From Candidatus Poribacteria bacterium (GTDB lineage: Bacteria > Poribacteria > WGA-4E > WGA-3G): a stretch of 64,000 nt of DNA. Shown one piece after another: positions 1 through 64,000 of this stretch. The first letter of the stretch is position 1; every line of letters starts with the position of its first letter. The notes below the pieces were generated by a model. That model did no database searches. It was not told the DNA's origin and saw nothing but the letters and a program-made list of their open reading frames with translations. The stretch spans positions 4,396,204-4,460,203 of the forward strand of contig OY282386.1 of the NCBI GenBank assembly GCA_958295945.1, written 5' to 3'. The translations under genes and the position numbers were made by a program.

Positions 1-443
1 TGAAAAAATCTGTGAAATTGAGTTGTGTTGTTCTTCTCACAGGCATCCTGCTTTGTGGATGCGACTGGTTTCGTGAATCAAAGCAGGTGGCACAAGAAGA
101 ACTTGGACCTAAAGAACTATTACGAAAATATGAATGGTTCAAAAACGCATCAAGTCAACTTGATAAGAAACAGGCGGACATAAAAGTATACCAAAAACGT
201 ATTGCCACAATGTCGAAAGATTATGTGGATTTGCCACGTAACAAATGGCCTCGTGAAGATAGAGAGCAATACAATCTATGGCAGTCAGAAGTGGCAGGCA
301 TTAAGGCAAGTTACAATACACTTGCTGCAGAATACAACTCTCAAATGTCTAAAATTAACTGGCGATTTACAAATGTAGGTGAGTTACCCAAAGGCGCGGA
401 AACTCCTTTACCTCGTGAATTCAAACCCTATCAGGAGGAATAA
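1..443 (+). CDS. Small lipoprotein, cut by window edge at its first base
   Basis: The frame is open from the first base. A GTG at 12 could start it, but the window begins TGAAAAAATCTGTG, so the natural start is probably an ATG whose A lies one base outside the window; the protein would begin MKKSVKLSC. A short hydrophobic segment is followed by the lipobox LLCGC, so it should be a lipid-anchored envelope protein with mature N-terminal Cys. The mature part (about 125 residues) is charged, rich in Lys, Glu and Gln, and looks helical. I do not recognise a family. It ends 7 bases before the next lipoprotein start, so the two are probably co-transcribed. Function unknown. Confidence 0.7.
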   Translation, partial: KKSVKLSCVVLLTGILLCGCDWFRESKQVAQEELGPKELLRKYEWFKNASSQLDKKQADIKVYQKRIATMSKDYVDLPRNKWPREDREQYNLWQSEVAGIKASYNTLAAEYNSQMSKINWRFTNVGELPKGAETPLPREFKPYQEE

Positions 444-450
444 TATATCA

Positions 451-1011
451 ATGAAATGCACTTTGCTTTTTCTATTAGCCTTAATGTGTACATTGTTTAT
501 ATTCAACGGTTGTACTGAACCACATGAGCCTGTCTCAAGTTCTGGTGTTAAACCTACTCAGGTTGAAGTGCCTGTAAATGCTGAAGGAATCACAGTTGAA
601 CAACAGAACGTCCGTGATAGACTACTCATGGATAACCAAGTTGGCAGTATTAAACATCTTTATGTTATTTCTGCCTATAGTGGACAGACGATTATTTACT
701 CCACAGTACGTGGGAAGGTGACGAGTAGTGGGAAGCGATTGTCGGCAACATCTGTGGTTGTCGGTGATCATGAAGATAACAAAGGACACGGTTTTGCTGT
801 TAAACAAGGTAGTAATCAATTGGTCACAGATGAAGTTGTTCAAGACGATGGGACATACGGATCATCTATCCCATATCTATATTGGTGGGATACGAAAGGT
901 GTTTATCATCAGCACTATGTATCGGGTGGACAAATCATACATGTCTCAAATGAACCCGTGAGTGTAAAAGGTGTGGTAATAAATATGGCGATAGAGGAAA
1001 CGACTGAGTGA
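451..1011 (+). CDS. Small lipoprotein, hypothetical
   Basis: The frame extends upstream to 379, but the ATG at 451 is chosen because AGGAGGAA lies at 433-440 and the protein then begins directly with a signal sequence ending in the lipobox FNGC. The 186-residue product is predicted to be lipid-anchored outside the inner membrane. The mature region has a patch near residues 60-140 with alternating hydrophobic residues, suggesting a beta-rich domain (GQTIIYSTVRGKV). No catalytic motif or named family is evident. It follows the previous lipoprotein by 7 bases and likely shares its transcript. Function unknown. Confidence 0.75.
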   Translation: MKCTLLFLLALMCTLFIFNGCTEPHEPVSSSGVKPTQVEVPVNAEGITVEQQNVRDRLLMDNQVGSIKHLYVISAYSGQTIIYSTVRGKVTSSGKRLSATSVVVGDHEDNKGHGFAVKQGSNQLVTDEVVQDDGTYGSSIPYLYWWDTKGVYHQHYVSGGQIIHVSNEPVSVKGVVINMAIEETTE

Positions 1012-1057
1012 TGTATTCTATTTTGAAAATTGTTAGTGCATAATAAACCTAACGATT

Positions 1058-2182
1058 TTATCTTTCTTCTATCGCTTCAACGTTTGCTCTGGGAAGTGTG
1101 ACCTTTTCACCACCATCAAATTCCACCTGCAATACGCGCACCTCTGCTTCCGTTTCTAACTGCTGAAGTTCAACGGGTAATTCAGATATGTGTCCCAATT
1201 TACCGAAATGTGGTTCACGAATAACACGCACTGGACTGCCAATATCCAACATCCCCACCTGTGTTTCACTGTCTGTGTCTACGTCTTCAGAGACCAAAGG
1301 TATGAGTATTTCAGGACGGACAACACCTGCACGAATCTGTGTAGCACCGTTGATAGAAGTTTTCATACCCTCTCTCTTCTTCAGTAGACTAAAAGTGCGT
1401 TCTGCCATAGATATGCTTCCAAATCCTTCAGTAATGACCAAGGTAATCCCAAGTTGTTCTGAACCTGTAATTGCAACACCCAGTTCATAACCGAGGAGTT
1501 GTCGTAAATCCGCGTCATCAATACCACCTGCAATAATACCGTTCACACCAATCTCAATAGCTGCTTGAATAGCATCTGTTGTAACAAGTGAACCACCCAC
1601 AAGTATTTTTTCTTTATGTTCAGGCATAATCTGTTCAGGTGTAAGTTCATCATTCGGTTGATCAGTAACAATTGCTAATGTGCCAATAGTCTCTCCACCA
1701 ACTCCGAATATCCCTTGAATGTAAGTACCAAAAGTTTCAACGACGACACCTTCATTTGGTACTGTCTCAATTACAGATCCATCAGTATATGCTTTAATTT
1801 CAACAGGAATAGGTGGTTCACGAAGGATTACCTGTCCGGTGACATCGGATACGGATTCTATAGTGCCATCAATTGGTGAACGCACTTGGGATTTGAAAAG
1901 TCCGAATAGCCCTTTCGTTGACGCAAAGATCTCATCTTTGGATACGTCATTACCCACAGGTATGAGTAAATTTTCTTCAATCTCATCAGGGGGAACGCTC
2001 AATAAATTGGCAAGATTTAATAACTGAACATTGCCCGGTAATTCTGACTTTGCAACGACATCTTCAGCCTTAACCTTCATACCAGATTCTACTGTAACTT
2101 CCCCTTCAAGTGGTAGTCTGCGTATTTTCTGTATTTTCATCCCTTCAGTGACTTTTAGTCCTGGGGTATATGCCTGTGCCAT
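1058..2182 (-). CDS. Barrel-sandwich plus KOW-like domain protein, function unknown
   Basis: A 374-residue soluble protein with no signal peptide. ATG at 2182 is preceded by TGAGGT. The first 170 residues hold repeated short beta segments of the kind seen in barrel-sandwich (RnfC- or biotinyl-like) folds, for example VESGMKVKAEDVVAK and VRSPIDGTIESVSDVTG. The middle (about 190-265) is Gly-rich and alternates strand and helix (GVNGIIAGGIDDADLRQLLG). The C-terminal 70 residues resemble a KOW/SH3-like barrel (GSPVRVIREPHFGKLGHI). I recognise no enzyme. It lies 229 bases downstream of the dehydrogenase on the same strand, too far to be sure of co-transcription. A role as a scaffold or nucleic-acid-binding protein is only inference from the KOW-like end. 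Confidence 0.7.
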   Translation of the reverse strand: MAQAYTPGLKVTEGMKIQKIRRLPLEGEVTVESGMKVKAEDVVAKSELPGNVQLLNLANLLSVPPDEIEENLLIPVGNDVSKDEIFASTKGLFGLFKSQVRSPIDGTIESVSDVTGQVILREPPIPVEIKAYTDGSVIETVPNEGVVVETFGTYIQGIFGVGGETIGTLAIVTDQPNDELTPEQIMPEHKEKILVGGSLVTTDAIQAAIEIGVNGIIAGGIDDADLRQLLGYELGVAITGSEQLGITLVITEGFGSISMAERTFSLLKKREGMKTSINGATQIRAGVVRPEILIPLVSEDVDTDSETQVGMLDIGSPVRVIREPHFGKLGHISELPVELQQLETEAEVRVLQVEFDGGEKVTLPRANVEAIEER

Positions 2183-2411
2183 TTATAACCTCAATTTTCA
2201 TTTATATCTATATTTTATGTGTTTATTTTTGTGTATATTATTGGTATTGATTGTGTGAGATGATTTGCATATAGGAATAAATATCCAGTATTTACGGAGA
2301 GAAAACTAATTTGTAGGTGAATATGTTGAATTGAGAACTCAAGTTGAAAGATTATTTCATTAGAATCTTATTTAAACATTGCAAGTGAAATATCAACAAC
2401 GATTAATATGA
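2183..2411. other. AT-rich spacer
   Basis: A 229-base gap between two minus-strand genes. It is AT-rich with no open frame of note, no clear terminator hairpin and no recognisable RNA. Confidence 0.5.
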
Positions 2412-3443
2412 TTATTTATATTTTGCTAATTTCTTTTCAAATAACGAGTTATCTAATACATCTCTATTTACTATATAGTTTGGTAATTTGCCCGAGGCGA
2501 CAGCAATAATACTCTCACACGCGCTTTTCCCATTACCTTCAAAACATTCATCTGTCCAACAGATACTATGTGGTGTAAGTATAACATTGTCTAAACTCAA
2601 CAATGGATCATCATCGTCAATAGGTTCATTTTCAAACACATCAAGTCCTGCCCCTTGAATACGACCATTTTGTAGTGCATCAGTGAGTGCTTCTTGGTTA
2701 ACAATCGGTCCGCGTGCTGTGTTGATTAAATAGGCAGTAGGTTTCATCATGCCAATATATTTTGCATCAACAAGTCCCAGAGTGTGTTCGTTTAATGGAC
2801 AGCAGACACAGACGAAATCTGCTGTTTTCATCAAAGTTTCCAAATCAACGATTTCAGCATCAACTTCAGCTGCATCTGCTGCTGAGATAAACGGATCGTA
2901 GGTAATATGGTTCATTCCAAAGGGTTTTGCCAGTTCAAATGTCTCTTTCCCAATATTCCCCATACCAATCAAACCCAAAGTTCTTCCAACTAAACCCATC
3001 CCCATATAGTCTTTGGTATCTTCCCATCTTCCTGAGCGTATGAGTTGATCTTTTATCCGTAGTTGATGACTCAAGGAGAGAACAAAGGTCAATATGGAGG
3101 TTGCAACAGGTCTGCGGACACCATCTGGTGCAATTGTTAATATGACACCGCTATCAGTGCAAGCCTGTACATCAACCTTATCATATCCAACGCCAAATCT
3201 TGCGATGATTGTTAATCTGTCATTGCCGCTAAAGGTGTTTTTTGTAATACGAGATCCCAACACCAATAAGGCATCATAATTAGTCACTTGTTTTGCGTTT
3301 AAATCGGGAGAGTTATGGTCTATATATTCCCATTCCAATCCCGATTTAGCAAACAGTGGTCCTGCAATATCATCTAAATCTGAACTTCCATCAGGTTTTA
3401 AGAAGTCACGCGTTACACCCACACGAAATTTGTCTTCAAACAT
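2412..3443 (-). CDS. D-isomer specific 2-hydroxyacid dehydrogenase
   Basis: A 343-residue NAD(P)-dependent oxidoreductase of the phosphoglycerate/glyoxylate dehydrogenase family, cytosolic. The Rossmann motif GLIGMGNIG sits at residues 157-165. The catalytic triad is complete: Arg244 in NTARGPIVN, Glu273 in ENEP and His292 in LTPHS. The length is normal for the short form; there is no ACT or other regulatory domain, so it is unlikely to be a classical SerA. ATG at 3443 is preferred to the TTG one codon upstream because GAGGAA (3451-3456) is well spaced. It starts 41 bases after the dockerin-bearing binding protein and probably belongs to the same operon, hinting at use of an imported hydroxy- or keto-acid. 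The substrate cannot be told from sequence. Confidence 0.9.
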   Translation of the reverse strand: MFEDKFRVGVTRDFLKPDGSSDLDDIAGPLFAKSGLEWEYIDHNSPDLNAKQVTNYDALLVLGSRITKNTFSGNDRLTIIARFGVGYDKVDVQACTDSGVILTIAPDGVRRPVATSILTFVLSLSHQLRIKDQLIRSGRWEDTKDYMGMGLVGRTLGLIGMGNIGKETFELAKPFGMNHITYDPFISAADAAEVDAEIVDLETLMKTADFVCVCCPLNEHTLGLVDAKYIGMMKPTAYLINTARGPIVNQEALTDALQNGRIQGAGLDVFENEPIDDDDPLLSLDNVILTPHSICWTDECFEGNGKSACESIIAVASGKLPNYIVNRDVLDNSLFEKKLAKYK

Positions 3444-3484
3444 CAATATTCCTCAACTTATCAGTCAATTGAAATGGGAATCTT

Positions 3485-5197
3485 TTATTCCATGCTGAGC
3501 ATCGCACTACGTAGATATTTCCAACCTGAAGGAGCAAGTTTAAGATTCTGAACCTGTTTGTTGATCGCCAAAAGTCTTTGTGCATGTGCTAATGGCACCC
3601 AAGGAACATCTCTATGGAAAATGGCTTGTGCTTCTTTATAGAGTTCAATCCGTTCATTGCGGTCAGTACTTGTGCGTGCTCTGTCTAAGACATCTTGCAT
3701 CTCATCGCTACGGTAGAAAGCAATATTTAGTGCTGGTTTCTCAGCAGTATTTTTACTCAAAAGATAATAGAGAAAGTTGTCTGGATCCGCAGAAGCACTC
3801 CAACCAAGCATCGCCATATCGTGTTCGCCTCGTTCGGTTTTTGCAATGTAGGTTCGCCAGTCATGCGTAACAATAGTTGCTTCAATACCGATGTCCCTTA
3901 GTTGCGTCTGAAGTATCTCAGCAAGTGCTTGACCATTTGGTATATACGGTCTTGGAATAGGAAGAGCCCACAATGTTGTCTCAAAACCGTCTGGATATCC
4001 AGCTTCAGCAAGGAGTTGTTTGGCATATTCCGGGTCATAAGGATATGCTTCTATGCTATCATCATAACTCCAAAGCGTTGGTGGAATAGGATTTTTCGCA
4101 GGTATTCCAGTGCCTTGATACAATTCTTCAATAATATCTGCTTTGTTGAATGCGTGATTAATTGCGAGTCGTACTTTGAGATTATCAAAAGGCGGTTTTT
4201 CCATATTCATCGCTAAATATCCAACATTTAGACTTGGCTGCATCAAGAGATCAAGCATGGGATCGCTCCGAATCTCTGATAGGACATCTGAATTTGGGAA
4301 TTCCAGGACATGTAGGTTACCCGCTTGAAGTTCCATATATCTTTCAGTATTGTCAGGGATAGATTGAAAAACAAGTTTGTCTATTGCTGGTTTCCCTGCC
4401 CAATGTGTATCTGAAGCCTGAAGTACAATTTGATCGTTTCTATCCCATTGAACAAACTTGAAAGGGCCAGTGCCTACTGGGTTATTCTCAAAATCTTGAC
4501 CATAATGCATGACAGCAGCCTGACTTACGATAGAATTTTGGGTTGAAGCAATTGAGGCAAGAAATGGTGCATAAGGAGAAAATAGTTGAATTTCTAATGT
4601 GAATTCATCTATTGCTATGATATGACTTATTATCTCAGTGAAAACACTATCCGAATGTACATTCGGACGGTTCAGAGAATAAGCTGCTACATTGGCATTA
4701 AACGGTGATCCATCGTGAAATGTAACGCCTTGTCTTAGGTAGAATGTCCATGTTAGACCGTCAGCAGAATTATCCCACATTTCCGCCAAAGCGGGTTCAA
4801 TGTCGGTTGTATCCTCTTTGTATTGAACAAGAGTGTCAAAAATCATATCACAGACTTTCGCGGATTCTCCATCAAGAACAAGTGATGGATCAAGTGTAAT
4901 AGAATCCCCTCCACGACCAAATATCAATGTTTTGTCTGCAGCTAAATCACCAAATAGACTTGCAACTTTAACAAGGTCTAAGATGTTAACCACGCCATCA
5001 CTATTGACATCGGGATTTGGGTCCTGAGTTGCATCAATCGCTTTCCCAAAATTTGATGCTACAATCTGTAAATCAAGTATATTCACAACACCGTCATTGT
5101 TGAGATCGACAGATGTTGCAGTATCTTGTGCAATAATTCCAAATACAGTAATGAATGAAACAATCAATGTAACGAAAATTATTTGTGCAGTTCTCAT
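3485..5197 (-). CDS. ABC transporter substrate-binding protein (family 5) with N-terminal dockerin pair
   Basis: A 570-residue secreted protein. A signal peptide (about residues 1-24) is followed by two dockerin-type calcium-binding repeats, DLNNDGVVNILDL and DVNSDGVVNILDL (about residues 30-85), then a peptide/nickel/oligopeptide-type binding protein (SBP_bac_5) from about 93 to the end, with family signatures such as LTWTFYLRQGVTFHDG and NNPVGTGPFKF. ATG at 5197 is chosen over the TTG at 5209 because AGAGGT (5201-5206) precedes it; it then starts one base after the stop of its paralogue, indicating translational coupling. Dockerins normally bind cohesins; no cohesin is evident here. No permease or ATPase genes lie nearby. 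The fusion order (dockerin first) is unusual for binding proteins. Confidence 0.9.
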   Translation of the reverse strand: MRTAQIIFVTLIVSFITVFGIIAQDTATSVDLNNDGVVNILDLQIVASNFGKAIDATQDPNPDVNSDGVVNILDLVKVASLFGDLAADKTLIFGRGGDSITLDPSLVLDGESAKVCDMIFDTLVQYKEDTTDIEPALAEMWDNSADGLTWTFYLRQGVTFHDGSPFNANVAAYSLNRPNVHSDSVFTEIISHIIAIDEFTLEIQLFSPYAPFLASIASTQNSIVSQAAVMHYGQDFENNPVGTGPFKFVQWDRNDQIVLQASDTHWAGKPAIDKLVFQSIPDNTERYMELQAGNLHVLEFPNSDVLSEIRSDPMLDLLMQPSLNVGYLAMNMEKPPFDNLKVRLAINHAFNKADIIEELYQGTGIPAKNPIPPTLWSYDDSIEAYPYDPEYAKQLLAEAGYPDGFETTLWALPIPRPYIPNGQALAEILQTQLRDIGIEATIVTHDWRTYIAKTERGEHDMAMLGWSASADPDNFLYYLLSKNTAEKPALNIAFYRSDEMQDVLDRARTSTDRNERIELYKEAQAIFHRDVPWVPLAHAQRLLAINKQVQNLKLAPSGWKYLRSAMLSME

Positions 5198-5198
5198 A

Positions 5199-6875
5199 TT
5201 ACCTCTCAATCGTTATGTTCCGTAAGTATTTCCAGTTCAACGGGTGAAGTTTAAGATTCTTCACCTTTTTGTTAACTACTAAAACTTGTTTTGCATGTGC
5301 TAATGGCACCCATGGTACATCTTTGTGAAAAAGATGTTGTGCTTCTTGATAGAGTGCTACTCGTTCATCTCTATTAGTAATAGATCTTGCCATTTCTAAA
5401 ATCTCCTGCATCTCATCACTTTTGTAGAAAGCGATATTACCTGCAGGTTTCTCTGCCGAAGCTTTACTTAATAAAAAGTAGAAGAAGTTATCAGGATCTC
5501 CAAGGTCAGCACTCCATCCTAACATTGCCATATCGTGCTCCCCATTCTTTGTCTTTTCAAGATATGTACCCCAATCGTAAGTAACAATTTTTGCTTTGAT
5601 TCCAATATCATCAAGTTGTGATTGGATAACTTCAGCAAGTGCGCGTCCATCAGGGATATATGGACGTGGTACCGGTAGTGCCCACAGTGTGGTTTCAAAT
5701 CCGTTTTCATAACCTGCTTCGGCGAGCAATTGTTTAGACAATTCAGGATTAAATTCAAAGTCATCAATTGAATCATCGTAGCTCCAAAGCGTTGGCGGTA
5801 TTGGATTCTTCGCAGGTACACCAAGTCCTTGGTATAAATGCTTAATAATTGCTTTCTTGTTAATTGCATGGTTTATAGCAAGGCGCACCTTATTGTTATC
5901 TAACGGTGGTTTTTCCATATTTAAAGCCAAATAACCGATATTCGTTCCTGGTTGCGATAACAATTCAATGGAATCATCATTCTGAATTTGTTGTAAATCG
6001 TCAGGATTTGGAAATTCCATGATATGCAAACTGCCTTGCTGAAGTTCTATCAAGCGAACAGCATTATCAGGAATGGACCGAAATATGACTCTATCTAAAT
6101 TAGGTCGTCCACCCCAATAGTTTACATTTGCCTCAAGAACAATCTTGTCTTTTCTATCCCAACGTTCAAATACAAAAGGACCTGTTCCAACAGGATTGTT
6201 TGAAAACTTATCACCAAATTTTTTCACTGCAGTTGGACTTACAATAGCAAAAGGGGTGATTGCAATAGTATAAATGAATGGTGCATAAGCCTCTTTTAGT
6301 TTGATTTGGACAGTGTACGCGTCAATTGCCGTTATCTTTTCAACGATGTCTCCCAATCCAGTGTCTTCCCAATAGACGTAAGATCCACCAACATCATGGA
6401 AGGGATGAGTCTTGTCGTGCTGTCGATTTAAAGAAAATAGTACAGCGTCCGCATTGAATGGTGTTCCATCGTGAAAGTTAACACCTTTTCGTAAGTTAAA
6501 TGTCCATGTCAAACCATCATCAGAACTTTCCCAACTTTCAGCAAGTCCCGGTTCAAGTTCTGTCCTTTCCTCAAGTTCTGTGCTTTCTACCTTGTATTGT
6601 ACGAGTGTATCATAAATATTATCGCACACTTTAAAGGATTCACCATCTACTTCAAACGCTGGATCTAATCCAACAGAATCACCACCACGACCAAATATCA
6701 ATGTACCGCCTATTGAATGTGAATCTGCATCAACATGTATCGGTAGAAATACAAAAGGCAATGTTCCCATAGTGAACAGCAACACTACCAAAATAAAACG
6801 TGAAATTGGAGGATATTTATTCAAGGAATATCCTATTATCTTATCAACGAAAAGTACTTTAAATTTCTCAAACAT
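5199..6875 (-). CDS. ABC transporter substrate-binding protein (family 5)
   Basis: A 558-residue paralogue of the next gene in the operon, without the dockerin pair. An N-terminal basic segment and a hydrophobic helix (about residues 27-47) act as a late signal peptide or membrane anchor. The binding domain starts near residue 55 (GTLIFGRGGDSVGLDP) and shows the SBP_bac_5 signatures LTWTFNLRKGVNFHDG and NNPVGTGPFVFERW. It should capture peptides or similar solutes at the outer face of the cytoplasmic membrane. ATG at 6875 is preceded by GGAGAT. A good sigma70-like promoter lies 32 bases upstream of it. Its two paralogues probably arose by tandem duplication, with the dockerin gained or lost afterwards. 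Confidence 0.9.
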   Translation of the reverse strand: MFEKFKVLFVDKIIGYSLNKYPPISRFILVVLLFTMGTLPFVFLPIHVDADSHSIGGTLIFGRGGDSVGLDPAFEVDGESFKVCDNIYDTLVQYKVESTELEERTELEPGLAESWESSDDGLTWTFNLRKGVNFHDGTPFNADAVLFSLNRQHDKTHPFHDVGGSYVYWEDTGLGDIVEKITAIDAYTVQIKLKEAYAPFIYTIAITPFAIVSPTAVKKFGDKFSNNPVGTGPFVFERWDRKDKIVLEANVNYWGGRPNLDRVIFRSIPDNAVRLIELQQGSLHIMEFPNPDDLQQIQNDDSIELLSQPGTNIGYLALNMEKPPLDNNKVRLAINHAINKKAIIKHLYQGLGVPAKNPIPPTLWSYDDSIDDFEFNPELSKQLLAEAGYENGFETTLWALPVPRPYIPDGRALAEVIQSQLDDIGIKAKIVTYDWGTYLEKTKNGEHDMAMLGWSADLGDPDNFFYFLLSKASAEKPAGNIAFYKSDEMQEILEMARSITNRDERVALYQEAQHLFHKDVPWVPLAHAKQVLVVNKKVKNLKLHPLNWKYLRNITIER

Positions 6876-6906
6876 GTATATCTCCAGACATTAATTGATA
6901 TATTTC

Positions 6907-6936
6907 AGTATATAGGAACTATAGTCAAAATGTCAA
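6907..6936 (-). promoter_or_regulatory. Sigma70-type promoter of the binding-protein operon
   Basis: Read on the minus strand: TTGACA (6936-6931), 18-bp spacer, TATACT (6912-6907). It is 32 bases upstream of the ATG at 6875, a sensible distance for this operon. Confidence 0.6.
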
Positions 6937-7115
6937 GTCAAATTGGGTATGTAAAGTTTTTGTCAAAAAATCCCAGTCACCGTTGTAAGAAGTTATGGTT
7001 AAGAGTTCATTACACGATTTGATTGACAGCAGTTGAAGTGTTCATGAACTCTGTGTGTCATTTGACAATGCATTCTCTAGGATTTCCTTCTAATTTTATG
7101 GAATTTACGCTTATC

Positions 7116-7167
7116 AAAACTGTACAGAAATTGTACATTATTTCGTACATCTGTACAGTTTTTTTTA
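7116..7167 (+). terminator. Hairpin with T-run, orphan
   Basis: AAAACTGTACAGA pairs with TCTGTACAGTTTT (7150-7162) and is followed by further Ts. It looks like an intrinsic terminator on the plus strand, but no plus-strand gene lies upstream, so it may be a remnant or a palindromic binding site. Confidence 0.35.
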
Positions 7168-7689
7168 GTGCTTTCAGAGCAGTTTCCATAAGGGTTAGCA
7201 TAGGATTTACAAAAAAATAAAAAAAAATTATTTTGTACATTTTCACTTTTCGTCTTTTGTCGTGTGAAATCGCTTGACTGAGAATGACACTTGTCCCTTA
7301 TTTTACTAATACAGATTAGATTGTTTCTAAATGTTAAAAGTGGTACGATGCATAAGGGTTTGACGTTTATGCGAATGACTTTCATATTGAACATATATGA
7401 ATTCTCGTTTTTGTGAAATGTGTTGCTATGTAATGAAACAATTGCTTGTAGGATAATCATTATCCTTTGATGTTTTGCTTTCATGATTTACTTCTTTATA
7501 AAAATTAAAATTTATGTGACATGTATTATAACCTAATAAATAACGAGAGTCAAGTATTTGTTTACAATTTCTAACATTTCTTTTATTACCTAAGTTGCGA
7601 TCTAAACAATATAACGGTTCGTATAGCCTGTTCAGTGTTCTTTCACGGACCGATCCGCTGAAGCGGGAAGCATGAAACAAAGTGCGTGC

Positions 7690-7717
7690 TATAAACATAT
7701 CGCTCCGCTGGAGCGGA
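7690..7717. repeat. Palindromic repeat, TATAAACATA + CTCCGCTGGAG type
   Basis: CTATAAACATAT is followed by the palindrome CGCTCCGCTGGAGCG. The same composite occurs at 51266-51297 (inverted) and 51385-51413. A degenerate copy of the palindrome is at about 7652-7668. Confidence 0.6.
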
Positions 7718-7731
7718 AGATTGGATATTTT

Positions 7732-7894
7732 AACGTGAGTTTGATAATTAACAGGACGAGCGCAAATTGAACAGAGAACGGGCATATTTACTTAAAAAAT
7801 CGTTATTTTGATGTTTTTAACCCCCTAAATTCCCCTTATCAAGGGGACTTTAAGAGGAATTTTGAAAGTCCTAACTATTTATCAAACTCACGTT
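7732..7894. mobile_element. 163-bp MITE-like element, copy A
   Basis: Perfect 16-bp terminal inverted repeats: AACGTGAGTTTGATAA at 7732-7747 and its reverse complement at 7879-7894. It is flanked by ATTTT on both sides (7727-7731 and 7895-7899), which looks like a target-site duplication. No coding capacity. An element of exactly the same length and ends is at 19643-19805. The right half shares the AACCCCCTAAAT...AAGGGGACTTTAAGAGG stretch with that copy. Confidence 0.8.
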
Positions 7895-8209
7895 ATTTTA
7901 AGTAAAACGAAACTGATTGAATCTCAATAGATAGCAACTCGGGTTATGGTATGTTCCTAATTGGAAATGGTATTATTTGAGGGTGTTCATCATAGGATCG
8001 ATATTTATCTTTTGATGTGCAGTTGAGCGTGACAAACTCTTATCCTAGTCATCCTTGTATCCCAGGGAATGCCTAAGAAGCATGCGCGTGTGGCATGCTC
8101 CATGATTCATACCGTTGATTTGGTCCATTCTGGTTCAGACAATTGTGTCGCCCCGCTGGGGCTTGTTCTTTCTTTTGTATCTGATTTCTATAGACCTTTC
8201 GCACATAAT

Positions 8210-8282
8210 GTGCTGAAGAAATCGGGGTTTTAAACCGCTCCAACACGTGCTGAAGAAATCGCGGTTTTAAACCGCTCCAACA
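8210..8282. repeat. Tandem 37-bp direct repeat
   Basis: Two adjacent copies (8210-8246 and 8247-8282) beginning GTGCTGAAGAAATC and containing the palindrome GGTTTTAAACC; one mismatch in the core (CGGGG versus CGCGG). No spacers, so not a CRISPR. Confidence 0.7.
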
Positions 8283-8311
8283 AATGATAGGTGGCAAATT
8301 GGGTTAAAATA

Positions 8312-8344
8312 ATGCAACAATACATTTCACTGGACGCGTCTAAT
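8312..8344 (+). promoter_or_regulatory. ECF-type promoter motif of sigma-sensor gene 1
   Basis: ATGCAA (8312-8317), 20-bp spacer, GTCTAAT (8338-8344), 34 bases upstream of the ATG at 8379. The same motif with 19-bp spacing precedes the other four paralogues. CGTC-type -10 elements are typical of ECF sigma factors, so autoregulation is a reasonable inference. Confidence 0.5.
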
Positions 8345-8378
8345 TAAACAAGGGAAGTAATTACTGCGAGGAAATTCA

Positions 8379-11291
8379 ATGAAAAATAAAGATTCAGAAC
8401 TGATTCAACGAACATTAGACGGTGACCAAACAGCATTTACATCATTAGTCGAAAAATACCAAAAAGGTGTTCACGCACTGGTATGGCAGAAAATAGGTGA
8501 TTTTCATATTGCCCAAGAAATCACACAAGATGCATTTTTGAAAGCATATCAAAAACTTGGAAGTTTGAAAAATCACAACCTATTCTCTGGATGGCTGTAT
8601 GTTATAGCCACACGCCTATGTTATAAATGGTGTAGAAAGAAACGTATACCTATACAATCCATAGAGACAGTTGATAGTAAAGAGGTAGACCAAGTGGCAT
8701 ATACATTTTATGTTGAAGAACAACGCAAATCAGATGCAGATGATGCACGAAGGGAATTAGTGCAAAATCTACTGAAGAAGCTACCAGAAAGTGAACGGAC
8801 AGTGATGACGCTACATTATCTTGGGGAAATGTCTTGTGAATCCATTAGTGAATTTCTTGGTGTATCCTCAAATACAATCAGAAGTCGACTTAGTCGCGCA
8901 CGTAACAGATTGAAAAAGGAAGAACTAATGATAAAAGAAAACCTAAGCAGTTTCCAACTACCGAGTCAAATGACAGAAAACATTATGAAGAAAATATCAC
9001 AATTGACACCGACTACTACGCCTATCAGTAAACCATTCGTTCCGTGGGTTTTGTCTGCTGCCTCTGCAATTTTTGTAGTTTTGTTGATGGGAGTAGGTGC
9101 GATGAAGTTTCATCAGTACCAAACCCCTTATAGCATAGATGCATCGTCTGAGTCTATGATTGAAATAGTTGATGTGCGAAATTTTGTGGAATCTCAAACA
9201 GAACCAACCAGACGAAACCATGTTGGTAAATCCAGCATACCTACCGAAAACAATGGTATTGGACTGAATTCTGAGGATTCTCTTTTTGCCGCAGCGAAAC
9301 AGGATCAGACAGAAGTCTCAAACGTAAAACAGAAGTGGGTACAAACAACAGGACCTGAAGGTGGGACTGTCCCTTCTTTGTTTCGAACGACACGCGGAGA
9401 CGTTTTTGCGGGAACACGAAACGGACTTTACAGACTGAATGATGATGGGACGGCATGGGAACTTATTAACAATATTGAGGGTCCAATTTATCACGGTGAA
9501 ATTAGCCGTTATTTATGGTGGCCTGTTGTAGAAAGGTATGAACACCTTTATCTTGCAAACGACACAGAGATATTGGTTTCAACAGATAGAGGAGAAACAT
9601 GGAAGTTTTTCTGCAAGTCAAAAGAGGGAACACCTATAGGCATTGTACTTGCAGACAGACTTCCAGATGCCAAAAGTGATCTTACGATTTATCTTGCGTT
9701 TCACGATGCAGTATTCCGATCAATTGACACGGGTAAGACTTGGATCGAACTGTCAAAAGGTTTGACAGATAGGAAAATCCGCTCAATCGCCGCCATTGAA
9801 AACACAGTTTTTGTCGGTACCAATGATGGTTTGTTCCGTTATGATCATGACAAATGGGAATTTGTGTCTATAACCCCAGAAGCAGATGCTAAAGACGATT
9901 CAATCCTTGATATGGTAGCAACCGAAAAGCATATTTATGTTGTAACAGGTCAAGAAAATAATTTTGCAGTCAGTAAGGATTCTATAATCTACATGTTGAG
10001 TCATAAGGGGTGGACTGTCTATCGATCTAATGACAATGGCAATACTTGGGATTGTATAGATCCAAGAGATCAGGACTCACATTTCAGAATGATGGGAAGT
10101 GGGATTGGATCAAGAATCACAGTTCAAGATGACAAAATATTATTAGTGGATGGTAGATATCATTATATTTCAAATGATGGTGGGGAAAACTGGATTTTAC
10201 CGGACTTAATTAACTCACCTGTTGTAGACAGCACTATGAGTATATTAATATATGACTCAAATACTTTCTATAAATCAGGTTATCAGGGAATTTATAGAAC
10301 TACAGAGGAAGTGAAGAACTGGCATCAATTCAATGCTGGTGTGATAGCAACTATGGTAATGGATGTTGTCTCTATGAAAGATATTCTTTATGTTCGAGTC
10401 GCAAATAAAGGTATCTTAGCGTCAATGGACTATGGGAAGTCCTGGGAACCTGTTGCGTTGTATGAGTATAGTGATAGTCGGATGGTTAACAATAATGGAG
10501 TTCTTTATGTATCTGAAGGAAACAATCCCATTTTACGTCTTTCAAATGAAGAAAATGAGCTAACGAATATTCAAGACATGCCAAAATTAATGATGTCTAA
10601 TGACCCTGGTTGGATTGAAATTGATACGCAGTCTACTCCCCAATTGGCGGTTAATAGTGATGACACTTCCGTCCACCGAGTTGAAATTAGAGAACCCGTT
10701 ATGATCTCAAATTATGCAGTCAGTAATTCAACATTCTATGTAGAGTTCAGAAACCAGTTATTGAGGTGGAAACCGGGTACTTCTGAATGGCACATTACTT
10801 CATTAAAGTATGAAGACAACGATAGGATGGTATATAACCCAAATTTTGAACTTGCAGTTTCAGGAAAGACCTTATATGTAGGAAAACAAGACGGTCAACT
10901 CCTGCAATCCTTTGATGAAGGTGATACCTGGAACAATGTTACTGAAAACCTGCCATTCTCAGTTGAGATTTTTCATGACATTACCTATCTTGAACAGAAT
11001 GTATATGTCGGAACTGATAAGGGTGTTGGACGATCGAACAATGGGATAGATTGGAAGATAGTCCCAGACATTGAAGGAAAACCGCTTGAAGTCATAAAGT
11101 TTGCTGTTGATGGAAATAGATTGTATGGCTTAGCAAAGAATACAGTCTATCAACTAAAAGAGGAACTTAGCACATGGAAAAAAGTCACTCCAGAAATCCC
11201 ATATTCCGTTACATGCTTAGATGTTGATGGGAGTAACGTCTATGTTGGAACTCTTGGAAAAGGTGTGCTTCGTTACGCTCTTGACAAATAG
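8379..11291 (+). CDS. Membrane-tethered ECF sigma factor with extracytoplasmic BNR beta-propeller (paralogue 1)
   Basis: 970 residues. Residues 12-85 are sigma70 region 2 (GDFHIAQEITQDAFLKAYQ, FSGWLYVIATR) and 125-183 are region 4 with an intact helix-turn-helix (SISEFLGVSSNTIRSRLSR). A conserved linker (FQLPSQMTENIMKK) leads to one membrane helix at about 221-242. The remaining 720 residues are predicted outside and hold Asp-box motifs of propeller blades: STDRGETW, SIDTGKTW, SNDNGNTW, SNDGGENW, SMDYGKSW, SFDEGDTW. Known ECF sigmas direct RNA polymerase to stress or envelope genes; here the outside sensor is fused to the sigma itself, so signalling may need proteolysis or clustering (inference). 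No anti-sigma gene is adjacent. ATG at 8379 follows GAGG. It is the most diverged of the three propeller paralogues. No sialidase catalytic residues are evident, so it is not an enzyme call. Confidence 0.9.
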   Translation: MKNKDSELIQRTLDGDQTAFTSLVEKYQKGVHALVWQKIGDFHIAQEITQDAFLKAYQKLGSLKNHNLFSGWLYVIATRLCYKWCRKKRIPIQSIETVDSKEVDQVAYTFYVEEQRKSDADDARRELVQNLLKKLPESERTVMTLHYLGEMSCESISEFLGVSSNTIRSRLSRARNRLKKEELMIKENLSSFQLPSQMTENIMKKISQLTPTTTPISKPFVPWVLSAASAIFVVLLMGVGAMKFHQYQTPYSIDASSESMIEIVDVRNFVESQTEPTRRNHVGKSSIPTENNGIGLNSEDSLFAAAKQDQTEVSNVKQKWVQTTGPEGGTVPSLFRTTRGDVFAGTRNGLYRLNDDGTAWELINNIEGPIYHGEISRYLWWPVVERYEHLYLANDTEILVSTDRGETWKFFCKSKEGTPIGIVLADRLPDAKSDLTIYLAFHDAVFRSIDTGKTWIELSKGLTDRKIRSIAAIENTVFVGTNDGLFRYDHDKWEFVSITPEADAKDDSILDMVATEKHIYVVTGQENNFAVSKDSIIYMLSHKGWTVYRSNDNGNTWDCIDPRDQDSHFRMMGSGIGSRITVQDDKILLVDGRYHYISNDGGENWILPDLINSPVVDSTMSILIYDSNTFYKSGYQGIYRTTEEVKNWHQFNAGVIATMVMDVVSMKDILYVRVANKGILASMDYGKSWEPVALYEYSDSRMVNNNGVLYVSEGNNPILRLSNEENELTNIQDMPKLMMSNDPGWIEIDTQSTPQLAVNSDDTSVHRVEIREPVMISNYAVSNSTFYVEFRNQLLRWKPGTSEWHITSLKYEDNDRMVYNPNFELAVSGKTLYVGKQDGQLLQSFDEGDTWNNVTENLPFSVEIFHDITYLEQNVYVGTDKGVGRSNNGIDWKIVPDIEGKPLEVIKFAVDGNRLYGLAKNTVYQLKEELSTWKKVTPEIPYSVTCLDVDGSNVYVGTLGKGVLRYALDK

Positions 11292-11427
11292 GACAACAAA
11301 ATTCTATGAGTTTAAGTAGACCTATTTTCTTATCAAATATGTTTAAATCAAACTTTGCATTTACATACTTCCAACCACATGATATAATATGAGAAAAACT
11401 ATATAAAAAATGCAGGATTTCTTTCCA

Positions 11428-12156
11428 ATGAAACATATACCAATCACACTTACTATAATAACCTTCGCTCTATTCATCAATCCAGATTCCATCGGTGATG
11501 AGGCACTATACGATTTTACCTTTGTCCGATTGAAATATAATGGTAGTTATCGGCATAAGAGTCTATGGGATATAGACTACCCCGCTGCAGACCGTAACCT
11601 ACTTACTCAACTTCGCAAACAGACAAACATAAAAGCAAGTCCACAAGAAACTATAATTGAGGTAGGTTCATCTGAACTATTTGACTATCCTTTTGCATAT
11701 ATTGCTGAATTGAGTAGACTTAACCTTTCCAAAAAAGAAGCTGCCAATCTCCGAGAATATCTTTTGCGTGGCGGATTTATCATGACAGATGATTTTCACG
11801 GAACAGCACAGTGGAAAAGATTTTATAAACAATACAAGAAAATCTTCCCAAAACGCGAACCGAGAGATATTCCGATGTCACACCCTCTCTTTGACTGCTT
11901 CTACAAAATTGAGAGACTAATGCAAATCCCTGCCCCTGCAGCCTATCGTGCAGGAAGAACACATGAAAAAGATGGTTTTAAAGTGCGGTGCATGGGTGTC
12001 TTTGATGACCATGGTCGAATTATGATGATGATAAACTTCAATACTGACTTAGGAGATGCATGGCAGAATGCAGCAGAGCCTTACTATCCTCGTAAGTTCT
12101 CAGACATGGCATTTCAAATGGGTATAAATGCTATTGTTTATACACTCACGCATTGA
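11428..12156 (+). CDS. Secreted DUF4159 domain protein
   Basis: About 242 residues from the ATG at 11428. The frame also has an ATG at 11410, but starting at 11428 puts a signal peptide (about 1-22) at the N terminus, and AGGA lies 12 bases before it. The rest matches the DUF4159 pattern: DYPAADRNLLTQL near the start, a helical stretch LREYLLRGGFIMTDDFHG, then a conserved IPMSHPLFDCFY and a C-terminal FQMGINAIVYTLTH. DUF4159 proteins are secreted or membrane-linked and of unknown role, often near MoxR/DUF58-type genes, which are not seen here. It sits between two sigma-sensor genes without obvious coupling: 165 bases follow it before the next promoter-bearing gene starts. Confidence 0.8.
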   Translation: MKHIPITLTIITFALFINPDSIGDEALYDFTFVRLKYNGSYRHKSLWDIDYPAADRNLLTQLRKQTNIKASPQETIIEVGSSELFDYPFAYIAELSRLNLSKKEAANLREYLLRGGFIMTDDFHGTAQWKRFYKQYKKIFPKREPRDIPMSHPLFDCFYKIERLMQIPAPAAYRAGRTHEKDGFKVRCMGVFDDHGRIMMMINFNTDLGDAWQNAAEPYYPRKFSDMAFQMGINAIVYTLTH

Positions 12157-12269
12157 GATATTGTTTTCATGTAGCACATATATATATTTCTTTTCTAACA
12201 AACCTCCTATTTGTTCATACTTATGCCTACCTAACATTTTCCACATAAAAATAACATTTATACCAAAAA

Positions 12270-12301
12270 GTGCAATTATTATCCTCAAAAAGGTGTCTAT
12301 A
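12270..12301 (+). promoter_or_regulatory. ECF-type promoter motif of sigma-sensor gene 2
   Basis: GTGCAA (12270-12275), 19-bp spacer, GTCTATA (12295-12301), followed by TATTAAAAG; 32 bases to the ATG at 12334. The closest match to the consensus of the five copies. Confidence 0.6.
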
Positions 12302-12333
12302 TATTAAAAGACTAAACGCATTTGAGGTGTGCA

Positions 12334-15225
12334 ATGAAAAACTTAGATTCTGATCTGATTCAAAAAACCGTAGCTGGAGATCAGGAAGCGTTTTCTGAAC
12401 TTGTGGAAAAATACCAAAAACAGATACACGCAATGGTGTGGCAGAAAGTCGGTGATTTCCATATTGCTCAGGAAATTACACAGGATGTATTCCTCACAGC
12501 GTACCACAAACTTTCTACACTCAAACACCATAACCGCCTCTCGGGATGGTTATATGTGATTGCAGATAACAAGTGCAAGAATTGGTTCAAAAAGAGAAGG
12601 TTAGAGTTTCAATCATTAGAAGAAACTGATCCTGTCGAATTAGAGGAGGTGTATTATTCAGAATATATGACACATCAACGAGAAGAAGCGGCAAATCAGA
12701 AAAGACGAGGAATAGTTCAGAAATTACTCAGTAAACTACCAGAGAGTGAACGAACAGTCGTAAATCTGTACTACATCGCCGAAATGACATGTGAAGATAT
12801 TGGTAAGTTTTTGGGAATGTCTCCCAACACGGTTCGTAGTAAACTTCATCGCGCACGCAACCGACTAAAGAAGGAAGAAGCAATGATTAAAGACAATCTT
12901 AGCAGTTTCCAACTACCAACGCAAATGACAGAACAAATCATGAAGAAGGTGTCAAGACTTATTCCAACAGTACCATCTGGAAACAAACCTTATATACCTT
13001 TAGCAGTATCTGCTGCATCAGCTATTTTAGTAGTGCTTCTATTGGGAGTGGGGGTACAGAACTTATTCCGTATTCAACAACCATATAGTTTGAATGCACA
13101 ATCAGAAAGAACGGTCGAAATCGTTGACGCACGAATAGTCTTTGAATCCCCTGTTAAGTCTGCAGTTAACAATCAAGTCAATCGTTCTGATGTGCTCAGT
13201 AAAAATGATGGAACGGTGCAGGAACCCGGGACATCTCAATTTGGTGCAGCACAGACGGATGATACTGAAAGAACTAATTTCAAAGGCACATGGAGACAGA
13301 CGAATGGTCCTTATGGTGGCAAGATAACAACGCTTTATAAAACCACTCATGGGGTGCTCCTTGCGGGGACAGAGGGGGCAGGTATTTTTCGCTCAACTGA
13401 TAATGGAAACAACTGGACACCAGTTAATACTGGATTACATAATGAACTAAATGGTCGATCCATGGAGGTTGCTGCAATCGCGGAAAAGGGGAATAAGATC
13501 TATGTTGGCGATTCGGAGGCATTTTACATTTCTACTGATATTGGCAACACCTGGCAATACGTATCTGGTATCCAAACCCATGTGAAAACCACTGGTATTG
13601 TGATTCTTGATGACGATATCTACGTTAGTACGTACTCCAATGGTGTTTGGCAGTCAAATGATGATAATTCATGGGTACAAATCAATGATGGACTCGGAAT
13701 AACGTTGTATGGGTATCTTTTAGACCCTTTAGACATCGACCCGCGTCTGGATCCTAATCCCTCTTCATTAAAACCGATCTATGTTTCTAAACTCTCTAGT
13801 CATGGGACAACGTTGGTTGCTACTACAAAGAAAGGACTCTTTCGTAAAATGGGTGATAAAGATTCGTGGACACTTATCAATCCAGTTGTCGTTGAGCTTT
13901 CAGATGGGGTTGAGTCGGAAAACAATTCGCAAGATAAACCAGAATCAAATCCTTCACCTAAGCAAGATTCTTCATCTGATTTACGTATTGAGTCGTTTGC
14001 TTCAATGAAACATTTACTTTTTGTAAGTGGATATATAGGGAAAAAATCTGGGATCTTCCGGTCAAATGACGTAGGGGAGACATGGATGCATATCATTCCA
14101 GAAAAAGTAAAAGAAGAGAGTGATGATGTTCAGACAATTGCCGTGCAAGGTGGGAGGCTATACGCCGGCACTGCTGACGGTTTGGTTTATCTTTCGGAGG
14201 ATATGGGTGATTCATGGATATCAATCAATGATGGGGTAATGCATGGTGAGGTTTCAACAGTGTTACCAATCAATGATAGGACTGTCTTCATAGGCACATC
14301 TAAAAATGGGGTCTTTCGCACAACAGATGCAGGGGATTCTTGGGTGGAATGTAACACTGGTATAATAAATACATCTGTCAGCAAATTAGATGTTATTGGT
14401 GATAAACTATACACTGTTGTTGGTAAAAAAATTGTCTATTCTGCTGACGGTGGAGGGACATGGCTGCCTATAGACGATCCTTCAAAGCAGAGCAAACGTG
14501 GTGTTAAAACCATTTGTGTATCAGATGGAGAACTCTACATCGGTGCTTACTTTGGTGATGATAAATATATTCCGCCTTTTTCAGGTCGTGAGGGTGATAG
14601 TGTTTACAGGTTGAATAGAAAAAATAACACTTTGGTTAAACTTTTCACAGATATGGACTTGTATGGACTTGTATGTATGGATGTAGTTGGCAATACATTT
14701 TATATGGGCGCAGCGTACAGAGGAGTCTTCCAGTGGGAGCAGAAAACGGGTCTTACCAAACTTGGCTTGGAACATCACTACATCTCAATGTTATCTGTAA
14801 ATAGTGAGAATGTGATTGCGGTTAATGGAGATAGAGGTGAAATCTACCGTTTTAAAGAGAATCGTTGGGAGCCTATTCACACAGCAGAAATTATTGATGG
14901 CGGTTTGTCTGATCTCAAATGGGTTGGTTCAACGCTATATGTAACCACTTGGAACAAGGGGGTATTTCGTTCCAAGGATGGAGGCGGGACTTGGACAACC
15001 ATCAACGATGGTCTGGATGAAACATCAGCTACATCAATTGGAACAGATGGTACTGAGGTGTATGTTAGCACATCTATAGGTGTTTTCCAATGGATAGAAG
15101 AGAAACAGCATTGGAAGTCAATTGGTTCTCTTACCCAGCAGGTTTCATCCTTAGCAGTAATTGACGGTTTTCTTTACGCTGGTACTTACAGTAGCGGGGT
15201 GTATAAAATTCCGATTGAGAAATAA
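12334..15225 (+). CDS. Membrane-tethered ECF sigma factor with extracytoplasmic BNR beta-propeller (paralogue 2)
   Basis: 963 residues from ATG 12334, which follows GAGGTG; the TTG at 12322 in the same frame is inside that ribosome-binding site. Sigma region 2 spans about 8-85 and region 4 about 125-183 (DIGKFLGMSPNTVRSKLHR). The membrane helix is at about 221-243, followed by a juxtamembrane segment SERTVEIVDARIVFES that recurs in the paralogues. The outside part is a multi-blade propeller with Asp boxes STDNGNNW, STDIGNTW, SNDVGETW, SEDMGDSW, TTDAGDSW, SADGGGTW and SKDGGGTW. The sensor is far closer to that of paralogue 3 than the sigma part is. Probable role: one-component transmembrane sensor and transcription factor. 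Ligand unknown; BNR propellers bind glycans or proteins in other systems. Confidence 0.9.
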   Translation: MKNLDSDLIQKTVAGDQEAFSELVEKYQKQIHAMVWQKVGDFHIAQEITQDVFLTAYHKLSTLKHHNRLSGWLYVIADNKCKNWFKKRRLEFQSLEETDPVELEEVYYSEYMTHQREEAANQKRRGIVQKLLSKLPESERTVVNLYYIAEMTCEDIGKFLGMSPNTVRSKLHRARNRLKKEEAMIKDNLSSFQLPTQMTEQIMKKVSRLIPTVPSGNKPYIPLAVSAASAILVVLLLGVGVQNLFRIQQPYSLNAQSERTVEIVDARIVFESPVKSAVNNQVNRSDVLSKNDGTVQEPGTSQFGAAQTDDTERTNFKGTWRQTNGPYGGKITTLYKTTHGVLLAGTEGAGIFRSTDNGNNWTPVNTGLHNELNGRSMEVAAIAEKGNKIYVGDSEAFYISTDIGNTWQYVSGIQTHVKTTGIVILDDDIYVSTYSNGVWQSNDDNSWVQINDGLGITLYGYLLDPLDIDPRLDPNPSSLKPIYVSKLSSHGTTLVATTKKGLFRKMGDKDSWTLINPVVVELSDGVESENNSQDKPESNPSPKQDSSSDLRIESFASMKHLLFVSGYIGKKSGIFRSNDVGETWMHIIPEKVKEESDDVQTIAVQGGRLYAGTADGLVYLSEDMGDSWISINDGVMHGEVSTVLPINDRTVFIGTSKNGVFRTTDAGDSWVECNTGIINTSVSKLDVIGDKLYTVVGKKIVYSADGGGTWLPIDDPSKQSKRGVKTICVSDGELYIGAYFGDDKYIPPFSGREGDSVYRLNRKNNTLVKLFTDMDLYGLVCMDVVGNTFYMGAAYRGVFQWEQKTGLTKLGLEHHYISMLSVNSENVIAVNGDRGEIYRFKENRWEPIHTAEIIDGGLSDLKWVGSTLYVTTWNKGVFRSKDGGGTWTTINDGLDETSATSIGTDGTEVYVSTSIGVFQWIEEKQHWKSIGSLTQQVSSLAVIDGFLYAGTYSSGVYKIPIEK

Positions 15226-15275
15226 ACTGTTTTTGGTAAACTATAAAGATATTTGGACACTTTCACCTGATAGTT

Positions 15276-15367
15276 ATACCAAATTAACGAGATCTGTCCT
15301 GTTTTTGATGCTGAAAACACGTAGGGGCAGGGGAACCCTGCCCCTACGATTTAGGTTAATTTGGTAT
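15276..15367. mobile_element. 92-bp inverted-repeat element with GTAGGGGC hairpin
   Basis: Perfect 13-bp terminal inverted repeats ATACCAAATTAAC (15276-15288) and GTTAATTTGGTAT (15355-15367). The core is a hairpin GTAGGGGCAGGG...CCCTGCCCCTAC. Similar GTAGGGGC/GCCCCTAC hairpins occur near 48470, 51107 and 63880. Confidence 0.65.
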
Positions 15368-15368
15368 T

Positions 15369-15482
15369 ATACCATTTCTATAAATGTTCATCCCATTAAC
15401 ATTTGTTAAGAATATCTTGAAGGACAGCACAAACTGAAAGTTTGTGCTACAAAAATGCGAGGTTTTCTATTAGAAATGGTAT
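15369..15482. mobile_element. 114-bp MITE-like element, family 2, full copy
   Basis: Perfect 12-bp terminal inverted repeats ATACCATTTCTA (15369-15380) and TAGAAATGGTAT (15471-15482). Inside is the palindromic GCACAAACTGAAAGTTTGTGC. Related copies: 27403-27514 (full), 23564-23631 (left part) and 48254-48314 (right part). Confidence 0.75.
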
Positions 15483-15650
15483 TAGTTGAGATTTCCCACC
15501 CAATATCACACACGTATTCAAACGTTGATTCAGTGTCGATGCAAAGTGTCCAAATGAATCTAAAAACTACCACATTTCCTTCCTTTCATTTCTCTTCTCT
15601 TTTGAAAAAATTATAGTACTTCCCTTCCAAATTGCATTTTTTTCAAAATT

Positions 15651-15682
15651 GTGCAATTCTATATCACAAAATCGCGTTATTA
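15651..15682 (+). promoter_or_regulatory. ECF-type promoter motif of sigma-sensor gene 3
   Basis: GTGCAA (15651-15656), 19-bp spacer ending CGC, GTTATTA (15676-15682), 53 bases before the ATG at 15736. The -10 half is the most degenerate of the five. Confidence 0.45.
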
Positions 15683-15735
15683 ATTATAGAAGAGACTTTG
15701 TTTGTAATTCTATTTTTCTTTACCAAGGTGTACTT

Positions 15736-18648
15736 ATGATAAACGATGATTCTGAACTAATTCAACGCACATTAGAGGGTGATCAGCAGGCTTTTGCTTT
15801 ACTTGTAGAGAAATACCAAGAACAGGTACACACGCTTGCTTGGCAGAAAATTGGTGATTTTCACATCGCACAAGAAATTACACAAGATGTTTTCATCACT
15901 GCATATCAAAAATTCTCAGACCTCACGCACTACCGGCAATTTGCAGGTTGGCTTTATGTCGTTACAAACCGAAAGTGCATTGCCTGGCACCGGAAGAATA
16001 GAATTGAAACACAATCAATTGATGAAACAAATCCTGTTGAGTTGGAGGAGGCATATTATTCAGAATATATGACACATCAACGAGAAGAGGATGCAAAAGA
16101 GAAACGACGGAATATAGTTCAAAAACTGCTCAGTAAACTACAGGAAAGTGAACGTACAGTGATGAGTCTCTATTACATCGCAGAAATGTCCTGTGAAGAT
16201 ATTGGTAAGTTTTTGGGGGTATCTCCCAACACGGTTCGGAGTAAACTTCATCGTGCACGCAACCGACTAAAGAAGGAGGAAGCAGTGATACAAGAAAACC
16301 TTAGCAGTTTCCAACTGCCAACACAAATGACAGAAAACATCATGAAGGAAATATCACGTCTCAACCCAGTAACGCCATCAGGAAGTAAACCTTTTGTCCC
16401 TTTAGCAGTTTCTGCTGTCTCAGCCATTTTAGTTGTTCTACTAATAGGCTTTGGAACACAAAACCTAATTCGGTTTCAGAAGCCGTTTAGTTTGACTGCA
16501 CAATCTGAACGAACAGTTGAAATCGTTGATGCACGATTAGTCTTGGAAACCCCTGCTAAAGCAACAATTAACAATCAAGTTAGTCGTTCTGATGTGCTCA
16601 GTAACAATGATGGAACGGTGCAGGAACCCGGGACATCTCAATTTGGTGCAGCACAGACGGATGATACTGAAAGAAAGAATTTCAAAGGTACATGGAGACA
16701 GACGAATGGTCCTTACGGTGGTGAGATAACAACGCTTTATAAAACCACTCATGGCGTGCTCCTTGCTGGGACAGAGGAAGCAGGTATTTTCCGCTCAACT
16801 GATAATGGAAACAACTGGACACCAGTTAATACTGGGTTAATCAATAGAGGACGATTCAAGTATATTACTGCATTTGTTACTTCATTCGCGGAAAAGGGGA
16901 ATAATATCTATGTTGGCACGCGGGAGGGATTATACATTTCTACTGATATTGGCAACACCTGGCAACCCGTATCTGCGTTCCGAGTCCCTGGGCTGATCAG
17001 TGCCATTGATATTCTTGACATTGTTATTCTTGATGAGCATATCTACGTTAGTACAGGGATCTACGGTTTTTGGCAGTCAAATGATGGTAATTCATGGTCA
17101 CAAATCAATGATGGACTCGGAACAACGTTCCCTGGACTTCTCTTCGGGAACGACCCACGTCTGATTCATAATTTCGAGGATATAGAATCGATACTAACAC
17201 AGAGGAATGTCTTTAGTTTCTCAAGTCATGGGAGAACGTTGGTTGCTGCTACAAAAAAAGGACTCTTTCGCAGAACAGGGAAGGAAGACTCGTGGACACC
17301 TATCAAACCAGTTGTCGTTGAACATTCAGATGGGGTTGAATCGGAGAACACTTCGCAACATAAACCAGGATTAAATCCTTCACCTAAGCAACATTCTTCA
17401 TCTGATTTTCATGTTAAGTCGTTTGCTTCAATGAAACATGTACTTTATATGGATGGTAGGATGGGCAAAGAATATGGGATCTTCCGGTCAAATGACTTAG
17501 GCGACACATGGATGCTCATCACACCAGAAAAAGTAAAAGAAGAAAGTGATGGCGTTCGGACAATTGCCGTACAAGGTGGGAGGTTATACGCTGGTACTAC
17601 TGACGGTTTAGTTTATCTTTCGGAGGATATGGGTGATTCCTGGATACCAATCAATGATGGGGTAATGCATGGTAATGTATTATCGTTGTTACCAATCAAT
17701 GATAGGACTGTCTTCATAGGCACATCAAGAAATGGGGTCTTTCGCACAACAGATGCAGGGGATTCTTGGGTAGAATGTAACACTGGCATAATAAATACAT
17801 CTGTCAGCAAATTAGATGTTATTGGTGATAAACTATACACCGTTGTTGGTAGAAAAATTGTCTGTTCTGCTGACGGTGGAGGGACATGGCTGCCTATAAA
17901 CGATCCTTCAAAGCAGAGCAAACATGGTGTTCAAACTATTTGTGTATCAGATGGTGAGCTCTACGTCGCTGCTTACTTTGGTGATGATAAATTTATTCCG
18001 TCTCATTCAGGTGGTGAGGGTGATAGTGTTTACAGGTTGAATAGAGAAAACAACACTCTGGTTGAACTTTTCACAGATAGGGACTTGTATGGTATTGTAA
18101 GAATGGATGTAGTTGGCAATACATTTTATATGGGCACATGGGATAGTGGAGTTTTCCGGTGGGAGCAGAATATGGGTCTTACCCAATTTGGTTTGGAACA
18201 TCACAGGATCTCGATGTTATCTGCAAATAGTGAGAATGTGATTGCGGTTACTGGAGATAGTGAAATCTACCGTTTTAAAGAAAACCGTTGGGAGCCTATT
18301 CACACAGCAGAAATGGTTGATGGCGGTTTGTCTGATCTCAAATGGGTTGGTTCAACGCTATATGTAACCACTTGGAACAAAGGGGTATTTCGTTCCAAGG
18401 ATGGAGGCGGGACTTGGACATCCATCAACGATGGTCTGGATGAAACATCTGCTACATCAATAGGCACTGATGGTACTGAGGTGTATGTTAGCACATCTAC
18501 AGGTGTTTTCCAATGGATAGAAGAGAAACAGCATTGGAAGTCAATTGGTTCTCTTACACAACGGATTTCATCTTTAGCAGTCGTTGACGGTTTTCTTTAC
18601 GCTGGTACATCCAATAGCGGCGTGTATAAAATTCCGATTGAGAAATAA
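15736..18648 (+). CDS. Membrane-tethered ECF sigma factor with extracytoplasmic BNR beta-propeller (paralogue 3)
   Basis: 970 residues. The frame opens at 15649, but the ATG at 15736 is right because AAGGTG precedes it and the protein then aligns with its paralogues from residue 1. Sigma region 2 (about 8-85), region 4 (about 125-183, DIGKFLGVSPNTVRSKLHR), membrane helix (about 221-243) and the juxtamembrane SERTVEIVDARLVLE are all present. The propeller is nearly the same as in paralogue 2 from the juxtamembrane segment to the C terminus (last residues SGVYKIPIEK in both), except for a variable stretch of about 100 residues after the first blades. That variable stretch is a candidate for the ligand-contact region. 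Likely a membrane sensor that is also the transcription factor. Confidence 0.9.
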   Translation: MINDDSELIQRTLEGDQQAFALLVEKYQEQVHTLAWQKIGDFHIAQEITQDVFITAYQKFSDLTHYRQFAGWLYVVTNRKCIAWHRKNRIETQSIDETNPVELEEAYYSEYMTHQREEDAKEKRRNIVQKLLSKLQESERTVMSLYYIAEMSCEDIGKFLGVSPNTVRSKLHRARNRLKKEEAVIQENLSSFQLPTQMTENIMKEISRLNPVTPSGSKPFVPLAVSAVSAILVVLLIGFGTQNLIRFQKPFSLTAQSERTVEIVDARLVLETPAKATINNQVSRSDVLSNNDGTVQEPGTSQFGAAQTDDTERKNFKGTWRQTNGPYGGEITTLYKTTHGVLLAGTEEAGIFRSTDNGNNWTPVNTGLINRGRFKYITAFVTSFAEKGNNIYVGTREGLYISTDIGNTWQPVSAFRVPGLISAIDILDIVILDEHIYVSTGIYGFWQSNDGNSWSQINDGLGTTFPGLLFGNDPRLIHNFEDIESILTQRNVFSFSSHGRTLVAATKKGLFRRTGKEDSWTPIKPVVVEHSDGVESENTSQHKPGLNPSPKQHSSSDFHVKSFASMKHVLYMDGRMGKEYGIFRSNDLGDTWMLITPEKVKEESDGVRTIAVQGGRLYAGTTDGLVYLSEDMGDSWIPINDGVMHGNVLSLLPINDRTVFIGTSRNGVFRTTDAGDSWVECNTGIINTSVSKLDVIGDKLYTVVGRKIVCSADGGGTWLPINDPSKQSKHGVQTICVSDGELYVAAYFGDDKFIPSHSGGEGDSVYRLNRENNTLVELFTDRDLYGIVRMDVVGNTFYMGTWDSGVFRWEQNMGLTQFGLEHHRISMLSANSENVIAVTGDSEIYRFKENRWEPIHTAEMVDGGLSDLKWVGSTLYVTTWNKGVFRSKDGGGTWTSINDGLDETSATSIGTDGTEVYVSTSTGVFQWIEEKQHWKSIGSLTQRISSLAVVDGFLYAGTSNSGVYKIPIEK

Positions 18649-19128
18649 ATCGTCCATAATTGTCTATCTGATATGTTGTAGCCTATTCTTGGTAGATATT
18701 TGAATTAATTCAACCTAATCATCTGTAGGATTCATTAATTACACAGTTCTGATTCAAACAACCCCCCTACCCCCCTTATCAAGGGGAATCGGTAGATTCA
18801 TTAATTACACAGTTCTGATTCAAACCCTTTTTTGTTCAACTTCATCAGATCGTCAAACACAGCAATTGCTATAAATTTCAACAAGTATGCAACTTTTTTC
18901 TGTTTTATTTGTATATTTTAGTAAAAAGTGCAACCTTTTTCCGAAGTTATGTCTCTTTAATTACAGAGACACAAAAAGTCTGAAAGAATTGATTGTAAAC
19001 TTCAACTAATTTGATATAGTTATAATGAACACAATAGTGTTTGATATGTCTAATGATTAACCAAGAGAAAAACAATAGTTTCACTCCCAGTGATGACTGG
19101 ACGAACAATGGACAATAGGGAGAACATT
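18649..19128. other. Intergenic region with direct repeats
   Basis: A 33-bp direct repeat, GATTCATTAATTACACAGTT and following bases, occurs at about 18729 and 18794, separated by a CCCCCTTATCAAGGGG stretch like the core of the 163-bp element. GTGCAACC...GTCTCTT at 18928-18957 resembles the sigma-sensor promoters but with a 17-bp spacer. No gene seen. Confidence 0.5.
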
Positions 19129-19410
19129 ATGCTAAAAGATTTTTCAATAGAAAACTGGATTGTCGGTGGAACTGCATTTATACTGATTTTCACAATCGGA
19201 TGTTTTGTATGGTTTCAATTTCAGATGTCTACCATAGAAATATATGATAGCAATCAAGAAGAGGTTACCCAACCCATTGATGAAACATCAGACACAGATC
19301 ATCTGGAAATCCGACATATAGAGATTCATGATACAGAGGACAACGATACAACTGGAAAAAATAGCACTGATACTGAAACCATAGACGATGAATCTACAGA
19401 GGTTACTTAA
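19129..19410 (+). CDS. Small single-pass membrane protein with acidic tail
   Basis: 93 residues from the ATG at 19129, which has GGGAG 7-8 bases before it; in-frame ATGs at 19093 and 19108 lack such a site. A short N-terminal segment is followed by one membrane helix (about residues 10-30) and a very acidic, Thr/Asp/Glu-rich tail. The residues just after the helix, STIEIYDSNQEE, resemble the juxtamembrane segment of the sigma-sensor proteins (SERTIEITDARQ), so it might be a relic or a partner of that family; this is inference. It lies between sigma-sensor genes 3 and 4 and has its own terminator. No known family. Confidence 0.55.
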   Translation: MLKDFSIENWIVGGTAFILIFTIGCFVWFQFQMSTIEIYDSNQEEVTQPIDETSDTDHLEIRHIEIHDTEDNDTTGKNSTDTETIDDESTEVT

Positions 19411-19544
19411 TCACAACAGAGATTCTCTGAAAACGTTTATGTCAGTGCTTATGCACACCCAATACAGAGATGGCATTATTTAGTTTGAACATATAGCAGC
19501 ACTCTAAAAAACGTAAACCCTAATTTAGTCAACAATATTCCTTT

Positions 19545-19576
19545 AGGCACGCAGAAGATGCGTGCCTTTCTTTTTG
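19545..19576 (+). terminator. Intrinsic terminator after the small membrane protein
   Basis: AGGCACGC pairs with GCGTGCCT (19560-19567) around a 7-base loop, followed by TTCTTTTT. Only the right half of this hairpin recurs at 23634-23650 in the downstream duplicate. Confidence 0.8.
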
Positions 19577-19642
19577 TCAGTTATCAATTTCTATGCTATC
19601 ATTATTATAAATCTTCTCAAGATTTAAATATTTCCTAAAAAT

Positions 19643-19805
19643 AACGTGAGTTTGATAATTATACAGGACAGACGCATTCCCCCTTGATAAGGGGGTTAGG
19701 GGGTTAAAAAGTCGCTATTTCAGTGATTTAACCCCCTAAATCCCCCTTATCAGTGGGACTTTAAGAGGCAATGTGGAAGTCATAACTATTTATCAAACTC
19801 ACGTT
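19643..19805. mobile_element. 163-bp MITE-like element, copy B, with empty site nearby
   Basis: Terminal repeats AACGTGAGTTTGATAA (19643-19658) and its reverse complement (19790-19805). Flanked by AAAAAT at 19637-19642 and 19806-19811. The duplicated upstream region at 23708-23722 has the unfilled site CCTAAAAATAATACA with a single AAAAAT, proving insertion with a 6-bp target duplication. An internal inverted repeat (CCCCCTTGATAAGGGGG... against ...CCCCCTTATCAGTGGG) would let it fold into a long hairpin. Confidence 0.9.
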
Positions 19806-19820
19806 AAAAATAATACAAAA

Positions 19821-19852
19821 GTGCAACCTTCCATATCCAATTAGCATCTATA
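19821..19852 (+). promoter_or_regulatory. ECF-type promoter motif of sigma-sensor gene 4
   Basis: GTGCAA (19821-19826), 19-bp spacer, ATCTATA (19846-19852), 33 bases before the ATG at 19886. The MITE copy B ends only 15 bases upstream of the -35 half and leaves it intact. Confidence 0.6.
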
Positions 19853-19885
19853 TGTTAAAAGAAGACGAAGATAGTGAGGTACAAC

Positions 19886-21982
19886 ATGAAACAAAGTGAT
19901 TCTGAACTGGTCAAACAAACACTTGCGGGGGATCAACAAGCGTTTGCATTGCTTGTTGAAAAATATCAAGAACAGATACATACGCTTGCATGGCAGAAGA
20001 TTGGTGATTTCCATACTGCGGAAGAGATAACACAAGATGCTTTTATTACTGCATATCAGAAACTCAACAGTCTGAAGCATCCACACCGTTTTTCTGGTTG
20101 GTTATATGTTATTACCACCAATATATGTAACATGTGGCACCGAAAGAAAAAGCCACAGTTAGAATCCTTAGAACAAACTGATCCTATGGAGTTGGAAGAG
20201 GTGTATTATACTGAATATAAGACACAAGAACGCGAAGAGGAGAGAAAGGAGAATCAAAGGTCAGTAGTTAGAAAACTGCTTAGTAGCCTAAAAGAAAGTG
20301 ATCGTACGGTGGTAACGATGCATTACCTTGCAGGATTATCATGTGAAGAGATCGGTGAATTCCTCGGTGTATCAACAAATACTGTCAAGAGTCGTCTACA
20401 TCGCGCAAGGAATCGCCTCAAAGGTGAAGAAGCACTTATTCAGGAAAACTTAGGCAGTTTCCAATTACCAAAGCAATTATCTGAGAATATCATGAAAGAA
20501 ATCTCCAACTTATCTCCGGCAGCTCCTTCAGCAAGTAAACCGGTAATGCCGTGGATAGTTTCTTCAGCATCAGCAATTATCGTATTTCTATTGATCGGTG
20601 TTGGGGCAAAACAACTAATCCATTTTCAAAAGCCATTCAGTATTGACGCAGACTCTGAACGGACGATTGAAATAACAGATGCAAGACAAGTGATAGATTC
20701 TGCTGAGAAACCAGCTGTGCGAAATCAAATGGGACGACCAGATGCTCAAGCAAAAGACATTAATGCAGTTAACAGTCCAAATGCACCAACTGCAGATGCG
20801 TCACAGACCGATGCAGACAATATTGCACAAGTCCAGACCATATCTCAAGAGGGTGCAACATCTATCTCAGGCAGAGTCATTGACGGCAATGGCAAAGTTG
20901 TTCCAGGACTTGCACTTACCATTAAACCGTTAGAACGCAATCAAGATAACCAACCTATACCGTCATCTGAATGGAATCAGGTAACAACCGATAAACAAGG
21001 TGCTTTTACTTTTACCAACATTAGTCCTGGAAAATCACAATTCGTTTTACTACCAGAAGGCGGTGCAGATTATTCAATCGCATCACTTAACATTGGATTT
21101 GTCACTTTATTTCCTCCTGGAATCCAATCGTATAAACCAGACTGGTTTGGCAAACTAACCTTTGTCGTTGAGGAGCGTACACCTCTTGAGAACATCGTTG
21201 TAACAGTGAAACCTCCACTCAGATCAATTAGGGGAAGGATATTTCAAAGGGATGGTTCACCACTTGCCAATGCTCAAGTAATCTTAACAATAAAGGAACG
21301 CGTGCGTGAAACATTTCTTTACTTTTTTACTAATAGTTCAATAATGACTGAATCAGGTGCACAAACTACGACAGATTCTCAAGGTTACTTCGTAGAATAT
21401 CTTAGAAATATACCACAACCGAAAGCTGAGTTTGCAGTTAATGTAGAATATCGTGGCGCAACAGCGAAATCAAGATGGTTCCGTTTGGAAAAAGGACAAA
21501 GGGGCGATAAGCTTGTTTTCAAACTGAGAGGAATAAAAAAGCAGGAGAAAAAACGTGAGGATTATTTGAAAGTTCTTCAAGCGAAATGGTCTGTCAATCC
21601 TGAAAATGGTCACGCTTACAGAAGAATTCAATGTGATAGTTGGGATGATGCAAAAGCCATAGCCGATGTTGAAAACGCATATCTCGTTACCATAAATGAT
21701 GAAGCTGAACAGAAATGGTTGGAATCTCGATTTACTAATCGAAAGTTTTTCTGGATAGGCTTACGTTCAACGCAGGAAGGTGCATTCCAAAAGTGGCACA
21801 ACGGGGATCCACTGACCTACACGAATTGGCTTAGAAAAGATAATACTGTTAACGAAGCATACACGCCTGTTGCACTTGATTTCTTTTCAAAAAGATGGAT
21901 GATATTGGGTTCGAAGAATAAATTCCTGCCTCTTGTTAAGAACGCTATTCTGGAAAAAGAGGATATAAAGATCAAGAAGTAG
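19886..21982 (+). CDS. Membrane-tethered ECF sigma factor with C-type-lectin-like sensor (paralogue 4)
   Basis: 698 residues from ATG 19886 (GTGAGGT upstream). Sigma region 2 is at about 8-85, region 4 at about 125-183 (EIGEFLGVSTNTVKSRLHR), and a membrane helix at about 222-243. Outside: the shared SERTIEITDARQ segment, a flexible linker, two carboxypeptidase-regulatory-like beta-sandwiches (about 326-392, SISGRVIDGNGKVVPG; about 447-510, IRGRIFQRDGSPLANAQV), and a C-type-lectin-like domain (about 567-693) with WSVNPENGHAYRRIQC, AYLVTINDEAEQKWLE and FFWIGLRS. The lectin fold keeps one of its usual cysteines and lacks the last, so no classical disulfide pair. Followed 34 bases later by a secreted lectin companion, presumably in the same operon. 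Ligand unknown; carbohydrate or protein binding is plausible for the fold. Confidence 0.9.
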   Translation: MKQSDSELVKQTLAGDQQAFALLVEKYQEQIHTLAWQKIGDFHTAEEITQDAFITAYQKLNSLKHPHRFSGWLYVITTNICNMWHRKKKPQLESLEQTDPMELEEVYYTEYKTQEREEERKENQRSVVRKLLSSLKESDRTVVTMHYLAGLSCEEIGEFLGVSTNTVKSRLHRARNRLKGEEALIQENLGSFQLPKQLSENIMKEISNLSPAAPSASKPVMPWIVSSASAIIVFLLIGVGAKQLIHFQKPFSIDADSERTIEITDARQVIDSAEKPAVRNQMGRPDAQAKDINAVNSPNAPTADASQTDADNIAQVQTISQEGATSISGRVIDGNGKVVPGLALTIKPLERNQDNQPIPSSEWNQVTTDKQGAFTFTNISPGKSQFVLLPEGGADYSIASLNIGFVTLFPPGIQSYKPDWFGKLTFVVEERTPLENIVVTVKPPLRSIRGRIFQRDGSPLANAQVILTIKERVRETFLYFFTNSSIMTESGAQTTTDSQGYFVEYLRNIPQPKAEFAVNVEYRGATAKSRWFRLEKGQRGDKLVFKLRGIKKQEKKREDYLKVLQAKWSVNPENGHAYRRIQCDSWDDAKAIADVENAYLVTINDEAEQKWLESRFTNRKFFWIGLRSTQEGAFQKWHNGDPLTYTNWLRKDNTVNEAYTPVALDFFSKRWMILGSKNKFLPLVKNAILEKEDIKIKK

Positions 21983-22016
21983 AAAAAATCGTAACATTAC
22001 ATAATAGGGACACATA

Positions 22017-23471
22017 ATGATTACATTCAATTCAAAAAAGCACTTCATTCTGTTGTTTGCACTCGCTCTTATATTTACATTCGGTATAACATTCTATGGA
22101 AACACAGATGAAGAAACATCAAGTCTGTCTGGAGTCATAACAGATCTCAAAGGGGAACCAATTGCTGATGCAACCGTTATCCTCCTTGCTGTTGAAATCA
22201 ACATATTTAGCAGAACAATTGATCCAATTTACGACATCAAGACATATCCATTCCGCATTCTTCGACACCCACCATCAAATGTTATCAAGAAACAGGATGG
22301 TTCGGGCAAGAAAAAACGTCCACCCTATCTTGAAGCTAAATCCGATTCTGAAGGTAAGTTCACATTTAACAATATAACTCCAGGTGTAGTGCAGATTTTA
22401 GTTCTACCAGAAACACCACCTGAGAATGATACAGCACCTACAGAATCAACAAAAAGGAAGTATAAACACCTACCAAGAATCCACTCAATAAAATTCGCTC
22501 AAGCTACTATTATTCCACATCAATACGCATACTTTCCATCTTTTGGTGCGGTAACATTCACCGTCACGCCTGGATCAAATATGGAGAATGTGCACCTCAT
22601 GGTAACTATGGTGAACCCATTAAAGATTCGTGGAAAAATAGTATTTGATAATGGTGAACCACTATCAAATGCCTCTGTTATAGTCGAATTTGCTGCACTA
22701 AATCGTTACTCTGTCAACTATTATTCTTATGATCAACATGTCCATGTCCAAACAGATGAAAACGGAATCTTTGAATATAGTTTTTACACGCCAGGAATCT
22801 TGGCATTCTCTGTTAAACATCGTGGACTTTCAGGTGCCTCTGAACCTTTCCTGCTTGCAGGTAATTTTGAACCTAATTTGCTTTCAGGTGATAAGTCTAC
22901 TGATATTATCCCGTTATCTCTCAATGGGAATTCAACAGAGCTTAATGAAATACAAGAGAAAAACCAGAGAGATCAACACGAACATTTTGGGAGTCTATCT
23001 CACATACAAGGAGTATGGATATTAAATCCAACAAATGGACACTTATATAAACGGATATTTTGCAGCAGTAGAGAAGATGCTGTAGAAAAAGCATCTCTTG
23101 AGAATGCCTATCTTGTTACAATTACTAATGAAGCAGAACAGAAATGGCTTGAGTCTATATTTGGTCACAACGAATACTGGATAGGTTTGACGGATGCTGA
23201 GAAAGAAGGCAAATGGAAATGGGACTCTGGTGAACGATTCAGATATCAGAACTGGAACATGGACAAGTTCTATCGTAGAGAACCTATTTTTCAAGGATTA
23301 TTTGGTTTTAATAGAACAAGGAAACAACGTTTAAATAGTAAGAATACAGATTATGTTATCATGAGAAATCATGATGTATATATGAAATGGGAAACTGTGG
23401 ATTATCGTCACTCCGAAAAAGGGTATACAAGATTTGCAGTCATTGAAAAACCATCAAATAAAATAAAGTAG
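22017..23471 (+). CDS. Secreted carboxypeptidase-regulatory-like and C-type-lectin-like protein (companion 1)
   Basis: 484 residues. A signal peptide or membrane anchor covers about residues 8-28. Two regulatory-like beta-sandwiches follow (LSGVITDLKGEPIADATV from about residue 40; IRGKIVFDNGEPLSNASV near 205), then a C-type-lectin-like domain from about 337: WILNPTNGHLYKRIFC, AYLVTITNEAEQKWLES, YWIGLTDAEKEGKWKWDSG and a C-terminal YTRFAVIEKP. It has the sensor architecture of the upstream sigma-lectin protein but no sigma factor. It starts 34 bases after that gene and is followed by a terminator, so the two form an operon. It could be a soluble co-receptor, decoy or heterodimer partner of the sigma-lectin protein (inference). 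Confidence 0.85.
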   Translation: MITFNSKKHFILLFALALIFTFGITFYGNTDEETSSLSGVITDLKGEPIADATVILLAVEINIFSRTIDPIYDIKTYPFRILRHPPSNVIKKQDGSGKKKRPPYLEAKSDSEGKFTFNNITPGVVQILVLPETPPENDTAPTESTKRKYKHLPRIHSIKFAQATIIPHQYAYFPSFGAVTFTVTPGSNMENVHLMVTMVNPLKIRGKIVFDNGEPLSNASVIVEFAALNRYSVNYYSYDQHVHVQTDENGIFEYSFYTPGILAFSVKHRGLSGASEPFLLAGNFEPNLLSGDKSTDIIPLSLNGNSTELNEIQEKNQRDQHEHFGSLSHIQGVWILNPTNGHLYKRIFCSSREDAVEKASLENAYLVTITNEAEQKWLESIFGHNEYWIGLTDAEKEGKWKWDSGERFRYQNWNMDKFYRREPIFQGLFGFNRTRKQRLNSKNTDYVIMRNHDVYMKWETVDYRHSEKGYTRFAVIEKPSNKIK

Positions 23472-23508
23472 CCACATTTTCAATACGGAAACCATAGATA
23501 TTCCTGTA

Positions 23509-23540
23509 AGGTGAGAACTTTGTTTCTCACCTTTTTTCTT
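23509..23540 (+). terminator. Intrinsic terminator of sigma-lectin operon 1
   Basis: AGGTGAGAA (23509-23517) pairs with TTCTCACCT (23524-23532), followed by TTTTTTCTT. The equivalent hairpin ends the second operon at 27358-27389. Confidence 0.85.
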
Positions 23541-23563
23541 TAATAGAACTAATAGCATTTCTA

Positions 23564-23631
23564 TAAATATTTGTCCTATTAACATTTGTTAAGAATGTCT
23601 TGAACGACGGTACAAACTGGCAGTTTGTGCT
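23564..23631. mobile_element. Family 2 MITE, left part only
   Basis: Begins GCATTTCTATAAATATTTG and runs to CAGTTTGTGCTA, matching the left two thirds of the copies at 15369 and 27403. It is cut off at the duplication breakpoint, where ATGCGTGCC follows. Confidence 0.75.
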
Positions 23632-23725
23632 ATGCGTGCCTTTCTTTTTGTCAGTTATCAATTTCTATGCTATCATTATTATAAATCTTCTCAAGATTTA
23701 AATATTTCCTAAAAATAATACAAAA

Positions 23726-23757
23726 GTGAAACCTTCCACATCCAAATAGCATCTTTA
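23726..23757 (+). promoter_or_regulatory. ECF-type promoter motif of sigma-sensor gene 5
   Basis: GTGAAA (23726-23731), 19-bp spacer, ATCTTTA (23751-23757), 33 bases before the ATG at 23791. It differs from the gene 4 motif at one base in each half. Confidence 0.55.
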
Positions 23758-23790
23758 TGTTAAAAGAAGACAAAGATTGTGAGGTGCAAC

Positions 23791-25872
23791 ATGAAACAAA
23801 GTGATTCTGAACTGGTCAAACAAACACTTGCGGGGGATCAACAAGCGTTTGCATTGCTTGTTGAAAAATATCAAGAACAGATACATACGCTTGCATGGCA
23901 GAAGATTGGTGATTTCCATACTGCGGAAGAGATAACACAAGATGCTTTTATTACTGCATATCAGAAACTCAACAGTCTGAAGCATCCACACCGTTTTTCT
24001 GGTTGGTTATATGTTATTACCACGAATATATGTAACATGTGGCACCGAAAGAAAAAGCCACAGTTAGAATCCTTAGAACAAACTGATCCTATGGAGTTGG
24101 AAGAGGTGTATTATACTGAATATAAGACACAAGAACGCGAAGAGGAGAGAAAGGAGAATCAAAGGTCAGTAGTTAGAAAACTGCTTAGTAGACTAAAAGA
24201 AAGTGATCGTACGGTGGTAACGATGCATTACCTTGCAGGATTATCATGTGAAGAGATCGGTGAATTCCTCGGTGTATCAACAAATACTGTCAAGATTCGT
24301 TTACATCGCGCACGCAATCGCCTCAAAGGTGAAGAAGCACTTATTCAGGAAAACTTAGGCAGTTTCCAATTACCAAAGCAATTACCTGAGAATATCATGC
24401 AAGAAATCTCCAACTTATCTCCGGCAGCTCCTTCAGCAAGTAAACCGGTAATGCCGTGGATAGTTTCTTCAGCATCAGCAATTACCGTATTTCTATTGAT
24501 CGGTGTTGGAGCAAAACAACTCATCCATTTTCAAAAGCCATTCAGTATTGACGCAGCATCGGAACGGACGATTGAAATAACAGATGCAAGACAAGTGATA
24601 GATTCTGCTGAGAAACCGGCTGTGCGAAATCAGGTTGGACGTGCCAATAATCCAGATACGAAGAATGAAATTGCACAGAACACGGATGTTTCTGATGTCA
24701 ACCCACATCAGACAAATTCAACAAAAAAAGCTATACAAAATAATCTACTTGATAAAGGAAAAACATCACTATCAGGAGTAGTTGTAGGGACAAATGGTGA
24801 TGTTATACGAGGACTGGAACTTTACTTTAAACCAATTGAATTTAATCAAAGAAATGAGGTAGTACCGCGAATTCCTTTGTCCAACTGGACACGTGCAATT
24901 ACGGATACACAAGGTGGGTTTTCATTTTCTAACATTGATGCAGTGTCATCGCAGTTAGTTATTCTCCCCGAAGCTACACCAGAATATGAGATCGTATCGA
25001 TTAAAGTTAGAGATTTGACCTATTATCCACCTATGCCACACCCAAATCTTGGGTATTGGTTTGGTAAACCAACTATATCAATTGAGCCAGATATACCACT
25101 TGAAGATACAGTGGTAACCGTAAAACCATCTCCAATGCAAATTAGGGGGAGGATACTCTTAAAAGACAAAACTCCTCTTGCTAATGCACAATTTAGACTT
25201 ACTACAGAGTATCGAGATAGAGATACATTTCTATATTTCTTTACTGAAAGCGAAAGTAGAGGTAAATCAATTAGAGATGCAAAAACAGATTCACAAGGTT
25301 ATTTTGTTGCCTTTTATCGTGCATGGGAAACTGAGTATTATGTCTCTATAGAATACAAAGGAGAAACAGTTAAATCCAGATGGTTTAAGGTAAAACCTGG
25401 ACAGCAAAATGATGTCCACATATTTAGACTGAAGCATACAGAGACATTTCAAAATAATATGAGAAAACGCATAAATGCACGACAAGCAATATGGTCAGTT
25501 AATCCTGAAAATGGACATGCTTACAAAAGAATTCAATGTGAGAGTTGGCATGACGCAAAATTAAAAGCTGCAGCGGAAAATGCATATCTGGTGGCTGTTA
25601 GTAATGAAGGTGAACAGAGATGGTTGGAAGGTAGATTCGCTGAAAATAAATTCTACTGGATTGGGTTAAGTTCAACACAAGATGGATCATCTTGGCAGTG
25701 GGAAAACGGGGAATCCCTTACTTACACAAATTGGTTAGAGGATATTGATTCTAATCACACGCCTAAAATTCCTGTTGCAATGGATTTTTTCTCAAAAAGA
25801 TGGATGGCTATAGGTAAGGATAGTCACTTTAAGAGTAGTATTAAACACGCTATTATTGAAAGGGAAGATTAA
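23791..25872 (+). CDS. Membrane-tethered ECF sigma factor with C-type-lectin-like sensor (paralogue 5)
   Basis: 693 residues from ATG 23791 (GTGAGGT upstream). The first 280 residues (sigma regions 2 and 4, membrane helix, juxtamembrane SERTIEITDARQVIDS) are nearly identical to paralogue 4. One visible change is in the region 4 recognition helix: NTVKIRLHR instead of NTVKSRLHR. After residue 285 the two proteins diverge strongly though they keep the same domain order: two regulatory-like domains (SLSGVVVGTNGDVIRG, IRGRILLKDKTPLANAQF) and a C-type-lectin-like domain (WSVNPENGHAYKRIQC, FYWIGLSSTQ). The sharp change in identity suggests that the sensors are under diversifying change or that the sigma halves are kept alike by recombination. 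The companion gene starts 37 bases after the stop. Confidence 0.9.
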   Translation: MKQSDSELVKQTLAGDQQAFALLVEKYQEQIHTLAWQKIGDFHTAEEITQDAFITAYQKLNSLKHPHRFSGWLYVITTNICNMWHRKKKPQLESLEQTDPMELEEVYYTEYKTQEREEERKENQRSVVRKLLSRLKESDRTVVTMHYLAGLSCEEIGEFLGVSTNTVKIRLHRARNRLKGEEALIQENLGSFQLPKQLPENIMQEISNLSPAAPSASKPVMPWIVSSASAITVFLLIGVGAKQLIHFQKPFSIDAASERTIEITDARQVIDSAEKPAVRNQVGRANNPDTKNEIAQNTDVSDVNPHQTNSTKKAIQNNLLDKGKTSLSGVVVGTNGDVIRGLELYFKPIEFNQRNEVVPRIPLSNWTRAITDTQGGFSFSNIDAVSSQLVILPEATPEYEIVSIKVRDLTYYPPMPHPNLGYWFGKPTISIEPDIPLEDTVVTVKPSPMQIRGRILLKDKTPLANAQFRLTTEYRDRDTFLYFFTESESRGKSIRDAKTDSQGYFVAFYRAWETEYYVSIEYKGETVKSRWFKVKPGQQNDVHIFRLKHTETFQNNMRKRINARQAIWSVNPENGHAYKRIQCESWHDAKLKAAAENAYLVAVSNEGEQRWLEGRFAENKFYWIGLSSTQDGSSWQWENGESLTYTNWLEDIDSNHTPKIPVAMDFFSKRWMAIGKDSHFKSSIKHAIIERED

Positions 25873-25909
25873 TTTTTTGATTTATACTCAACTGAATAAG
25901 GATTATATT

Positions 25910-27310
25910 ATGTTACAATCAATTTTAAGACAAAGTCCTTTAATCGCACTTTTCATCTTATTAATATTATGTTTTACATTTGATGGAATGTCAGAAGAAA
26001 AGACATCCTCACTGTCAGGTCATATTACTAATTCGGATGGTAAACCTATAACAGATATATCTATTGTTCTAATCTATGTTACAGTAGATGAGAATGGAAT
26101 TAATCCAAAATATAGTAATAAATATTACCCCTTTTTTGTTCAAAGTCCACTACATCCATCTGAGGAAAATGAAGGACCACCAGATGAAGAGGAATTGCGT
26201 AAGTATCCTCCTTACATCAAAACAAAAACCAATTCCAAAGGTGAGTTTACATTTGCAAATATTGCCGCAGGTAATGTGCAGTTATTAGTCTTACCCAAAC
26301 TTCCACCTGGAAAGGAAATGTCAAAACCAGGACCAGGAAATCCAAGTCATTTTGCATATCCCAAAATACAATACGTTAAGATTGGAGAAGTTTCATTTTA
26401 TCCTCAACAGTTCTCATTTTTCCCAGTTATTGGTGCAGTAACATTAGGTGTTGCCCCAGGCATTAACATAGAAAACATTGAACTCCGAGTCAACAACGGT
26501 CAAAATATACGTGGTAGAATCGTGGACAAGGACGGTTCACCTCTCGCGGATACCACGCTTAGTATCAATTTAGGTCAACTCAATTTAGATGAAAATATTG
26601 AACCACACTCCAGTCGGTCTCTACCTATAGAGACAGATATCGATGGATTCTTTAACCAACCTATACCCTTTCCAGGAATCTATGCGATCTCTGTAAATTA
26701 CCATGGACTTACTGCTATCTCACCTCCTTTACTTATAAATGGTGAAATACACTACGGAGTTATAGATTTTACACTTAATGGGAATCCTTCAGAAGTTGAA
26801 GAGTTACAAACAGATACAGATATTGGCTACCATCAACACCCTTTATCACAGAAGAATTCACATTGGATAATGAATCCAACTAATGGGCACATATACAAGA
26901 GGATAAATTGTGAAAGTAGAGAAGACGCAGCAACAAAAGCTGCTGAAGAAAATGCGTATCTCGTAACAATTACAAATGAAGCAGAACAGATATGGCTGGA
27001 ATCGGTTTTTGGGTCAGATGATTACTGGATTGGAATTACGGATATTGAGAAAGAAGGCAAGTGGAAGTGGGACAATGGCGAGAAAAGCAAATACACTAAC
27101 TGGTTAGAGTATGATGATTCTTCCAGTAAAACTCCAGCCCTACTTAGGTTCTTTGGAGTAAAGGATAAAGATGAAAAAATGGAAGCAGAAAAAAATGATT
27201 ATGCAATCATGACTTTGGACAGAAATCTTATGAAATGGAGAACAGTAGATATCAATCATTCCGAAAAAGGTTATACAAGAATTGCAGTTATAGAAAAACC
27301 CGTGAAATAA
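25910..27310 (+). CDS. Secreted carboxypeptidase-regulatory-like and C-type-lectin-like protein (companion 2)
   Basis: 466 residues from the ATG at 25910, which has TAAGGA upstream; the open frame reaches 25856 inside the previous gene but that start would not give an N-terminal signal peptide. A hydrophobic signal segment is at about 10-27. Two regulatory-like domains (LSGHITNSDGKPITDISI; IRGRIVDKDGSPLADTTL) precede a C-type-lectin-like domain from about residue 330 (WIMNPTNGHIYKRINC, AYLVTITNEAEQIWLES, YWIGITDIEKEGKWKWDNG). It is the counterpart of companion 1, with the closest match in the lectin part. It has no sigma part. Likely exported and acting with the sigma-lectin protein encoded just upstream; the actual role is unknown. 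Confidence 0.85.
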   Translation: MLQSILRQSPLIALFILLILCFTFDGMSEEKTSSLSGHITNSDGKPITDISIVLIYVTVDENGINPKYSNKYYPFFVQSPLHPSEENEGPPDEEELRKYPPYIKTKTNSKGEFTFANIAAGNVQLLVLPKLPPGKEMSKPGPGNPSHFAYPKIQYVKIGEVSFYPQQFSFFPVIGAVTLGVAPGINIENIELRVNNGQNIRGRIVDKDGSPLADTTLSINLGQLNLDENIEPHSSRSLPIETDIDGFFNQPIPFPGIYAISVNYHGLTAISPPLLINGEIHYGVIDFTLNGNPSEVEELQTDTDIGYHQHPLSQKNSHWIMNPTNGHIYKRINCESREDAATKAAEENAYLVTITNEAEQIWLESVFGSDDYWIGITDIEKEGKWKWDNGEKSKYTNWLEYDDSSSKTPALLRFFGVKDKDEKMEAEKNDYAIMTLDRNLMKWRTVDINHSEKGYTRIAVIEKPVK

Positions 27311-27357
27311 AATAAAGTAGACACATTTTCAATACTGAAACCATAGATATTCCTGTA

Positions 27358-27390
27358 AGGTGAGAACTTTGTTCCTCACCTTTTTTTCTT
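27358..27390 (+). terminator. Intrinsic terminator of sigma-lectin operon 2
   Basis: AGGTGAG (27358-27364) pairs with CTCACCT (27375-27381) and is followed by a run of Ts. Confidence 0.85.
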
Positions 27391-27402
27391 TAATAGAACT
27401 AA

Positions 27403-27514
27403 TTCCATTTCTATAAATGTTTATCCCATTAACATTTGTTCTGAATGTCTTGAACGACGGCACAAACTGGCAGTTTGTGCTACAAAAATGCGGCGTTTTC
27501 TATTAGAAATGGTA
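27403..27514. mobile_element. Family 2 MITE, full copy
   Basis: CCATTTCTA (27405-27413) and TAGAAATGG (27504-27512) form the terminal inverted repeat; the core palindrome is GCACAAACTGGCAGTTTGTGC. The same internal sequence as in the copy at 15369-15482. Confidence 0.75.
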
Positions 27515-27608
27515 TTTTCAACTATACATTATAGGTGCAAAACCATACCTCTATAGTTGTCATTAGAATTATATTCATAAGTGGACAATCATATTTACTA
27601 TTCACACT

Positions 27609-28643
27609 ATGAAAAGACTTAACAAAATTATATCTCGTTGCCATGAACGGCATAAGAAACCATTACATCAACGACATACATCATCAAGTTGTGAAGTCAA
27701 AGAAAATCCGGAAGCAGCACAGAACTTAGTGGACGAGATGCACGATTTAGTTGGAGATCTTGGCAGTGATTCTTCTCTGTCGTTTTCTGAAGCAGAACAA
27801 CATATTTTAGAAGGCACTCATGCCTTAGGACAAAAGTTGTTAGCGTTGCATGCGTCCGAGCAAGCTTCGGCAAAAGAGACGGAGCCGGTGTCGTGTCCAA
27901 AGTGTGAAAAAGCGTGGCGTTCGTGGCATCCGAGAGAACGACAGAGGACGACCCTCTGTGGTGTTATTCGTGTTGTGCGTTGGGTGTATCATTGTGATGC
28001 GAAACACTACCATAGACCTTGGGATACGAAGCAGCAGTTGAAAGGTAAATACACGCATCGTGTTGCGGAAATGATGTGTCGTTTTGCGGCACCTTTTGAC
28101 TTTAGGAGTGCCGCTGAGGAGTTATCTCGTCAGGGAGTTATAGTGAGCCACAAGACCGTTCATAAGAAAGTGCGTGAATGGTCAAAAGATTTGCGTGTGT
28201 TGGAACAAGTGGAATGTCAAACCCTTGGTGCCAATGAGCGGTGGTGTGTGAGCACAGATGGATGTCGGACGAACTCACCAGAGGGGTGGAAGGAAACAAA
28301 AGTCAGTTGTCCTTATAGAGATTATCCACAACTGGGACCGAATAGTCCTTCCAGAGCGCGTCCTGAAAGTCCTCGTTGGACTGCCAATCGTCAGAATGCC
28401 GCTCAATCTGGGAAGGATTTATATGCGTTAGCACCCCGTAGCGGTATCTATCAAGAAGATATTATGAAGCAAGAAGTTGTGTCTATCGGTGATGGTGTTC
28501 CATGGATATGGAACAACTCGGATGAGTCCTTTCCGAATGCGGTTGAGATTGTGGATTATATGCACGCAAAATCGCATTATGATAAAGAACAAAACTTGGG
28601 AAAAGGACTGGTATCCAGACACAATAGCCGCAGGATGTTTTAG
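27609..28643 (+). pseudogene. Broken ISKra4-like transposase
   Basis: 344 residues. The central part has features of ISKra4-family transposases: a zinc-ribbon-like CPKCEKAW segment, YHCDAKHYHRPWD, a helix-turn-helix-like SRQGVIVSHKTVHKKV, a first catalytic-type STDGCR and a second GDGVPWIW followed by EIVDYMHAKSHY. Family members are usually 450 residues or more with a further acidic residue in the C-terminal third; here the frame stops soon after the second motif, and the stretch after WKETKV looks replaced. Another frame continues (DWYPDTIAAGCF), pointing to a frameshift near 28600. No terminal inverted repeats were found. Probably an inactive remnant. Confidence 0.7.
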
Positions 28644-28755
28644 TGACAAAAACTTTACACACCCAGTGTTAAACGAAAAAATAATTGAAATATTCATCAT
28701 AATTGGGTATCATTAACTGAAGTCTAATAAGAGAATTAGGAGAAAATAGAACATT

Positions 28756-30723
28756 ATGATGATCTTTTTGCGCGAAAAATTTATTGCCCAGATTTTTATG
28801 TGGGTGATTGCTGTTGTGTTTGTGCTTGTCTCAGTAATGGTTGGACCACAGTTGTTTAGTGGGTCAAGTGGTCAAGGTGGTGCAGGTGCTGAGGGAGAAG
28901 TCGTGATCAGAATTGACGGATTTGAAGTTTCAAGAAATCACTTTGAAGCAATGGTATCACAGCAAATGCGATCACTGCAAAACAATAGGTTTGGTGGAGT
29001 TTCTGATCGGAAAGAGATCGAGAAACGTGTAATTGATAATTTGATTAGACGCGCAATTGAAGGTAGTGCAAGTATAACAGATGCTGAGGTAGAACATTTT
29101 ATCCGTAGTGATGAGAATCGTGTGCGGCAATATAATGAGCTTGGAGGAAAGGTAGTAATAGATTTTTACAAATACCAACTGAGTGAAGCAAAACTACGTG
29201 AAAATATCCAAAGCCTTGAGTTGGTAACCGACACTGAAGTTGAACAAGCGTTTAATCTTGAAGCAGACAAGGCAAAGGTAAAATACATCGAGTTTCGACA
29301 CAGCGATTATCTTTCAACAGTGAACGTAGATGATGCAGAAGCAGAAGCATTTTTTCAAGAGAATATTGACAACTTTAGAACCGAAGAACAAGTGAATGTT
29401 AAGTTTATCAAGATTAATCCCATTGATTTCGTCACACAACACGATGTTGTCACATATTATACAGAGAATCAGAGTGAATTCAAAACAGAAGATTTAGTTA
29501 GAGCTCGTCATATATTGAAAAAGTTCCCTGAGAATGCGACAGACGAAGAGAAAACAGAGACGAAAACTGCAGCAGAAGAATTACTAAAGACTGTTAAGTC
29601 AGGTTTAGCTGCGGGAACATCTTTTGCTGACTTGGCGAAGGAACATTCAGAAGGACCCTCTGGTGCGGATGGCGGTGCATTAGGCACTCCCAATCCGGAT
29701 CTTCCTCCAGGTAAGTATTTTGGTCGTGGTCAAATGGTGAAACCTTTTGAAGAAGCGTGTTTTGATACATTAAAACCTGGTGAAGTAAGTGAGTTGGTTG
29801 AAACTCGGTTCGGATATCATATAATTACCTTGGAAGAGAAATTTACATCAACTCTCAAACCCTTCACTGAAGTGGAAGGTGAAATTCGTGATAAACTGGT
29901 TCAAATCAATGGAGTGGATGGAGCCAAAGAGGTCGCTGAAGACCTAGTCTATGACATTGAAATTCGGGGCTATGAGTCAGCAATTTTGGATGATAGGTAT
30001 AAAGATCTTTCACTATCTGTGGGTGAAACTGACTTCTTCCCAAAAGATACATTGAGTATTCCAGATATAGGATCTTTGTTTACTTACGGTGGATTGGTTA
30101 AGGAACTTTTTGATATGGAAGTGGGTGTGACAAGGACGATTGAAACAAAAAATTACAGTGGCGATGTGTCTGCATTTTTTGTTGCGACAGTTCTTGGAAA
30201 GAAACCACCAATGATTCCTAAGTTTGAAGATGTGAAAGATGATGTAATCAGTGGAAGTGACGGGTTGCAAAATAAAAAATCGAAAGCAAGTGCATTCGCA
30301 GCTGCACAATCGCTATTCGGTATGTACAGTGACAATGAATCGTTGGATGACCTAATTAAGAAGTATAAAGCACCTGAAGGCACAAATACATCAGAAAAAT
30401 CTGTTCAAGAAAGCAGTCTCTTTAATCTGAATAAAGGTAGTTCTTATATATCTGGAATGGGAAACTCTAAGGATGCGATGTTCGCTGCGTTTAATATGTC
30501 TGCAGGTGAGGTGCGTGGTCCATTTCAAGGAGATTCAGCTGCATATATTATTGAATTAGTTGAACGAGTTGAACCAGATTTAGAGTTGTATCAAACTGAT
30601 CCGAGTCAAAGGACCAAACGTTATCAAACACTCCTTCAACGGAAGAAAACGGACATTTACGATAATTGGTTTGCTGCTCGGAAGAAGGCAGCAAATATTT
30701 GGATTCACGAGGATTACCGTTAG
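28756..30723 (+). CDS. PpiD/SurA-type periplasmic peptidyl-prolyl isomerase
   Basis: 655 residues. A single N-terminal membrane helix (about 10-30) anchors a periplasmic protein. A SurA_N/PpiD-like helical segment follows (about 48-220), then one parvulin domain at about 247-357 with VRARHILKKFPE, DLAKEHSEGPSGADGGALG and ETRFGYHIITLEEK. The C-terminal 300 residues are a divergent chaperone arm. Proteins of this type help fold exported and outer-membrane proteins; the barrel and giant surface proteins of this window are the sort of client they serve (inference). ATG 28756 is preceded by AGGAG. The stop codon directly abuts the stop of convergent mqnC with no bases between. Most like PpiD by topology; the length is near that of E. 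coli PpiD. Confidence 0.9.
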   Translation: MMIFLREKFIAQIFMWVIAVVFVLVSVMVGPQLFSGSSGQGGAGAEGEVVIRIDGFEVSRNHFEAMVSQQMRSLQNNRFGGVSDRKEIEKRVIDNLIRRAIEGSASITDAEVEHFIRSDENRVRQYNELGGKVVIDFYKYQLSEAKLRENIQSLELVTDTEVEQAFNLEADKAKVKYIEFRHSDYLSTVNVDDAEAEAFFQENIDNFRTEEQVNVKFIKINPIDFVTQHDVVTYYTENQSEFKTEDLVRARHILKKFPENATDEEKTETKTAAEELLKTVKSGLAAGTSFADLAKEHSEGPSGADGGALGTPNPDLPPGKYFGRGQMVKPFEEACFDTLKPGEVSELVETRFGYHIITLEEKFTSTLKPFTEVEGEIRDKLVQINGVDGAKEVAEDLVYDIEIRGYESAILDDRYKDLSLSVGETDFFPKDTLSIPDIGSLFTYGGLVKELFDMEVGVTRTIETKNYSGDVSAFFVATVLGKKPPMIPKFEDVKDDVISGSDGLQNKKSKASAFAAAQSLFGMYSDNESLDDLIKKYKAPEGTNTSEKSVQESSLFNLNKGSSYISGMGNSKDAMFAAFNMSAGEVRGPFQGDSAAYIIELVERVEPDLELYQTDPSQRTKRYQTLLQRKKTDIYDNWFAARKKAANIWIHEDYR

Positions 30724-31791
30724 TTAATTGAGGATTTCGTAGAAGAAGTTTCTACGTTTTGGTACAAACCCTAATTCAGAAATGGTTCGTTCAATTTCCT
30801 CTATAGGCATACAATAGACTGTTCCTGCTTTACTGACGACATTCTCTTCTATCATTGTTCCACCCATATCGTTTGCCCCAAACTTCAGTGAAAGTTGTCC
30901 GATTTTGGGACCTTGCGTTACCCAAGAAGATTGGAAGTTGTCTATATTGTCCAGAACTAAACGTGAAATAGCCAGAGTTTTGAGATATTCAAAACTGCCT
31001 GCCGGTGGTATGTGTGCAAGTTCAGTATTACTTGGTTGAAATGACCAACAGATAAATGCGGTGAATCCACCAGTTTCATCTTGTAGTTCGCGTAACCGCA
31101 TGAGATGTTCAACGCGTTCGGCATAACTCTCAACGTGTCCATACATCATAGTAGCACTGGATTTAAGTCCGACCATGTGTCCCTGCCGCATTACTTCAAG
31201 CCATTCATCAGCGGTACACTTTTTCGGACTGATGATGTTTCGTGCGTGGTCAGTTAATATTTCTGCACCGCCGCCGGGAATAGAGTCAAGTCCTGCATCC
31301 CGAAGTCTAATGAGCATGTCTTTTAGCGACATCCGATTTATTTTTGCAAACCAATCAAGTTCTGGTGGTGAAAATCCGTGAATATGTATTTTGTAGTTTG
31401 CTTTTATCCAACGTAATAAATCTTCATACCATTCCAATTTGAGTTTTGGGTGGAGTCCGCCCTGCATTAGAATAAGTTCACCGCCCAAATCAAGTGTTTC
31501 TTGTATTTTTTGTCCGAGTTCATCACGTTCCATCACATAAGCATCCGGGTCTTTTCTGTGTCGGTAGAAGGCACAAAAATCGCAATCCACATAACACCAG
31601 TTGGTATAATTAATGTTCCTATCAACGATGTAGGTGATGTAGCCTTCAGGGTGTTTACGTTGTCGGATAGTATCTGCAGCGTATCCAAGTGGTAGAAGTT
31701 GGTTACATTTAAAAAGTGTCAATGTATCATCAAAGTCTAAACGTTCACCCGCGAGTGCTTTTTCTAAAATAAGTTGTACTGTTGGAGTCAT
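30724..31791 (-). CDS. mqnC: Cyclic dehypoxanthinyl futalosine synthase, radical SAM
   Basis: 355 residues. MqnC converts dehypoxanthinyl futalosine to its cyclic form in the futalosine pathway to menaquinone. The iron-sulfur/SAM motif is Cys66, Cys70, Cys73 (CYVDCDFCAFYR). Typical family stretches follow: GELILMQGGLHPKL, HGFSPPE, GGGAEIL, ATMMYGHVE, and a C-terminal GANDMGGTMIEENV. Length is as expected. No other mqn genes are in the window. It has its own sigma70-like promoter, back to back with that of rpoZ. Alternative: the paralogue MqnE, but GGHPKL-like MqnC signatures and the gene length favour MqnC. Confidence 0.92.
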   Translation of the reverse strand: MTPTVQLILEKALAGERLDFDDTLTLFKCNQLLPLGYAADTIRQRKHPEGYITYIVDRNINYTNWCYVDCDFCAFYRHRKDPDAYVMERDELGQKIQETLDLGGELILMQGGLHPKLKLEWYEDLLRWIKANYKIHIHGFSPPELDWFAKINRMSLKDMLIRLRDAGLDSIPGGGAEILTDHARNIISPKKCTADEWLEVMRQGHMVGLKSSATMMYGHVESYAERVEHLMRLRELQDETGGFTAFICWSFQPSNTELAHIPPAGSFEYLKTLAISRLVLDNIDNFQSSWVTQGPKIGQLSLKFGANDMGGTMIEENVVSKAGTVYCMPIEEIERTISELGFVPKRRNFFYEILN

Positions 31792-31834
31792 GTGTATTTG
31801 TTTCCTTCTGAAATTGTGTGAAGTTTATAATAGT

Positions 31835-31864
31835 ATTTTACCACTTTTGCTAAGTATATGTCAA
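31835..31864 (-). promoter_or_regulatory. Sigma70-type promoter of mqnC
   Basis: On the minus strand: TTGACA (31864-31859), 18-bp spacer, TAAAAT (31840-31835), 44 bases upstream of the mqnC start. Confidence 0.6.
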
Positions 31865-31872
31865 AAATTAAT

Positions 31873-31901
31873 TTGACTTCAGTTGAGAAAATTGGTATAA
31901 T
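31873..31901 (+). promoter_or_regulatory. Sigma70-type promoter of rpoZ
   Basis: TTGACT (31873-31878), 17-bp spacer, TATAAT (31896-31901), 36 bases before the ATG at 31937. Near-consensus and divergent to the mqnC promoter. Confidence 0.75.
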
Positions 31902-31936
31902 TATAAGTTGAGTCTTGAATTCACGGAGATGATAAA

Positions 31937-32326
31937 ATGGCAATAGTCTATCTTGAGGAATTGGCTGAAAAAGTGCCAAACAAATACCTTGCGGTTAATG
32001 TAATTGCAAAACGAGCGCGTTCAATAAATGATGAGCTTTTGGGAGCTGGTTTATCTCAAAAACAGAAGCCGGTTTCAGTAGCAATTGATGACTTGGCATC
32101 GGGCAATTTATCTTACGAGAAACTCGATCCCCACACGTCAGAATCTGAGAGTCAGTCTATTTTCACATTAGAATCTGAGGATTTTGAAGAAGCAGAGGAA
32201 GAGAATCCTTTAGCTGAAATCTATGGAGAAAATGCTACCGAAAAAGAAGAGATAGAACCCGTAGATGTTGTAACTGATGAGACACAAGAAGAAACCGAAG
32301 ATGGATCAGACGATAGTTCTGAGTAA
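31937..32326 (+). CDS. rpoZ: RNA polymerase omega subunit with acidic tail
   Basis: 129 residues. The first 70 residues match omega: LEELAEKVPNKYLAVNVIAKRARSIND fits the region that clamps the beta-prime C terminus, and KQKPVSVAIDDLASGNLSY fits its second conserved block. Omega stabilises RNA polymerase assembly. The C-terminal 60 residues are a low-complexity acidic tail (many Glu, Asp) not present in short omegas; similar extensions exist in some phyla but their role is unclear. Its own promoter precedes it and the tRNA operon promoter follows 25 bases after the stop. Chosen start has GGAG at 31925. Confidence 0.85.
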   Translation: MAIVYLEELAEKVPNKYLAVNVIAKRARSINDELLGAGLSQKQKPVSVAIDDLASGNLSYEKLDPHTSESESQSIFTLESEDFEEAEEENPLAEIYGENATEKEEIEPVDVVTDETQEETEDGSDDSSE

Positions 32327-32350
32327 TTCGCTGAAGATCAAGATTTTTTT

Positions 32351-32379
32351 TTGACAAAGACATATAAAGTTTGTATACT
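32351..32379 (+). promoter_or_regulatory. Strong sigma70-type promoter of the tRNA/ribosomal operon
   Basis: Perfect TTGACA (32351-32356), 17-bp spacer, TATACT (32374-32379), 83 bases upstream of the first tRNA. Confidence 0.85.
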
Positions 32380-32461
32380 TAAAAGGTGGATTAACTAAGG
32401 CACTCTATCCATAATCTGAAATGCACACATTTGGTGTAAAGTGAAGAGATAATGGTTGTGT

Positions 32462-32533
32462 GCTGACGTGGCTCAATGGTAGAGCAAGTGATTTGTAATC
32501 ACTAGGTTGGAGGTTCGATTCCTCTCGTCAGCT
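32462..32533 (+). tRNA. tRNA-Thr(TGT)
   Basis: Acceptor GCTGACG pairs with CGTCAGC; D arm GCTCAATGGTAGAGC; anticodon stem AGTGA/TCACT with loop TTTGTAA (anticodon TGT); T arm with GGTTCGATTCC. No encoded CCA. Confidence 0.97.
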
Positions 32534-32539
32534 TCTTTT

Positions 32540-32621
32540 GGGGGTGTGCTTGAGCGGTCAAAAAGGGCAGACTGTAAATCTGTTGGCTATGCCTACGGCG
32601 GTTCGAATCCGTCCGCCCCCA
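32540..32621 (+). tRNA. tRNA-Tyr(GTA)
   Basis: Acceptor GGGGGTG pairs with CGCCCCC (one G-T); anticodon stem CAGA/TCTG with loop containing GTA; long variable arm (GGCTATGCCTACGGC region) as expected for bacterial tRNA-Tyr; T loop GGTTCGAATCC. Confidence 0.96.
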
Positions 32622-32632
32622 TTCGTTCTTTT

Positions 32633-32705
32633 GCGGGAGTAGCTCAGCTGGTAGAGCATTGGCCTTCCAAGCCATGCGTCGCGGGTTCGAATCCCGTCTC
32701 CCGCT
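32633..32705 (+). tRNA. tRNA-Gly(TCC)
   Basis: Acceptor GCGGGAG pairs with CTCCCGC; D arm AGCTCAGCTGGTAGAGC; anticodon loop CTTCCAA gives TCC; T loop GGTTCGAATCC. Confidence 0.97.
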
Positions 32706-32723
32706 TGTGGTACCTACTGATTT

Positions 32724-32799
<76 letters not shown>

Positions 32800-32827
32800 C
32801 CTCTAAAAATACGAAGGCAGGTAAATT

Positions 32828-32980
32828 ATGCCAAGAGACATTGTAACTTTAGCATGTGATACATGCAAGCAACGAAATTATACAACAACCCGTAATAGAC
32901 GGACTCAGCAAGATCGGTATGAACGCAAGAAATATTGTCGTTTCTGCCGTAAACATACACTCCATAAGGAGACACGGTAA
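32828..32980 (+). CDS. rpmG: 50S ribosomal protein L33
   Basis: 50 residues. The protein starts [13 protein letters not shown] and ends [17 protein letters not shown]: two CxxC pairs (Cys10/Cys13 and Cys37/Cys40) form the zinc-binding type of L33, a small large-subunit protein near the E site. Ribosome-binding sequence GGCAGGT precedes ATG 32828. It sits between tRNA-Thr and tRNA-Trp, a standard place for rpmG in the secE-nusG cluster. Too short for most ORF filters but clear from motif and context. Confidence 0.95.
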
Positions 32981-32992
32981 GATTTATCGTAC

Positions 32993-33066
32993 AGGCCAGT
33001 AGCTCGAACTGGTAGAGCGCCGGTCTCCAAAACCGGATGTTGGGGGTTCGAATCCCTCCTGGCCTG
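32993..33066 (+). tRNA. tRNA-Trp(CCA)
   Basis: Acceptor AGGCCAG pairs with CTGGCCT; D arm AGCTCGAACTGGTAGAGC; anticodon stem CCGGT/ACCGG with loop containing CCA; T arm GGGGGTTCGAATCCCTC. Confidence 0.96.
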
Positions 33067-33075
33067 CCTTGTACT

Positions 33076-33453
33076 ATGATTGCAAGAATTAAAAATTACA
33101 TACAGAATATTATATTGGAATGGCAAAAGGTTTCTAAGCCGAACGCGGAACAGGTTCGCGGTAGTACGATTGTAGTATTGATAGCGTCTGGATTGTTAGG
33201 ACTTTTCCTATGGTTAGTTGATGGCAGTTCAGTGAGACCTGAATGGACCTGGCCTGTAAATTTGATCTTGATAATGATTCCTTTATCGGTATTTGTTCTT
33301 GGTAAAGGTTTAGAAAACCGTCGGATACACATAACACTCATCGCCAGTATTCCTCTACTCGTGGTTCTTATAAGCACTTATGTGCTGCAGTTGGATCCAC
33401 TGAAAGGATTTGGGATGTCGTTTTTAAGAGAATTATTTTTGAGCGGGAATTGA
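33076..33453 (+). CDS. secE: Preprotein translocase subunit SecE, with extra C-terminal membrane helices
   Basis: 125 residues from ATG 33076; the frame runs back into tRNA-Trp, so the upstream start is rejected. Residues 1-50 contain the SecE signature: an amphipathic helix with EWQKVSKPNAEQVRGS followed by a membrane helix IVVLIASGLLGLFLWLVD. SecE clamps SecY in the inner-membrane translocon. Most single-helix SecE proteins end there; this one has about 65 more residues with two further hydrophobic segments (about 70-88 and 93-112). The stop overlaps the approach to nusG, whose ATG is 2 bases later. Context (after tRNA-Trp, before nusG) is diagnostic. Confidence 0.85.
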   Translation: MIARIKNYIQNIILEWQKVSKPNAEQVRGSTIVVLIASGLLGLFLWLVDGSSVRPEWTWPVNLILIMIPLSVFVLGKGLENRRIHITLIASIPLLVVLISTYVLQLDPLKGFGMSFLRELFLSGN

Positions 33454-33455
33454 TC

Positions 33456-34028
33456 ATGAATGGCAATTGGTACATCGTCCAGGTCTATACTGGACATGAA
33501 AAGAAAATACAGTCTATCCTTGAGAGACGGCTTGTATCTGATACTGATACGGACAAGGAACTGCGTGATGAAATTCTACAGATAAATGTTCCTATGTCTA
33601 CCACCGTAAGGAATGTAGACGGAAATCGGAAGGTAAGGAGCGGTCCTACGTATCCTGGATATGTTCTTATCAATACCATGCATGAAATCGGTCCTCATGC
33701 TGAAAATTCACTTGGACAGAAAGCATGGTCATTTGTACAAGAAACACCTGGCGTGATGAATTTTCTCGGTAATGCAAATCCGAGTCCATTAAGTACGGAA
33801 GATGTGGAACGCATGCTTGAAAGTTCAACCGTGGAAGAAGATGTTCCTGTTCCAGAGATGGTATATAATGTAGGAGATAAAGTTCGCGTGATTGAAGGTC
33901 CTTTCAATTCTTTTACTGCCGAGATTCTTGGAATTGATATGCAACGTCAACGATTAAGCCTTTCAATTACAATCTTTGGACGTTCAACCCCTCTTGAATT
34001 AGGATTCATGGGTGTTGAAAGGTTATAA
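33456..34028 (+). CDS. nusG: Transcription termination/antitermination protein NusG
   Basis: 190 residues. The NGN domain begins WYIVQVYTGHEKKIQSIL, with PGYVLI and a conserved VQETPGVMNFLG, and a KOW domain lies at about 137-190 (GDKVRVIEGPFNSFTAEI). NusG binds RNA polymerase and links it to Rho or ribosomal S10. ATG 33456 is used; the TTG at 33450 overlaps the secE stop. Normal length, intact. Part of secE-nusG-rplK-rplA transcript. Confidence 0.96.
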   Translation: MNGNWYIVQVYTGHEKKIQSILERRLVSDTDTDKELRDEILQINVPMSTTVRNVDGNRKVRSGPTYPGYVLINTMHEIGPHAENSLGQKAWSFVQETPGVMNFLGNANPSPLSTEDVERMLESSTVEEDVPVPEMVYNVGDKVRVIEGPFNSFTAEILGIDMQRQRLSLSITIFGRSTPLELGFMGVERL

Positions 34029-34058
34029 TAGTTAGGAAGATATGGAGAAGTATATAAA

Positions 34059-34481
34059 ATGGCAAAAAAAGTAGCAGGTGAAGTCAAACTCCAATTGGTG
34101 TCTGGACAAGCAACACCTCAACCGCCGGTCGGTCCGAGTCTTGCACCCTATGCGATTAACCTGCAGGAATTTATCAAAACCTTCAATGCCCAGACGCAGC
34201 AGCAAAGTGGCATGATTGTCACCACAATTATAACATGTTATAGTGATCGTTCCTTTACATTCATAGTAAAGTCTCCACCCGCTGCAGTTCTCCTTAAATC
34301 TGCTGCGAAAATTGTAAAAGGTTCTGGAGAACCTAATCGGAATAAAGTTGCAAATGTTACTAATGACCAGATTCGCGAGATTGCACAGACGAAATTACCT
34401 GATCTAAATACTACAGATATAGAAGCTGCAATACGAATGGTTGAAGGAACAGCACGAAGTATGGGATTGAACATAACATAA
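34059..34481 (+). CDS. rplK: 50S ribosomal protein L11
   Basis: 140 residues, the usual length. N-terminal [19 protein letters not shown] and C-terminal rRNA-binding [20 protein letters not shown] are textbook L11. L11 forms the GTPase-associated centre with 23S rRNA and is needed for RelA sensing. It lies 30 bases after nusG and 28 before rplA. No oddities. Confidence 0.97.
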
Positions 34482-34509
34482 CATTGAGTAAACATTTTTG
34501 GAGAGCAAT

Positions 34510-35208
34510 ATGGCGAAAAGAGGAAAACGTTATCGCGAATTTGAACAGCATGTTGAAAAAGAAAACTTATATACGGTAGACGAGGCAGTATCTCTTGTAA
34601 AGCAGGCAGGTACTGCAAAGTTTGATGAAACTATTGATTTGGCTTCCCGTCTTGGTGTAAATCCTGCAGTTGCTGAACAGAATATTCGTGGTACAGTCTC
34701 ACTTCCACATGGCACAGGAAAATCAGTACGTGTTGTTGTGTTCGCGGAGGGAGATAAGGCGCGCGAAGCAGAAGAAGCAGGAGCAGATTTTGTTGGGACT
34801 GATGACTTAGTTGATAAAATCGTTGATGGTTGGTTAGATTTCGATGCAACGGTTGCTACCCCTGACCTTATGCGGAGTATCATGCCGAAGTTAGGTAGAG
34901 TCCTTGGACCGCGTGGGTTAATGCCTAACCCGAAAGCCGGTACAGTTACCATGGATGTTGCCGAGACACTTCAGAGCATCAAGGCAGGACAAATTGAATA
35001 TCGTGTTGAGCGGACATCGGGTATTGTTCATGTGCCTATTGGCAAAGTCTCGTTTGAAGAAAATCAAATTAAGGATAACCTTACGACAGTAATGGATGCA
35101 CTGGTGAAGGCACGTCCATCTGGAACTTCAGGAAGATATATTAGGAGTATTGCGATTTCCGCGACGATGGGTGCTGGTATCCGAATAGATCCTCAAGAAT
35201 TTGTGTGA
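34510..35208 (+). CDS. rplA: 50S ribosomal protein L1
   Basis: 232 residues from ATG 34510, preceded by GGAGAG; the reading frame begins slightly earlier but without reason to use it. Family features: the [21 protein letters not shown] block and the C-terminal [16 protein letters not shown]1 binds the L1 stalk of 23S rRNA and, in many bacteria, represses its own rplK-rplA mRNA. Normal length and intact. Confidence 0.97.
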
Positions 35209-35275
35209 TTTTTAATTGTAATATACGGAATACTACATATTTTAGTGAATGATAAATAAAGGACAGAAGACAACT

Positions 35276-35430
35276 CCGTAAAAAGAAAAGAGTTTAAGAA
35301 AGTAGGGGCTTTGACTTAATTACCTACCGAGACTCGGATATGGTTGAAAGGTGTTTCGTGTGAATAATTGCGAAACAAGTTTTGACTGCCGTAGTTAGGT
35401 CAAGCCTCCAGGTTTCTGGAGGCTTTTCTA
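35276..35430 (+). ncRNA. Probable L10 (rplJ) leader with attenuator
   Basis: A 262-base gap precedes rplJ. It holds small stem-forming segments (CCGAGACTCGG; TTTCG paired with CGAAA; TGACT/AGTTAGGTCA) and then a strong terminator hairpin GCCTCCAG/CTGGAGGC (35404-35411/35416-35423) with TTTTCTATTT. Autoregulatory L10 leaders occupy this place in many bacteria; assignment rests on position and structure, not on a covariance search. Confidence 0.6.
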
Positions 35431-35433
35431 TTT
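35404..35433 (+). terminator. Intrinsic terminator/attenuator before rplJ
   Basis: An 8-bp perfect stem with a 4-base loop followed by a T-rich run, 38 bases before the rplJ ATG. It may end the rplA transcript or act as an attenuator in the rplJ leader. Confidence 0.85.
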
Positions 35434-35470
35434 GCTTATGGAGTAGTCACAATGTGAAAGGAGCTAACCT

Positions 35471-36031
35471 ATGCCGAATGAAGCCAATGTTCAGCAGGTT
35501 GGACAGATACGTGAGTTATTTGAAAACTCAGACATAATTCTATTGACAGATTTTAAAGGATTGACCGTTGCGGAAGTAAATAATCTGCGACAACTGTTAC
35601 GTGAAGCGAATGTCCAATATAAAGTCTGCAAGAATACGTTAATTGATGTTGTTGCGCAAGAGAAAGAAATTGAAGGACTTGCGCCATATTTAATAGGTAA
35701 CACCGCACTTGCGGCGTGCGATGACCCCGCGGCTACAAGCAAAATCCTCTTTGATTTTAGTGAGGAACATGAAAGTCTTAAAATTAAAGGTGGTATCCTT
35801 GGGAAACAAGTCATAGACGAGAGTGGCGTTAGAGCACTCCAAGATTTACCATCAAAAGAAGAATTAATTGCAAAGGCTATTGGTGGAATCGGTGCACCGC
35901 TATATGGACTTGTTAATGTGTTGAATAATGGATCACCTATACAGGGATTTGTTAATGTGCTTAACAATACGATTGGTCAGGTGACATCTGTGTTAACGCA
36001 GATCGCCGAACAGAAAAAAGCAGCCGAATAG
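35471..36031 (+). CDS. rplJ: 50S ribosomal protein L10
   Basis: 186 residues. It shows DIILLTDFKGLTVAEVNNLRQ, YKVCKNTLID and a C-terminal helical spine for L7/L12 binding (ending VTSVLTQIAEQK). L10 forms the base of the L7/L12 stalk. AAAGGAG lies before ATG 35471. rplL follows after 34 bases. Slightly longer than E. coli L10, within family range. Confidence 0.96.
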   Translation: MPNEANVQQVGQIRELFENSDIILLTDFKGLTVAEVNNLRQLLREANVQYKVCKNTLIDVVAQEKEIEGLAPYLIGNTALAACDDPAATSKILFDFSEEHESLKIKGGILGKQVIDESGVRALQDLPSKEELIAKAIGGIGAPLYGLVNVLNNGSPIQGFVNVLNNTIGQVTSVLTQIAEQKKAAE

Positions 36032-36065
36032 GCATAACAATTTAGATTAAGAAAGGATAATGACA

Positions 36066-36464
36066 ATGGCAGATATAGAAAAATTGATAGATGAAATTAG
36101 TGAGATGACTGTCTTGGAACTCTCCGAGTTGGTCACAGCACTTGAAGAAAAATTTGGTGTGAGTGCTTCTGCTATGCCAGCGATGGCAGTTGCTGGAGCC
36201 GTTCCTGCGGCTGGTGGCGCAGCAGAAGCTGCCGAAGAAGAAGCTGCTGAAAAAACCGAGTTTGATGTCCAGCTCAAAGAAATCGGTGGACAGAAAATAC
36301 CTGTGATTAAAGAGGTACGCTCCATTACGGGACTCGGTTTAAAAGAAGCAAAAGAGAAGGTTGAATCTGCACCGGTTGTCATCCAAGAGGGTGTCAGCAA
36401 AGAAGATGCAGAAAAAACCAAAGAGCAACTTGAAGCCATCGGCGCAGTCGTCGAAATTCAATAA
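36066..36464 (+). CDS. rplL: 50S ribosomal protein L7/L12
   Basis: 132 residues from ATG 36066, which is 8 bases after AAAGGA; the ATG at 36060 is too close to it. N-terminal dimerisation segment ([20 protein letters not shown]), Ala-rich hinge, and C-terminal domain KKxGxxK region ([19 protein letters not shown]). It recruits translation factors to the ribosome. Followed by a terminator instead of rpoB. Confidence 0.97.
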
Positions 36465-36519
36465 TTTCAGTCTATACCTTCAGGCTATGTTGGTATATTT
36501 ACTAAATTGATTTACCGAT

Positions 36520-36555
36520 CCCCATTATGGTTGTAGACTATAATGGGGTTTTTCT
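36520..36555 (+). terminator. Intrinsic terminator after rplL
   Basis: CCCCATTAT (36520-36528) pairs with ATAATGGGG (36540-36548), followed by TTTTTC. Confidence 0.88.
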
Positions 36556-36564
36556 TACAAGTAG

Positions 36565-37425
36565 ATGCCAGATAACACAGAAATCTTCAGTCTCGCAGAG
36601 ATCTTTTATCTTGTTTTCAGTCAACTCGCTGTAGGTGGGTTTGCAGCGATGCTACTCATACCGAAAGGTGTAGTGAATGCGAACTTTTATCGGTTGATGG
36701 GAGGAATCTATCTGCTGGTAGCTGTGTTAGCGCGGTGTGCCAATCTTTACCTTAATAAAATACCTGTTACGTTTATGAGTTTTTTGGGTAAATTACCAAA
36801 CTATGAATCTATTCTGGTTTTCTGTTTTGTCTTATTTACCTTATGCTATACATGGAGTTTGTGGTTAAAATCGTCTGTTGTAACGGATATTTTCTTTTAT
36901 ATAGGTATTCTTTGCGGGTGTATCTGGATAATTCTCAGTGCTACCCAATACTTTGAAGTCGCTCAATTTTTAGGTGGAAAATATATTATTATATTTCAAT
37001 TCTTGATTTCAGCATTACTTCTTGGAATAGTACATACGGGTATGTGGTTTGGTCATTGGTATCTTGTGACACCAGATTTACCTGTTTCCTATCTAAGACG
37101 GTTTAACACAGTTTTGCTATGGACACTTGTTGTATCTATTGTTCTATTTTGTGTGAATATGTTTGTTAGATCGCAAGCACAAAATGTTGTGGCTTTTAAC
37201 TTTCATTTTCAACTCATCTTTTGGATGCGAGTAGGTCTTGGGTTTGCAGGGACTCTTATCCTGTATTTAATAACATGGGATTGTTTGAGTCCGAAATCTG
37301 TTGCGAAGGATGAACTTGGTGCGACGCGGGCTGCTACGGGTTTTCTTTTCATTGCGATTATAACTGTATTTCTGGGAGAGTTTTGTAGTCGTTATCTGTT
37401 TTTAACTATGCGGTTCTTGTTTTGA
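36565..37425 (+). CDS. Multi-pass membrane protein, unknown
   Basis: 286 residues with about eight hydrophobic helices spread over the whole length and few charged loops. ATG 36565 lies just after the rplL terminator with no strong ribosome-binding site. Features: a His in FHFQLIFWMR, WFGHWYLVTPDLP, and a final GEFCSRYLFLTMRF that recalls the end of polysulfide-reductase-type (NrfD-like) membrane subunits, but I cannot confirm that. Next is a secreted cytochrome c with its own promoter-like sequence, so a respiratory role is possible but unproven. Confidence 0.7.
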   Translation: MPDNTEIFSLAEIFYLVFSQLAVGGFAAMLLIPKGVVNANFYRLMGGIYLLVAVLARCANLYLNKIPVTFMSFLGKLPNYESILVFCFVLFTLCYTWSLWLKSSVVTDIFFYIGILCGCIWIILSATQYFEVAQFLGGKYIIIFQFLISALLLGIVHTGMWFGHWYLVTPDLPVSYLRRFNTVLLWTLVVSIVLFCVNMFVRSQAQNVVAFNFHFQLIFWMRVGLGFAGTLILYLITWDCLSPKSVAKDELGATRAATGFLFIAIITVFLGEFCSRYLFLTMRFLF

Positions 37426-37472
37426 ATGGAATAGAACCTATGGACAACAGAATTGCTATTTTGATTGGTAAC

Positions 37473-37499
37473 TTGACAAGAATATATTCGTGGTATATT
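37473..37499 (+). promoter_or_regulatory. Possible promoter of the cytochrome c gene
   Basis: TTGACA (37473-37478), 15-bp spacer, TATATT (37494-37499), 58 bases before the ATG at 37558. The spacer is shorter than ideal. Confidence 0.4.
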
Positions 37500-37557
37500 C
37501 TGGTTGTAGTAGTAGCAATATCTAAATCAAAATAATTCTATGAGAGGGTAGAATATA

Positions 37558-38451
37558 ATGAACTTTAAGCATCAGGTTAAAATACTCAGTGTTCTATTGA
37601 TATTCATATCTATTGCAAGTGTCAATGCGCAACAGAATCTCGCACAACAGGCTTATGCGATTTTTGAGCAATCCTGTCTAATATGTCATGGTGAGAACGG
37701 GGCTTATAGAGAATCACTCATCATTGAACATCCAGCACTTATTAATGACGGGAAAGTCGTTCCCGGTGATCCAAGCGGTTCCGTGTTTTATCAACGACTC
37801 ATCGAAACGGATGTTACGAAACGGATGCCACAAGGACAACCACCACTTGATCCCGCTGCGATTGAGACGATACGGCAATGGATATTAGCAGGCGCGCCAG
37901 ATTGGGATGCCGTGCCAAGACCAGAGACTGACTTCATTACAATTGATACTATGCTTGAAACGATTGAAAACCACGTCAATTCGCTCTCAATGCGTGATAA
38001 GTCGTTTGCCCGTTATTTTACGCTAACACATCTCTACAACGCAGGCGAGACGACTGAAACATTAAATGCATACCGGCGTGCACTCTCAAAACTGATAAAT
38101 AGCCTCTCTTGGGGTCGTGAAATAGTCAAACCGCAACCAATTGATGTGGGAGAAACTGTTTTCTACATTGATTTGCGCGATTTTGAGTGGGATGTCCGAA
38201 ATGACGCATGGACACAGATAGAACAGGTATATCCATACCAAATGACGTTTGATGCACCGACACAAACGAATCTTTTCGTTAGAACTTTAGCACTTGGACA
38301 TCAGCCCGCAGGAATATATCACACTTTCAACCGTGCAGCGCACTGGGATGGTAGAAATCAGGAGGGGGAACCTGTGGCAAGTGGTGTCTATTGCTATACA
38401 CTCACCGCAGGTGATTTTTCTGCTACGCGGAAGATGTTAATACAGAAGTAG
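37558..38451 (+). CDS. Secreted monoheme cytochrome c with FlgD-like C-terminal domain
   Basis: 297 residues. Signal peptide (about 1-25), then one heme site CLICH (Cys40, Cys43, His44) in the Planctomycete-type cytochrome pattern, with a likely axial Met in KRMPQGQPPL. A middle helical part follows. The last 75 residues resemble a FlgD-type Ig domain: HQPAGIYHTFNRAAHWDGR, ASGVYCYTLTAGDFSATRK and the end MLIQK. Such ends occur on exported proteins that are sorted or anchored at the surface in some phyla. Degenerate copies of this domain lie at 40585-40782 and about 42060-42148. Electron carrier at the envelope is the likely role; partner unknown. AGAGGG precedes the ATG. Confidence 0.82.
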   Translation: MNFKHQVKILSVLLIFISIASVNAQQNLAQQAYAIFEQSCLICHGENGAYRESLIIEHPALINDGKVVPGDPSGSVFYQRLIETDVTKRMPQGQPPLDPAAIETIRQWILAGAPDWDAVPRPETDFITIDTMLETIENHVNSLSMRDKSFARYFTLTHLYNAGETTETLNAYRRALSKLINSLSWGREIVKPQPIDVGETVFYIDLRDFEWDVRNDAWTQIEQVYPYQMTFDAPTQTNLFVRTLALGHQPAGIYHTFNRAAHWDGRNQEGEPVASGVYCYTLTAGDFSATRKMLIQK

Positions 38452-38506
38452 GTGCTAAACACTAATCCAATCAGGATAGACGCACTCACGTTAAGGAGTA
38501 CTTTAG

Positions 38507-40525
38507 ATGAAATTAGAAGAGGCAACGGTATTTACTTTGTTTGGGTTGGATCAGCAGTTTGAGATTCCACTGTTTCAACGACAATACGTGTGGGATAAAC
38601 CGTATCATTGGAAACCTATGTGGGACGACCTTGAAAAGTTATCTGACAGCTCAGGGAAGCGGTCTACCCATTTCATCGGAACGATTGTTGTAAAGAAGCG
38701 CGCGCTATCGGGAAATCTGCCCAAGATTGAAATTATTGATGGGCAACAAAGGTTGACGACTTTTCAAATCATCCTTTGTGCCATAAGAGATGTATGTAAG
38801 TCAAAGAAATATAATGATTTCGCCGAAGATGTTCGTAGTTATACACTCAACCTAAGAAGTCGACCCAAAGGAGATGAAAAATATAAACTAATACCTGGTG
38901 CACTTGACAGGGATTCATTCATGTCCTTAATTGATCAACGCGAAGCAGATAGTCAAGGGCAAATAAAAGAAGCATATAATTATTTCAAGCCGAAAATTGA
39001 AGCACATGTGATGAGCGATCCCAGAAAGATAGAGCTCCTATTTAATTCTCTACTCTATGGTTTTAATCTTGCTCAGATATTTATTGATGAGGATGATGAA
39101 CCCGAAAAGATTTTTGAATCCTTAAACACACGAAGTGCGGAACTCCTTCAATTTGATTTGCTGAGGAATAACCTGTTTCTACGTTCTGGTGATCAAAAAG
39201 ACCATTATTATAATAGATATTGGGATCACTTTGAAACTCTATATTGGGCAACAAAGAGTTGGGTTGTGAAAAATCAGCATACGTCCGGGACAACTTATGA
39301 ACCTTTCCTGCAACACTTTCTTATGGCAAAGACTCGTGAGGAAACAGTAAAACCTGAATTTCATACATATCAGCGCGTCTATTTAGAAGAATTGCAGGAA
39401 ATTCCTGGATGTGACATAGAACATGAATTTTCTGAGTTAAAGCGATATTCAGAGGTTTACAGAGAAATGATTGATTGCGACGATTCCTCTGAAATCGGGA
39501 ATAGAATGATTTTCTATAAAACATTCAATCTTACAATATTACATCCGTTCATACTGTTTCTAATACTGGATGTAAAAATATCAGGGGACGAACTCAATAA
39601 GGTGTTTGATATTTTGGAATCTTATACGATCAGACGCATGCTCTGTTTCAATGGCACACGCGGATTATTGAGGTTCAATATCTTTTTTTCTCATGATCTT
39701 ATTGGTAGGTATAAAAAGCACGATTTTACTTTAGATGATTTCATAGAACAGTTATCTAAACAAGAAATAAGATCAACGAGGGCTGCTACCAACAATGAGA
39801 TAGAAACTGTTTTACACCCACGGTATGAAGAAGATTATTCCTTAGATAATGATTATATTGTGTTCCCAAACAATATGAGAGTTCGGAATGCTTTAGAGAA
39901 ATCATGGGTAGTAACCGCAGGAGCTGTCCAATTAAAACTCATAAAATATATCTTGTATCGAATAGAGGATAGAAAACGTCACAAAAATCCTAATATGGAA
40001 AATGTCACTTTTAGATCCAGTCTAACCTTAGAACATATCATGCCCAAAGCGTGGAGGGGAAAGTGGAAACTACCTACTTCAAAAGGGGCTATAACCTACA
40101 GCGAGACAGATGGAAATTATCGTATTTGGGTGAATAAAGAAACTGGGAGCGATGGATGCCTTTACAAAAATCTCTTTTCTGATGATTACAAAGCAAGCAA
40201 CCCTGGTTGGATGGATAATCCATCAAAAGAGGGGTTAGCCGATCCATCTTATTTAGATGCGTATAACCTTGCATCTGTGAGAGATCATTATTTAGATAGT
40301 ATCGGAAACCTAACCCTTGTTACTGCGTCCCTGAATAAAGGCTTGGCAACAAAAGTTTTTTCAGAGAAACGAGATATATTAGCAGCATCAAGACTGATAC
40401 TAAACAAAGAAATTTGCGAACATGATATGTGGAATGTCAATGAAATTCATGCAAGAGCCGAAAGGCTCATTTCGGATGTTTGTGAAATATGGAAACCATT
40501 AGAGGCTTTTAGAGAAACCCAATAA
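38507..40525 (+). CDS. GmrSD-like DUF262/DUF1524 protein, predicted modification-dependent restriction nuclease
   Basis: 672 residues. N-terminal DUF262 (ParB-like) signatures: IPLFQRQYVWDK near residue 22 and IEIIDGQQRLTTFQ near 82, the latter being the nucleotide-binding DGQQR motif. C-terminal DUF1524 has an HNH-type LEHIMPKAW near 507 and DSIGNLTLVTASLN near 597. GmrSD proteins cut glucosylated or otherwise modified phage DNA, with S and D parts sometimes fused, as here. ATG 38507 follows AAGGAG. No methyltransferase or other defence genes adjoin, as is normal for type IV. The upstream bases around 38480 carry TCACGTTAAGG, the end sequence of the 163-bp element family, which may be chance. 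Confidence 0.88.
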   Translation: MKLEEATVFTLFGLDQQFEIPLFQRQYVWDKPYHWKPMWDDLEKLSDSSGKRSTHFIGTIVVKKRALSGNLPKIEIIDGQQRLTTFQIILCAIRDVCKSKKYNDFAEDVRSYTLNLRSRPKGDEKYKLIPGALDRDSFMSLIDQREADSQGQIKEAYNYFKPKIEAHVMSDPRKIELLFNSLLYGFNLAQIFIDEDDEPEKIFESLNTRSAELLQFDLLRNNLFLRSGDQKDHYYNRYWDHFETLYWATKSWVVKNQHTSGTTYEPFLQHFLMAKTREETVKPEFHTYQRVYLEELQEIPGCDIEHEFSELKRYSEVYREMIDCDDSSEIGNRMIFYKTFNLTILHPFILFLILDVKISGDELNKVFDILESYTIRRMLCFNGTRGLLRFNIFFSHDLIGRYKKHDFTLDDFIEQLSKQEIRSTRAATNNEIETVLHPRYEEDYSLDNDYIVFPNNMRVRNALEKSWVVTAGAVQLKLIKYILYRIEDRKRHKNPNMENVTFRSSLTLEHIMPKAWRGKWKLPTSKGAITYSETDGNYRIWVNKETGSDGCLYKNLFSDDYKASNPGWMDNPSKEGLADPSYLDAYNLASVRDHYLDSIGNLTLVTASLNKGLATKVFSEKRDILAASRLILNKEICEHDMWNVNEIHARAERLISDVCEIWKPLEAFRETQ

Positions 40526-40584
40526 AACACATAATGCTTTGTACCAGTACAGCATAAAATAATAGAGCTGATGTTAGTATATAG

Positions 40585-40782
40585 ATTTATACTGCGGACG
40601 GCAAACTTGTTTGGAAGTTAGATATAGGACATCAAGCTGCTGGTATCTATCAGAGGCGTAATCGTGCGGTGCATTGGGATGGTAAAAACGATGTTGGGGA
40701 GGAAGTTGCAAGTGGAATCTATTTTTACACTTTAATTGCAGATGATTTCACATCAACTCGGAAATTATTGATACGGAAGTAG
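40585..40782 (+). pseudogene. Remnant of a FlgD-like C-terminal domain
   Basis: A 65-codon open stretch directly after an in-frame TAG, without start codon: it reads IYTADGKLVWKLDIGHQA, then GIYQRRNRAVHWDGKND, ASGIYFYTLIADDFTSTRK and ends LLIRK. It matches the end of the cytochrome c protein (about 60% by eye). Probably the tail of a deleted exported protein. Confidence 0.7.
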
Positions 40783-40790
40783 GCCCAATA

Positions 40791-40923
40791 TTTGTCTGAA
40801 TCGCGGATTAGCGCGGAAAACACGGATGACGCGGAAGGAAGAGGTTTTCAAAAGTTTGTCCGACTATAGGATCCTTTTAGAGTGAGTCCAGGTGCTTTCC
40901 GCGCATTCCGTGATTCAGACAAA
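40791..40923. mobile_element. 133-bp inverted-repeat element
   Basis: Imperfect 28-bp terminal inverted repeats, beginning TTTGTCTGAATC at 40791 and ending GATTCAGACAAA at 40923, with GCGCGGAAA inside on both arms. No coding capacity. It abuts the domain remnant. Confidence 0.7.
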
Positions 40924-41041
40924 GCAGAAAAATAAAAGTGCTTGCTACCCTCTCAATTCTCAGTTATAATTAGCACACAACGTCTCCACGGTTCAAGTTT
41001 TAACCCTATTTTCATGTCCCAGACAAAAAGGAGAAACACCG

Positions 41042-41977
41042 ATGGCAACCTATACAAAAAAAGCAGAACAAATCGCGTCTGTGCCTACAGACAGAGCGAT
41101 ATTTTATCCTGATGCGGATGGTAAACCTATGGCAGTTAGCGATCTTCATAGACGTATCCTTACACGGACATTACAAACACTTGACGCACATTTTGAGGAA
41201 CACCCGGAAGTTTACGTCTCTGGCGATATACTGATGTATTACGTGGAGGGCGACCCGCGTAAATCGGTTTCACCGGATGTGTTAGTTGCTTTCGGGTTGG
41301 GCAAAAAAGAGCGTCAGACGTATCTTGTCTGGGTGGAAGGCAAATCGCCTGATTTTGCGATGGAGTTCAGTAGCAAAACCACTTATAATAAAGATTTAAC
41401 GGATAAAATGGAGCTCTATGCTTCGCTTGGAATACAAGACTATTTCTTATATGATGCGGAAGGTTTATATCTGCCATCGGCACTGATGGGTTTTTCATTA
41501 GTTGATAGTGTGTATGTTCCGCTTTCGGGTGATAGGAATGGGGGTTTACATTCTGCTGTATTGGGTTTAGATTTTCATGTTGAGGATGTAGGTTTAGGTC
41601 TTTATGATCCTGTTGTGGGTGCGTGGCTGCAGACCCCCGCAGAATCAGCGTTAGCACGTGCGGAACAGGAAGCCGCCGCACGTCTACAGGAAACGGCACG
41701 CGCTGATACCGCAGAAGCACACGCAGAACAGGAAGCTGCCGCACGTCAACAAGAAGCCGAACGCGCTGATGTCGCAGAAGCACGCGCAGAACAGGAAACC
41801 GCCGCACGTCAACAGGAAGCCGCCGCACGTCTACAGGAAACGGCACGCGCTGAGGCAGCAGAAGCACACGCAGAACAGGAAGCTGCCGCACGTCTACAGG
41901 AAACGGCACGCGCTGAGGCAGCAGAAGCGGAAGCCGCACAACTCCGCAAACAACTAGAACGCTTACAAACACCCTAA
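41042..41977 (+). CDS. Uma2 family endonuclease-like protein with long coiled-coil tail
   Basis: 311 residues. Residues 1-195 are a Uma2 (PD-(D/E)XK-like) domain with SPDVLVAFGL, DFAMEFSSKTTYNKD and ELYASLGIQDYFLYD. From about 200 to 305 there is a charged Ala/Glu/Arg coiled coil made of imperfect 21-residue units (AEQEAAARLQETARA), which are near-identical at DNA level and so recently expanded. AAGGAG precedes ATG 41042. Uma2 proteins are abundant in cyanobacteria and some uncultured phyla; the biological substrate is unknown. A paralogue is at 43773. Cytosolic. Confidence 0.87.
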   Translation: MATYTKKAEQIASVPTDRAIFYPDADGKPMAVSDLHRRILTRTLQTLDAHFEEHPEVYVSGDILMYYVEGDPRKSVSPDVLVAFGLGKKERQTYLVWVEGKSPDFAMEFSSKTTYNKDLTDKMELYASLGIQDYFLYDAEGLYLPSALMGFSLVDSVYVPLSGDRNGGLHSAVLGLDFHVEDVGLGLYDPVVGAWLQTPAESALARAEQEAAARLQETARADTAEAHAEQEAAARQQEAERADVAEARAEQETAARQQEAAARLQETARAEAAEAHAEQEAAARLQETARAEAAEAEAAQLRKQLERLQTP

Positions 41978-41999
41978 TAACACGAAAGCCATAACAGTG

Positions 42000-42148
42000 C
42001 ATTGGGAGGACGTAGTCATTTCAGTGGGAAAGTTACGGTAGGTGTGTCCTTCTATACACTTACTGCCGAAGATTTTTCTGCCACGCGGAAAATGTTGATA
42101 CAAACTATAAGTGATCAATTCTATGTTGGTTTTCGTACCGATTACTAA
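42000..42148 (+). pseudogene. Second, decayed FlgD-like domain remnant
   Basis: Reads HWEDVV in one frame, then (after a shift) VSFYTLTAEDFSATRKMLIQ in another, close to the end of the cytochrome c protein (TLTAGDFSATRKMLIQK). Includes a stop and frameshift, so not functional. Confidence 0.6.
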
Positions 42149-42241
42149 ATGTTTGGAACTCAAACGAGAACATAATTAATTGTAAATTTAACATTCGTAC
42201 GCTAAACTAACAACATACATTTAATGTTTAGGAGGAACATA

Positions 42242-43312
42242 ATGCAATCGCAAATTTTCTATGAACCAGAATCAATGGAACTTGAAGATCGTCCAGTGCC
42301 TGAAGCTGGAGATAATGATCTATTAGTTCAAGTGCGGTCAGTCGGAATCTGTGGATCGGATGTAGCATATTATTTCGGCTATAGTTCACTTGAAACAGAT
42401 GATGGAAAAGGACCGCTCATCCTTGGACATGAATTTACTGGCGAAGTCGTTGAAGTTGGGAATGAGGCAGGTAAAACTAGTGGATTTAAAGTTGGGGATC
42501 GAGTTGTAGTTAATCCTGTTCAATCCAATCCAAATTCTTTTTGGAGCAAAAAAGGATTGTCAAACCTATGTCCAGAAAAACGTATTTTGGGTGTAGGAGT
42601 TGATGGAGGATTCGCTGAATACGCTGTTTCTGATTATCGTTGGACTGTGAAACTACCTGAGAATGTTACTTATGATCAAGGTGCACTGACAGAACCGCTT
42701 GCATGTGGATTGTATGCTATCAATAATCTCAACGCTGAAGAAGGACAAACTGCAGTTGTATTCGGTCCTGGACCTATCGGTTTGATGATGGTGCAAGTGC
42801 TGAAAAGTCGCGGTTTGAAGAACGTGCTGCTTGTTGGTACACGGGATTATCGTTTGGATTGTGGTAAGGAACTCGGTGCGGATGTTGTTGTAAACGTTAG
42901 CGATAAAGATTCCCCGCACTACGTTGAAGACCTTGGTGCAACAATTCAGGATCTCAATAATGGGGAATTGGCTGACCGAGCTATTACAGCAACGAGTTCG
43001 TTGGATGCTATTCATTCTGCCCTTGAAGTTACAGGTAGACATGCGACCGTTGTTATCTTTGGACTTCCCGGTGACAAAGATGTAATGCAGGTTCCCATAC
43101 TTGATACCATTCTTATGGATAAAACCATCAGGTTCTCATGGTTAGCACCTGATACATGGGAAGAAGCCGTTCAACTCATATCCAGTGGTGATGTTAATAT
43201 GGACAAAATTATCAGCCATGAATTTTCGCTTGATACTCTTGTTGAAGGGATTACGAAAGTCCGAAATCGCGAAGATAAATGCACAAAAGGGTTGATAAAA
43301 GTTTCTTCTTAA
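42242..43312 (+). CDS. Zinc-type alcohol/polyol dehydrogenase lacking the structural-zinc cysteines
   Basis: 356 residues from ATG 42242, with AGGAGGAAC just upstream. Medium-chain dehydrogenase: catalytic-zinc residues Cys37 (GICGSD), His63/Glu64 (GHEFTGEVVEVG) and Glu151 (LTEPLACG); nucleotide-binding GPGPIG at 175-180. The lobe that usually carries four closely spaced cysteines for structural zinc has only one (NPNSFWSKKGLSNLCP). Sorbitol/threonine-dehydrogenase-like members without structural zinc exist. Substrate unclear; sugar alcohol or related polyol is likely by family. It is flanked by two Uma2 genes, which gives no hint. Confidence 0.88.
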   Translation: MQSQIFYEPESMELEDRPVPEAGDNDLLVQVRSVGICGSDVAYYFGYSSLETDDGKGPLILGHEFTGEVVEVGNEAGKTSGFKVGDRVVVNPVQSNPNSFWSKKGLSNLCPEKRILGVGVDGGFAEYAVSDYRWTVKLPENVTYDQGALTEPLACGLYAINNLNAEEGQTAVVFGPGPIGLMMVQVLKSRGLKNVLLVGTRDYRLDCGKELGADVVVNVSDKDSPHYVEDLGATIQDLNNGELADRAITATSSLDAIHSALEVTGRHATVVIFGLPGDKDVMQVPILDTILMDKTIRFSWLAPDTWEEAVQLISSGDVNMDKIISHEFSLDTLVEGITKVRNREDKCTKGLIKVSS

Positions 43313-43325
43313 GTCTGTGTAGAAC

Positions 43326-43673
43326 ATGGGTATACCATTTTTCATTGTTTTTGCATTATCCATAGTATTCTTGTCACTTGGCATAACAGGATGGGGTGAC
43401 TTTGTATCAATAGAGTGGCCTGAACAGAGTTCTCCAGATGTAGCAGTTGAAGATGTGGAAGTCACCCCCTACCTAAATATTAAAGGTAATTACCGTGCAA
43501 TTGTCCAATGCATATCTGGATTTTTACTATTTTTGTTAAGTCTCTATGTTATGGGATTCTTGTTATATCTTGAAGAACGTGAAAGTGGTAGAATAATGAA
43601 AAATGTCAAGAGTTTTGTCAAGTTAAGACAATTTTTGGAACGTCGTAAGAAAAGAAGAGATATCTCACAATGA
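43326..43673 (+). CDS. Small two-helix membrane protein, unknown
   Basis: 115 residues. A hydrophobic N-terminal helix (about 4-22), an acidic outside loop (PEQSSPDVAVEDVEV), a second helix (about 61-82) and a very basic cytosolic tail (RQFLERRKKRRD). It starts 13 bases after the dehydrogenase stop on the same strand, without a strong ribosome-binding site. No family recognised. Confidence 0.55.
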   Translation: MGIPFFIVFALSIVFLSLGITGWGDFVSIEWPEQSSPDVAVEDVEVTPYLNIKGNYRAIVQCISGFLLFLLSLYVMGFLLYLEERESGRIMKNVKSFVKLRQFLERRKKRRDISQ

Positions 43674-43772
43674 AATGTATCGTAAAAAACGGGACCAAAT
43701 TGATCTATACTTAAGTTCAAAATTCATGATGATTTCACGTTAATCCTAACTTTGCGGAAAGGAGAGACACCG

Positions 43773-44516
43773 ATGGAAACCTATCCAAACGTGCACAAGA
43801 CACCTTACGCACCGACAGAAACTGCAGACCTCTATCCTGAATCGGATGGTAAGCCTATGGCAGATACGGATCTCCACATAAAGTGGATACTTTGGACGCG
43901 TCAAGTACTTGAGTGGCGTTTTGCACAAAGATCCGATGTCTATATCTCTGGTAATATCATGATGTACGACATTGAGGGACCCCTCCGAACTGCAGTGTCT
44001 CCTGATATTCTCGTCTCTTTTGGTATCGGGAGGAAGGATCTTAGGACCTATAAGGTATGGGAAGTAGGTAAACCACCCGATTTCGTCATGGAGTTTTCAA
44101 GCAAACGCACATATAAAAATGACTTGGAGTGGAAAGTTGAACACTATGCTTCTATGGGTATCCCTGAGTATTTCCTATATGATGTTGATAGGCGTTATTT
44201 ACCAACACCGCTGATGGGTTATCGACTTGATGAGGATACTTACAATGAAGTTGCCACAGTGGGTGATGATGTCCTGTATTCAGAAGTATTAAACCTGAAT
44301 TTTCATCTACTTGATGATGGATTGGGTCTTTATGATCCAGGGACGAAGGAATGGTTGCAAACATCTGCTGAGGCAGCGACAGACCGTGCAGAACAAGCTG
44401 AAGACCGCGCAGAACAAGCTGAAGTCCGTGTGCAAGAAGAATCTGAAGCAAGAGAAAAAGCCGAAGCGGAAGTCTTGCGACTCCAAGAGGAAATTGCACG
44501 TTTGAAAACACGTTAA
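43773..44516 (+). CDS. Uma2 family endonuclease-like protein with short coiled coil
   Basis: 247 residues from ATG 43773 (AAAGGAGAG upstream). The Uma2 domain covers about 1-195: SPDILVSFGIG, DFVMEFSSKRTYKND and EHYASMGIPEYFLYD. A 50-residue coiled coil follows (EQAEDRAEQAEVRVQEE). It is a clear paralogue of the gene at 41042 and shares the leader-type sequence GGAGAGACACCGATGG before the start. hemE begins 6 bases after its stop, so read-through is possible. Function in the cell unknown. Confidence 0.87.
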   Translation: METYPNVHKTPYAPTETADLYPESDGKPMADTDLHIKWILWTRQVLEWRFAQRSDVYISGNIMMYDIEGPLRTAVSPDILVSFGIGRKDLRTYKVWEVGKPPDFVMEFSSKRTYKNDLEWKVEHYASMGIPEYFLYDVDRRYLPTPLMGYRLDEDTYNEVATVGDDVLYSEVLNLNFHLLDDGLGLYDPGTKEWLQTSAEAATDRAEQAEDRAEQAEVRVQEESEAREKAEAEVLRLQEEIARLKTR

Positions 44517-44521
44517 CGAAA

Positions 44522-45601
44522 GTGACACAACAATTGAAAAACGATTTAATTCTTCGCGCTGCGAGATGTTTGCCGGTGGAACGCGTGCCTGTTTGGATGA
44601 TGCGGCAGGCGGGGAGATCAGACCCTCTCTATCGTGAAATCCGAGAAAAACTTAATCTTCCATTGGAACGTCTGTTCCGAACTTGCCCCTTCCCAATGTC
44701 AGACACCGATGTTGAATCTGCAGTAAAAATATCATTACTTCCCAAACGGATTGGTGTTGACGCAATTATTGTTTATAAGGACATACTAACACCGCTTGCT
44801 CCGATGGGAGCACAATTCAGATTCTCACCAGGACCTGTTTTAGACCGACCAATTCGCACACGATCCCAAGTAGATGCGCTCAATCCATTGGACGATCCAT
44901 ACGTGCAATTAGCGTTTACTGGACAGGTGATACGCACACTTCGAGGAACATTGCATGGTGAATTGCCACTCATCGGTTTTGCAGGAGCACCGTTGACACT
45001 TGCCTTTTTCCTCATTGCCGGTCAAAGTCCAATGAAAAAAGGTGAAGGTATATCAGAAGCGGCTACCTTAGTATTTGAGATGATGGAAGGGACACCAGAG
45101 ATTATGCACAGACTATTGGATAAACTCACTGCAATGACTATTAACTATCTGAATTATCAAATCAGTCAAGGTGTTCAAATTGTGCAGCTTTTTGAATCCA
45201 TCGCTGATGTATTATCACATGATTTATATGAGCGTTTTGCATTTCCGTACCATCAACGAATTTTTGATGGAATTAATTCAGATGTTCCGGGGATACTGTT
45301 TGCAAAAGAGTGTCCATACATTAATTTAATGCACCAGAGTGGTGCGGATGTCCTAAGTGTTGGGAAATGTGTTGACCTTGAAAAAGCAAAATCCGAGACA
45401 GATGGTTCAGTTGCCTTTCAAGGAAACGTTGATAATGATTTACTCCGAGACGGCACTACTTCTCAAATCACGGATGCTGTCAAAAAATGTATTGAAAAAG
45501 GAAAAAAGACAGGACATATTCTAAACCTTAGCCACGGACTTCACAGAGATACACCTTTTGAGAATGTCCAACATTTCGTAAAGATAGCAAAGACATTTTA
45601 G
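44522..45601 (+). CDS. hemE: Uroporphyrinogen decarboxylase
   Basis: 359 residues. The family signature VPVWMMRQAGRSDPLYREI carries the substrate-binding arginines; GFAGAPLTLAFFL and the C-terminal LNLSHGLHRDTPFENV are also typical. HemE removes four acetate carboxyls from uroporphyrinogen III to give coproporphyrinogen III in the cytosol. The start is GTG 44522, 5 bases after the Uma2 stop, with a weak ribosome-binding site. It heads a heme cluster with hemH and a protoporphyrinogen oxidase. Normal length. Confidence 0.95.
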   Translation: MTQQLKNDLILRAARCLPVERVPVWMMRQAGRSDPLYREIREKLNLPLERLFRTCPFPMSDTDVESAVKISLLPKRIGVDAIIVYKDILTPLAPMGAQFRFSPGPVLDRPIRTRSQVDALNPLDDPYVQLAFTGQVIRTLRGTLHGELPLIGFAGAPLTLAFFLIAGQSPMKKGEGISEAATLVFEMMEGTPEIMHRLLDKLTAMTINYLNYQISQGVQIVQLFESIADVLSHDLYERFAFPYHQRIFDGINSDVPGILFAKECPYINLMHQSGADVLSVGKCVDLEKAKSETDGSVAFQGNVDNDLLRDGTTSQITDAVKKCIEKGKKTGHILNLSHGLHRDTPFENVQHFVKIAKTF

Positions 45602-45609
45602 GATTATTG

Positions 45610-47067
45610 ATGATAACCATGCAAGAAAACCCATTTGCTCCACGGCAATACGGAGAACTAATTAAGGTAACAGATCGTGTTTATCTATTTCGTAATATCG
45701 TCAACTCATCAATAATTTTGGGTGATAATGGTGTTGCAGTTATAGATACTCAAGTAAATCAGATGATGGGGAAAAGGCTGCTAAAGGCTGTTCGGTCAAT
45801 CACTGGTAAACCGATTTTATATGCCATTAATACACACTATCATTGGGATCATACCAATGGGAACATAATTTTTCGGGAAGAAGGTGCGACTGTTGTTGCA
45901 CGCGAAATGACCAAAGATTTTATGGTGAATAGAGCACCCAGGCAAGAGGACTTTTTACGTTCACGCGGATTCACACTTGGGGATCCACCGTTTCTGCCGC
46001 AGCAGACATTTGCTCACGAAACTGAACTTGATTTAGGTAATCAACCCTTGCATCTCGTTCATTTGGGAAAAGCAGAAACAGATGACGCAACTGCTATCAG
46101 GATTCCAGCAGAGGGATGTATTGTGTCTGGTGATACAGTCATGACCGGTAGTTTTCCTATTTTTGGACAACCCGTTATGAATGAAGGACTCATGGCGAAC
46201 CATGATTGGATTAACACTATTCAGGAATTGCGAACATACAACCCTGAGCATGTGCTACCAGGACACGGTCCTTTAGCACACGATGCCGAAATAGACTTGT
46301 TGATCAAAATAGAGTCTTATTTTTTAACTGAAGTTCGTAAACGAGTTGAACAAGGTATGTCTTTAGCAGAATTGCTGTCGGATATGGAGGCTAACATGCC
46401 GAAATGGATTCGTGACATCTCGGAAGTATGGGGAACACCTCGTTATGCTATTCTTCGTGTGTATCGCGGATTGATTGATGACCCTGAACCGGGATGGCAG
46501 CACTTCAAACCGTCCGCTATTCCATCAGCAGATGCCAATGTTTTATGTCAACGAACACAAGAACTGACAGAATTTGTGTCGTATAAAGAGACTGCAGATG
46601 AGGTAGCAGAAGGAGACGATTTGGGTTTAGCAATCACTATTTTGAAAGCCGCAACAGATAAATTTTCGAATCTTCCGGAGGCATGGACTGAATATGCTAA
46701 TCTGTTGACACAGGCATCTCGCACGGTGTCAAGTGTTCTTGAGAAGGGCGATTACTTCTTTGAGGCGAAGAACGCTCTTAACACCGCACTTGAAATTGAT
46801 GCAGATTTTGCTCCAGCACACCTATTACTCGGTTCGAACTACATTTTTTCTGCATTTAGAAATGGTGATGATCCCACATCCGGTATGGAGTCCATATATA
46901 AAGCCTTAGTGGGTGGCATTGAAGGGACAGAACTTGCACAAGCGTACTTTTCCATAGGACTTGCACATCGGACTAATGGTGATGAGAAGCTTGCACGTGA
47001 AGCATTCGCGCAAGCGATTGCAGTTGACCCAAGTTTTATGCCAGCACAATTGGCAAATATGGCATAG
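45610..47067 (+). CDS. Metallo-beta-lactamase-fold hydrolase with C-terminal TPR-like repeats
   Basis: 485 residues from ATG 45610; TTTAGGATT lies just before it. The metal site HYHWDH has His76, His78, Asp80 and His81; further ligands fit GDTVMTG and PGHGPL. This is the glyoxalase II/SoxH-like class, soluble, with no signal peptide. Residues from about 330 form helical repeats like TPR (EIDADFAPAHLLLGSNYIF, AIAVDPSFMPAQLANMA). It sits between hemE and hemH, 8 bases from each, so it is translated with the heme genes, but a heme-related role is not established. Substrate unknown. Confidence 0.85.
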   Translation: MITMQENPFAPRQYGELIKVTDRVYLFRNIVNSSIILGDNGVAVIDTQVNQMMGKRLLKAVRSITGKPILYAINTHYHWDHTNGNIIFREEGATVVAREMTKDFMVNRAPRQEDFLRSRGFTLGDPPFLPQQTFAHETELDLGNQPLHLVHLGKAETDDATAIRIPAEGCIVSGDTVMTGSFPIFGQPVMNEGLMANHDWINTIQELRTYNPEHVLPGHGPLAHDAEIDLLIKIESYFLTEVRKRVEQGMSLAELLSDMEANMPKWIRDISEVWGTPRYAILRVYRGLIDDPEPGWQHFKPSAIPSADANVLCQRTQELTEFVSYKETADEVAEGDDLGLAITILKAATDKFSNLPEAWTEYANLLTQASRTVSSVLEKGDYFFEAKNALNTALEIDADFAPAHLLLGSNYIFSAFRNGDDPTSGMESIYKALVGGIEGTELAQAYFSIGLAHRTNGDEKLAREAFAQAIAVDPSFMPAQLANMA

Positions 47068-47075
47068 GAGAAAGT

Positions 47076-48023
47076 ATGAAATACGATAGCGTTTTACTCG
47101 TTGCATTTGGTGGACCGACCCCTGGATGCTGTAATAAATATGAGCCAGACAAATGTCCTGGTGAAGCATACTGTTTTGTTGAAGGTATTACCGGTGATGA
47201 CGAATCTCAAAAGGACCGTGTGAAAGACATCTCATCCCATTACGTTAAATTAGGTGGTTTCTCTCCTTTCAATGAATTGACAGACAAACAAGCTGAAGCA
47301 TTAGAAAACGCATTAAGAGAACGGAACTTATCGTTACCAGTTTTTGCTGGATTTAGGCATTGGACACCCTATTTAAAGGAAGTCATTGCTGAAATGGCAA
47401 ATAACGGACATCGTAAAATTCTTGGTATTATTATGGCACCACATCAATCCAAAGTGAGTTGGGAATGGTATCAACTGGCAGCTCAGAAGGGGATTGACGC
47501 TGTTGAAGGTGACAAACCAACTATAGATTATCTTGAACCTTGGTATACTCATAAAGGTTATGTTGGTGCGATCGCTGAGATTATCAAATCTGCAAGTGGT
47601 GACAAATTGGATCGTGCTGAACTTGTTTTCACAGCACACGCCATTCCACAAGCTGCAGCGGATATTTCACCTTATTCCCAACAATTTGAAAAAACAGGTG
47701 AAGCAGTCGCGCATAAACTTGGAAGAACACGGTTCGATTTTGCCTATCAAAGTGAAGTGGAAACAAGTGCCGTTCCCTGGACGCAACCTGATATCAATGA
47801 TTGGCTCAGAGCGAAAAAGAAAGAAGGTGTTGAGACAACAGTCGTTGCATCACCGATAGGGTTCCTGTGTGAACACGTTGAAGTGTTATATGACCTTGAT
47901 ATAGAAGCAAAAGAGATAGCAGAGGCATGCGGTATAGAATTTATTCGTGCTGGAACAGTAGGTGACCATCCAAAATTCATTAACATGTTAGCAGATTTCG
48001 TTTGTGAAAAAGTTGAGATGTAA
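47076..48023 (+). CDS. hemH: Ferrochelatase
   Basis: 315 residues. N-terminal SVLLVAFGGPTPGCC, KILGIIMAPHQSKVSWEWY, ELVFTAHAIPQAAAD with the metal-inserting His, and a C-terminal PIGFLCEHVEVLYDLDIEA with the conserved Glu. It inserts ferrous iron into a porphyrin. The pairing with a HemY/HemG-type oxidase nearby favours use of protoporphyrin IX (classical branch), though Gram-positive-type coproporphyrin use is formally possible. It starts 8 bases after the hydrolase with GGAG upstream. The Cys-rich start (PGCCNKYEPDKCPG) is unusual and might hold an iron-sulfur cluster. Confidence 0.93.
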   Translation: MKYDSVLLVAFGGPTPGCCNKYEPDKCPGEAYCFVEGITGDDESQKDRVKDISSHYVKLGGFSPFNELTDKQAEALENALRERNLSLPVFAGFRHWTPYLKEVIAEMANNGHRKILGIIMAPHQSKVSWEWYQLAAQKGIDAVEGDKPTIDYLEPWYTHKGYVGAIAEIIKSASGDKLDRAELVFTAHAIPQAAADISPYSQQFEKTGEAVAHKLGRTRFDFAYQSEVETSAVPWTQPDINDWLRAKKKEGVETTVVASPIGFLCEHVEVLYDLDIEAKEIAEACGIEFIRAGTVGDHPKFINMLADFVCEKVEM

Positions 48024-48253
48024 TAAAATTAATGCATTGCCTTTGGTGAATCTGCATAAGGAATTCACATTGAACGCAGTACTTCTTAAATTGAGTTGGT
48101 TGTTTTTTTAGTTGTTTTTTTGAGTTTTTTGTGTGTTGCTCTCCTGGTTGTAGTGGTATGGGTTTGTTTGGGTTTTGTCTGTTTTTGAGTTTTTTGAAAA
48201 AAACAACCAAAGTCGTTTTTTTTTGTTTTCAGTTTTCAGTTGTCGGTTTGCTA

Positions 48254-48314
48254 CAGAATGCACAAACTGGCAGTTTGTGGTACAAAAATGCGGCGTTTTC
48301 TATTAGAAATGGTA
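48254..48314. mobile_element. Family 2 MITE, right part
   Basis: From CAGAATGCACAAACTGG to TAGAAATGGTATTA, matching the right part of the full copy at 27403-27514. The left end is missing. Confidence 0.7.
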
Positions 48315-48429
48315 TTATATCTGATGAGATGGTAGTGATGTAGGATTTTGGAGATTTTGAACAATGGATTCACAATAGGTTTGGGGTGGTTTCTGAATAC
48401 TGGAATTATAGTAAACCTTACAATAATTA

Positions 48430-48545
48430 TAGTGGAATGGACAATTAATAGGACACGTCTCAGAGGGCGAGGAAACCTCGCCCCTACGGGACTTGTGGTA
48501 CTTGCAAGTGCATTGAAATGTCTTCTTAATTCTAAACTGGACTAT
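48430..48545. repeat. 116-bp dispersed repeat, uninterrupted copy
   Basis: Begins TAGTGGAATGGACAATTAAT and ends AAACTGGACTAT, with an inner GAGGGCGAGG/CCTCGCCCC hairpin. A second copy (51066-51532) is interrupted by a 346-bp element. Confidence 0.8.
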
Positions 48546-48583
48546 AGATTTTGCTATGTTTAATGTTTTCAAGGAGGACTTTG

Positions 48584-50020
48584 ATGGCACAAGAACAGAT
48601 AAGTGCAATTGTTATCGGTGGTGGCATCACTGGTCTGAGTACAGCCTATCGCTTAAGACAGGAAGCAGAAGAAAGAGATATTCCTCTTAAAATCACTTTG
48701 CTTGAAGCATCCAATAACGTTGGTGGTGTCCTTCAAACTGAACACCGTGATGGGTTTATCTTAGAACACGGTCCGGATGCCTTCATTACGACAAAGCCGT
48801 GGGGAAAAGCATTGTGTGAAGAACTTTGTATCTCTGACAAATTGATTGGCACAAACCCAAGAGTCAGACGAAGTTTCGTAGTGAGAAAAGGGAAGATGCT
48901 ACCAGTGCCAGAAGGTTTTTATATGATGGCACCAGGATCGTTTGGTCCTTTTATAAGGAGTCCTATCTTTAGTCTATGGGGTAAATTTCGTATTGCCCTT
49001 GATCTCTTTATTCCACGTCGTAGTGATACAGGTGATGAATCAGTTGCTAATTTCGTTAGACGTAGGCTTGGGAAGCAGGCGTTTGAACGGATGGCACAGC
49101 CGATGATAGGAGGTATCTACACCTCAGATGCAGAAAACTTAAGTCTAAATGCTACATTTCCAAGGTTTCTGGATATGGAGCAGGAACACGGCAGCATCAT
49201 CAAAGCACTTTTGGCACAAAAACGAAAGGCAGCCCAAACAAGTCGTGACACAAGTCGTCACACAAGTGGGGCGCGTTATAGTCTGTTTCAGTCATTTACA
49301 GCAGGTATGCAGACATTAACTGACACACTTGCTGACAGACTATCCGATTGTATTCGTTTGCAGAAGAGAGTGAACACAATTCAGCAAGGCGAGAGTGACG
49401 TAGGTTGGATTGTGTGTCTTGATGACGGTGAGGAGTTGGAAGCAGAGTTGGTTTGTATAGCCCTGCCTGCCCACCACACTGCAAAGTTATTATCTACAGT
49501 TTCACCTACTCTTGCTGAAAAACTATCTGCAGTTCCGTATAAATCGTCTATCACAGTGAATCTTGCTTTTCGTCGTGAAGATGTGTTGCATCCACTTAAT
49601 GGAATGGGATTTGTTGTTCCAATAACAGAAGGATTGAATATAGTCGGTTGTTCGTTTAGTAGTGTAAAATTTGAAAATCGTGCTCCAACAGACCATGTGT
49701 TATTGCGTGCATTTGTTGGTGAAAACGCATATATAATTGACGAAGGAACGGACACCGATAAATTGGTTGCTGCTGTACTTAAAGAGGTAACGGAATTACT
49801 TGGAATTAGAAATGACCCTATTTTTTCAGTCGTAAGCAAACATTCAGAAGCTATGGCACAATATCTCGTCGGACACAAGAAAGTGATAAGTGATATAGAG
49901 CACTTAGTTGAGAACTTTTCTGGCCTCGCTTTAGCAGGAAATGCTTATCACGGAATCGGAATTCCTGATTGTATCAATAGTGGACAACAAGCAGCATTGA
50001 AGTTACTCAAAACATTATAG
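48584..50020 (+). CDS. hemY: Protoporphyrinogen oxidase (FAD, HemY/HemG-type)
   Basis: 478 residues from ATG 48584, 7 bases after AAGGAGG. FAD-binding VIGGGITGLSTAYRL at the N terminus, EHGPDAFIT, RRRLGKQAFERMAQPMIGG, and a C-terminal LALAGNAYHGIGIPDCINSG are typical of oxygen-dependent protoporphyrinogen (or coproporphyrinogen) oxidases. It oxidises the porphyrinogen to the porphyrin used by ferrochelatase. Oxygen as acceptor implies at least microaerobic life. The repeat-laden gap from hemH suggests an insertion split an original hem operon. Confidence 0.92.
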   Translation: MAQEQISAIVIGGGITGLSTAYRLRQEAEERDIPLKITLLEASNNVGGVLQTEHRDGFILEHGPDAFITTKPWGKALCEELCISDKLIGTNPRVRRSFVVRKGKMLPVPEGFYMMAPGSFGPFIRSPIFSLWGKFRIALDLFIPRRSDTGDESVANFVRRRLGKQAFERMAQPMIGGIYTSDAENLSLNATFPRFLDMEQEHGSIIKALLAQKRKAAQTSRDTSRHTSGARYSLFQSFTAGMQTLTDTLADRLSDCIRLQKRVNTIQQGESDVGWIVCLDDGEELEAELVCIALPAHHTAKLLSTVSPTLAEKLSAVPYKSSITVNLAFRREDVLHPLNGMGFVVPITEGLNIVGCSFSSVKFENRAPTDHVLLRAFVGENAYIIDEGTDTDKLVAAVLKEVTELLGIRNDPIFSVVSKHSEAMAQYLVGHKKVISDIEHLVENFSGLALAGNAYHGIGIPDCINSGQQAALKLLKTL

Positions 50021-50027
50021 AAGAGCG

Positions 50028-51044
50028 ATGATGCGTTTTACAGTTATTTCACGCATAGGTATTGTTGGCATATTTTTGTGTTTTTCGGGGCTGTGTATTT
50101 TCTCACTCTTTTTGTCCTTTGTTTCTGATGTGCGTAGCAATGATGATAAGTATCATGACATGTTTCGCGGATTTGAAGAGGGTAAGTGTAAGAGTTGTCA
50201 TCCATCAATTTGGCGAGAGTGGGAAAGATCTATGCATGCACAAGCATGGACAGATGAGATCTATCAAGCAGCTGCGGTAGAGATAAAGGATAGAGAAAAT
50301 AGTTGTGACCCGTGTCATGCACCAGAACCGATACTTGTGACGGGTATCGGGAAAATGCCACAATTGCGTAACGTCCAACGTGACTCTGGCGTTTCATGTC
50401 TTGTGTGTCATCTTGATAAGGAAGGTGCAATGCATGGACCGCCTGCAAGTGCTGAAACAAATTTCCATGCAAATGTAACCGATCCTCTCTATACGTCACC
50501 AACAAAACTTTGTGCTACGTGTCATGGTCAGAAAAGTGTTCCCGAACACGATCAGGTATCAAGTTTTCTTGACAGTAGGTATGCGGAAGAAAAGAAGAGT
50601 TGTGCTACATGCCACATGCCTATTGTCCATCGGATACAGAGCACAGCAAGTCATGAAAGTATCAAGGGGAGGAAACATACTTGGCGTGGTAGTCGCAGTG
50701 TTGCTCAACTTAAGAGTGCTGCGACGGTCAAGATTGCGTTTGAAGGTAAGAAGGCAACAGTGATACTTCAGAACAAAGCCGGACATCTTATGCCGGGTGG
50801 AACGTTACGGACTATCATTCTTGATGTGACGCACCTTTCACCTGATGGCACTCAGCAACAGAACAAACAGGTTTTGATTTCAGAAAAGACGGCAAACCGT
50901 CTAAAACCTGATGAGAAACGCACTTTTGTTTTTGATGTGAACGTGGGTGACAATCTTACAGCACGATTAAGGTATCAACTCACGCCAGAAACACCTGAAG
51001 ATAAATGGGTGCTTATGGCGGAAGTGGATAAAGTTGTGCCATAA
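50028..51044 (+). CDS. Membrane-anchored five-heme c-type cytochrome
   Basis: 338 residues. One N-terminal membrane helix (about 8-33) and then five CxxCH heme sites: CKSCH (Cys54-His58), CDPCH, CLVCH, CATCH and CATCH, spread over about 54-200. The rest (about 215-338) is a beta-rich domain without hemes (MPGGTLRTIILDV). The arrangement recalls the cytochrome c554/NapC-NrfH-type group. It should carry electrons in the periplasm, perhaps from menaquinol. It begins 7 bases after the porphyrin oxidase stop and may be co-translated, linking heme making with heme use. Two adjacent ATGs (50028, 50031). Confidence 0.88.
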   Translation: MMRFTVISRIGIVGIFLCFSGLCIFSLFLSFVSDVRSNDDKYHDMFRGFEEGKCKSCHPSIWREWERSMHAQAWTDEIYQAAAVEIKDRENSCDPCHAPEPILVTGIGKMPQLRNVQRDSGVSCLVCHLDKEGAMHGPPASAETNFHANVTDPLYTSPTKLCATCHGQKSVPEHDQVSSFLDSRYAEEKKSCATCHMPIVHRIQSTASHESIKGRKHTWRGSRSVAQLKSAATVKIAFEGKKATVILQNKAGHLMPGGTLRTIILDVTHLSPDGTQQQNKQVLISEKTANRLKPDEKRTFVFDVNVGDNLTARLRYQLTPETPEDKWVLMAEVDKVVP

Positions 51045-51168
51045 TTTATGTTGGTCCGGTTAATGTAGTGGAATGGACAATTAATAGGACACGTCTCAGA
51101 GGGCGAGGAAACCTCGCCCCTACGGGACTTGTGGTACTTGCAAGTGCATTGAATGTCTTCTTAATTCT

Positions 51169-51514
51169 ACTATACTTTGGACAATTTTCATACGTGAGTG
51201 TAGGACAAGAAATTTGTTGGACGACATCTGTTACCCAATTCTGACACAGGACACAAACGCTCTTTGCTCCAGCGGAGCAATATGTTTATAGCCACAGTAT
51301 GGAACAACCTCCCGCTCCAGCGGAGCGGTATGTATGAATTAACACATAGCACTCCGCTGGAGTGCGAGAATATGCCATAACGTTTCTATAAACATAGCAC
51401 TCCGCTGGAGTGCAGCATTTTTCGTGGGGTTCCCCCGATATGGGAAACTCGCTGAAAATAGTTTCTCCGTTGAAGACTCAACTTCCACTGAACAAAAATT
51501 GTCCAAACTATAGT
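51169..51514. mobile_element. 346-bp inserted element with 20-bp terminal inverted repeats
   Basis: Ends ACTATACTTTGGACAATTTT (51169-51188) and AAAATTGTCCAAACTATAGT (51495-51514): inverted repeats with one mismatch. AATTCT flanks both sides (51163-51168, 51515-51520). The uninterrupted repeat copy at 48430-48545 reads CTTCTTAATTCTAAACTGG, giving the empty site. Inside are four palindromes of CTCCGCTGGAG type (51266-51278, 51312-51328, 51349-51365, 51397-51413). No protein encoded. Confidence 0.88.
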
Positions 51515-51664
51515 AATTCTAAACTGGACTATGAAACATAAACTCTATACATTCCAAGAGAATCTTTGTTGACAAATTAAACGTTTTTTAGTACTATGTC
51601 AAATACAACAATTTTTAATTGTCTATGTTTGAAAGATATTTTGATAAAAATTCAGAATTTTCAT

Positions 51665-51693
51665 TTGACATAATTTATTAATTATAGTATTAT
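51665..51693 (+). promoter_or_regulatory. Sigma70-type promoter of the giant surface protein operon
   Basis: TTGACA (51665-51670), 17-bp spacer, TATTAT (51688-51693). It would give a leader of about 460 bases before the ATG at 52164. Confidence 0.55.
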
Positions 51694-51894
51694 ATTAAAC
51701 ACTGATTGCAATTTAATCGTAAAGGACAAATAGGCGGGGAAATTTACCGAATTTCTAACATAAAACGCCACACCCCGATTAAAATGCTTGCTTTATTTTG
51801 TTACTTTTGTTAAAATAACAGACGTTCTTATATTATGATCACAATTTTTTAAGTTAAATACATTATGTTACGTAATCATTTGAATCTGTTATGT

Positions 51895-52115
51895 GAACCT
51901 TCCATAAAGATTCCCGCTGGTCAAGGACAAAACTTCGGTGCCCAATTTTGCTCGCTTTTGACCGGACAAAACGGATACACTGACGCTATCCGCAGGTTGA
52001 TTTGCGTACTAAAGGAAAAAAATTAAATGCTTGGTAGTAGGATGTTTATTTTGGATGGGCAGACACCTACCTCCGGTCGTTTTATCGTGTTTCCCGCTTG
52101 CCCATCTAAAAACTT
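51895..52115 (+). ncRNA. Structured 5' leader of the giant surface protein mRNA, possible regulatory RNA
   Basis: Three stems can be drawn: CTGGTCAA with TTGACCGG (about 51916-51965), CGGATA (51972-51977) with TATCCG (51987-51992), and a long stem TTTGGATGGGCA (about 52050-52061) with TGCCCATCTAAA (about 52099-52110) with one G-U. I do not recognise a known riboswitch class. It could be a leader, an sRNA-type region or a mobile-element remnant. Confidence 0.4.
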
Positions 52116-52163
52116 CAGTATTTAGTCTCGTATACGCGTAGACTTAACGAGGAGGAAGAGTTA

Positions 52164-55100
52164 ATGAAAAAACGAACACTTGTTTGTTTTTTGATTTTTT
52201 TATTGTGTGTTTTTTACAGTTCAATACCAGGTACTGTATTTGGGCAAGATGACTCGTCTTTAGCCCAACAAGTGTATGACGAGTACAGTAAGACGCTTTT
52301 GCGTGAGGATCTTAAGGGTTTGGTAGATCAAGTCCTCACAGCACTGAGCGATCCTGCAACTTTGAAGAATCCTATCATTGTTGGTATCGGTGGACTTGGT
52401 CCTGCGTTGAATGCGGTTCTAGCATCTCCTACTCTTATAAGAGAGGTTGCGCCGGATGTGACTGACGAACAAATAGAGTTACTCAGAAGTGACAAAGATA
52501 TCCGAACAATTTTAGAGGATGAGGAAGTTCGGACTTTGCTGCAAGACCCAGAAGCAGTTAAGGAACTCCAGGGACTGCTTGCCGCACAGCCGGTAGATCC
52601 AAAACCACCAGTAGATCCGCCTGATCCAGCATCGCCGACGATATCTATTACAACCCCAAGCCCGACAGCTGCTCAAAGTGGTTCGTTTAATGTCGCTTAT
52701 AGGACTGCAGACGTTAACAAAGACACGGTTACCGTGACAGCATCCCACTTGGTAGATCCAGCTGACGCAATGACATATTACAAGCTTTCAAGTGCAACGC
52801 CCACCGGTGGCAGGGTGACGATTACGCAGACTGCTCCCACCACGGCAATGCCTGCCATTCCTGGTGCGACTGTCACGTTGACTTTGGTAGCCACTGATGG
52901 GACAGGCACGGCAGATTCAACCGCAACCATTAAAGTTACATTTGGAGCAGCGGAGATGCCAACAGTGCCTCCAAAACCACCAGTGGACCCGAAACCACCA
53001 ACACCAGGCGAATGGTCACCGATTGGAGATGGAGATATCACTTCAAACCTATACAAGAAATCCCGTCTTGGTGGTCTCTCTCTTAACAGAGTGCATGGTA
53101 GGGCGTTTATCCGTAGTCTTATTGAAACGGCTGCTGGCGAAGGGGTTCTTGAGGCTTTAGGTCAGAATCCTGACGAACTTGTTGAGCCTGTGGTTGATGA
53201 AATCTTAGCACTGGTCCCGAAAGGGTTTCTCCCGAAGAAACAGATTAAGCAGATTTTAACTGCTGATAACTCTTTCTCTATATTTAATGAGGGAGAGGAT
53301 TCGCCGTTGGATCCTGAGAACTTTGGGAATGCTATTACACCCAGTCTTGTAATCTCAAAGCTTTCTGAAATTAATCTTTTTGATCCTAAAAACAAAGTCA
53401 AGAAATATTTGGCAAGCGATAACCTGAATGTGTACGTACGCGTTCCAAATACACTTTTAGGTGGTAACGTTGAAGTTGGATATAATGGTTCTAAAGCAGC
53501 AGATGCAACACGCATCACCCCGTTATTATTCCAACAGGATACGATTCCATATACATTCCGTTTGGAAGAGACGCTTGCTGCGACTAATCTCCCGGCATTA
53601 CCACATACAGATCCAGATGGCGACAGAATTTTTTCGGGTGTCGTCTTACGATATTCACAAACTGGAATAGATGGTAAATATATCGCGGTTGATATGGATC
53701 CCGTGCAAGGTGAGAAAGGTGTGGTATGGGAAAAGGAAATAGGTGTTCCACCGCCGAAAGCAGATAAGGACCCGGCAGCGAATATCTACTACTCCTTTGA
53801 AGTTACATTATCTGAGCCTGTGACTCTTGACATTACCAATCTACAGGCACTCGGTGCAGCGGTCCAATCACCTGATGGGACCTATGATCCCGCAAAAGTT
53901 GGAGAGGCAGGGAAAATTTATACGATCAACAGTTGGACAATGCCTGACCCTCGGAATCTTCAGTTACAGGATCGTGGGATATTTGAAGATTTATTTACAG
54001 CTGATATCAGAGCTAAACTCGCTCCAATTGCACTCAGTGTTGCTAATGGTGAAAAACTTGATGGGAAACAAGTAGGTCAATTACGAAATATATTGTTAAA
54101 TAGTGCAAATGACTTGTTCACACGTTTTGAGACAACATATGATCCGATGCTGGTTTCTGTATTCAGTTTGCCGTATGTTGACATAGCGACAGAGTCTCTC
54201 TGGTATGCGAATATAGACTCAATTGATGATGGTGCTGTGAACTTTGAGGCACGTGTTATTAATGCTAATGGCGAAGTTGTAGATCAAATTGTTGAAGTTC
54301 TGACTGCCGATGATTCTGCACCTGAAGCAACCGTTAATTTTGAGACTGCAGAACATGCAATAGGTTACCCGAACCGAGACGGTGTTTTTGTTGCTACTGC
54401 AAATCCTGTAGATACACTTGGTAAGATCAAGATTTCAAGCACTGTTACAGATGGGGATGTAGGACACCTTGACGGTTATCTTATGTACCAGATTCTCAAA
54501 ATAGATAGGGATGATAATCCTTTGAGCACTTGGGAGCCATTGACGGTTGAGAATTCTATGTTAGGCTCGGATCTTTGGAATCTTGCACTTGAAACCGGTT
54601 CTGATGAGCAAATTAGGCAATTACTGCAAAGTTTCTTACCACCTGGTCAACAGTTACCAGAAGAAATTAATATAGAAACGGTAAGAGCGTTGCTAAAAGA
54701 ATTCGGTTTAGTTGGTGTAATTGATGTGTTAAAGGGTGTTATACCTTTTGAGACTGTGCAAGCTTTGTTAACTCCATTTGGAGTAAAATTTGGTGCAGAT
54801 GACACTATTGAATCTATAGCGATAAATGCTATAAATAAAGCATTTGGAGAAGAGATAACACCCGAACAATACGCGTTGTATGCTAATCTGTTAGGTGCAG
54901 CTGTTGAGGACTTGAACTTGTTTCCACTCACATCTAACGAAGAACTCAAAATGACAATGCATATTCCGCCAATGCCTAAAGGTGAAGTTAGTGATTATCG
55001 CATTCGTGCGATGGGTATTGATACACTCTTTAATGTTGGTTCTTATGATAAAGGAAGACGTTTGAGAGTGGTTGTACCTGAATATGATAGATCAAGAATC

Positions 55101-58100
55101 ACTATGGCAAGTTTGGGCGATCTTAATGGTGATGGTGACGCAGATGAACCTTATGAAAGTAGAACTATCTATAGTAATGCTACAGATGTGACGCTTACCT
55201 TTGAGGTTGTTGCACGTTCAGGTGCAGGGAATCATAACACACCACATCCAGGAACTATCGTTGTTTATTATCAGAATGCAGAAGGTGTTTGGACAGCCCT
55301 TCCTAACGGTGTAATTAAATTACCCGAAGGTGAAAGCGATCCTGAGCATACATTTCTTAAATGGAGTGTCATTGATTTTGATGAGTTAGTTATGGCAGGC
55401 GATACTGTAGTTTTGCGTACTGTTACATCTAACGACCTTCAACATCCGATTGACATAAATGATGTAGATTTTGATAACTTAACAGAGGATGAGACGTTAA
55501 GAATATCAGATCCATTCCCAATCAATCTTGATGCTGATGTGCATCCAGTGGATCCGAAGGTCTTGGCAGTTGATTTTGATGACTCATCTATCACGATGAC
55601 AAATCATGATAGTGGTGCCCCACAAGGTACAATCCAACTGATTGGATATACGCCACGCAGAACTGTTCCCGAAACAACATCAATTCTTGTTGAAGCCAAA
55701 CGGATGCAAGATGGTGAGGATAAGTGGGCATCAATCGGTACTGTTGAAATGGGTGATCCGAAAGGTATTGATGGTGAAGATGCTGCCGAAATCATGTTTA
55801 ATGATACAACATTAGGCAAAATCTATCCTTCAGATGCCCCAATGATTCACATTGATGAAACCAGCAGTTACCTTAAATGGACTATTACGGTTGATACCAC
55901 GATGTTGGACGATACCATTGATATGGGTAATTTGGGAGCTGCACATGCCGCCTCTAATCCTGATGGCACATCATATCGGGATTTAGATAACAACCGATTT
56001 ATGGTGCGTGCCACACCCGTTTTTGATGGTGATCCACGTGATAATCCAAATGAGAACCCAACGGCTGAAGGTGAGGACTATACGGATACGTTCTCTGTTG
56101 ACAACGATGATGATGTCGCACCACTCGGTCAGAACAAGATTACCGTCTCACAAGACGGTGTAGATGTTACACCTAATGAAGACGGTAGTTTTACAGTTGG
56201 CGGACTGGTTGATAAATATGATCCTGAGGTCGATTCTCCAGTAATTACCCTCATGATTACACCAGGAGCCAAACGAGACACCTACGAAATTGCCAATTTG
56301 TACACTTCACTTCCTGAAGGTGCAATTATCGGTGATGTTGCAGAAACAGCAGCTGGTAGTGGTGAATTTGCAGTAATGATTGATGTCGGTACTTTGATGG
56401 ATGATGACGAAGATGTCCACAATGACAGATATCTGGAAGATGTTTATCACGAAAACCCAGTTGAATTTATCTATAATCCGAAGGGAAAAGCCTTTTCATT
56501 TACTGCTTACGCATTGACTGAAGACGCTGCCGGAAACGAACAGGATAAGGATGATATTCTCAACGCTGATCTGAGTACAACCACTGCTCACGAAATCACG
56601 GTTAATGTGCAAAACACATACAGAGATGACCCAGGTGTCATAGCAATTACCGTTGAAAATTCAGATGGTATGGTAAATCCTGATAGTGGTGCCCCGCAAG
56701 GTGAACTGACTTTCAATGTATATACCTATTATCTGACTTCACCGCCAACAGAAGGTATTCGTGTTGAAGTGAAACGACCCATTGATGATACGTGGGAACG
56801 TATTACAGGTACTGCTGTAGATCCTGTTGAAGTGGATGTATCCGATGTCCCAGGTATCGCCGATTTAGATGATATTACTGGCGGTCTTGTCGGAATTACA
56901 CAAGCAGGAACTGAATCTGGTGGTGAATCTGTAGTTGCAATTCCCGGACGTTTCATGAAATGGCAGTTTATCGTGGATACTCGCGAGTTAGCATTGGAAG
57001 ATACCGTCACAGCAGAAGATACCATCAAATTAGATGATACTATCGCACGCGGTGATGATTCTGAACGTGATGTATCTGTGGACGAAAACCGATATGAAGT
57101 TCGGGCGATGTCGCTTACACCGAAGAATATAGATCATCCTGAATACCCACAACGGGATGGTGTTGAAGCATCCTTCTCATTGGATAATGTTGATGATGTG
57201 CCACCACTCGGTCCCACAGATATCGCAAGTGTTTCTGATAGAGATGCCTACGGTAAAATGCAACCGATTGAAGCCAATGAAGATGACAGTTACACGGTTG
57301 GGGGGATTGTTGATCCAGGTGTGAACTCACCCGCAGGTATATTCCATATAGCACCCACTGCTAAACCAGTTACTTATGCTGGTGGTAGCCTTAAGCTTGT
57401 TCAAACTGCTCCCGACGGAACAGTAACGGAAGCTGCCGGAAGCCTCGATGATGGGTATGTTGAAATAGATGTAGGTGGACTTAAAAATGGAACTTACATG
57501 TATTATGCCCTCGTTGCTGATGAATTCGGTAATGTTCAAGTACAAGGTGAAGCAGATATGCCATCACCAATTGTAACTGTTCATGTCAACAACTTCCGTG
57601 TAGAGGATATTAGAGATATTACTGTAACTTCAGTTGATGGTGTAATGGTTGATGGAGAACTTCCTGAAAGGATTCCTCTCCGTGAATCAATCGGCGTTAG
57701 TTTCAGAAATGTTCCTAAAGAAGGTACGTTCTTCAATGATCCTAAAGGCACATTGATGCGTGATGATCTTACTGCTGTTCATGTCAATGGCGAACAGGCT
57801 ACATTTGCTGCTGATAGTGATGCTGAAAACGCATTCTCGTTGATGGCATCAGAACTATCTAAGATCGCAAGTGGTCATTATACAGTGCGGGGTGAGGTGA
57901 CAAAACGTAACGGTTCTATAACCTTCCCATTAGCCATGGTCAACTTGGATAATACCGCACCTGCTATCACTTTTGTGACTCCTGCTGAAGGAGCTACAGT
58001 CAATGACTTGCCAACACTTCACGCTACGTTTAATGATGGTGACCTCGGTGTTGGTATAAGTGTTGACACAGCAATGGTAGGCTTAGCACGGATACGACCT

Positions 58101-61100
58101 GACAGTGAAAGTCAAGAAGAAATTACCATTAATGTAGTTCAAGACATGGTTAAACAAGATATTAACTCTGTAGTCTACACTCGTATTGACAAACTTGCAG
58201 GCGGTGCCTATAAGTTTACAGTACAGGTTTCTGACAGTCTCGGTAACGTTGGTGAAGCATCAGTAGCATTTGCTGTTGAAGGTATTGATCCAACTGTTAT
58301 GATTACAGCACCTGCTTCTGGACAGGAATTTGACGCAAGTCCAGCAAGTGTCACTGGTTTCTTTGCTGGTGGTGGTAAAGTAAATCTCTCTAAGTTTACC
58401 GTAAACGATGTTGATGTTTCAGAAGCGGTAAAAGTAGATGAAAGCAACTTTACTTATGTGCCAGCTGATGGTTTCAGTGAAGGTCCACACGCAGTCACTG
58501 TTGAAGTTACAGATGGAAGCGGATTAACCGCACAAACATCATTAACCTTTACAGTTGAATACCCGGTTCCAACCGCAACTATAGACACACCAACTGCTGG
58601 TCAAGTCTATAACCACGGTAAACCGATTATCACAGGTACATTCTCTGGAGCAGACCCAGTAATTGGAACGCTCTCCATTGATGGTGAAGGTGTGATGGCT
58701 GTAAGTGGGAATGACTTCACTTATGAACCGACCGAAAACTTGGCTGATGGTGACCATACAGTTACCCTCGCCGTGACAGATATCAATCTAAATACTGCAG
58801 AAGCAACGACCAAGTTCACAATAAATATAGACGGTCCTTCTGTAGCAATCCATTCACCTGCCACAGGACAGATGTATGACCACGGTATGCCAAGTATTAG
58901 AGTTGAAGCTTCAGCTGATGAAGAAGCACAACCCGTAACAGTTTCGGTTATGGTTAATGGTGAAGCTGCGACGATGAATGATGATGGCACGTATTCACCT
59001 GCAACTGCGTTGGGTGATGGTGAACATACAGTTATGGCTACTGCGACAGATGCCAACGGTAAGACTGCTGAGGCAACAGTTATCTTCTCAGTAGAAATAC
59101 CTGGACCATCCATAGCGATCAATTCACCGGCTGCAGGTCAGATGTATGATCATGGTATGCCGTCCATTACAGTTGAATCCTCTGGTGTTGCTGAACCTGT
59201 AACAGTTTCAGTGATGGTCAATGGTGAAGCTGCGACGATGAATGATGATGGCACGTATTCACCTGCAACTGCGTTAGGTGATGGTGAACATACAGTTATG
59301 GCTACTGCGACAGATGCGAATGGTAAAACTGCTGAGGCAACAGTTATCTTCTCAGTAGAAATACCTGGACCATCCATAGCGATCAATTCACCGGCTGCAG
59401 GTCAGATGTATGATCATGGTATGCCGTCCATTACAGTAGAATCCTCTGGTGTTGCTGAACCTGTAACAGTTTCAGTGATGGTCAATGGTGAAGCTGCGAC
59501 GATGAATGACGATGGCACGTATTCACCAGCAACTGCATTAGGTGATGGCGAACATACAGTTGACGCTACTGCGACAGATGCCAATGGTAAAACTGCTGAA
59601 GCAACAGTTATCTTCTCAGTCCTGATACCCGGACCATCCGTAGCCTTGAATTCACCGGCTGCAGGTCAGATGTATAGTTATGACGAACCAGCAATAACAT
59701 GGGAATCATCTGGTGTAGCAGAACCTGTTTCTACCACCCTTACAATTAATGGTGAGGCAGTAGAATTAGCAGATGGAGCAAATAGTTATACACCTGCTGA
59801 TGGATTAGGTGAAGGTGAGCATACTGTTGTTGTAATGGTGACAGATGCAAATGGAAAAACTGCACAAGCAACTGCTGTCTTTACAGTAGAATTTCCAATG
59901 GCATCCGTAACGCTTACATCACCAACCGCTGGACACACCTATACCAATGGCTCACCGGTTATTAGCGGTGAATTCACAGGTGTTGGTAAAGTTGGGGTAA
60001 CACTCACTGTTGACGGTAAAGATACTAAAGTAACAGTTGAAGGTAACCAATTTACTGGTGAACTCACTGATGCATTAGGTCATGGAAACCATACAGTAGC
60101 AGTTGAAATTAAAGATGCTAACGGAGAATCAGCGATGACTTCTGCTGAATTCATGGTTGATCTACCAGCTCCAACTGTTGCCATTCTTTCACCTGCTCCA
60201 GGTCAAATGTATGGTAATGGGGAAGCAGCCGTTATCAGAGTTGAATACGCTGGTATGGATGCAAGTGTAACGTCATTTACTATCAACGGTGAAGAGGTTG
60301 AGGTAGAACCTGAAGACAACATGTTCATGCATACCCCAGAAGGATTAACAACTGGTGAGTATGTTGTGAACGTTGAAGTTACGGATGCAGCAAATAATAA
60401 GACAGCAATGGATACTGTCGTATTCAACGTCAAGTTGGATGCAACACCACCTGTCATTACTGAAGTTGCACCATCAGGAACCCTCAAGGACACATGGGTG
60501 AATATCTCTGTCGTTGTTAGTGATCAGCAGTCTGATATAACTGGTGTTGACTTCTTCATTCGCAATGAAGCTGATACACATAAAGGATTCCTTCCTTTAG
60601 GAACTGTCATTGCTGGTGCTCAAAATAGTGCGACTACACAACAGATTGCTGATGGTAATGTCCTGACGCAAGGAAGTTTCGCAGATGGAACACATACACT
60701 GAAAGTCGTTGCAACCAGTGAAGGCGGATCATCTTCACATACATGGTCATTCACAGTGGTTACAGACAACGTGAAACCAACGATTACATCAATCACACCA
60801 TCTGGTACACAACATGCTGGACTACCGACAATATCGGCAAGTGCACATGATGAATCAGGCGTGGCTGAGATTGTTATAACCGTCATGGATAGCAGTGGTG
60901 AAGCTGTTGAAGGTAAGACTCAGAATGATGACGAGGAGGGTTCTGTTGGAATCACCCGTTCAGACTTCATGCCTGAAATGCCTCTTGATGAAGGTACTTA
61001 CGTGATTGAAGTTCGGGCGACCGATACTCATGGTAATACATCTTCAGCAAAAGGTGGCTTCACGATTGACTTTGATACTGCTGCACCATTGATCACTTCT

Positions 61101-61772
61101 TCATCACCACAGAACGGTGCACGCTTGATGTATGCACATGATGAAGAGAAGAGACCGACTATTTCAGTCACCTATGGTGATGCAGAAACCGGTGTCAACG
61201 TTGATTCCATAAGGTTTGTCTTCAATGACCAGTTGATTAACCTCACAGATGATCAAAAGTCAGCAACACAGGTAATTTATATGCCTCCTGCTGACCTTGA
61301 GCCAGGACAATATACGGTTAAGATAGAGGTGTCTGACAACGCGCAGATACAAGGAAACGTCTCTGATGAAGCAGAAGGTGCTCGTGAAGCGAACACTGCT
61401 GTTTATGAGTTTAGTTTCTTTGTTGAGCATGGCGATGTGCCAATTCTGAGGGCAGCACCATTTAACTATCCTAACCCATTCACGGATAAAACTCGAATTT
61501 CACTCGTACTTGCACGTCGTTCAAATGTTACTATCACAATATATGACGTAACAGAACGACCCGTGCGCGTGCTCGTGGATAACGAAATAATGGAAGCTGG
61601 TTATTATACACCTGCTGCTGATTCAGATACAAATCCCTACAGTTCAATCGGTTGGGATGGAAAATCAAGCAACGGTGAAGACTTAGCTCGCGGAATCTAT
61701 TTCTGTGTAATCATGGTAACAGATGGTGTTGAACCTGAATACGCCATTCTTAAGCTCGCGCTAACGCGCTAA
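52164..61772 (+). CDS. Giant secreted Ig-repeat surface protein with FlgD-like C-terminal domain
   Basis: 3202 residues. A signal peptide (about 1-28) leads to a helical N-terminal segment, then Pro-rich linkers (KPPVDPPDP near 148 and again near 270), which flank a first Ig-like domain. A long unique part (about 290-1100) follows, then two related regions of about 370 residues that each contain DSGAPQG (about 1150 and 1510) and GxVD-type strands, then 10 or so Ig-like domains (about 1920-3080). Four of these are tandem units of 88-90 residues (2223-2575, SPAAGQMYDHGMPSI), two of them nearly identical. The C terminus (about 3093-3202) is FlgD/T9SS-CTD-like: NYPNPFTDKTRISL, VTITIYDVTERPVRVL, WDGKSSNGEDLARGIYF. 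AGGAGGAAG precedes the ATG. Likely a surface adhesin or matrix protein; ligand unknown. Confidence 0.9.
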   Translation: MKKRTLVCFLIFLLCVFYSSIPGTVFGQDDSSLAQQVYDEYSKTLLREDLKGLVDQVLTALSDPATLKNPIIVGIGGLGPALNAVLASPTLIREVAPDVTDEQIELLRSDKDIRTILEDEEVRTLLQDPEAVKELQGLLAAQPVDPKPPVDPPDPASPTISITTPSPTAAQSGSFNVAYRTADVNKDTVTVTASHLVDPADAMTYYKLSSATPTGGRVTITQTAPTTAMPAIPGATVTLTLVATDGTGTADSTATIKVTFGAAEMPTVPPKPPVDPKPPTPGEWSPIGDGDITSNLYKKSRLGGLSLNRVHGRAFIRSLIETAAGEGVLEALGQNPDELVEPVVDEILALVPKGFLPKKQIKQILTADNSFSIFNEGEDSPLDPENFGNAITPSLVISKLSEINLFDPKNKVKKYLASDNLNVYVRVPNTLLGGNVEVGYNGSKAADATRITPLLFQQDTIPYTFRLEETLAATNLPALPHTDPDGDRIFSGVVLRYSQTGIDGKYIAVDMDPVQGEKGVVWEKEIGVPPPKADKDPAANIYYSFEVTLSEPVTLDITNLQALGAAVQSPDGTYDPAKVGEAGKIYTINSWTMPDPRNLQLQDRGIFEDLFTADIRAKLAPIALSVANGEKLDGKQVGQLRNILLNSANDLFTRFETTYDPMLVSVFSLPYVDIATESLWYANIDSIDDGAVNFEARVINANGEVVDQIVEVLTADDSAPEATVNFETAEHAIGYPNRDGVFVATANPVDTLGKIKISSTVTDGDVGHLDGYLMYQILKIDRDDNPLSTWEPLTVENSMLGSDLWNLALETGSDEQIRQLLQSFLPPGQQLPEEINIETVRALLKEFGLVGVIDVLKGVIPFETVQALLTPFGVKFGADDTIESIAINAINKAFGEEITPEQYALYANLLGAAVEDLNLFPLTSNEELKMTMHIPPMPKGEVSDYRIRAMGIDTLFNVGSYDKGRRLRVVVPEYDRSRITMASLGDLNGDGDADEPYESRTIYSNATDVTLTFEVVARSGAGNHNTPHPGTIVVYYQNAEGVWTALPNGVIKLPEGESDPEHTFLKWSVIDFDELVMAGDTVVLRTVTSNDLQHPIDINDVDFDNLTEDETLRISDPFPINLDADVHPVDPKVLAVDFDDSSITMTNHDSGAPQGTIQLIGYTPRRTVPETTSILVEAKRMQDGEDKWASIGTVEMGDPKGIDGEDAAEIMFNDTTLGKIYPSDAPMIHIDETSSYLKWTITVDTTMLDDTIDMGNLGAAHAASNPDGTSYRDLDNNRFMVRATPVFDGDPRDNPNENPTAEGEDYTDTFSVDNDDDVAPLGQNKITVSQDGVDVTPNEDGSFTVGGLVDKYDPEVDSPVITLMITPGAKRDTYEIANLYTSLPEGAIIGDVAETAAGSGEFAVMIDVGTLMDDDEDVHNDRYLEDVYHENPVEFIYNPKGKAFSFTAYALTEDAAGNEQDKDDILNADLSTTTAHEITVNVQNTYRDDPGVIAITVENSDGMVNPDSGAPQGELTFNVYTYYLTSPPTEGIRVEVKRPIDDTWERITGTAVDPVEVDVSDVPGIADLDDITGGLVGITQAGTESGGESVVAIPGRFMKWQFIVDTRELALEDTVTAEDTIKLDDTIARGDDSERDVSVDENRYEVRAMSLTPKNIDHPEYPQRDGVEASFSLDNVDDVPPLGPTDIASVSDRDAYGKMQPIEANEDDSYTVGGIVDPGVNSPAGIFHIAPTAKPVTYAGGSLKLVQTAPDGTVTEAAGSLDDGYVEIDVGGLKNGTYMYYALVADEFGNVQVQGEADMPSPIVTVHVNNFRVEDIRDITVTSVDGVMVDGELPERIPLRESIGVSFRNVPKEGTFFNDPKGTLMRDDLTAVHVNGEQATFAADSDAENAFSLMASELSKIASGHYTVRGEVTKRNGSITFPLAMVNLDNTAPAITFVTPAEGATVNDLPTLHATFNDGDLGVGISVDTAMVGLARIRPDSESQEEITINVVQDMVKQDINSVVYTRIDKLAGGAYKFTVQVSDSLGNVGEASVAFAVEGIDPTVMITAPASGQEFDASPASVTGFFAGGGKVNLSKFTVNDVDVSEAVKVDESNFTYVPADGFSEGPHAVTVEVTDGSGLTAQTSLTFTVEYPVPTATIDTPTAGQVYNHGKPIITGTFSGADPVIGTLSIDGEGVMAVSGNDFTYEPTENLADGDHTVTLAVTDINLNTAEATTKFTINIDGPSVAIHSPATGQMYDHGMPSIRVEASADEEAQPVTVSVMVNGEAATMNDDGTYSPATALGDGEHTVMATATDANGKTAEATVIFSVEIPGPSIAINSPAAGQMYDHGMPSITVESSGVAEPVTVSVMVNGEAATMNDDGTYSPATALGDGEHTVMATATDANGKTAEATVIFSVEIPGPSIAINSPAAGQMYDHGMPSITVESSGVAEPVTVSVMVNGEAATMNDDGTYSPATALGDGEHTVDATATDANGKTAEATVIFSVLIPGPSVALNSPAAGQMYSYDEPAITWESSGVAEPVSTTLTINGEAVELADGANSYTPADGLGEGEHTVVVMVTDANGKTAQATAVFTVEFPMASVTLTSPTAGHTYTNGSPVISGEFTGVGKVGVTLTVDGKDTKVTVEGNQFTGELTDALGHGNHTVAVEIKDANGESAMTSAEFMVDLPAPTVAILSPAPGQMYGNGEAAVIRVEYAGMDASVTSFTINGEEVEVEPEDNMFMHTPEGLTTGEYVVNVEVTDAANNKTAMDTVVFNVKLDATPPVITEVAPSGTLKDTWVNISVVVSDQQSDITGVDFFIRNEADTHKGFLPLGTVIAGAQNSATTQQIADGNVLTQGSFADGTHTLKVVATSEGGSSSHTWSFTVVTDNVKPTITSITPSGTQHAGLPTISASAHDESGVAEIVITVMDSSGEAVEGKTQNDDEEGSVGITRSDFMPEMPLDEGTYVIEVRATDTHGNTSSAKGGFTIDFDTAAPLITSSSPQNGARLMYAHDEEKRPTISVTYGDAETGVNVDSIRFVFNDQLINLTDDQKSATQVIYMPPADLEPGQYTVKIEVSDNAQIQGNVSDEAEGAREANTAVYEFSFFVEHGDVPILRAAPFNYPNPFTDKTRISLVLARRSNVTITIYDVTERPVRVLVDNEIMEAGYYTPAADSDTNPYSSIGWDGKSSNGEDLARGIYFCVIMVTDGVEPEYAILKLALTR
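58833..59888 (+). repeat. Tandem 264-270-bp repeats inside the giant gene
   Basis: Unit starts at 58833, 59103, 59367 and 59631 (GGACCATCC or like). The second and third units are nearly identical in DNA, pointing to a recent duplication; the fourth is diverged. Each encodes one Ig-like domain. Confidence 0.9.
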
Positions 61773-61782
61773 GTAAACAGAA

Positions 61783-61832
61783 TAGTCTCAACATCGGAAT
61801 TGGGAATGTTCCCAATTCCGATGTTGAGACTA
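61783..61832 (+). promoter_or_regulatory. Perfect 24-bp palindrome between giant protein and PorV-like genes
   Basis: Left arm 61783-61806 and right arm 61809-61832 are exact reverse complements with a 2-base centre (TG). The stem ends 2-3 bases before the ribosome-binding site AAGGAGG of the next gene. No T-run follows, so it is not a usual terminator; an mRNA processing or translation-control hairpin, or a protein-binding palindrome, is more likely. Confidence 0.85.
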
Positions 61833-61846
61833 CGAAGGAGGATATA

Positions 61847-62821
61847 ATGTCGTTCACAAAGCAAAAATTGCTATACGGTATAATTACCGTTTCATTCCTT
61901 ATCCTTGCTGTGTCACCTTTCTGTTATGCAGAAGGTGAGGTAAACGCTATGCCTCATTTACGATTGGGGGCAGGCGCGCGTTCCATTGGCTTAGGCGGCG
62001 CATTCACAGCAATTGCAGCAGATGCCACTGCCACTGTCTGGAATCCAGCAGGACTTGGTTCAGCGGCGGATCTTAGCCTCAATTTCTCTACTCAGAGGCT
62101 ATCACTTGATAGAAGTCATAATTTTATCGCAATTACAAAAACACTCGGTAATGCTGGTGCTGTCGGTCTAGCTGCTACTAATTTTGGTGTATCGGATTAT
62201 AGTCTATATGATGCATCAGGGGAATATGGTGGAAAAGCCGATTACAGTACAAATGCTTATTCACTTTCCTACGGAATTGCTTTCGGACATTTCAATGTCG
62301 GTCTAACTGGTAGAATGCTATCGGACAATTTCGGTGTAGACTCAGTTGAAAACCAAAGCGGTTTTGGAGGCGTTGATATAGGTTTGATGGGACATGCATT
62401 ACATATAGATGTTGAAGAAATGCAAGTTCCTACTTTCCATTATGGAATAGTTGCTAAATATCTCGGTGCTTCTGTTGGTGAAGGAACTGTGCCAATGGTG
62501 GTAAATGTTGGCGTTGCTTATGACCTTTATATGGGTAATGTCGTTACTTTCTCAGCTGATATTGAGCAAGAATTCGTCAATCTTGATGACAGCGCATTTA
62601 GCATGCGTGGCGGTGTAGAATATCGGTTGATGAATATCAGATCAACAGAATTCGCACTACGCGCTGGTATGAGAGCGTCACGAGATGTACAAAACCTTTA
62701 CGGCGGATTCGGTGTGAATGTTGCTGGACTTCAAGTTGACTATGCTATCCAAGATGGTATGTCAAGTGGAATTAATGGCGATGGAAGCACACATTATGTT
62801 TCTGTTTCCTATACATATTAG
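61847..62821 (+). CDS. PorV/PorQ-like outer-membrane barrel protein (UPF0164 type)
   Basis: 324 residues. Signal peptide (about 1-28), then the family signature at the mature N terminus: LRLGAGARSIGLGGAFTAIA and ATATVWNPAGLGSAADL. The rest alternates hydrophobic and polar residues as in a beta-barrel, ending with aromatic HYVSVSYTY. In T9SS bacteria PorV shuttles secreted proteins that carry a C-terminal domain to the attachment complex. Here the gene directly follows a giant protein with a FlgD/CTD-like end, which suggests an analogous export or anchoring pair (inference). RBS AAGGAGG is 8 bases before ATG 61847. Confidence 0.87.
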   Translation: MSFTKQKLLYGIITVSFLILAVSPFCYAEGEVNAMPHLRLGAGARSIGLGGAFTAIAADATATVWNPAGLGSAADLSLNFSTQRLSLDRSHNFIAITKTLGNAGAVGLAATNFGVSDYSLYDASGEYGGKADYSTNAYSLSYGIAFGHFNVGLTGRMLSDNFGVDSVENQSGFGGVDIGLMGHALHIDVEEMQVPTFHYGIVAKYLGASVGEGTVPMVVNVGVAYDLYMGNVVTFSADIEQEFVNLDDSAFSMRGGVEYRLMNIRSTEFALRAGMRASRDVQNLYGGFGVNVAGLQVDYAIQDGMSSGINGDGSTHYVSVSYTY

Positions 62822-62841
62822 CACCTAAGAGGAGATAACTT

Positions 62842-63708
62842 ATGAATATGATAAAATCCACGCTAAAATTAACCTTGATTCTCTATCTCTGTGTAGCACT
62901 CAGTGGCGTGTATATCTTATCCGCTACTGCACGAATTACACCGAAAGAAGGAGGCGAGGATACCAAACTGATCACTATTGTAAAAGGTGATACACTTTGG
63001 GATCTCTGTCAAGAACATTTGAAGGATCCATTGCGGTGGCGTGAGTTGAGTAAGTATAATGACTTCACAAATCCTGACCTAATTTATCCAGGTGAACATC
63101 TTCGGATTCCTGTAGCTATGATGAATGATATAAAGGAAGAAGTAGATGATAAAACTAAAGATTTTGAACTTAATCAACGGGCGTTAGAGGCGGAAGCTAA
63201 AGCCCTTCAGGAAAAATTAGATGCCTCACAAAAACGGCTTGAGGAATTTAAGAAGGATCTTGAGAAAGCAACCAAAAAAGCGGAAGCACTTGAAAAAGAA
63301 CTGAAGTCACAAGAAAAGTTAATCAAAGATGCAGTGAACAAATCTGCAGATAATGTGAATTCAGTTGTGAAAAAAGAAATCGCCGCCGCTCAAGAGGAGA
63401 TCCTGAAGAAAATTACACAGACTAATCGACGCATTAATGCGGTAGAAAAGTCTATTACTGAACATAAGACTGCAGTGGAAGCAATCGGAAAACAATTGAC
63501 ATCAGTTAATCAGAACATTGAGTCAATGTTAAAACAGATTGAGATGAACCATCAAGCTCTCAAGGAAATTAAAATGGCTATTGATGATGCAGAAGGTGTT
63601 CATGAAAATCTTTCTTCATCTAAGAGAGCAATTGTGTTTATTTCTACAGTCGCAGTTGGAATCGGTTGGTTCGTTATCAACACCATCGGTGGACGTAGTG
63701 GTGAGTAA
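62842..63708 (+). CDS. LysM-domain, coiled-coil protein with C-terminal membrane helix
   Basis: 288 residues. A signal or anchor helix (about 10-30), a LysM domain at about 44-90 (VKGDTLWDLCQEHLKDPL, NPDLIYPGEHLRIP), a long coiled coil at about 95-255 rich in Lys, Glu and Ala, and a hydrophobic helix at about 263-282 near the C terminus. LysM binds peptidoglycan, so the protein could span from cell wall to a membrane as a structural tether. It starts 20 bases after the PorV-like stop with AGGAGA upstream, so the three genes form one operon, ended by the terminator at 63751-63790. Confidence 0.88.
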   Translation: MNMIKSTLKLTLILYLCVALSGVYILSATARITPKEGGEDTKLITIVKGDTLWDLCQEHLKDPLRWRELSKYNDFTNPDLIYPGEHLRIPVAMMNDIKEEVDDKTKDFELNQRALEAEAKALQEKLDASQKRLEEFKKDLEKATKKAEALEKELKSQEKLIKDAVNKSADNVNSVVKKEIAAAQEEILKKITQTNRRINAVEKSITEHKTAVEAIGKQLTSVNQNIESMLKQIEMNHQALKEIKMAIDDAEGVHENLSSSKRAIVFISTVAVGIGWFVINTIGGRSGE

Positions 63709-64000
63709 GTTCAACTTATATCACTAGGACTGATCTATCTTACATAATATAAACAAGTGGTGATGTGTGCAAACACATCACCACTTGTTTATTACAATGC
63801 CAAGTGAAGAACTGTGAGATATGTGAAACTCTTATACCAAAATCTGTCCTTATTTGCACACGGTAGGGAACGTAGGGGCTGGATTACCCAGCCCGTACAA
63901 AGGAGTTGTGTGAGATCCCATCTTGAAGTGTCCAGATATTTTTGGATTCTACTATAGTTTTCCGATTTTCTTGTGTTTCTATCACAAATGCTAAATGGCC
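63709..64000. other. Right-edge region: terminator and repeats
   Basis: Contains the operon terminator, a GTAGGGGCTGG/CCAGCCCGTAC hairpin (about 63879-63898) and, near 63944-63955, ATTCTACTATAGTTT, which matches the end of the 346-bp element family. No gene. Confidence 0.6.
63751..63790 (+). terminator. Strong terminator of the surface-protein operon
   Basis: An 18-bp perfect stem (63751-63768 with 63773-63790) and a GCAA tetraloop; A-run on one side and T-run on the other, so it could work in both directions. Confidence 0.85.

Follow-up and report, generated by a model that had tools for sequence, protein, structure and literature searches.

Most ECF sigma factors require a partner anti-sigma. 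In the Candidatus Poribacteria DNA analysed here (a stretch of 64,000 nucleotides, hereafter the window, from a genome that forms a single 5.34 Mb contig), an earlier note had described an array of five proteins in which sigma factor and outside sensor are joined across the membrane and no separate anti-sigma is in sight. How could a sigma factor that is part of its own receptor be kept silent, and how would it reach a promoter?

Architecture of the array

The genes, promoters and segments of the locus are collected in Table 1. In Pfam searches, Sigma70_r2 and Sigma70_r4_2 scored above cut-off in all five array proteins, so that the five paralogues with sigma regions 2 and 4 were recovered where the earlier note had placed them. 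The sigma part has regions 2 and 4 only, an ECF-like length of ~180 aa and full-length relatedness to SigW, AlgU and RpoE, which assigns it to the ECF sigma factors. C-terminal to it, Pfam placed VPS10/BNR-type propellers in array proteins 1-3 and Lectin_C above cut-off in array proteins 4 and 5; CarboxypepD_reg was above cut-off in the product of 19886-21982 (51.5 bits) and just under it in that of 23791-25872 (27.1 bits vs a cut-off of 32.3). The large C-terminal domains previously read from the sequence are thus present, one CarboxypepD_reg being sub-threshold; sugar binding by the two C-type lectins is putative.

Table 1. Features of the array locus, with positions counted from the first nucleotide of the window
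Feature	Position	Strand	Remarks
ECF-type promoter ATGCAACA-N15-CGCGTCTAATTA	8312..8346	+	ends 32 bp 5' of ATG 8379
sigma-receptor 1	8379..11291	+	ECF sigma aa 1-181, linker 182-219, TM 224-242, BNR/VPS10 propeller; 970 aa
conserved linker helices, sigma-receptor 1	8922..8999	+	aa 182-207, pLDDT ~90
predicted transmembrane helix, sigma-receptor 1	9048..9104	+	aa 224-242; low pLDDT
DUF4159 protein	11410..12156	+	118 bp 3' of sigma-receptor 1, same strand
ECF-type promoter GTGCAATT-N14-GGTGTCTATATA	12270..12303	+	30 bp 5' of ATG 12334; weaker match
sigma-receptor 2	12334..15225	+	BNR propeller type, 963 aa
ECF-type promoter GTGCAATT-N14-CGCGTTATTAAT	15651..15684	+	51 bp 5' of ATG 15736; weak match
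sigma-receptor 3	15736..18648	+	BNR propeller type, 970 aa
candidate ECF-type promoter	18928..18961	+	17.5 bits; 5' of small single-TM protein 19090-19410
ECF-type promoter GTGCAACC-N14-AGCATCTATATG	19821..19854	+	31 bp 5' of ATG 19886
sigma-receptor 4	19886..21982	+	CarboxypepD_reg (prealbumin-like) + C-type lectin ectodomain, 698 aa
sigma-less CarboxypepD_reg + C-type-lectin protein	22017..23471	+	N-terminal hydrophobic segment; 34 bp 3' of sigma-receptor 4
ECF-type promoter GTGAAACC-N14-AGCATCTTTATG	23726..23759	+	31 bp 5' of ATG 23791
sigma-receptor 5	23791..25872	+	CarboxypepD_reg (sub-threshold) + C-type lectin ectodomain, 693 aa
sigma-less CarboxypepD_reg + C-type-lectin protein	25910..27310	+	466 aa from ATG; 37 bp 3' of sigma-receptor 5

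Each of the five proteins has a single main hydrophobic helix, with its hydropathy peak at residues 220-242 (helices were called from hydropathy, not by a trained predictor); in one of them a second, weak peak appears at 414. The helix follows the sigma part after a linker of 38 residues and lies at the same position in 78 of 79 relatives. Nearly all relatives conserve a linker motif before it, LTENIM...SKPxxP, and an outer juxtamembrane motif after it, xxxFQKPYSLxAxSExTVExVDA. The N-terminal flank of the helix carries more positive net charge than the C-terminal flank in 92 of 97 family members, as expected for an N-in topology with the sigma part inside. The single helix near residue 222, and the N-in orientation predicted with it, agree with these results, and that receptor and sigma form one polypeptide is likewise supported.

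For sigma-receptors 2-5 we preferred the improved start codons ATG 12334, 15736, 19886 and 23791 because the common promoter ends shortly upstream of them, at the distances given in Table 1; at 15736, a TTG start further 5' would place the promoter within the reading frame. The DUF4159 gene is a possible operon member with sigma-receptor 1, and the two sigma-less proteins, which have the same architecture as the tails of sigma-receptors 4 and 5 (CarboxypepD_reg + lectin), are likely operon partners of these receptors. The small single-TM protein encoded between sigma-receptors 3 and 4 belongs to a family (ENWIVGGTAFILIFTIGCFVWFQ) seen near sigma fusions, another member being the L035 gene 48 bp after 10080. 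Elsewhere in the window, an open reading frame of 3202 aa spans 52164-61772.

Pfam found neither zf-HC2 nor any other anti-sigma domain in the five array proteins, and an anti-sigma gene is absent from the array locus. The genome has seven zf-HC2 matches, six above cut-off and one below, and by coordinate comparison each directly adjoins the gene of a short, soluble ECF (as at 274841-275368 and 275425, and at 1957261-1957818 and 1957859), so that canonical pairs and fused receptors coexist in this genome. None of these genome-wide matches, which cover the zf-HC2 type only, lies beside a fused sigma gene. The claim that the locus holds no separate anti-sigma is accordingly upheld. We also considered whether the linker conceals an anti-sigma domain and rejected this: Pfam found none, the zf-HC2 proteins of the genome are without the LTENIM motif, and a full class I domain would not fit into 38 residues.

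A phylum-wide family with a common promoter

A sigma-linker query returned 43 matches in the genome. Eighteen proteins have the complete sigma-TM-ectodomain layout, with ectodomains of BNR (8), WD40 (5), CarboxypepD_reg + lectin (2), CarboxypepD_reg (1) and M16-peptidase (1) type and one truncated; a further five from this sigma clade are helix-less and carry other fusion partners, including WD40, crystallin and the DnaN clamp. The membrane helix is thus kept at the same place in 18 of 23 fused proteins. The best 79 loci in GTDB genomes are all from Poribacteria, with ectodomains that by similarity are BNR-like in 65 and WD40-like in 9, and the family has matches in 85 of 85 Poribacteria genomes, many of them with at least 32 copies. 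Given the 18 proteins in this genome and the presence of the family in every poribacterial genome, the array is not a chance arrangement. The "array of five" stands as far as the genes are concerned; they are just one cluster within a far larger set that also has soluble members.

Just 5' of the start of nearly every fused gene lies an ECF-type promoter with the consensus ATGCAACC-N15-CGCGTCAYTATA, which can also be written ATGCAACC-N14/15-CGCGTC-AYTATA, TGCAACC-N15-CGCGTC or ATGCAACC-N15-CGCGTCATTATA. It was found upstream of 21 of the 23 fused genes, ending 19-55 bp before the start codon, with a mean of 23.5 bits vs 11.9 +/- 0.6 (maximum 13.4) for shuffled upstream regions taken through the same procedure, and most sites hold in leave-one-out. 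Applied unaltered to the relatives, the matrix trained on this genome only gave sites of at least 15 bits before 63 of 76 of their genes vs 12 of 272 control ORFs, 8 of these 12 being sigma fusions themselves. A pattern search of the whole genome yielded 16 sites, 12 of them before fused sigma genes; the reversed pattern gave 3. This search is the unbiased counterpart of a matrix scan of 2.46 Mb (~46% of the genome, including all family loci and hence not blind), in which 16 of 17 sites of at least 22 bits precede the family's own genes. We rejected a wider regulon in this genome, as sites below 22 bits in the 2.46 Mb look like chance; almost no target besides the sigma genes themselves was found here.

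The AAC-containing -35 and CGTC-type -10 elements before the genes are those of ECF promoters, with recognition by the protein's own sigma putative. The simplest reading of the pattern is that each fused sigma factor activates its own gene and those of the others, although a promoter common to close paralogues partly reflects common descent. STAS proteins (anti-anti-sigma type) encoded near sigma fusions have the same promoter 74-124 bp upstream (L065, L068, L070, L071, L086), which makes their genes candidate targets. Strong copies in relatives also precede genes for a lipoprotein of ~610-630 aa, a secreted LamG-like protein and TPR proteins (L077/L083 at ~2.5 kb, L110 complement, L057/L067).

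Compared with the nearest relatives, the sigma part (residues 1-180) has dN/dS values of 0.04-0.18, lower than most of those for the ectodomains of the same proteins (0.16-0.50), and is under purifying selection. Because of this selection and of the promoter before nearly every fused gene, the fused proteins are probably working sigma factors and probably self-activating; the earlier view that the sigma part is intact holds, and it looks functional. A loss of sigma function, with the module reduced to an anchor of surface proteins that is attached to the membrane and binds DNA or RNAP, is very improbable against such strong selection over regions 2 and 4, complete Pfam matches and a conserved ECF-type promoter, even if natural sigma-less versions that keep the promoter and membrane part imply that the tail alone can be useful. 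Two genes in this genome have lost the sigma and keep a promoter-proximal or membrane part. One, L032:11273-13884 (G000:C1:3044273-), is a natural sigma deletion in which the promoter and first sigma codons are followed by an RBS-like AGGAGG, an ATG and an intact linker-TM-WD40 frame; from this sequence, the receptor without sigma is apparently still made.

Sigma and sensor parts have evolved differently. Sigma-receptors 4 and 5 share 97-100% DNA identity over the first 240 codons vs 38-58% amino-acid identity across most of the ectodomain, and in a tandem pair at 776-781 kb a near-identical sigma-TM cassette likewise gives way to divergent sensors. The pattern is consistent with gene conversion or cassette exchange, by which one output would be kept while sensors diversify. 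Separately, another gene lies 57 bp 5' of the sigma-TM fusion at L038:8328-11942. The M16-peptidase-like domain begins in closely similar fashion in both (VTRFTLSNGIRVV), as though a duplicate had acquired the cassette; comparable pairs occur at other loci. At the sigma-linker junction, GAG-GAA is over-represented among the KKEE(A/T/P)M codons, creating a Shine-Dalgarno-like AAGGAGGAA ahead of an internal Met that is often present; GAG-GAA is used in 44 of 71 cases at the KKEE-M site, more commonly than at other EE sites. A possible internal start there would make a sigma-free receptor; with the Met present in only 52 of 84, we left this as an idea.

Such homogenised cassettes with divergent tails would also fit a promiscuous sigma-TM module that spreads by recombination, the tails being cargo rather than sensors and activity following mainly from expression level (autoregulation) and turnover. 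The very different fusion partners (propellers, M16 protease, crystallin, DnaN, FtsZ), the unfused copies of several partners adjoining a fused gene and the members without a membrane helix point the same way. We nevertheless hold this account to be improbable: propellers and lectins are classic ligand-binding domains, the helix keeps its place in this genome and in the relatives, and the ectodomains are under constraint by dN/dS.

Proposed release from the membrane

The first 290 residues of sigma-receptor 1 were modelled with AlphaFold2 from 71 sequences. Most of the sigma reached a pLDDT of 92-97 and the linker helices were nearly as well resolved, with the membrane segment resolved poorly. 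In Foldseek comparisons (target-normalised), the arrangement of sigma2 and sigma4 was closest to anti-sigma-bound ECFs, with TM 0.71 for CnrH/CnrY and 0.62 for SigW/RsiW, and further from RNAP-bound ECFs (about 0.35-0.45). A model of sigma-receptor 4 ranked the ECF structures in the same way, the two models together giving 0.69-0.71 for CnrH/CnrY, ~0.6 for SigW/RsiW and ~0.4 for RNAP-bound ECFs; its ectodomain matches prealbumin/pilin-like surface folds, with no confident fold in the lectin ectodomain beyond residue ~617. The models suggest that the linker holds the sigma closed; the closed arrangement may be biased, since AlphaFold knows free ECFs mostly from complexes with anti-sigmas.

We favour the reading, at a probability of roughly 0.6, that these proteins are one-component sigma receptors, latent at the membrane, released by proteolysis and self-activating. 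A cytoplasmic ECF sigma would be joined through the 38-residue linker and one membrane helix to an exchangeable ligand-binding domain outside, a propeller or lectin. At rest, the sigma would be kept at the membrane and inactive through tethering, the conserved linker probably packing on sigma2/sigma4 like a minimal anti-sigma peptide. A signal on the ectodomain would then lead to cleavage near the membrane, by a site-1 and then an M50/RseP-type protease, and the freed sigma would drive TGCAACC-N15-CGCGTC promoters, first those of the receptor genes and their operon partners, resulting in positive feedback. This genome, like those of most bacteria, encodes an M50 site-2 protease. Since the five helix-less members of the same clade mostly have the same promoter, membrane release is not the mechanism for the whole clade.

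The choice posed in the earlier note, proteolysis or transcription at the membrane, is reasonable as a hypothesis. Regulated proteolysis appears the likeliest release route by analogy. Alternatively, the sigma might stay attached: ligand would alter the linker, the sigma would open, and RNAP and promoter would be recruited to the membrane, after the model of one-component membrane regulators of the ToxR/CadC type. The sigma domains, juxtamembrane motifs and promoter suit this equally, a long extended linker with its SKPxxP motif could reach DNA, and no protease gene adjoins the array. We regard activation in the tethered state as rather unlikely all the same, for a sigma has to travel with RNAP at least through initiation, and for the fused ECF IutY release by RseP has been published (PMC8999054). 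The conservation on both sides of the helix suits a protease site, and also any coupling function.

Known fused sigma factors and the reach of the family

In the RsgI/SigI system of Clostridium thermocellum, an extracellular carbohydrate-binding sensor controls a sigma across one membrane helix, RsgI being a separate anti-sigma protein; in the poribacterial proteins, sensor and sigma are fused. Fusions have been published before. ECF52 (SCO4117, Streptomyces) and ECF48/ECF53, all actinobacterial, combine an N-terminal ECF sigma and a membrane helix in one polypeptide, with a zinc-finger anti-sigma domain between them, an extracytoplasmic carbohydrate-binding domain in ECF52, and release by proteolysis proposed (PMC8999054, PMC5826349). 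The proteins described here resemble ECF52 in uniting sigma, membrane helix and a predicted external domain, but have only the ~38-residue linker in place of the zinc finger (zf-HC2 absent by Pfam), use propellers or CarboxypepD_reg + lectin as sensors and number dozens per genome; ECF52 is restricted to Actinobacteria, whereas the best 79 relatives here are poribacterial throughout.

IutY (ECF243) of Pseudomonas putida, a sigma/anti-sigma fusion that crosses the membrane, is driven by a siderophore receptor and released by Prc and RseP (PMC8999054). It shares with our proteins a sigma fused to a membrane-crossing part, but differs in its sensors and in its fused anti-sigma domain, which Pfam did not find in the array proteins; no TonB receptor of the kind that partners IutY was recognised among the array genes. 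The ECF-WD40 proteins of planctomycetes have WD40 propellers C-terminal to an ECF sigma, many paralogues, and occur in detergent-soluble fractions (PMC8567305). Propeller placement and paralogue number are similar here, but the array five use BNR or lectin domains instead of WD40, which other family members in the genome do have; the poribacterial members share one conserved TM and the promoter.

Our literature search found no description of the poribacterial family; by term counts, WD40 proteins appear in the single-cell genome paper PMC3909097 and sigma factors do not. The earlier note, aware of ECF groups with C-terminal extensions, had taken the lectin/propeller arrangement as unknown, which is too strong. 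Fused membrane ECFs (ECF52, IutY) and ECF-WD40 are already published (PMC8999054, PMC5826349, PMC8567305), so we regard the family as a variant and not a wholly new class. What is new is the lack of a recognisable anti-sigma (zinc-finger) domain, the mix-and-match sensors, the phylum-wide expansion and the shared promoter.

Related fusions of an ECF sigma to DnaN and FtsZ are soluble and, unexpectedly, conserved across genera. G000:C1:2523253-2524989 (L041:1250-2989:-) encodes an ECF sigma fused to a complete DnaN clamp with all three domains; it has full-length homologues in about 30 Poribacteria genomes of two genera, and the TGCAACC-CGCGTC promoter is present in this genome and in 3 of 5 relatives read. 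G000:C1:2181501-2183291 (L047:9501-11294:+) encodes a fusion to FtsZ (GTPase + C-terminal domains), conserved in about 40 genomes; many of these frames run on to 1350-1450 aa. In the one examined, the continuation is DnaE (PHP and Pol III alpha), which makes L270:1486-4764 a triple fusion, sigma-FtsZ-DnaE. This genome also encodes an ordinary FtsZ, two ordinary DnaN and one DnaE as separate genes. In ~12 genomes, sigma-DnaN has a second, shorter sigma-FtsZ-like gene as a neighbour within roughly 3-10 kb (~410 aa frame; for example, G081 591053 and 601565, G083 1589101 and 1584506), which suggests a conserved cluster.

Tentatively, and with more doubt than confidence, the fused ECFs could form a general one-component class, in which a shared cassette and promoter on surface receptors and on DnaN/FtsZ(-DnaE) serve an overlapping, self-activating regulon without anti-sigmas. 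If so, surface signals and the state of replication and division would feed one regulon. With receptor, anchor and sigma in one gene, promoters that follow a readable code and tens of paralogues in each genome, the family would represent a minimal chain from surface to promoter, in which a single molecule could sense a signal and turn on genes, its own included. It provides self-contained parts for engineered sensing and, because the regulon can be tested from the promoter motif without growing the organism, a route to what uncultured sponge-associated Poribacteria sense.
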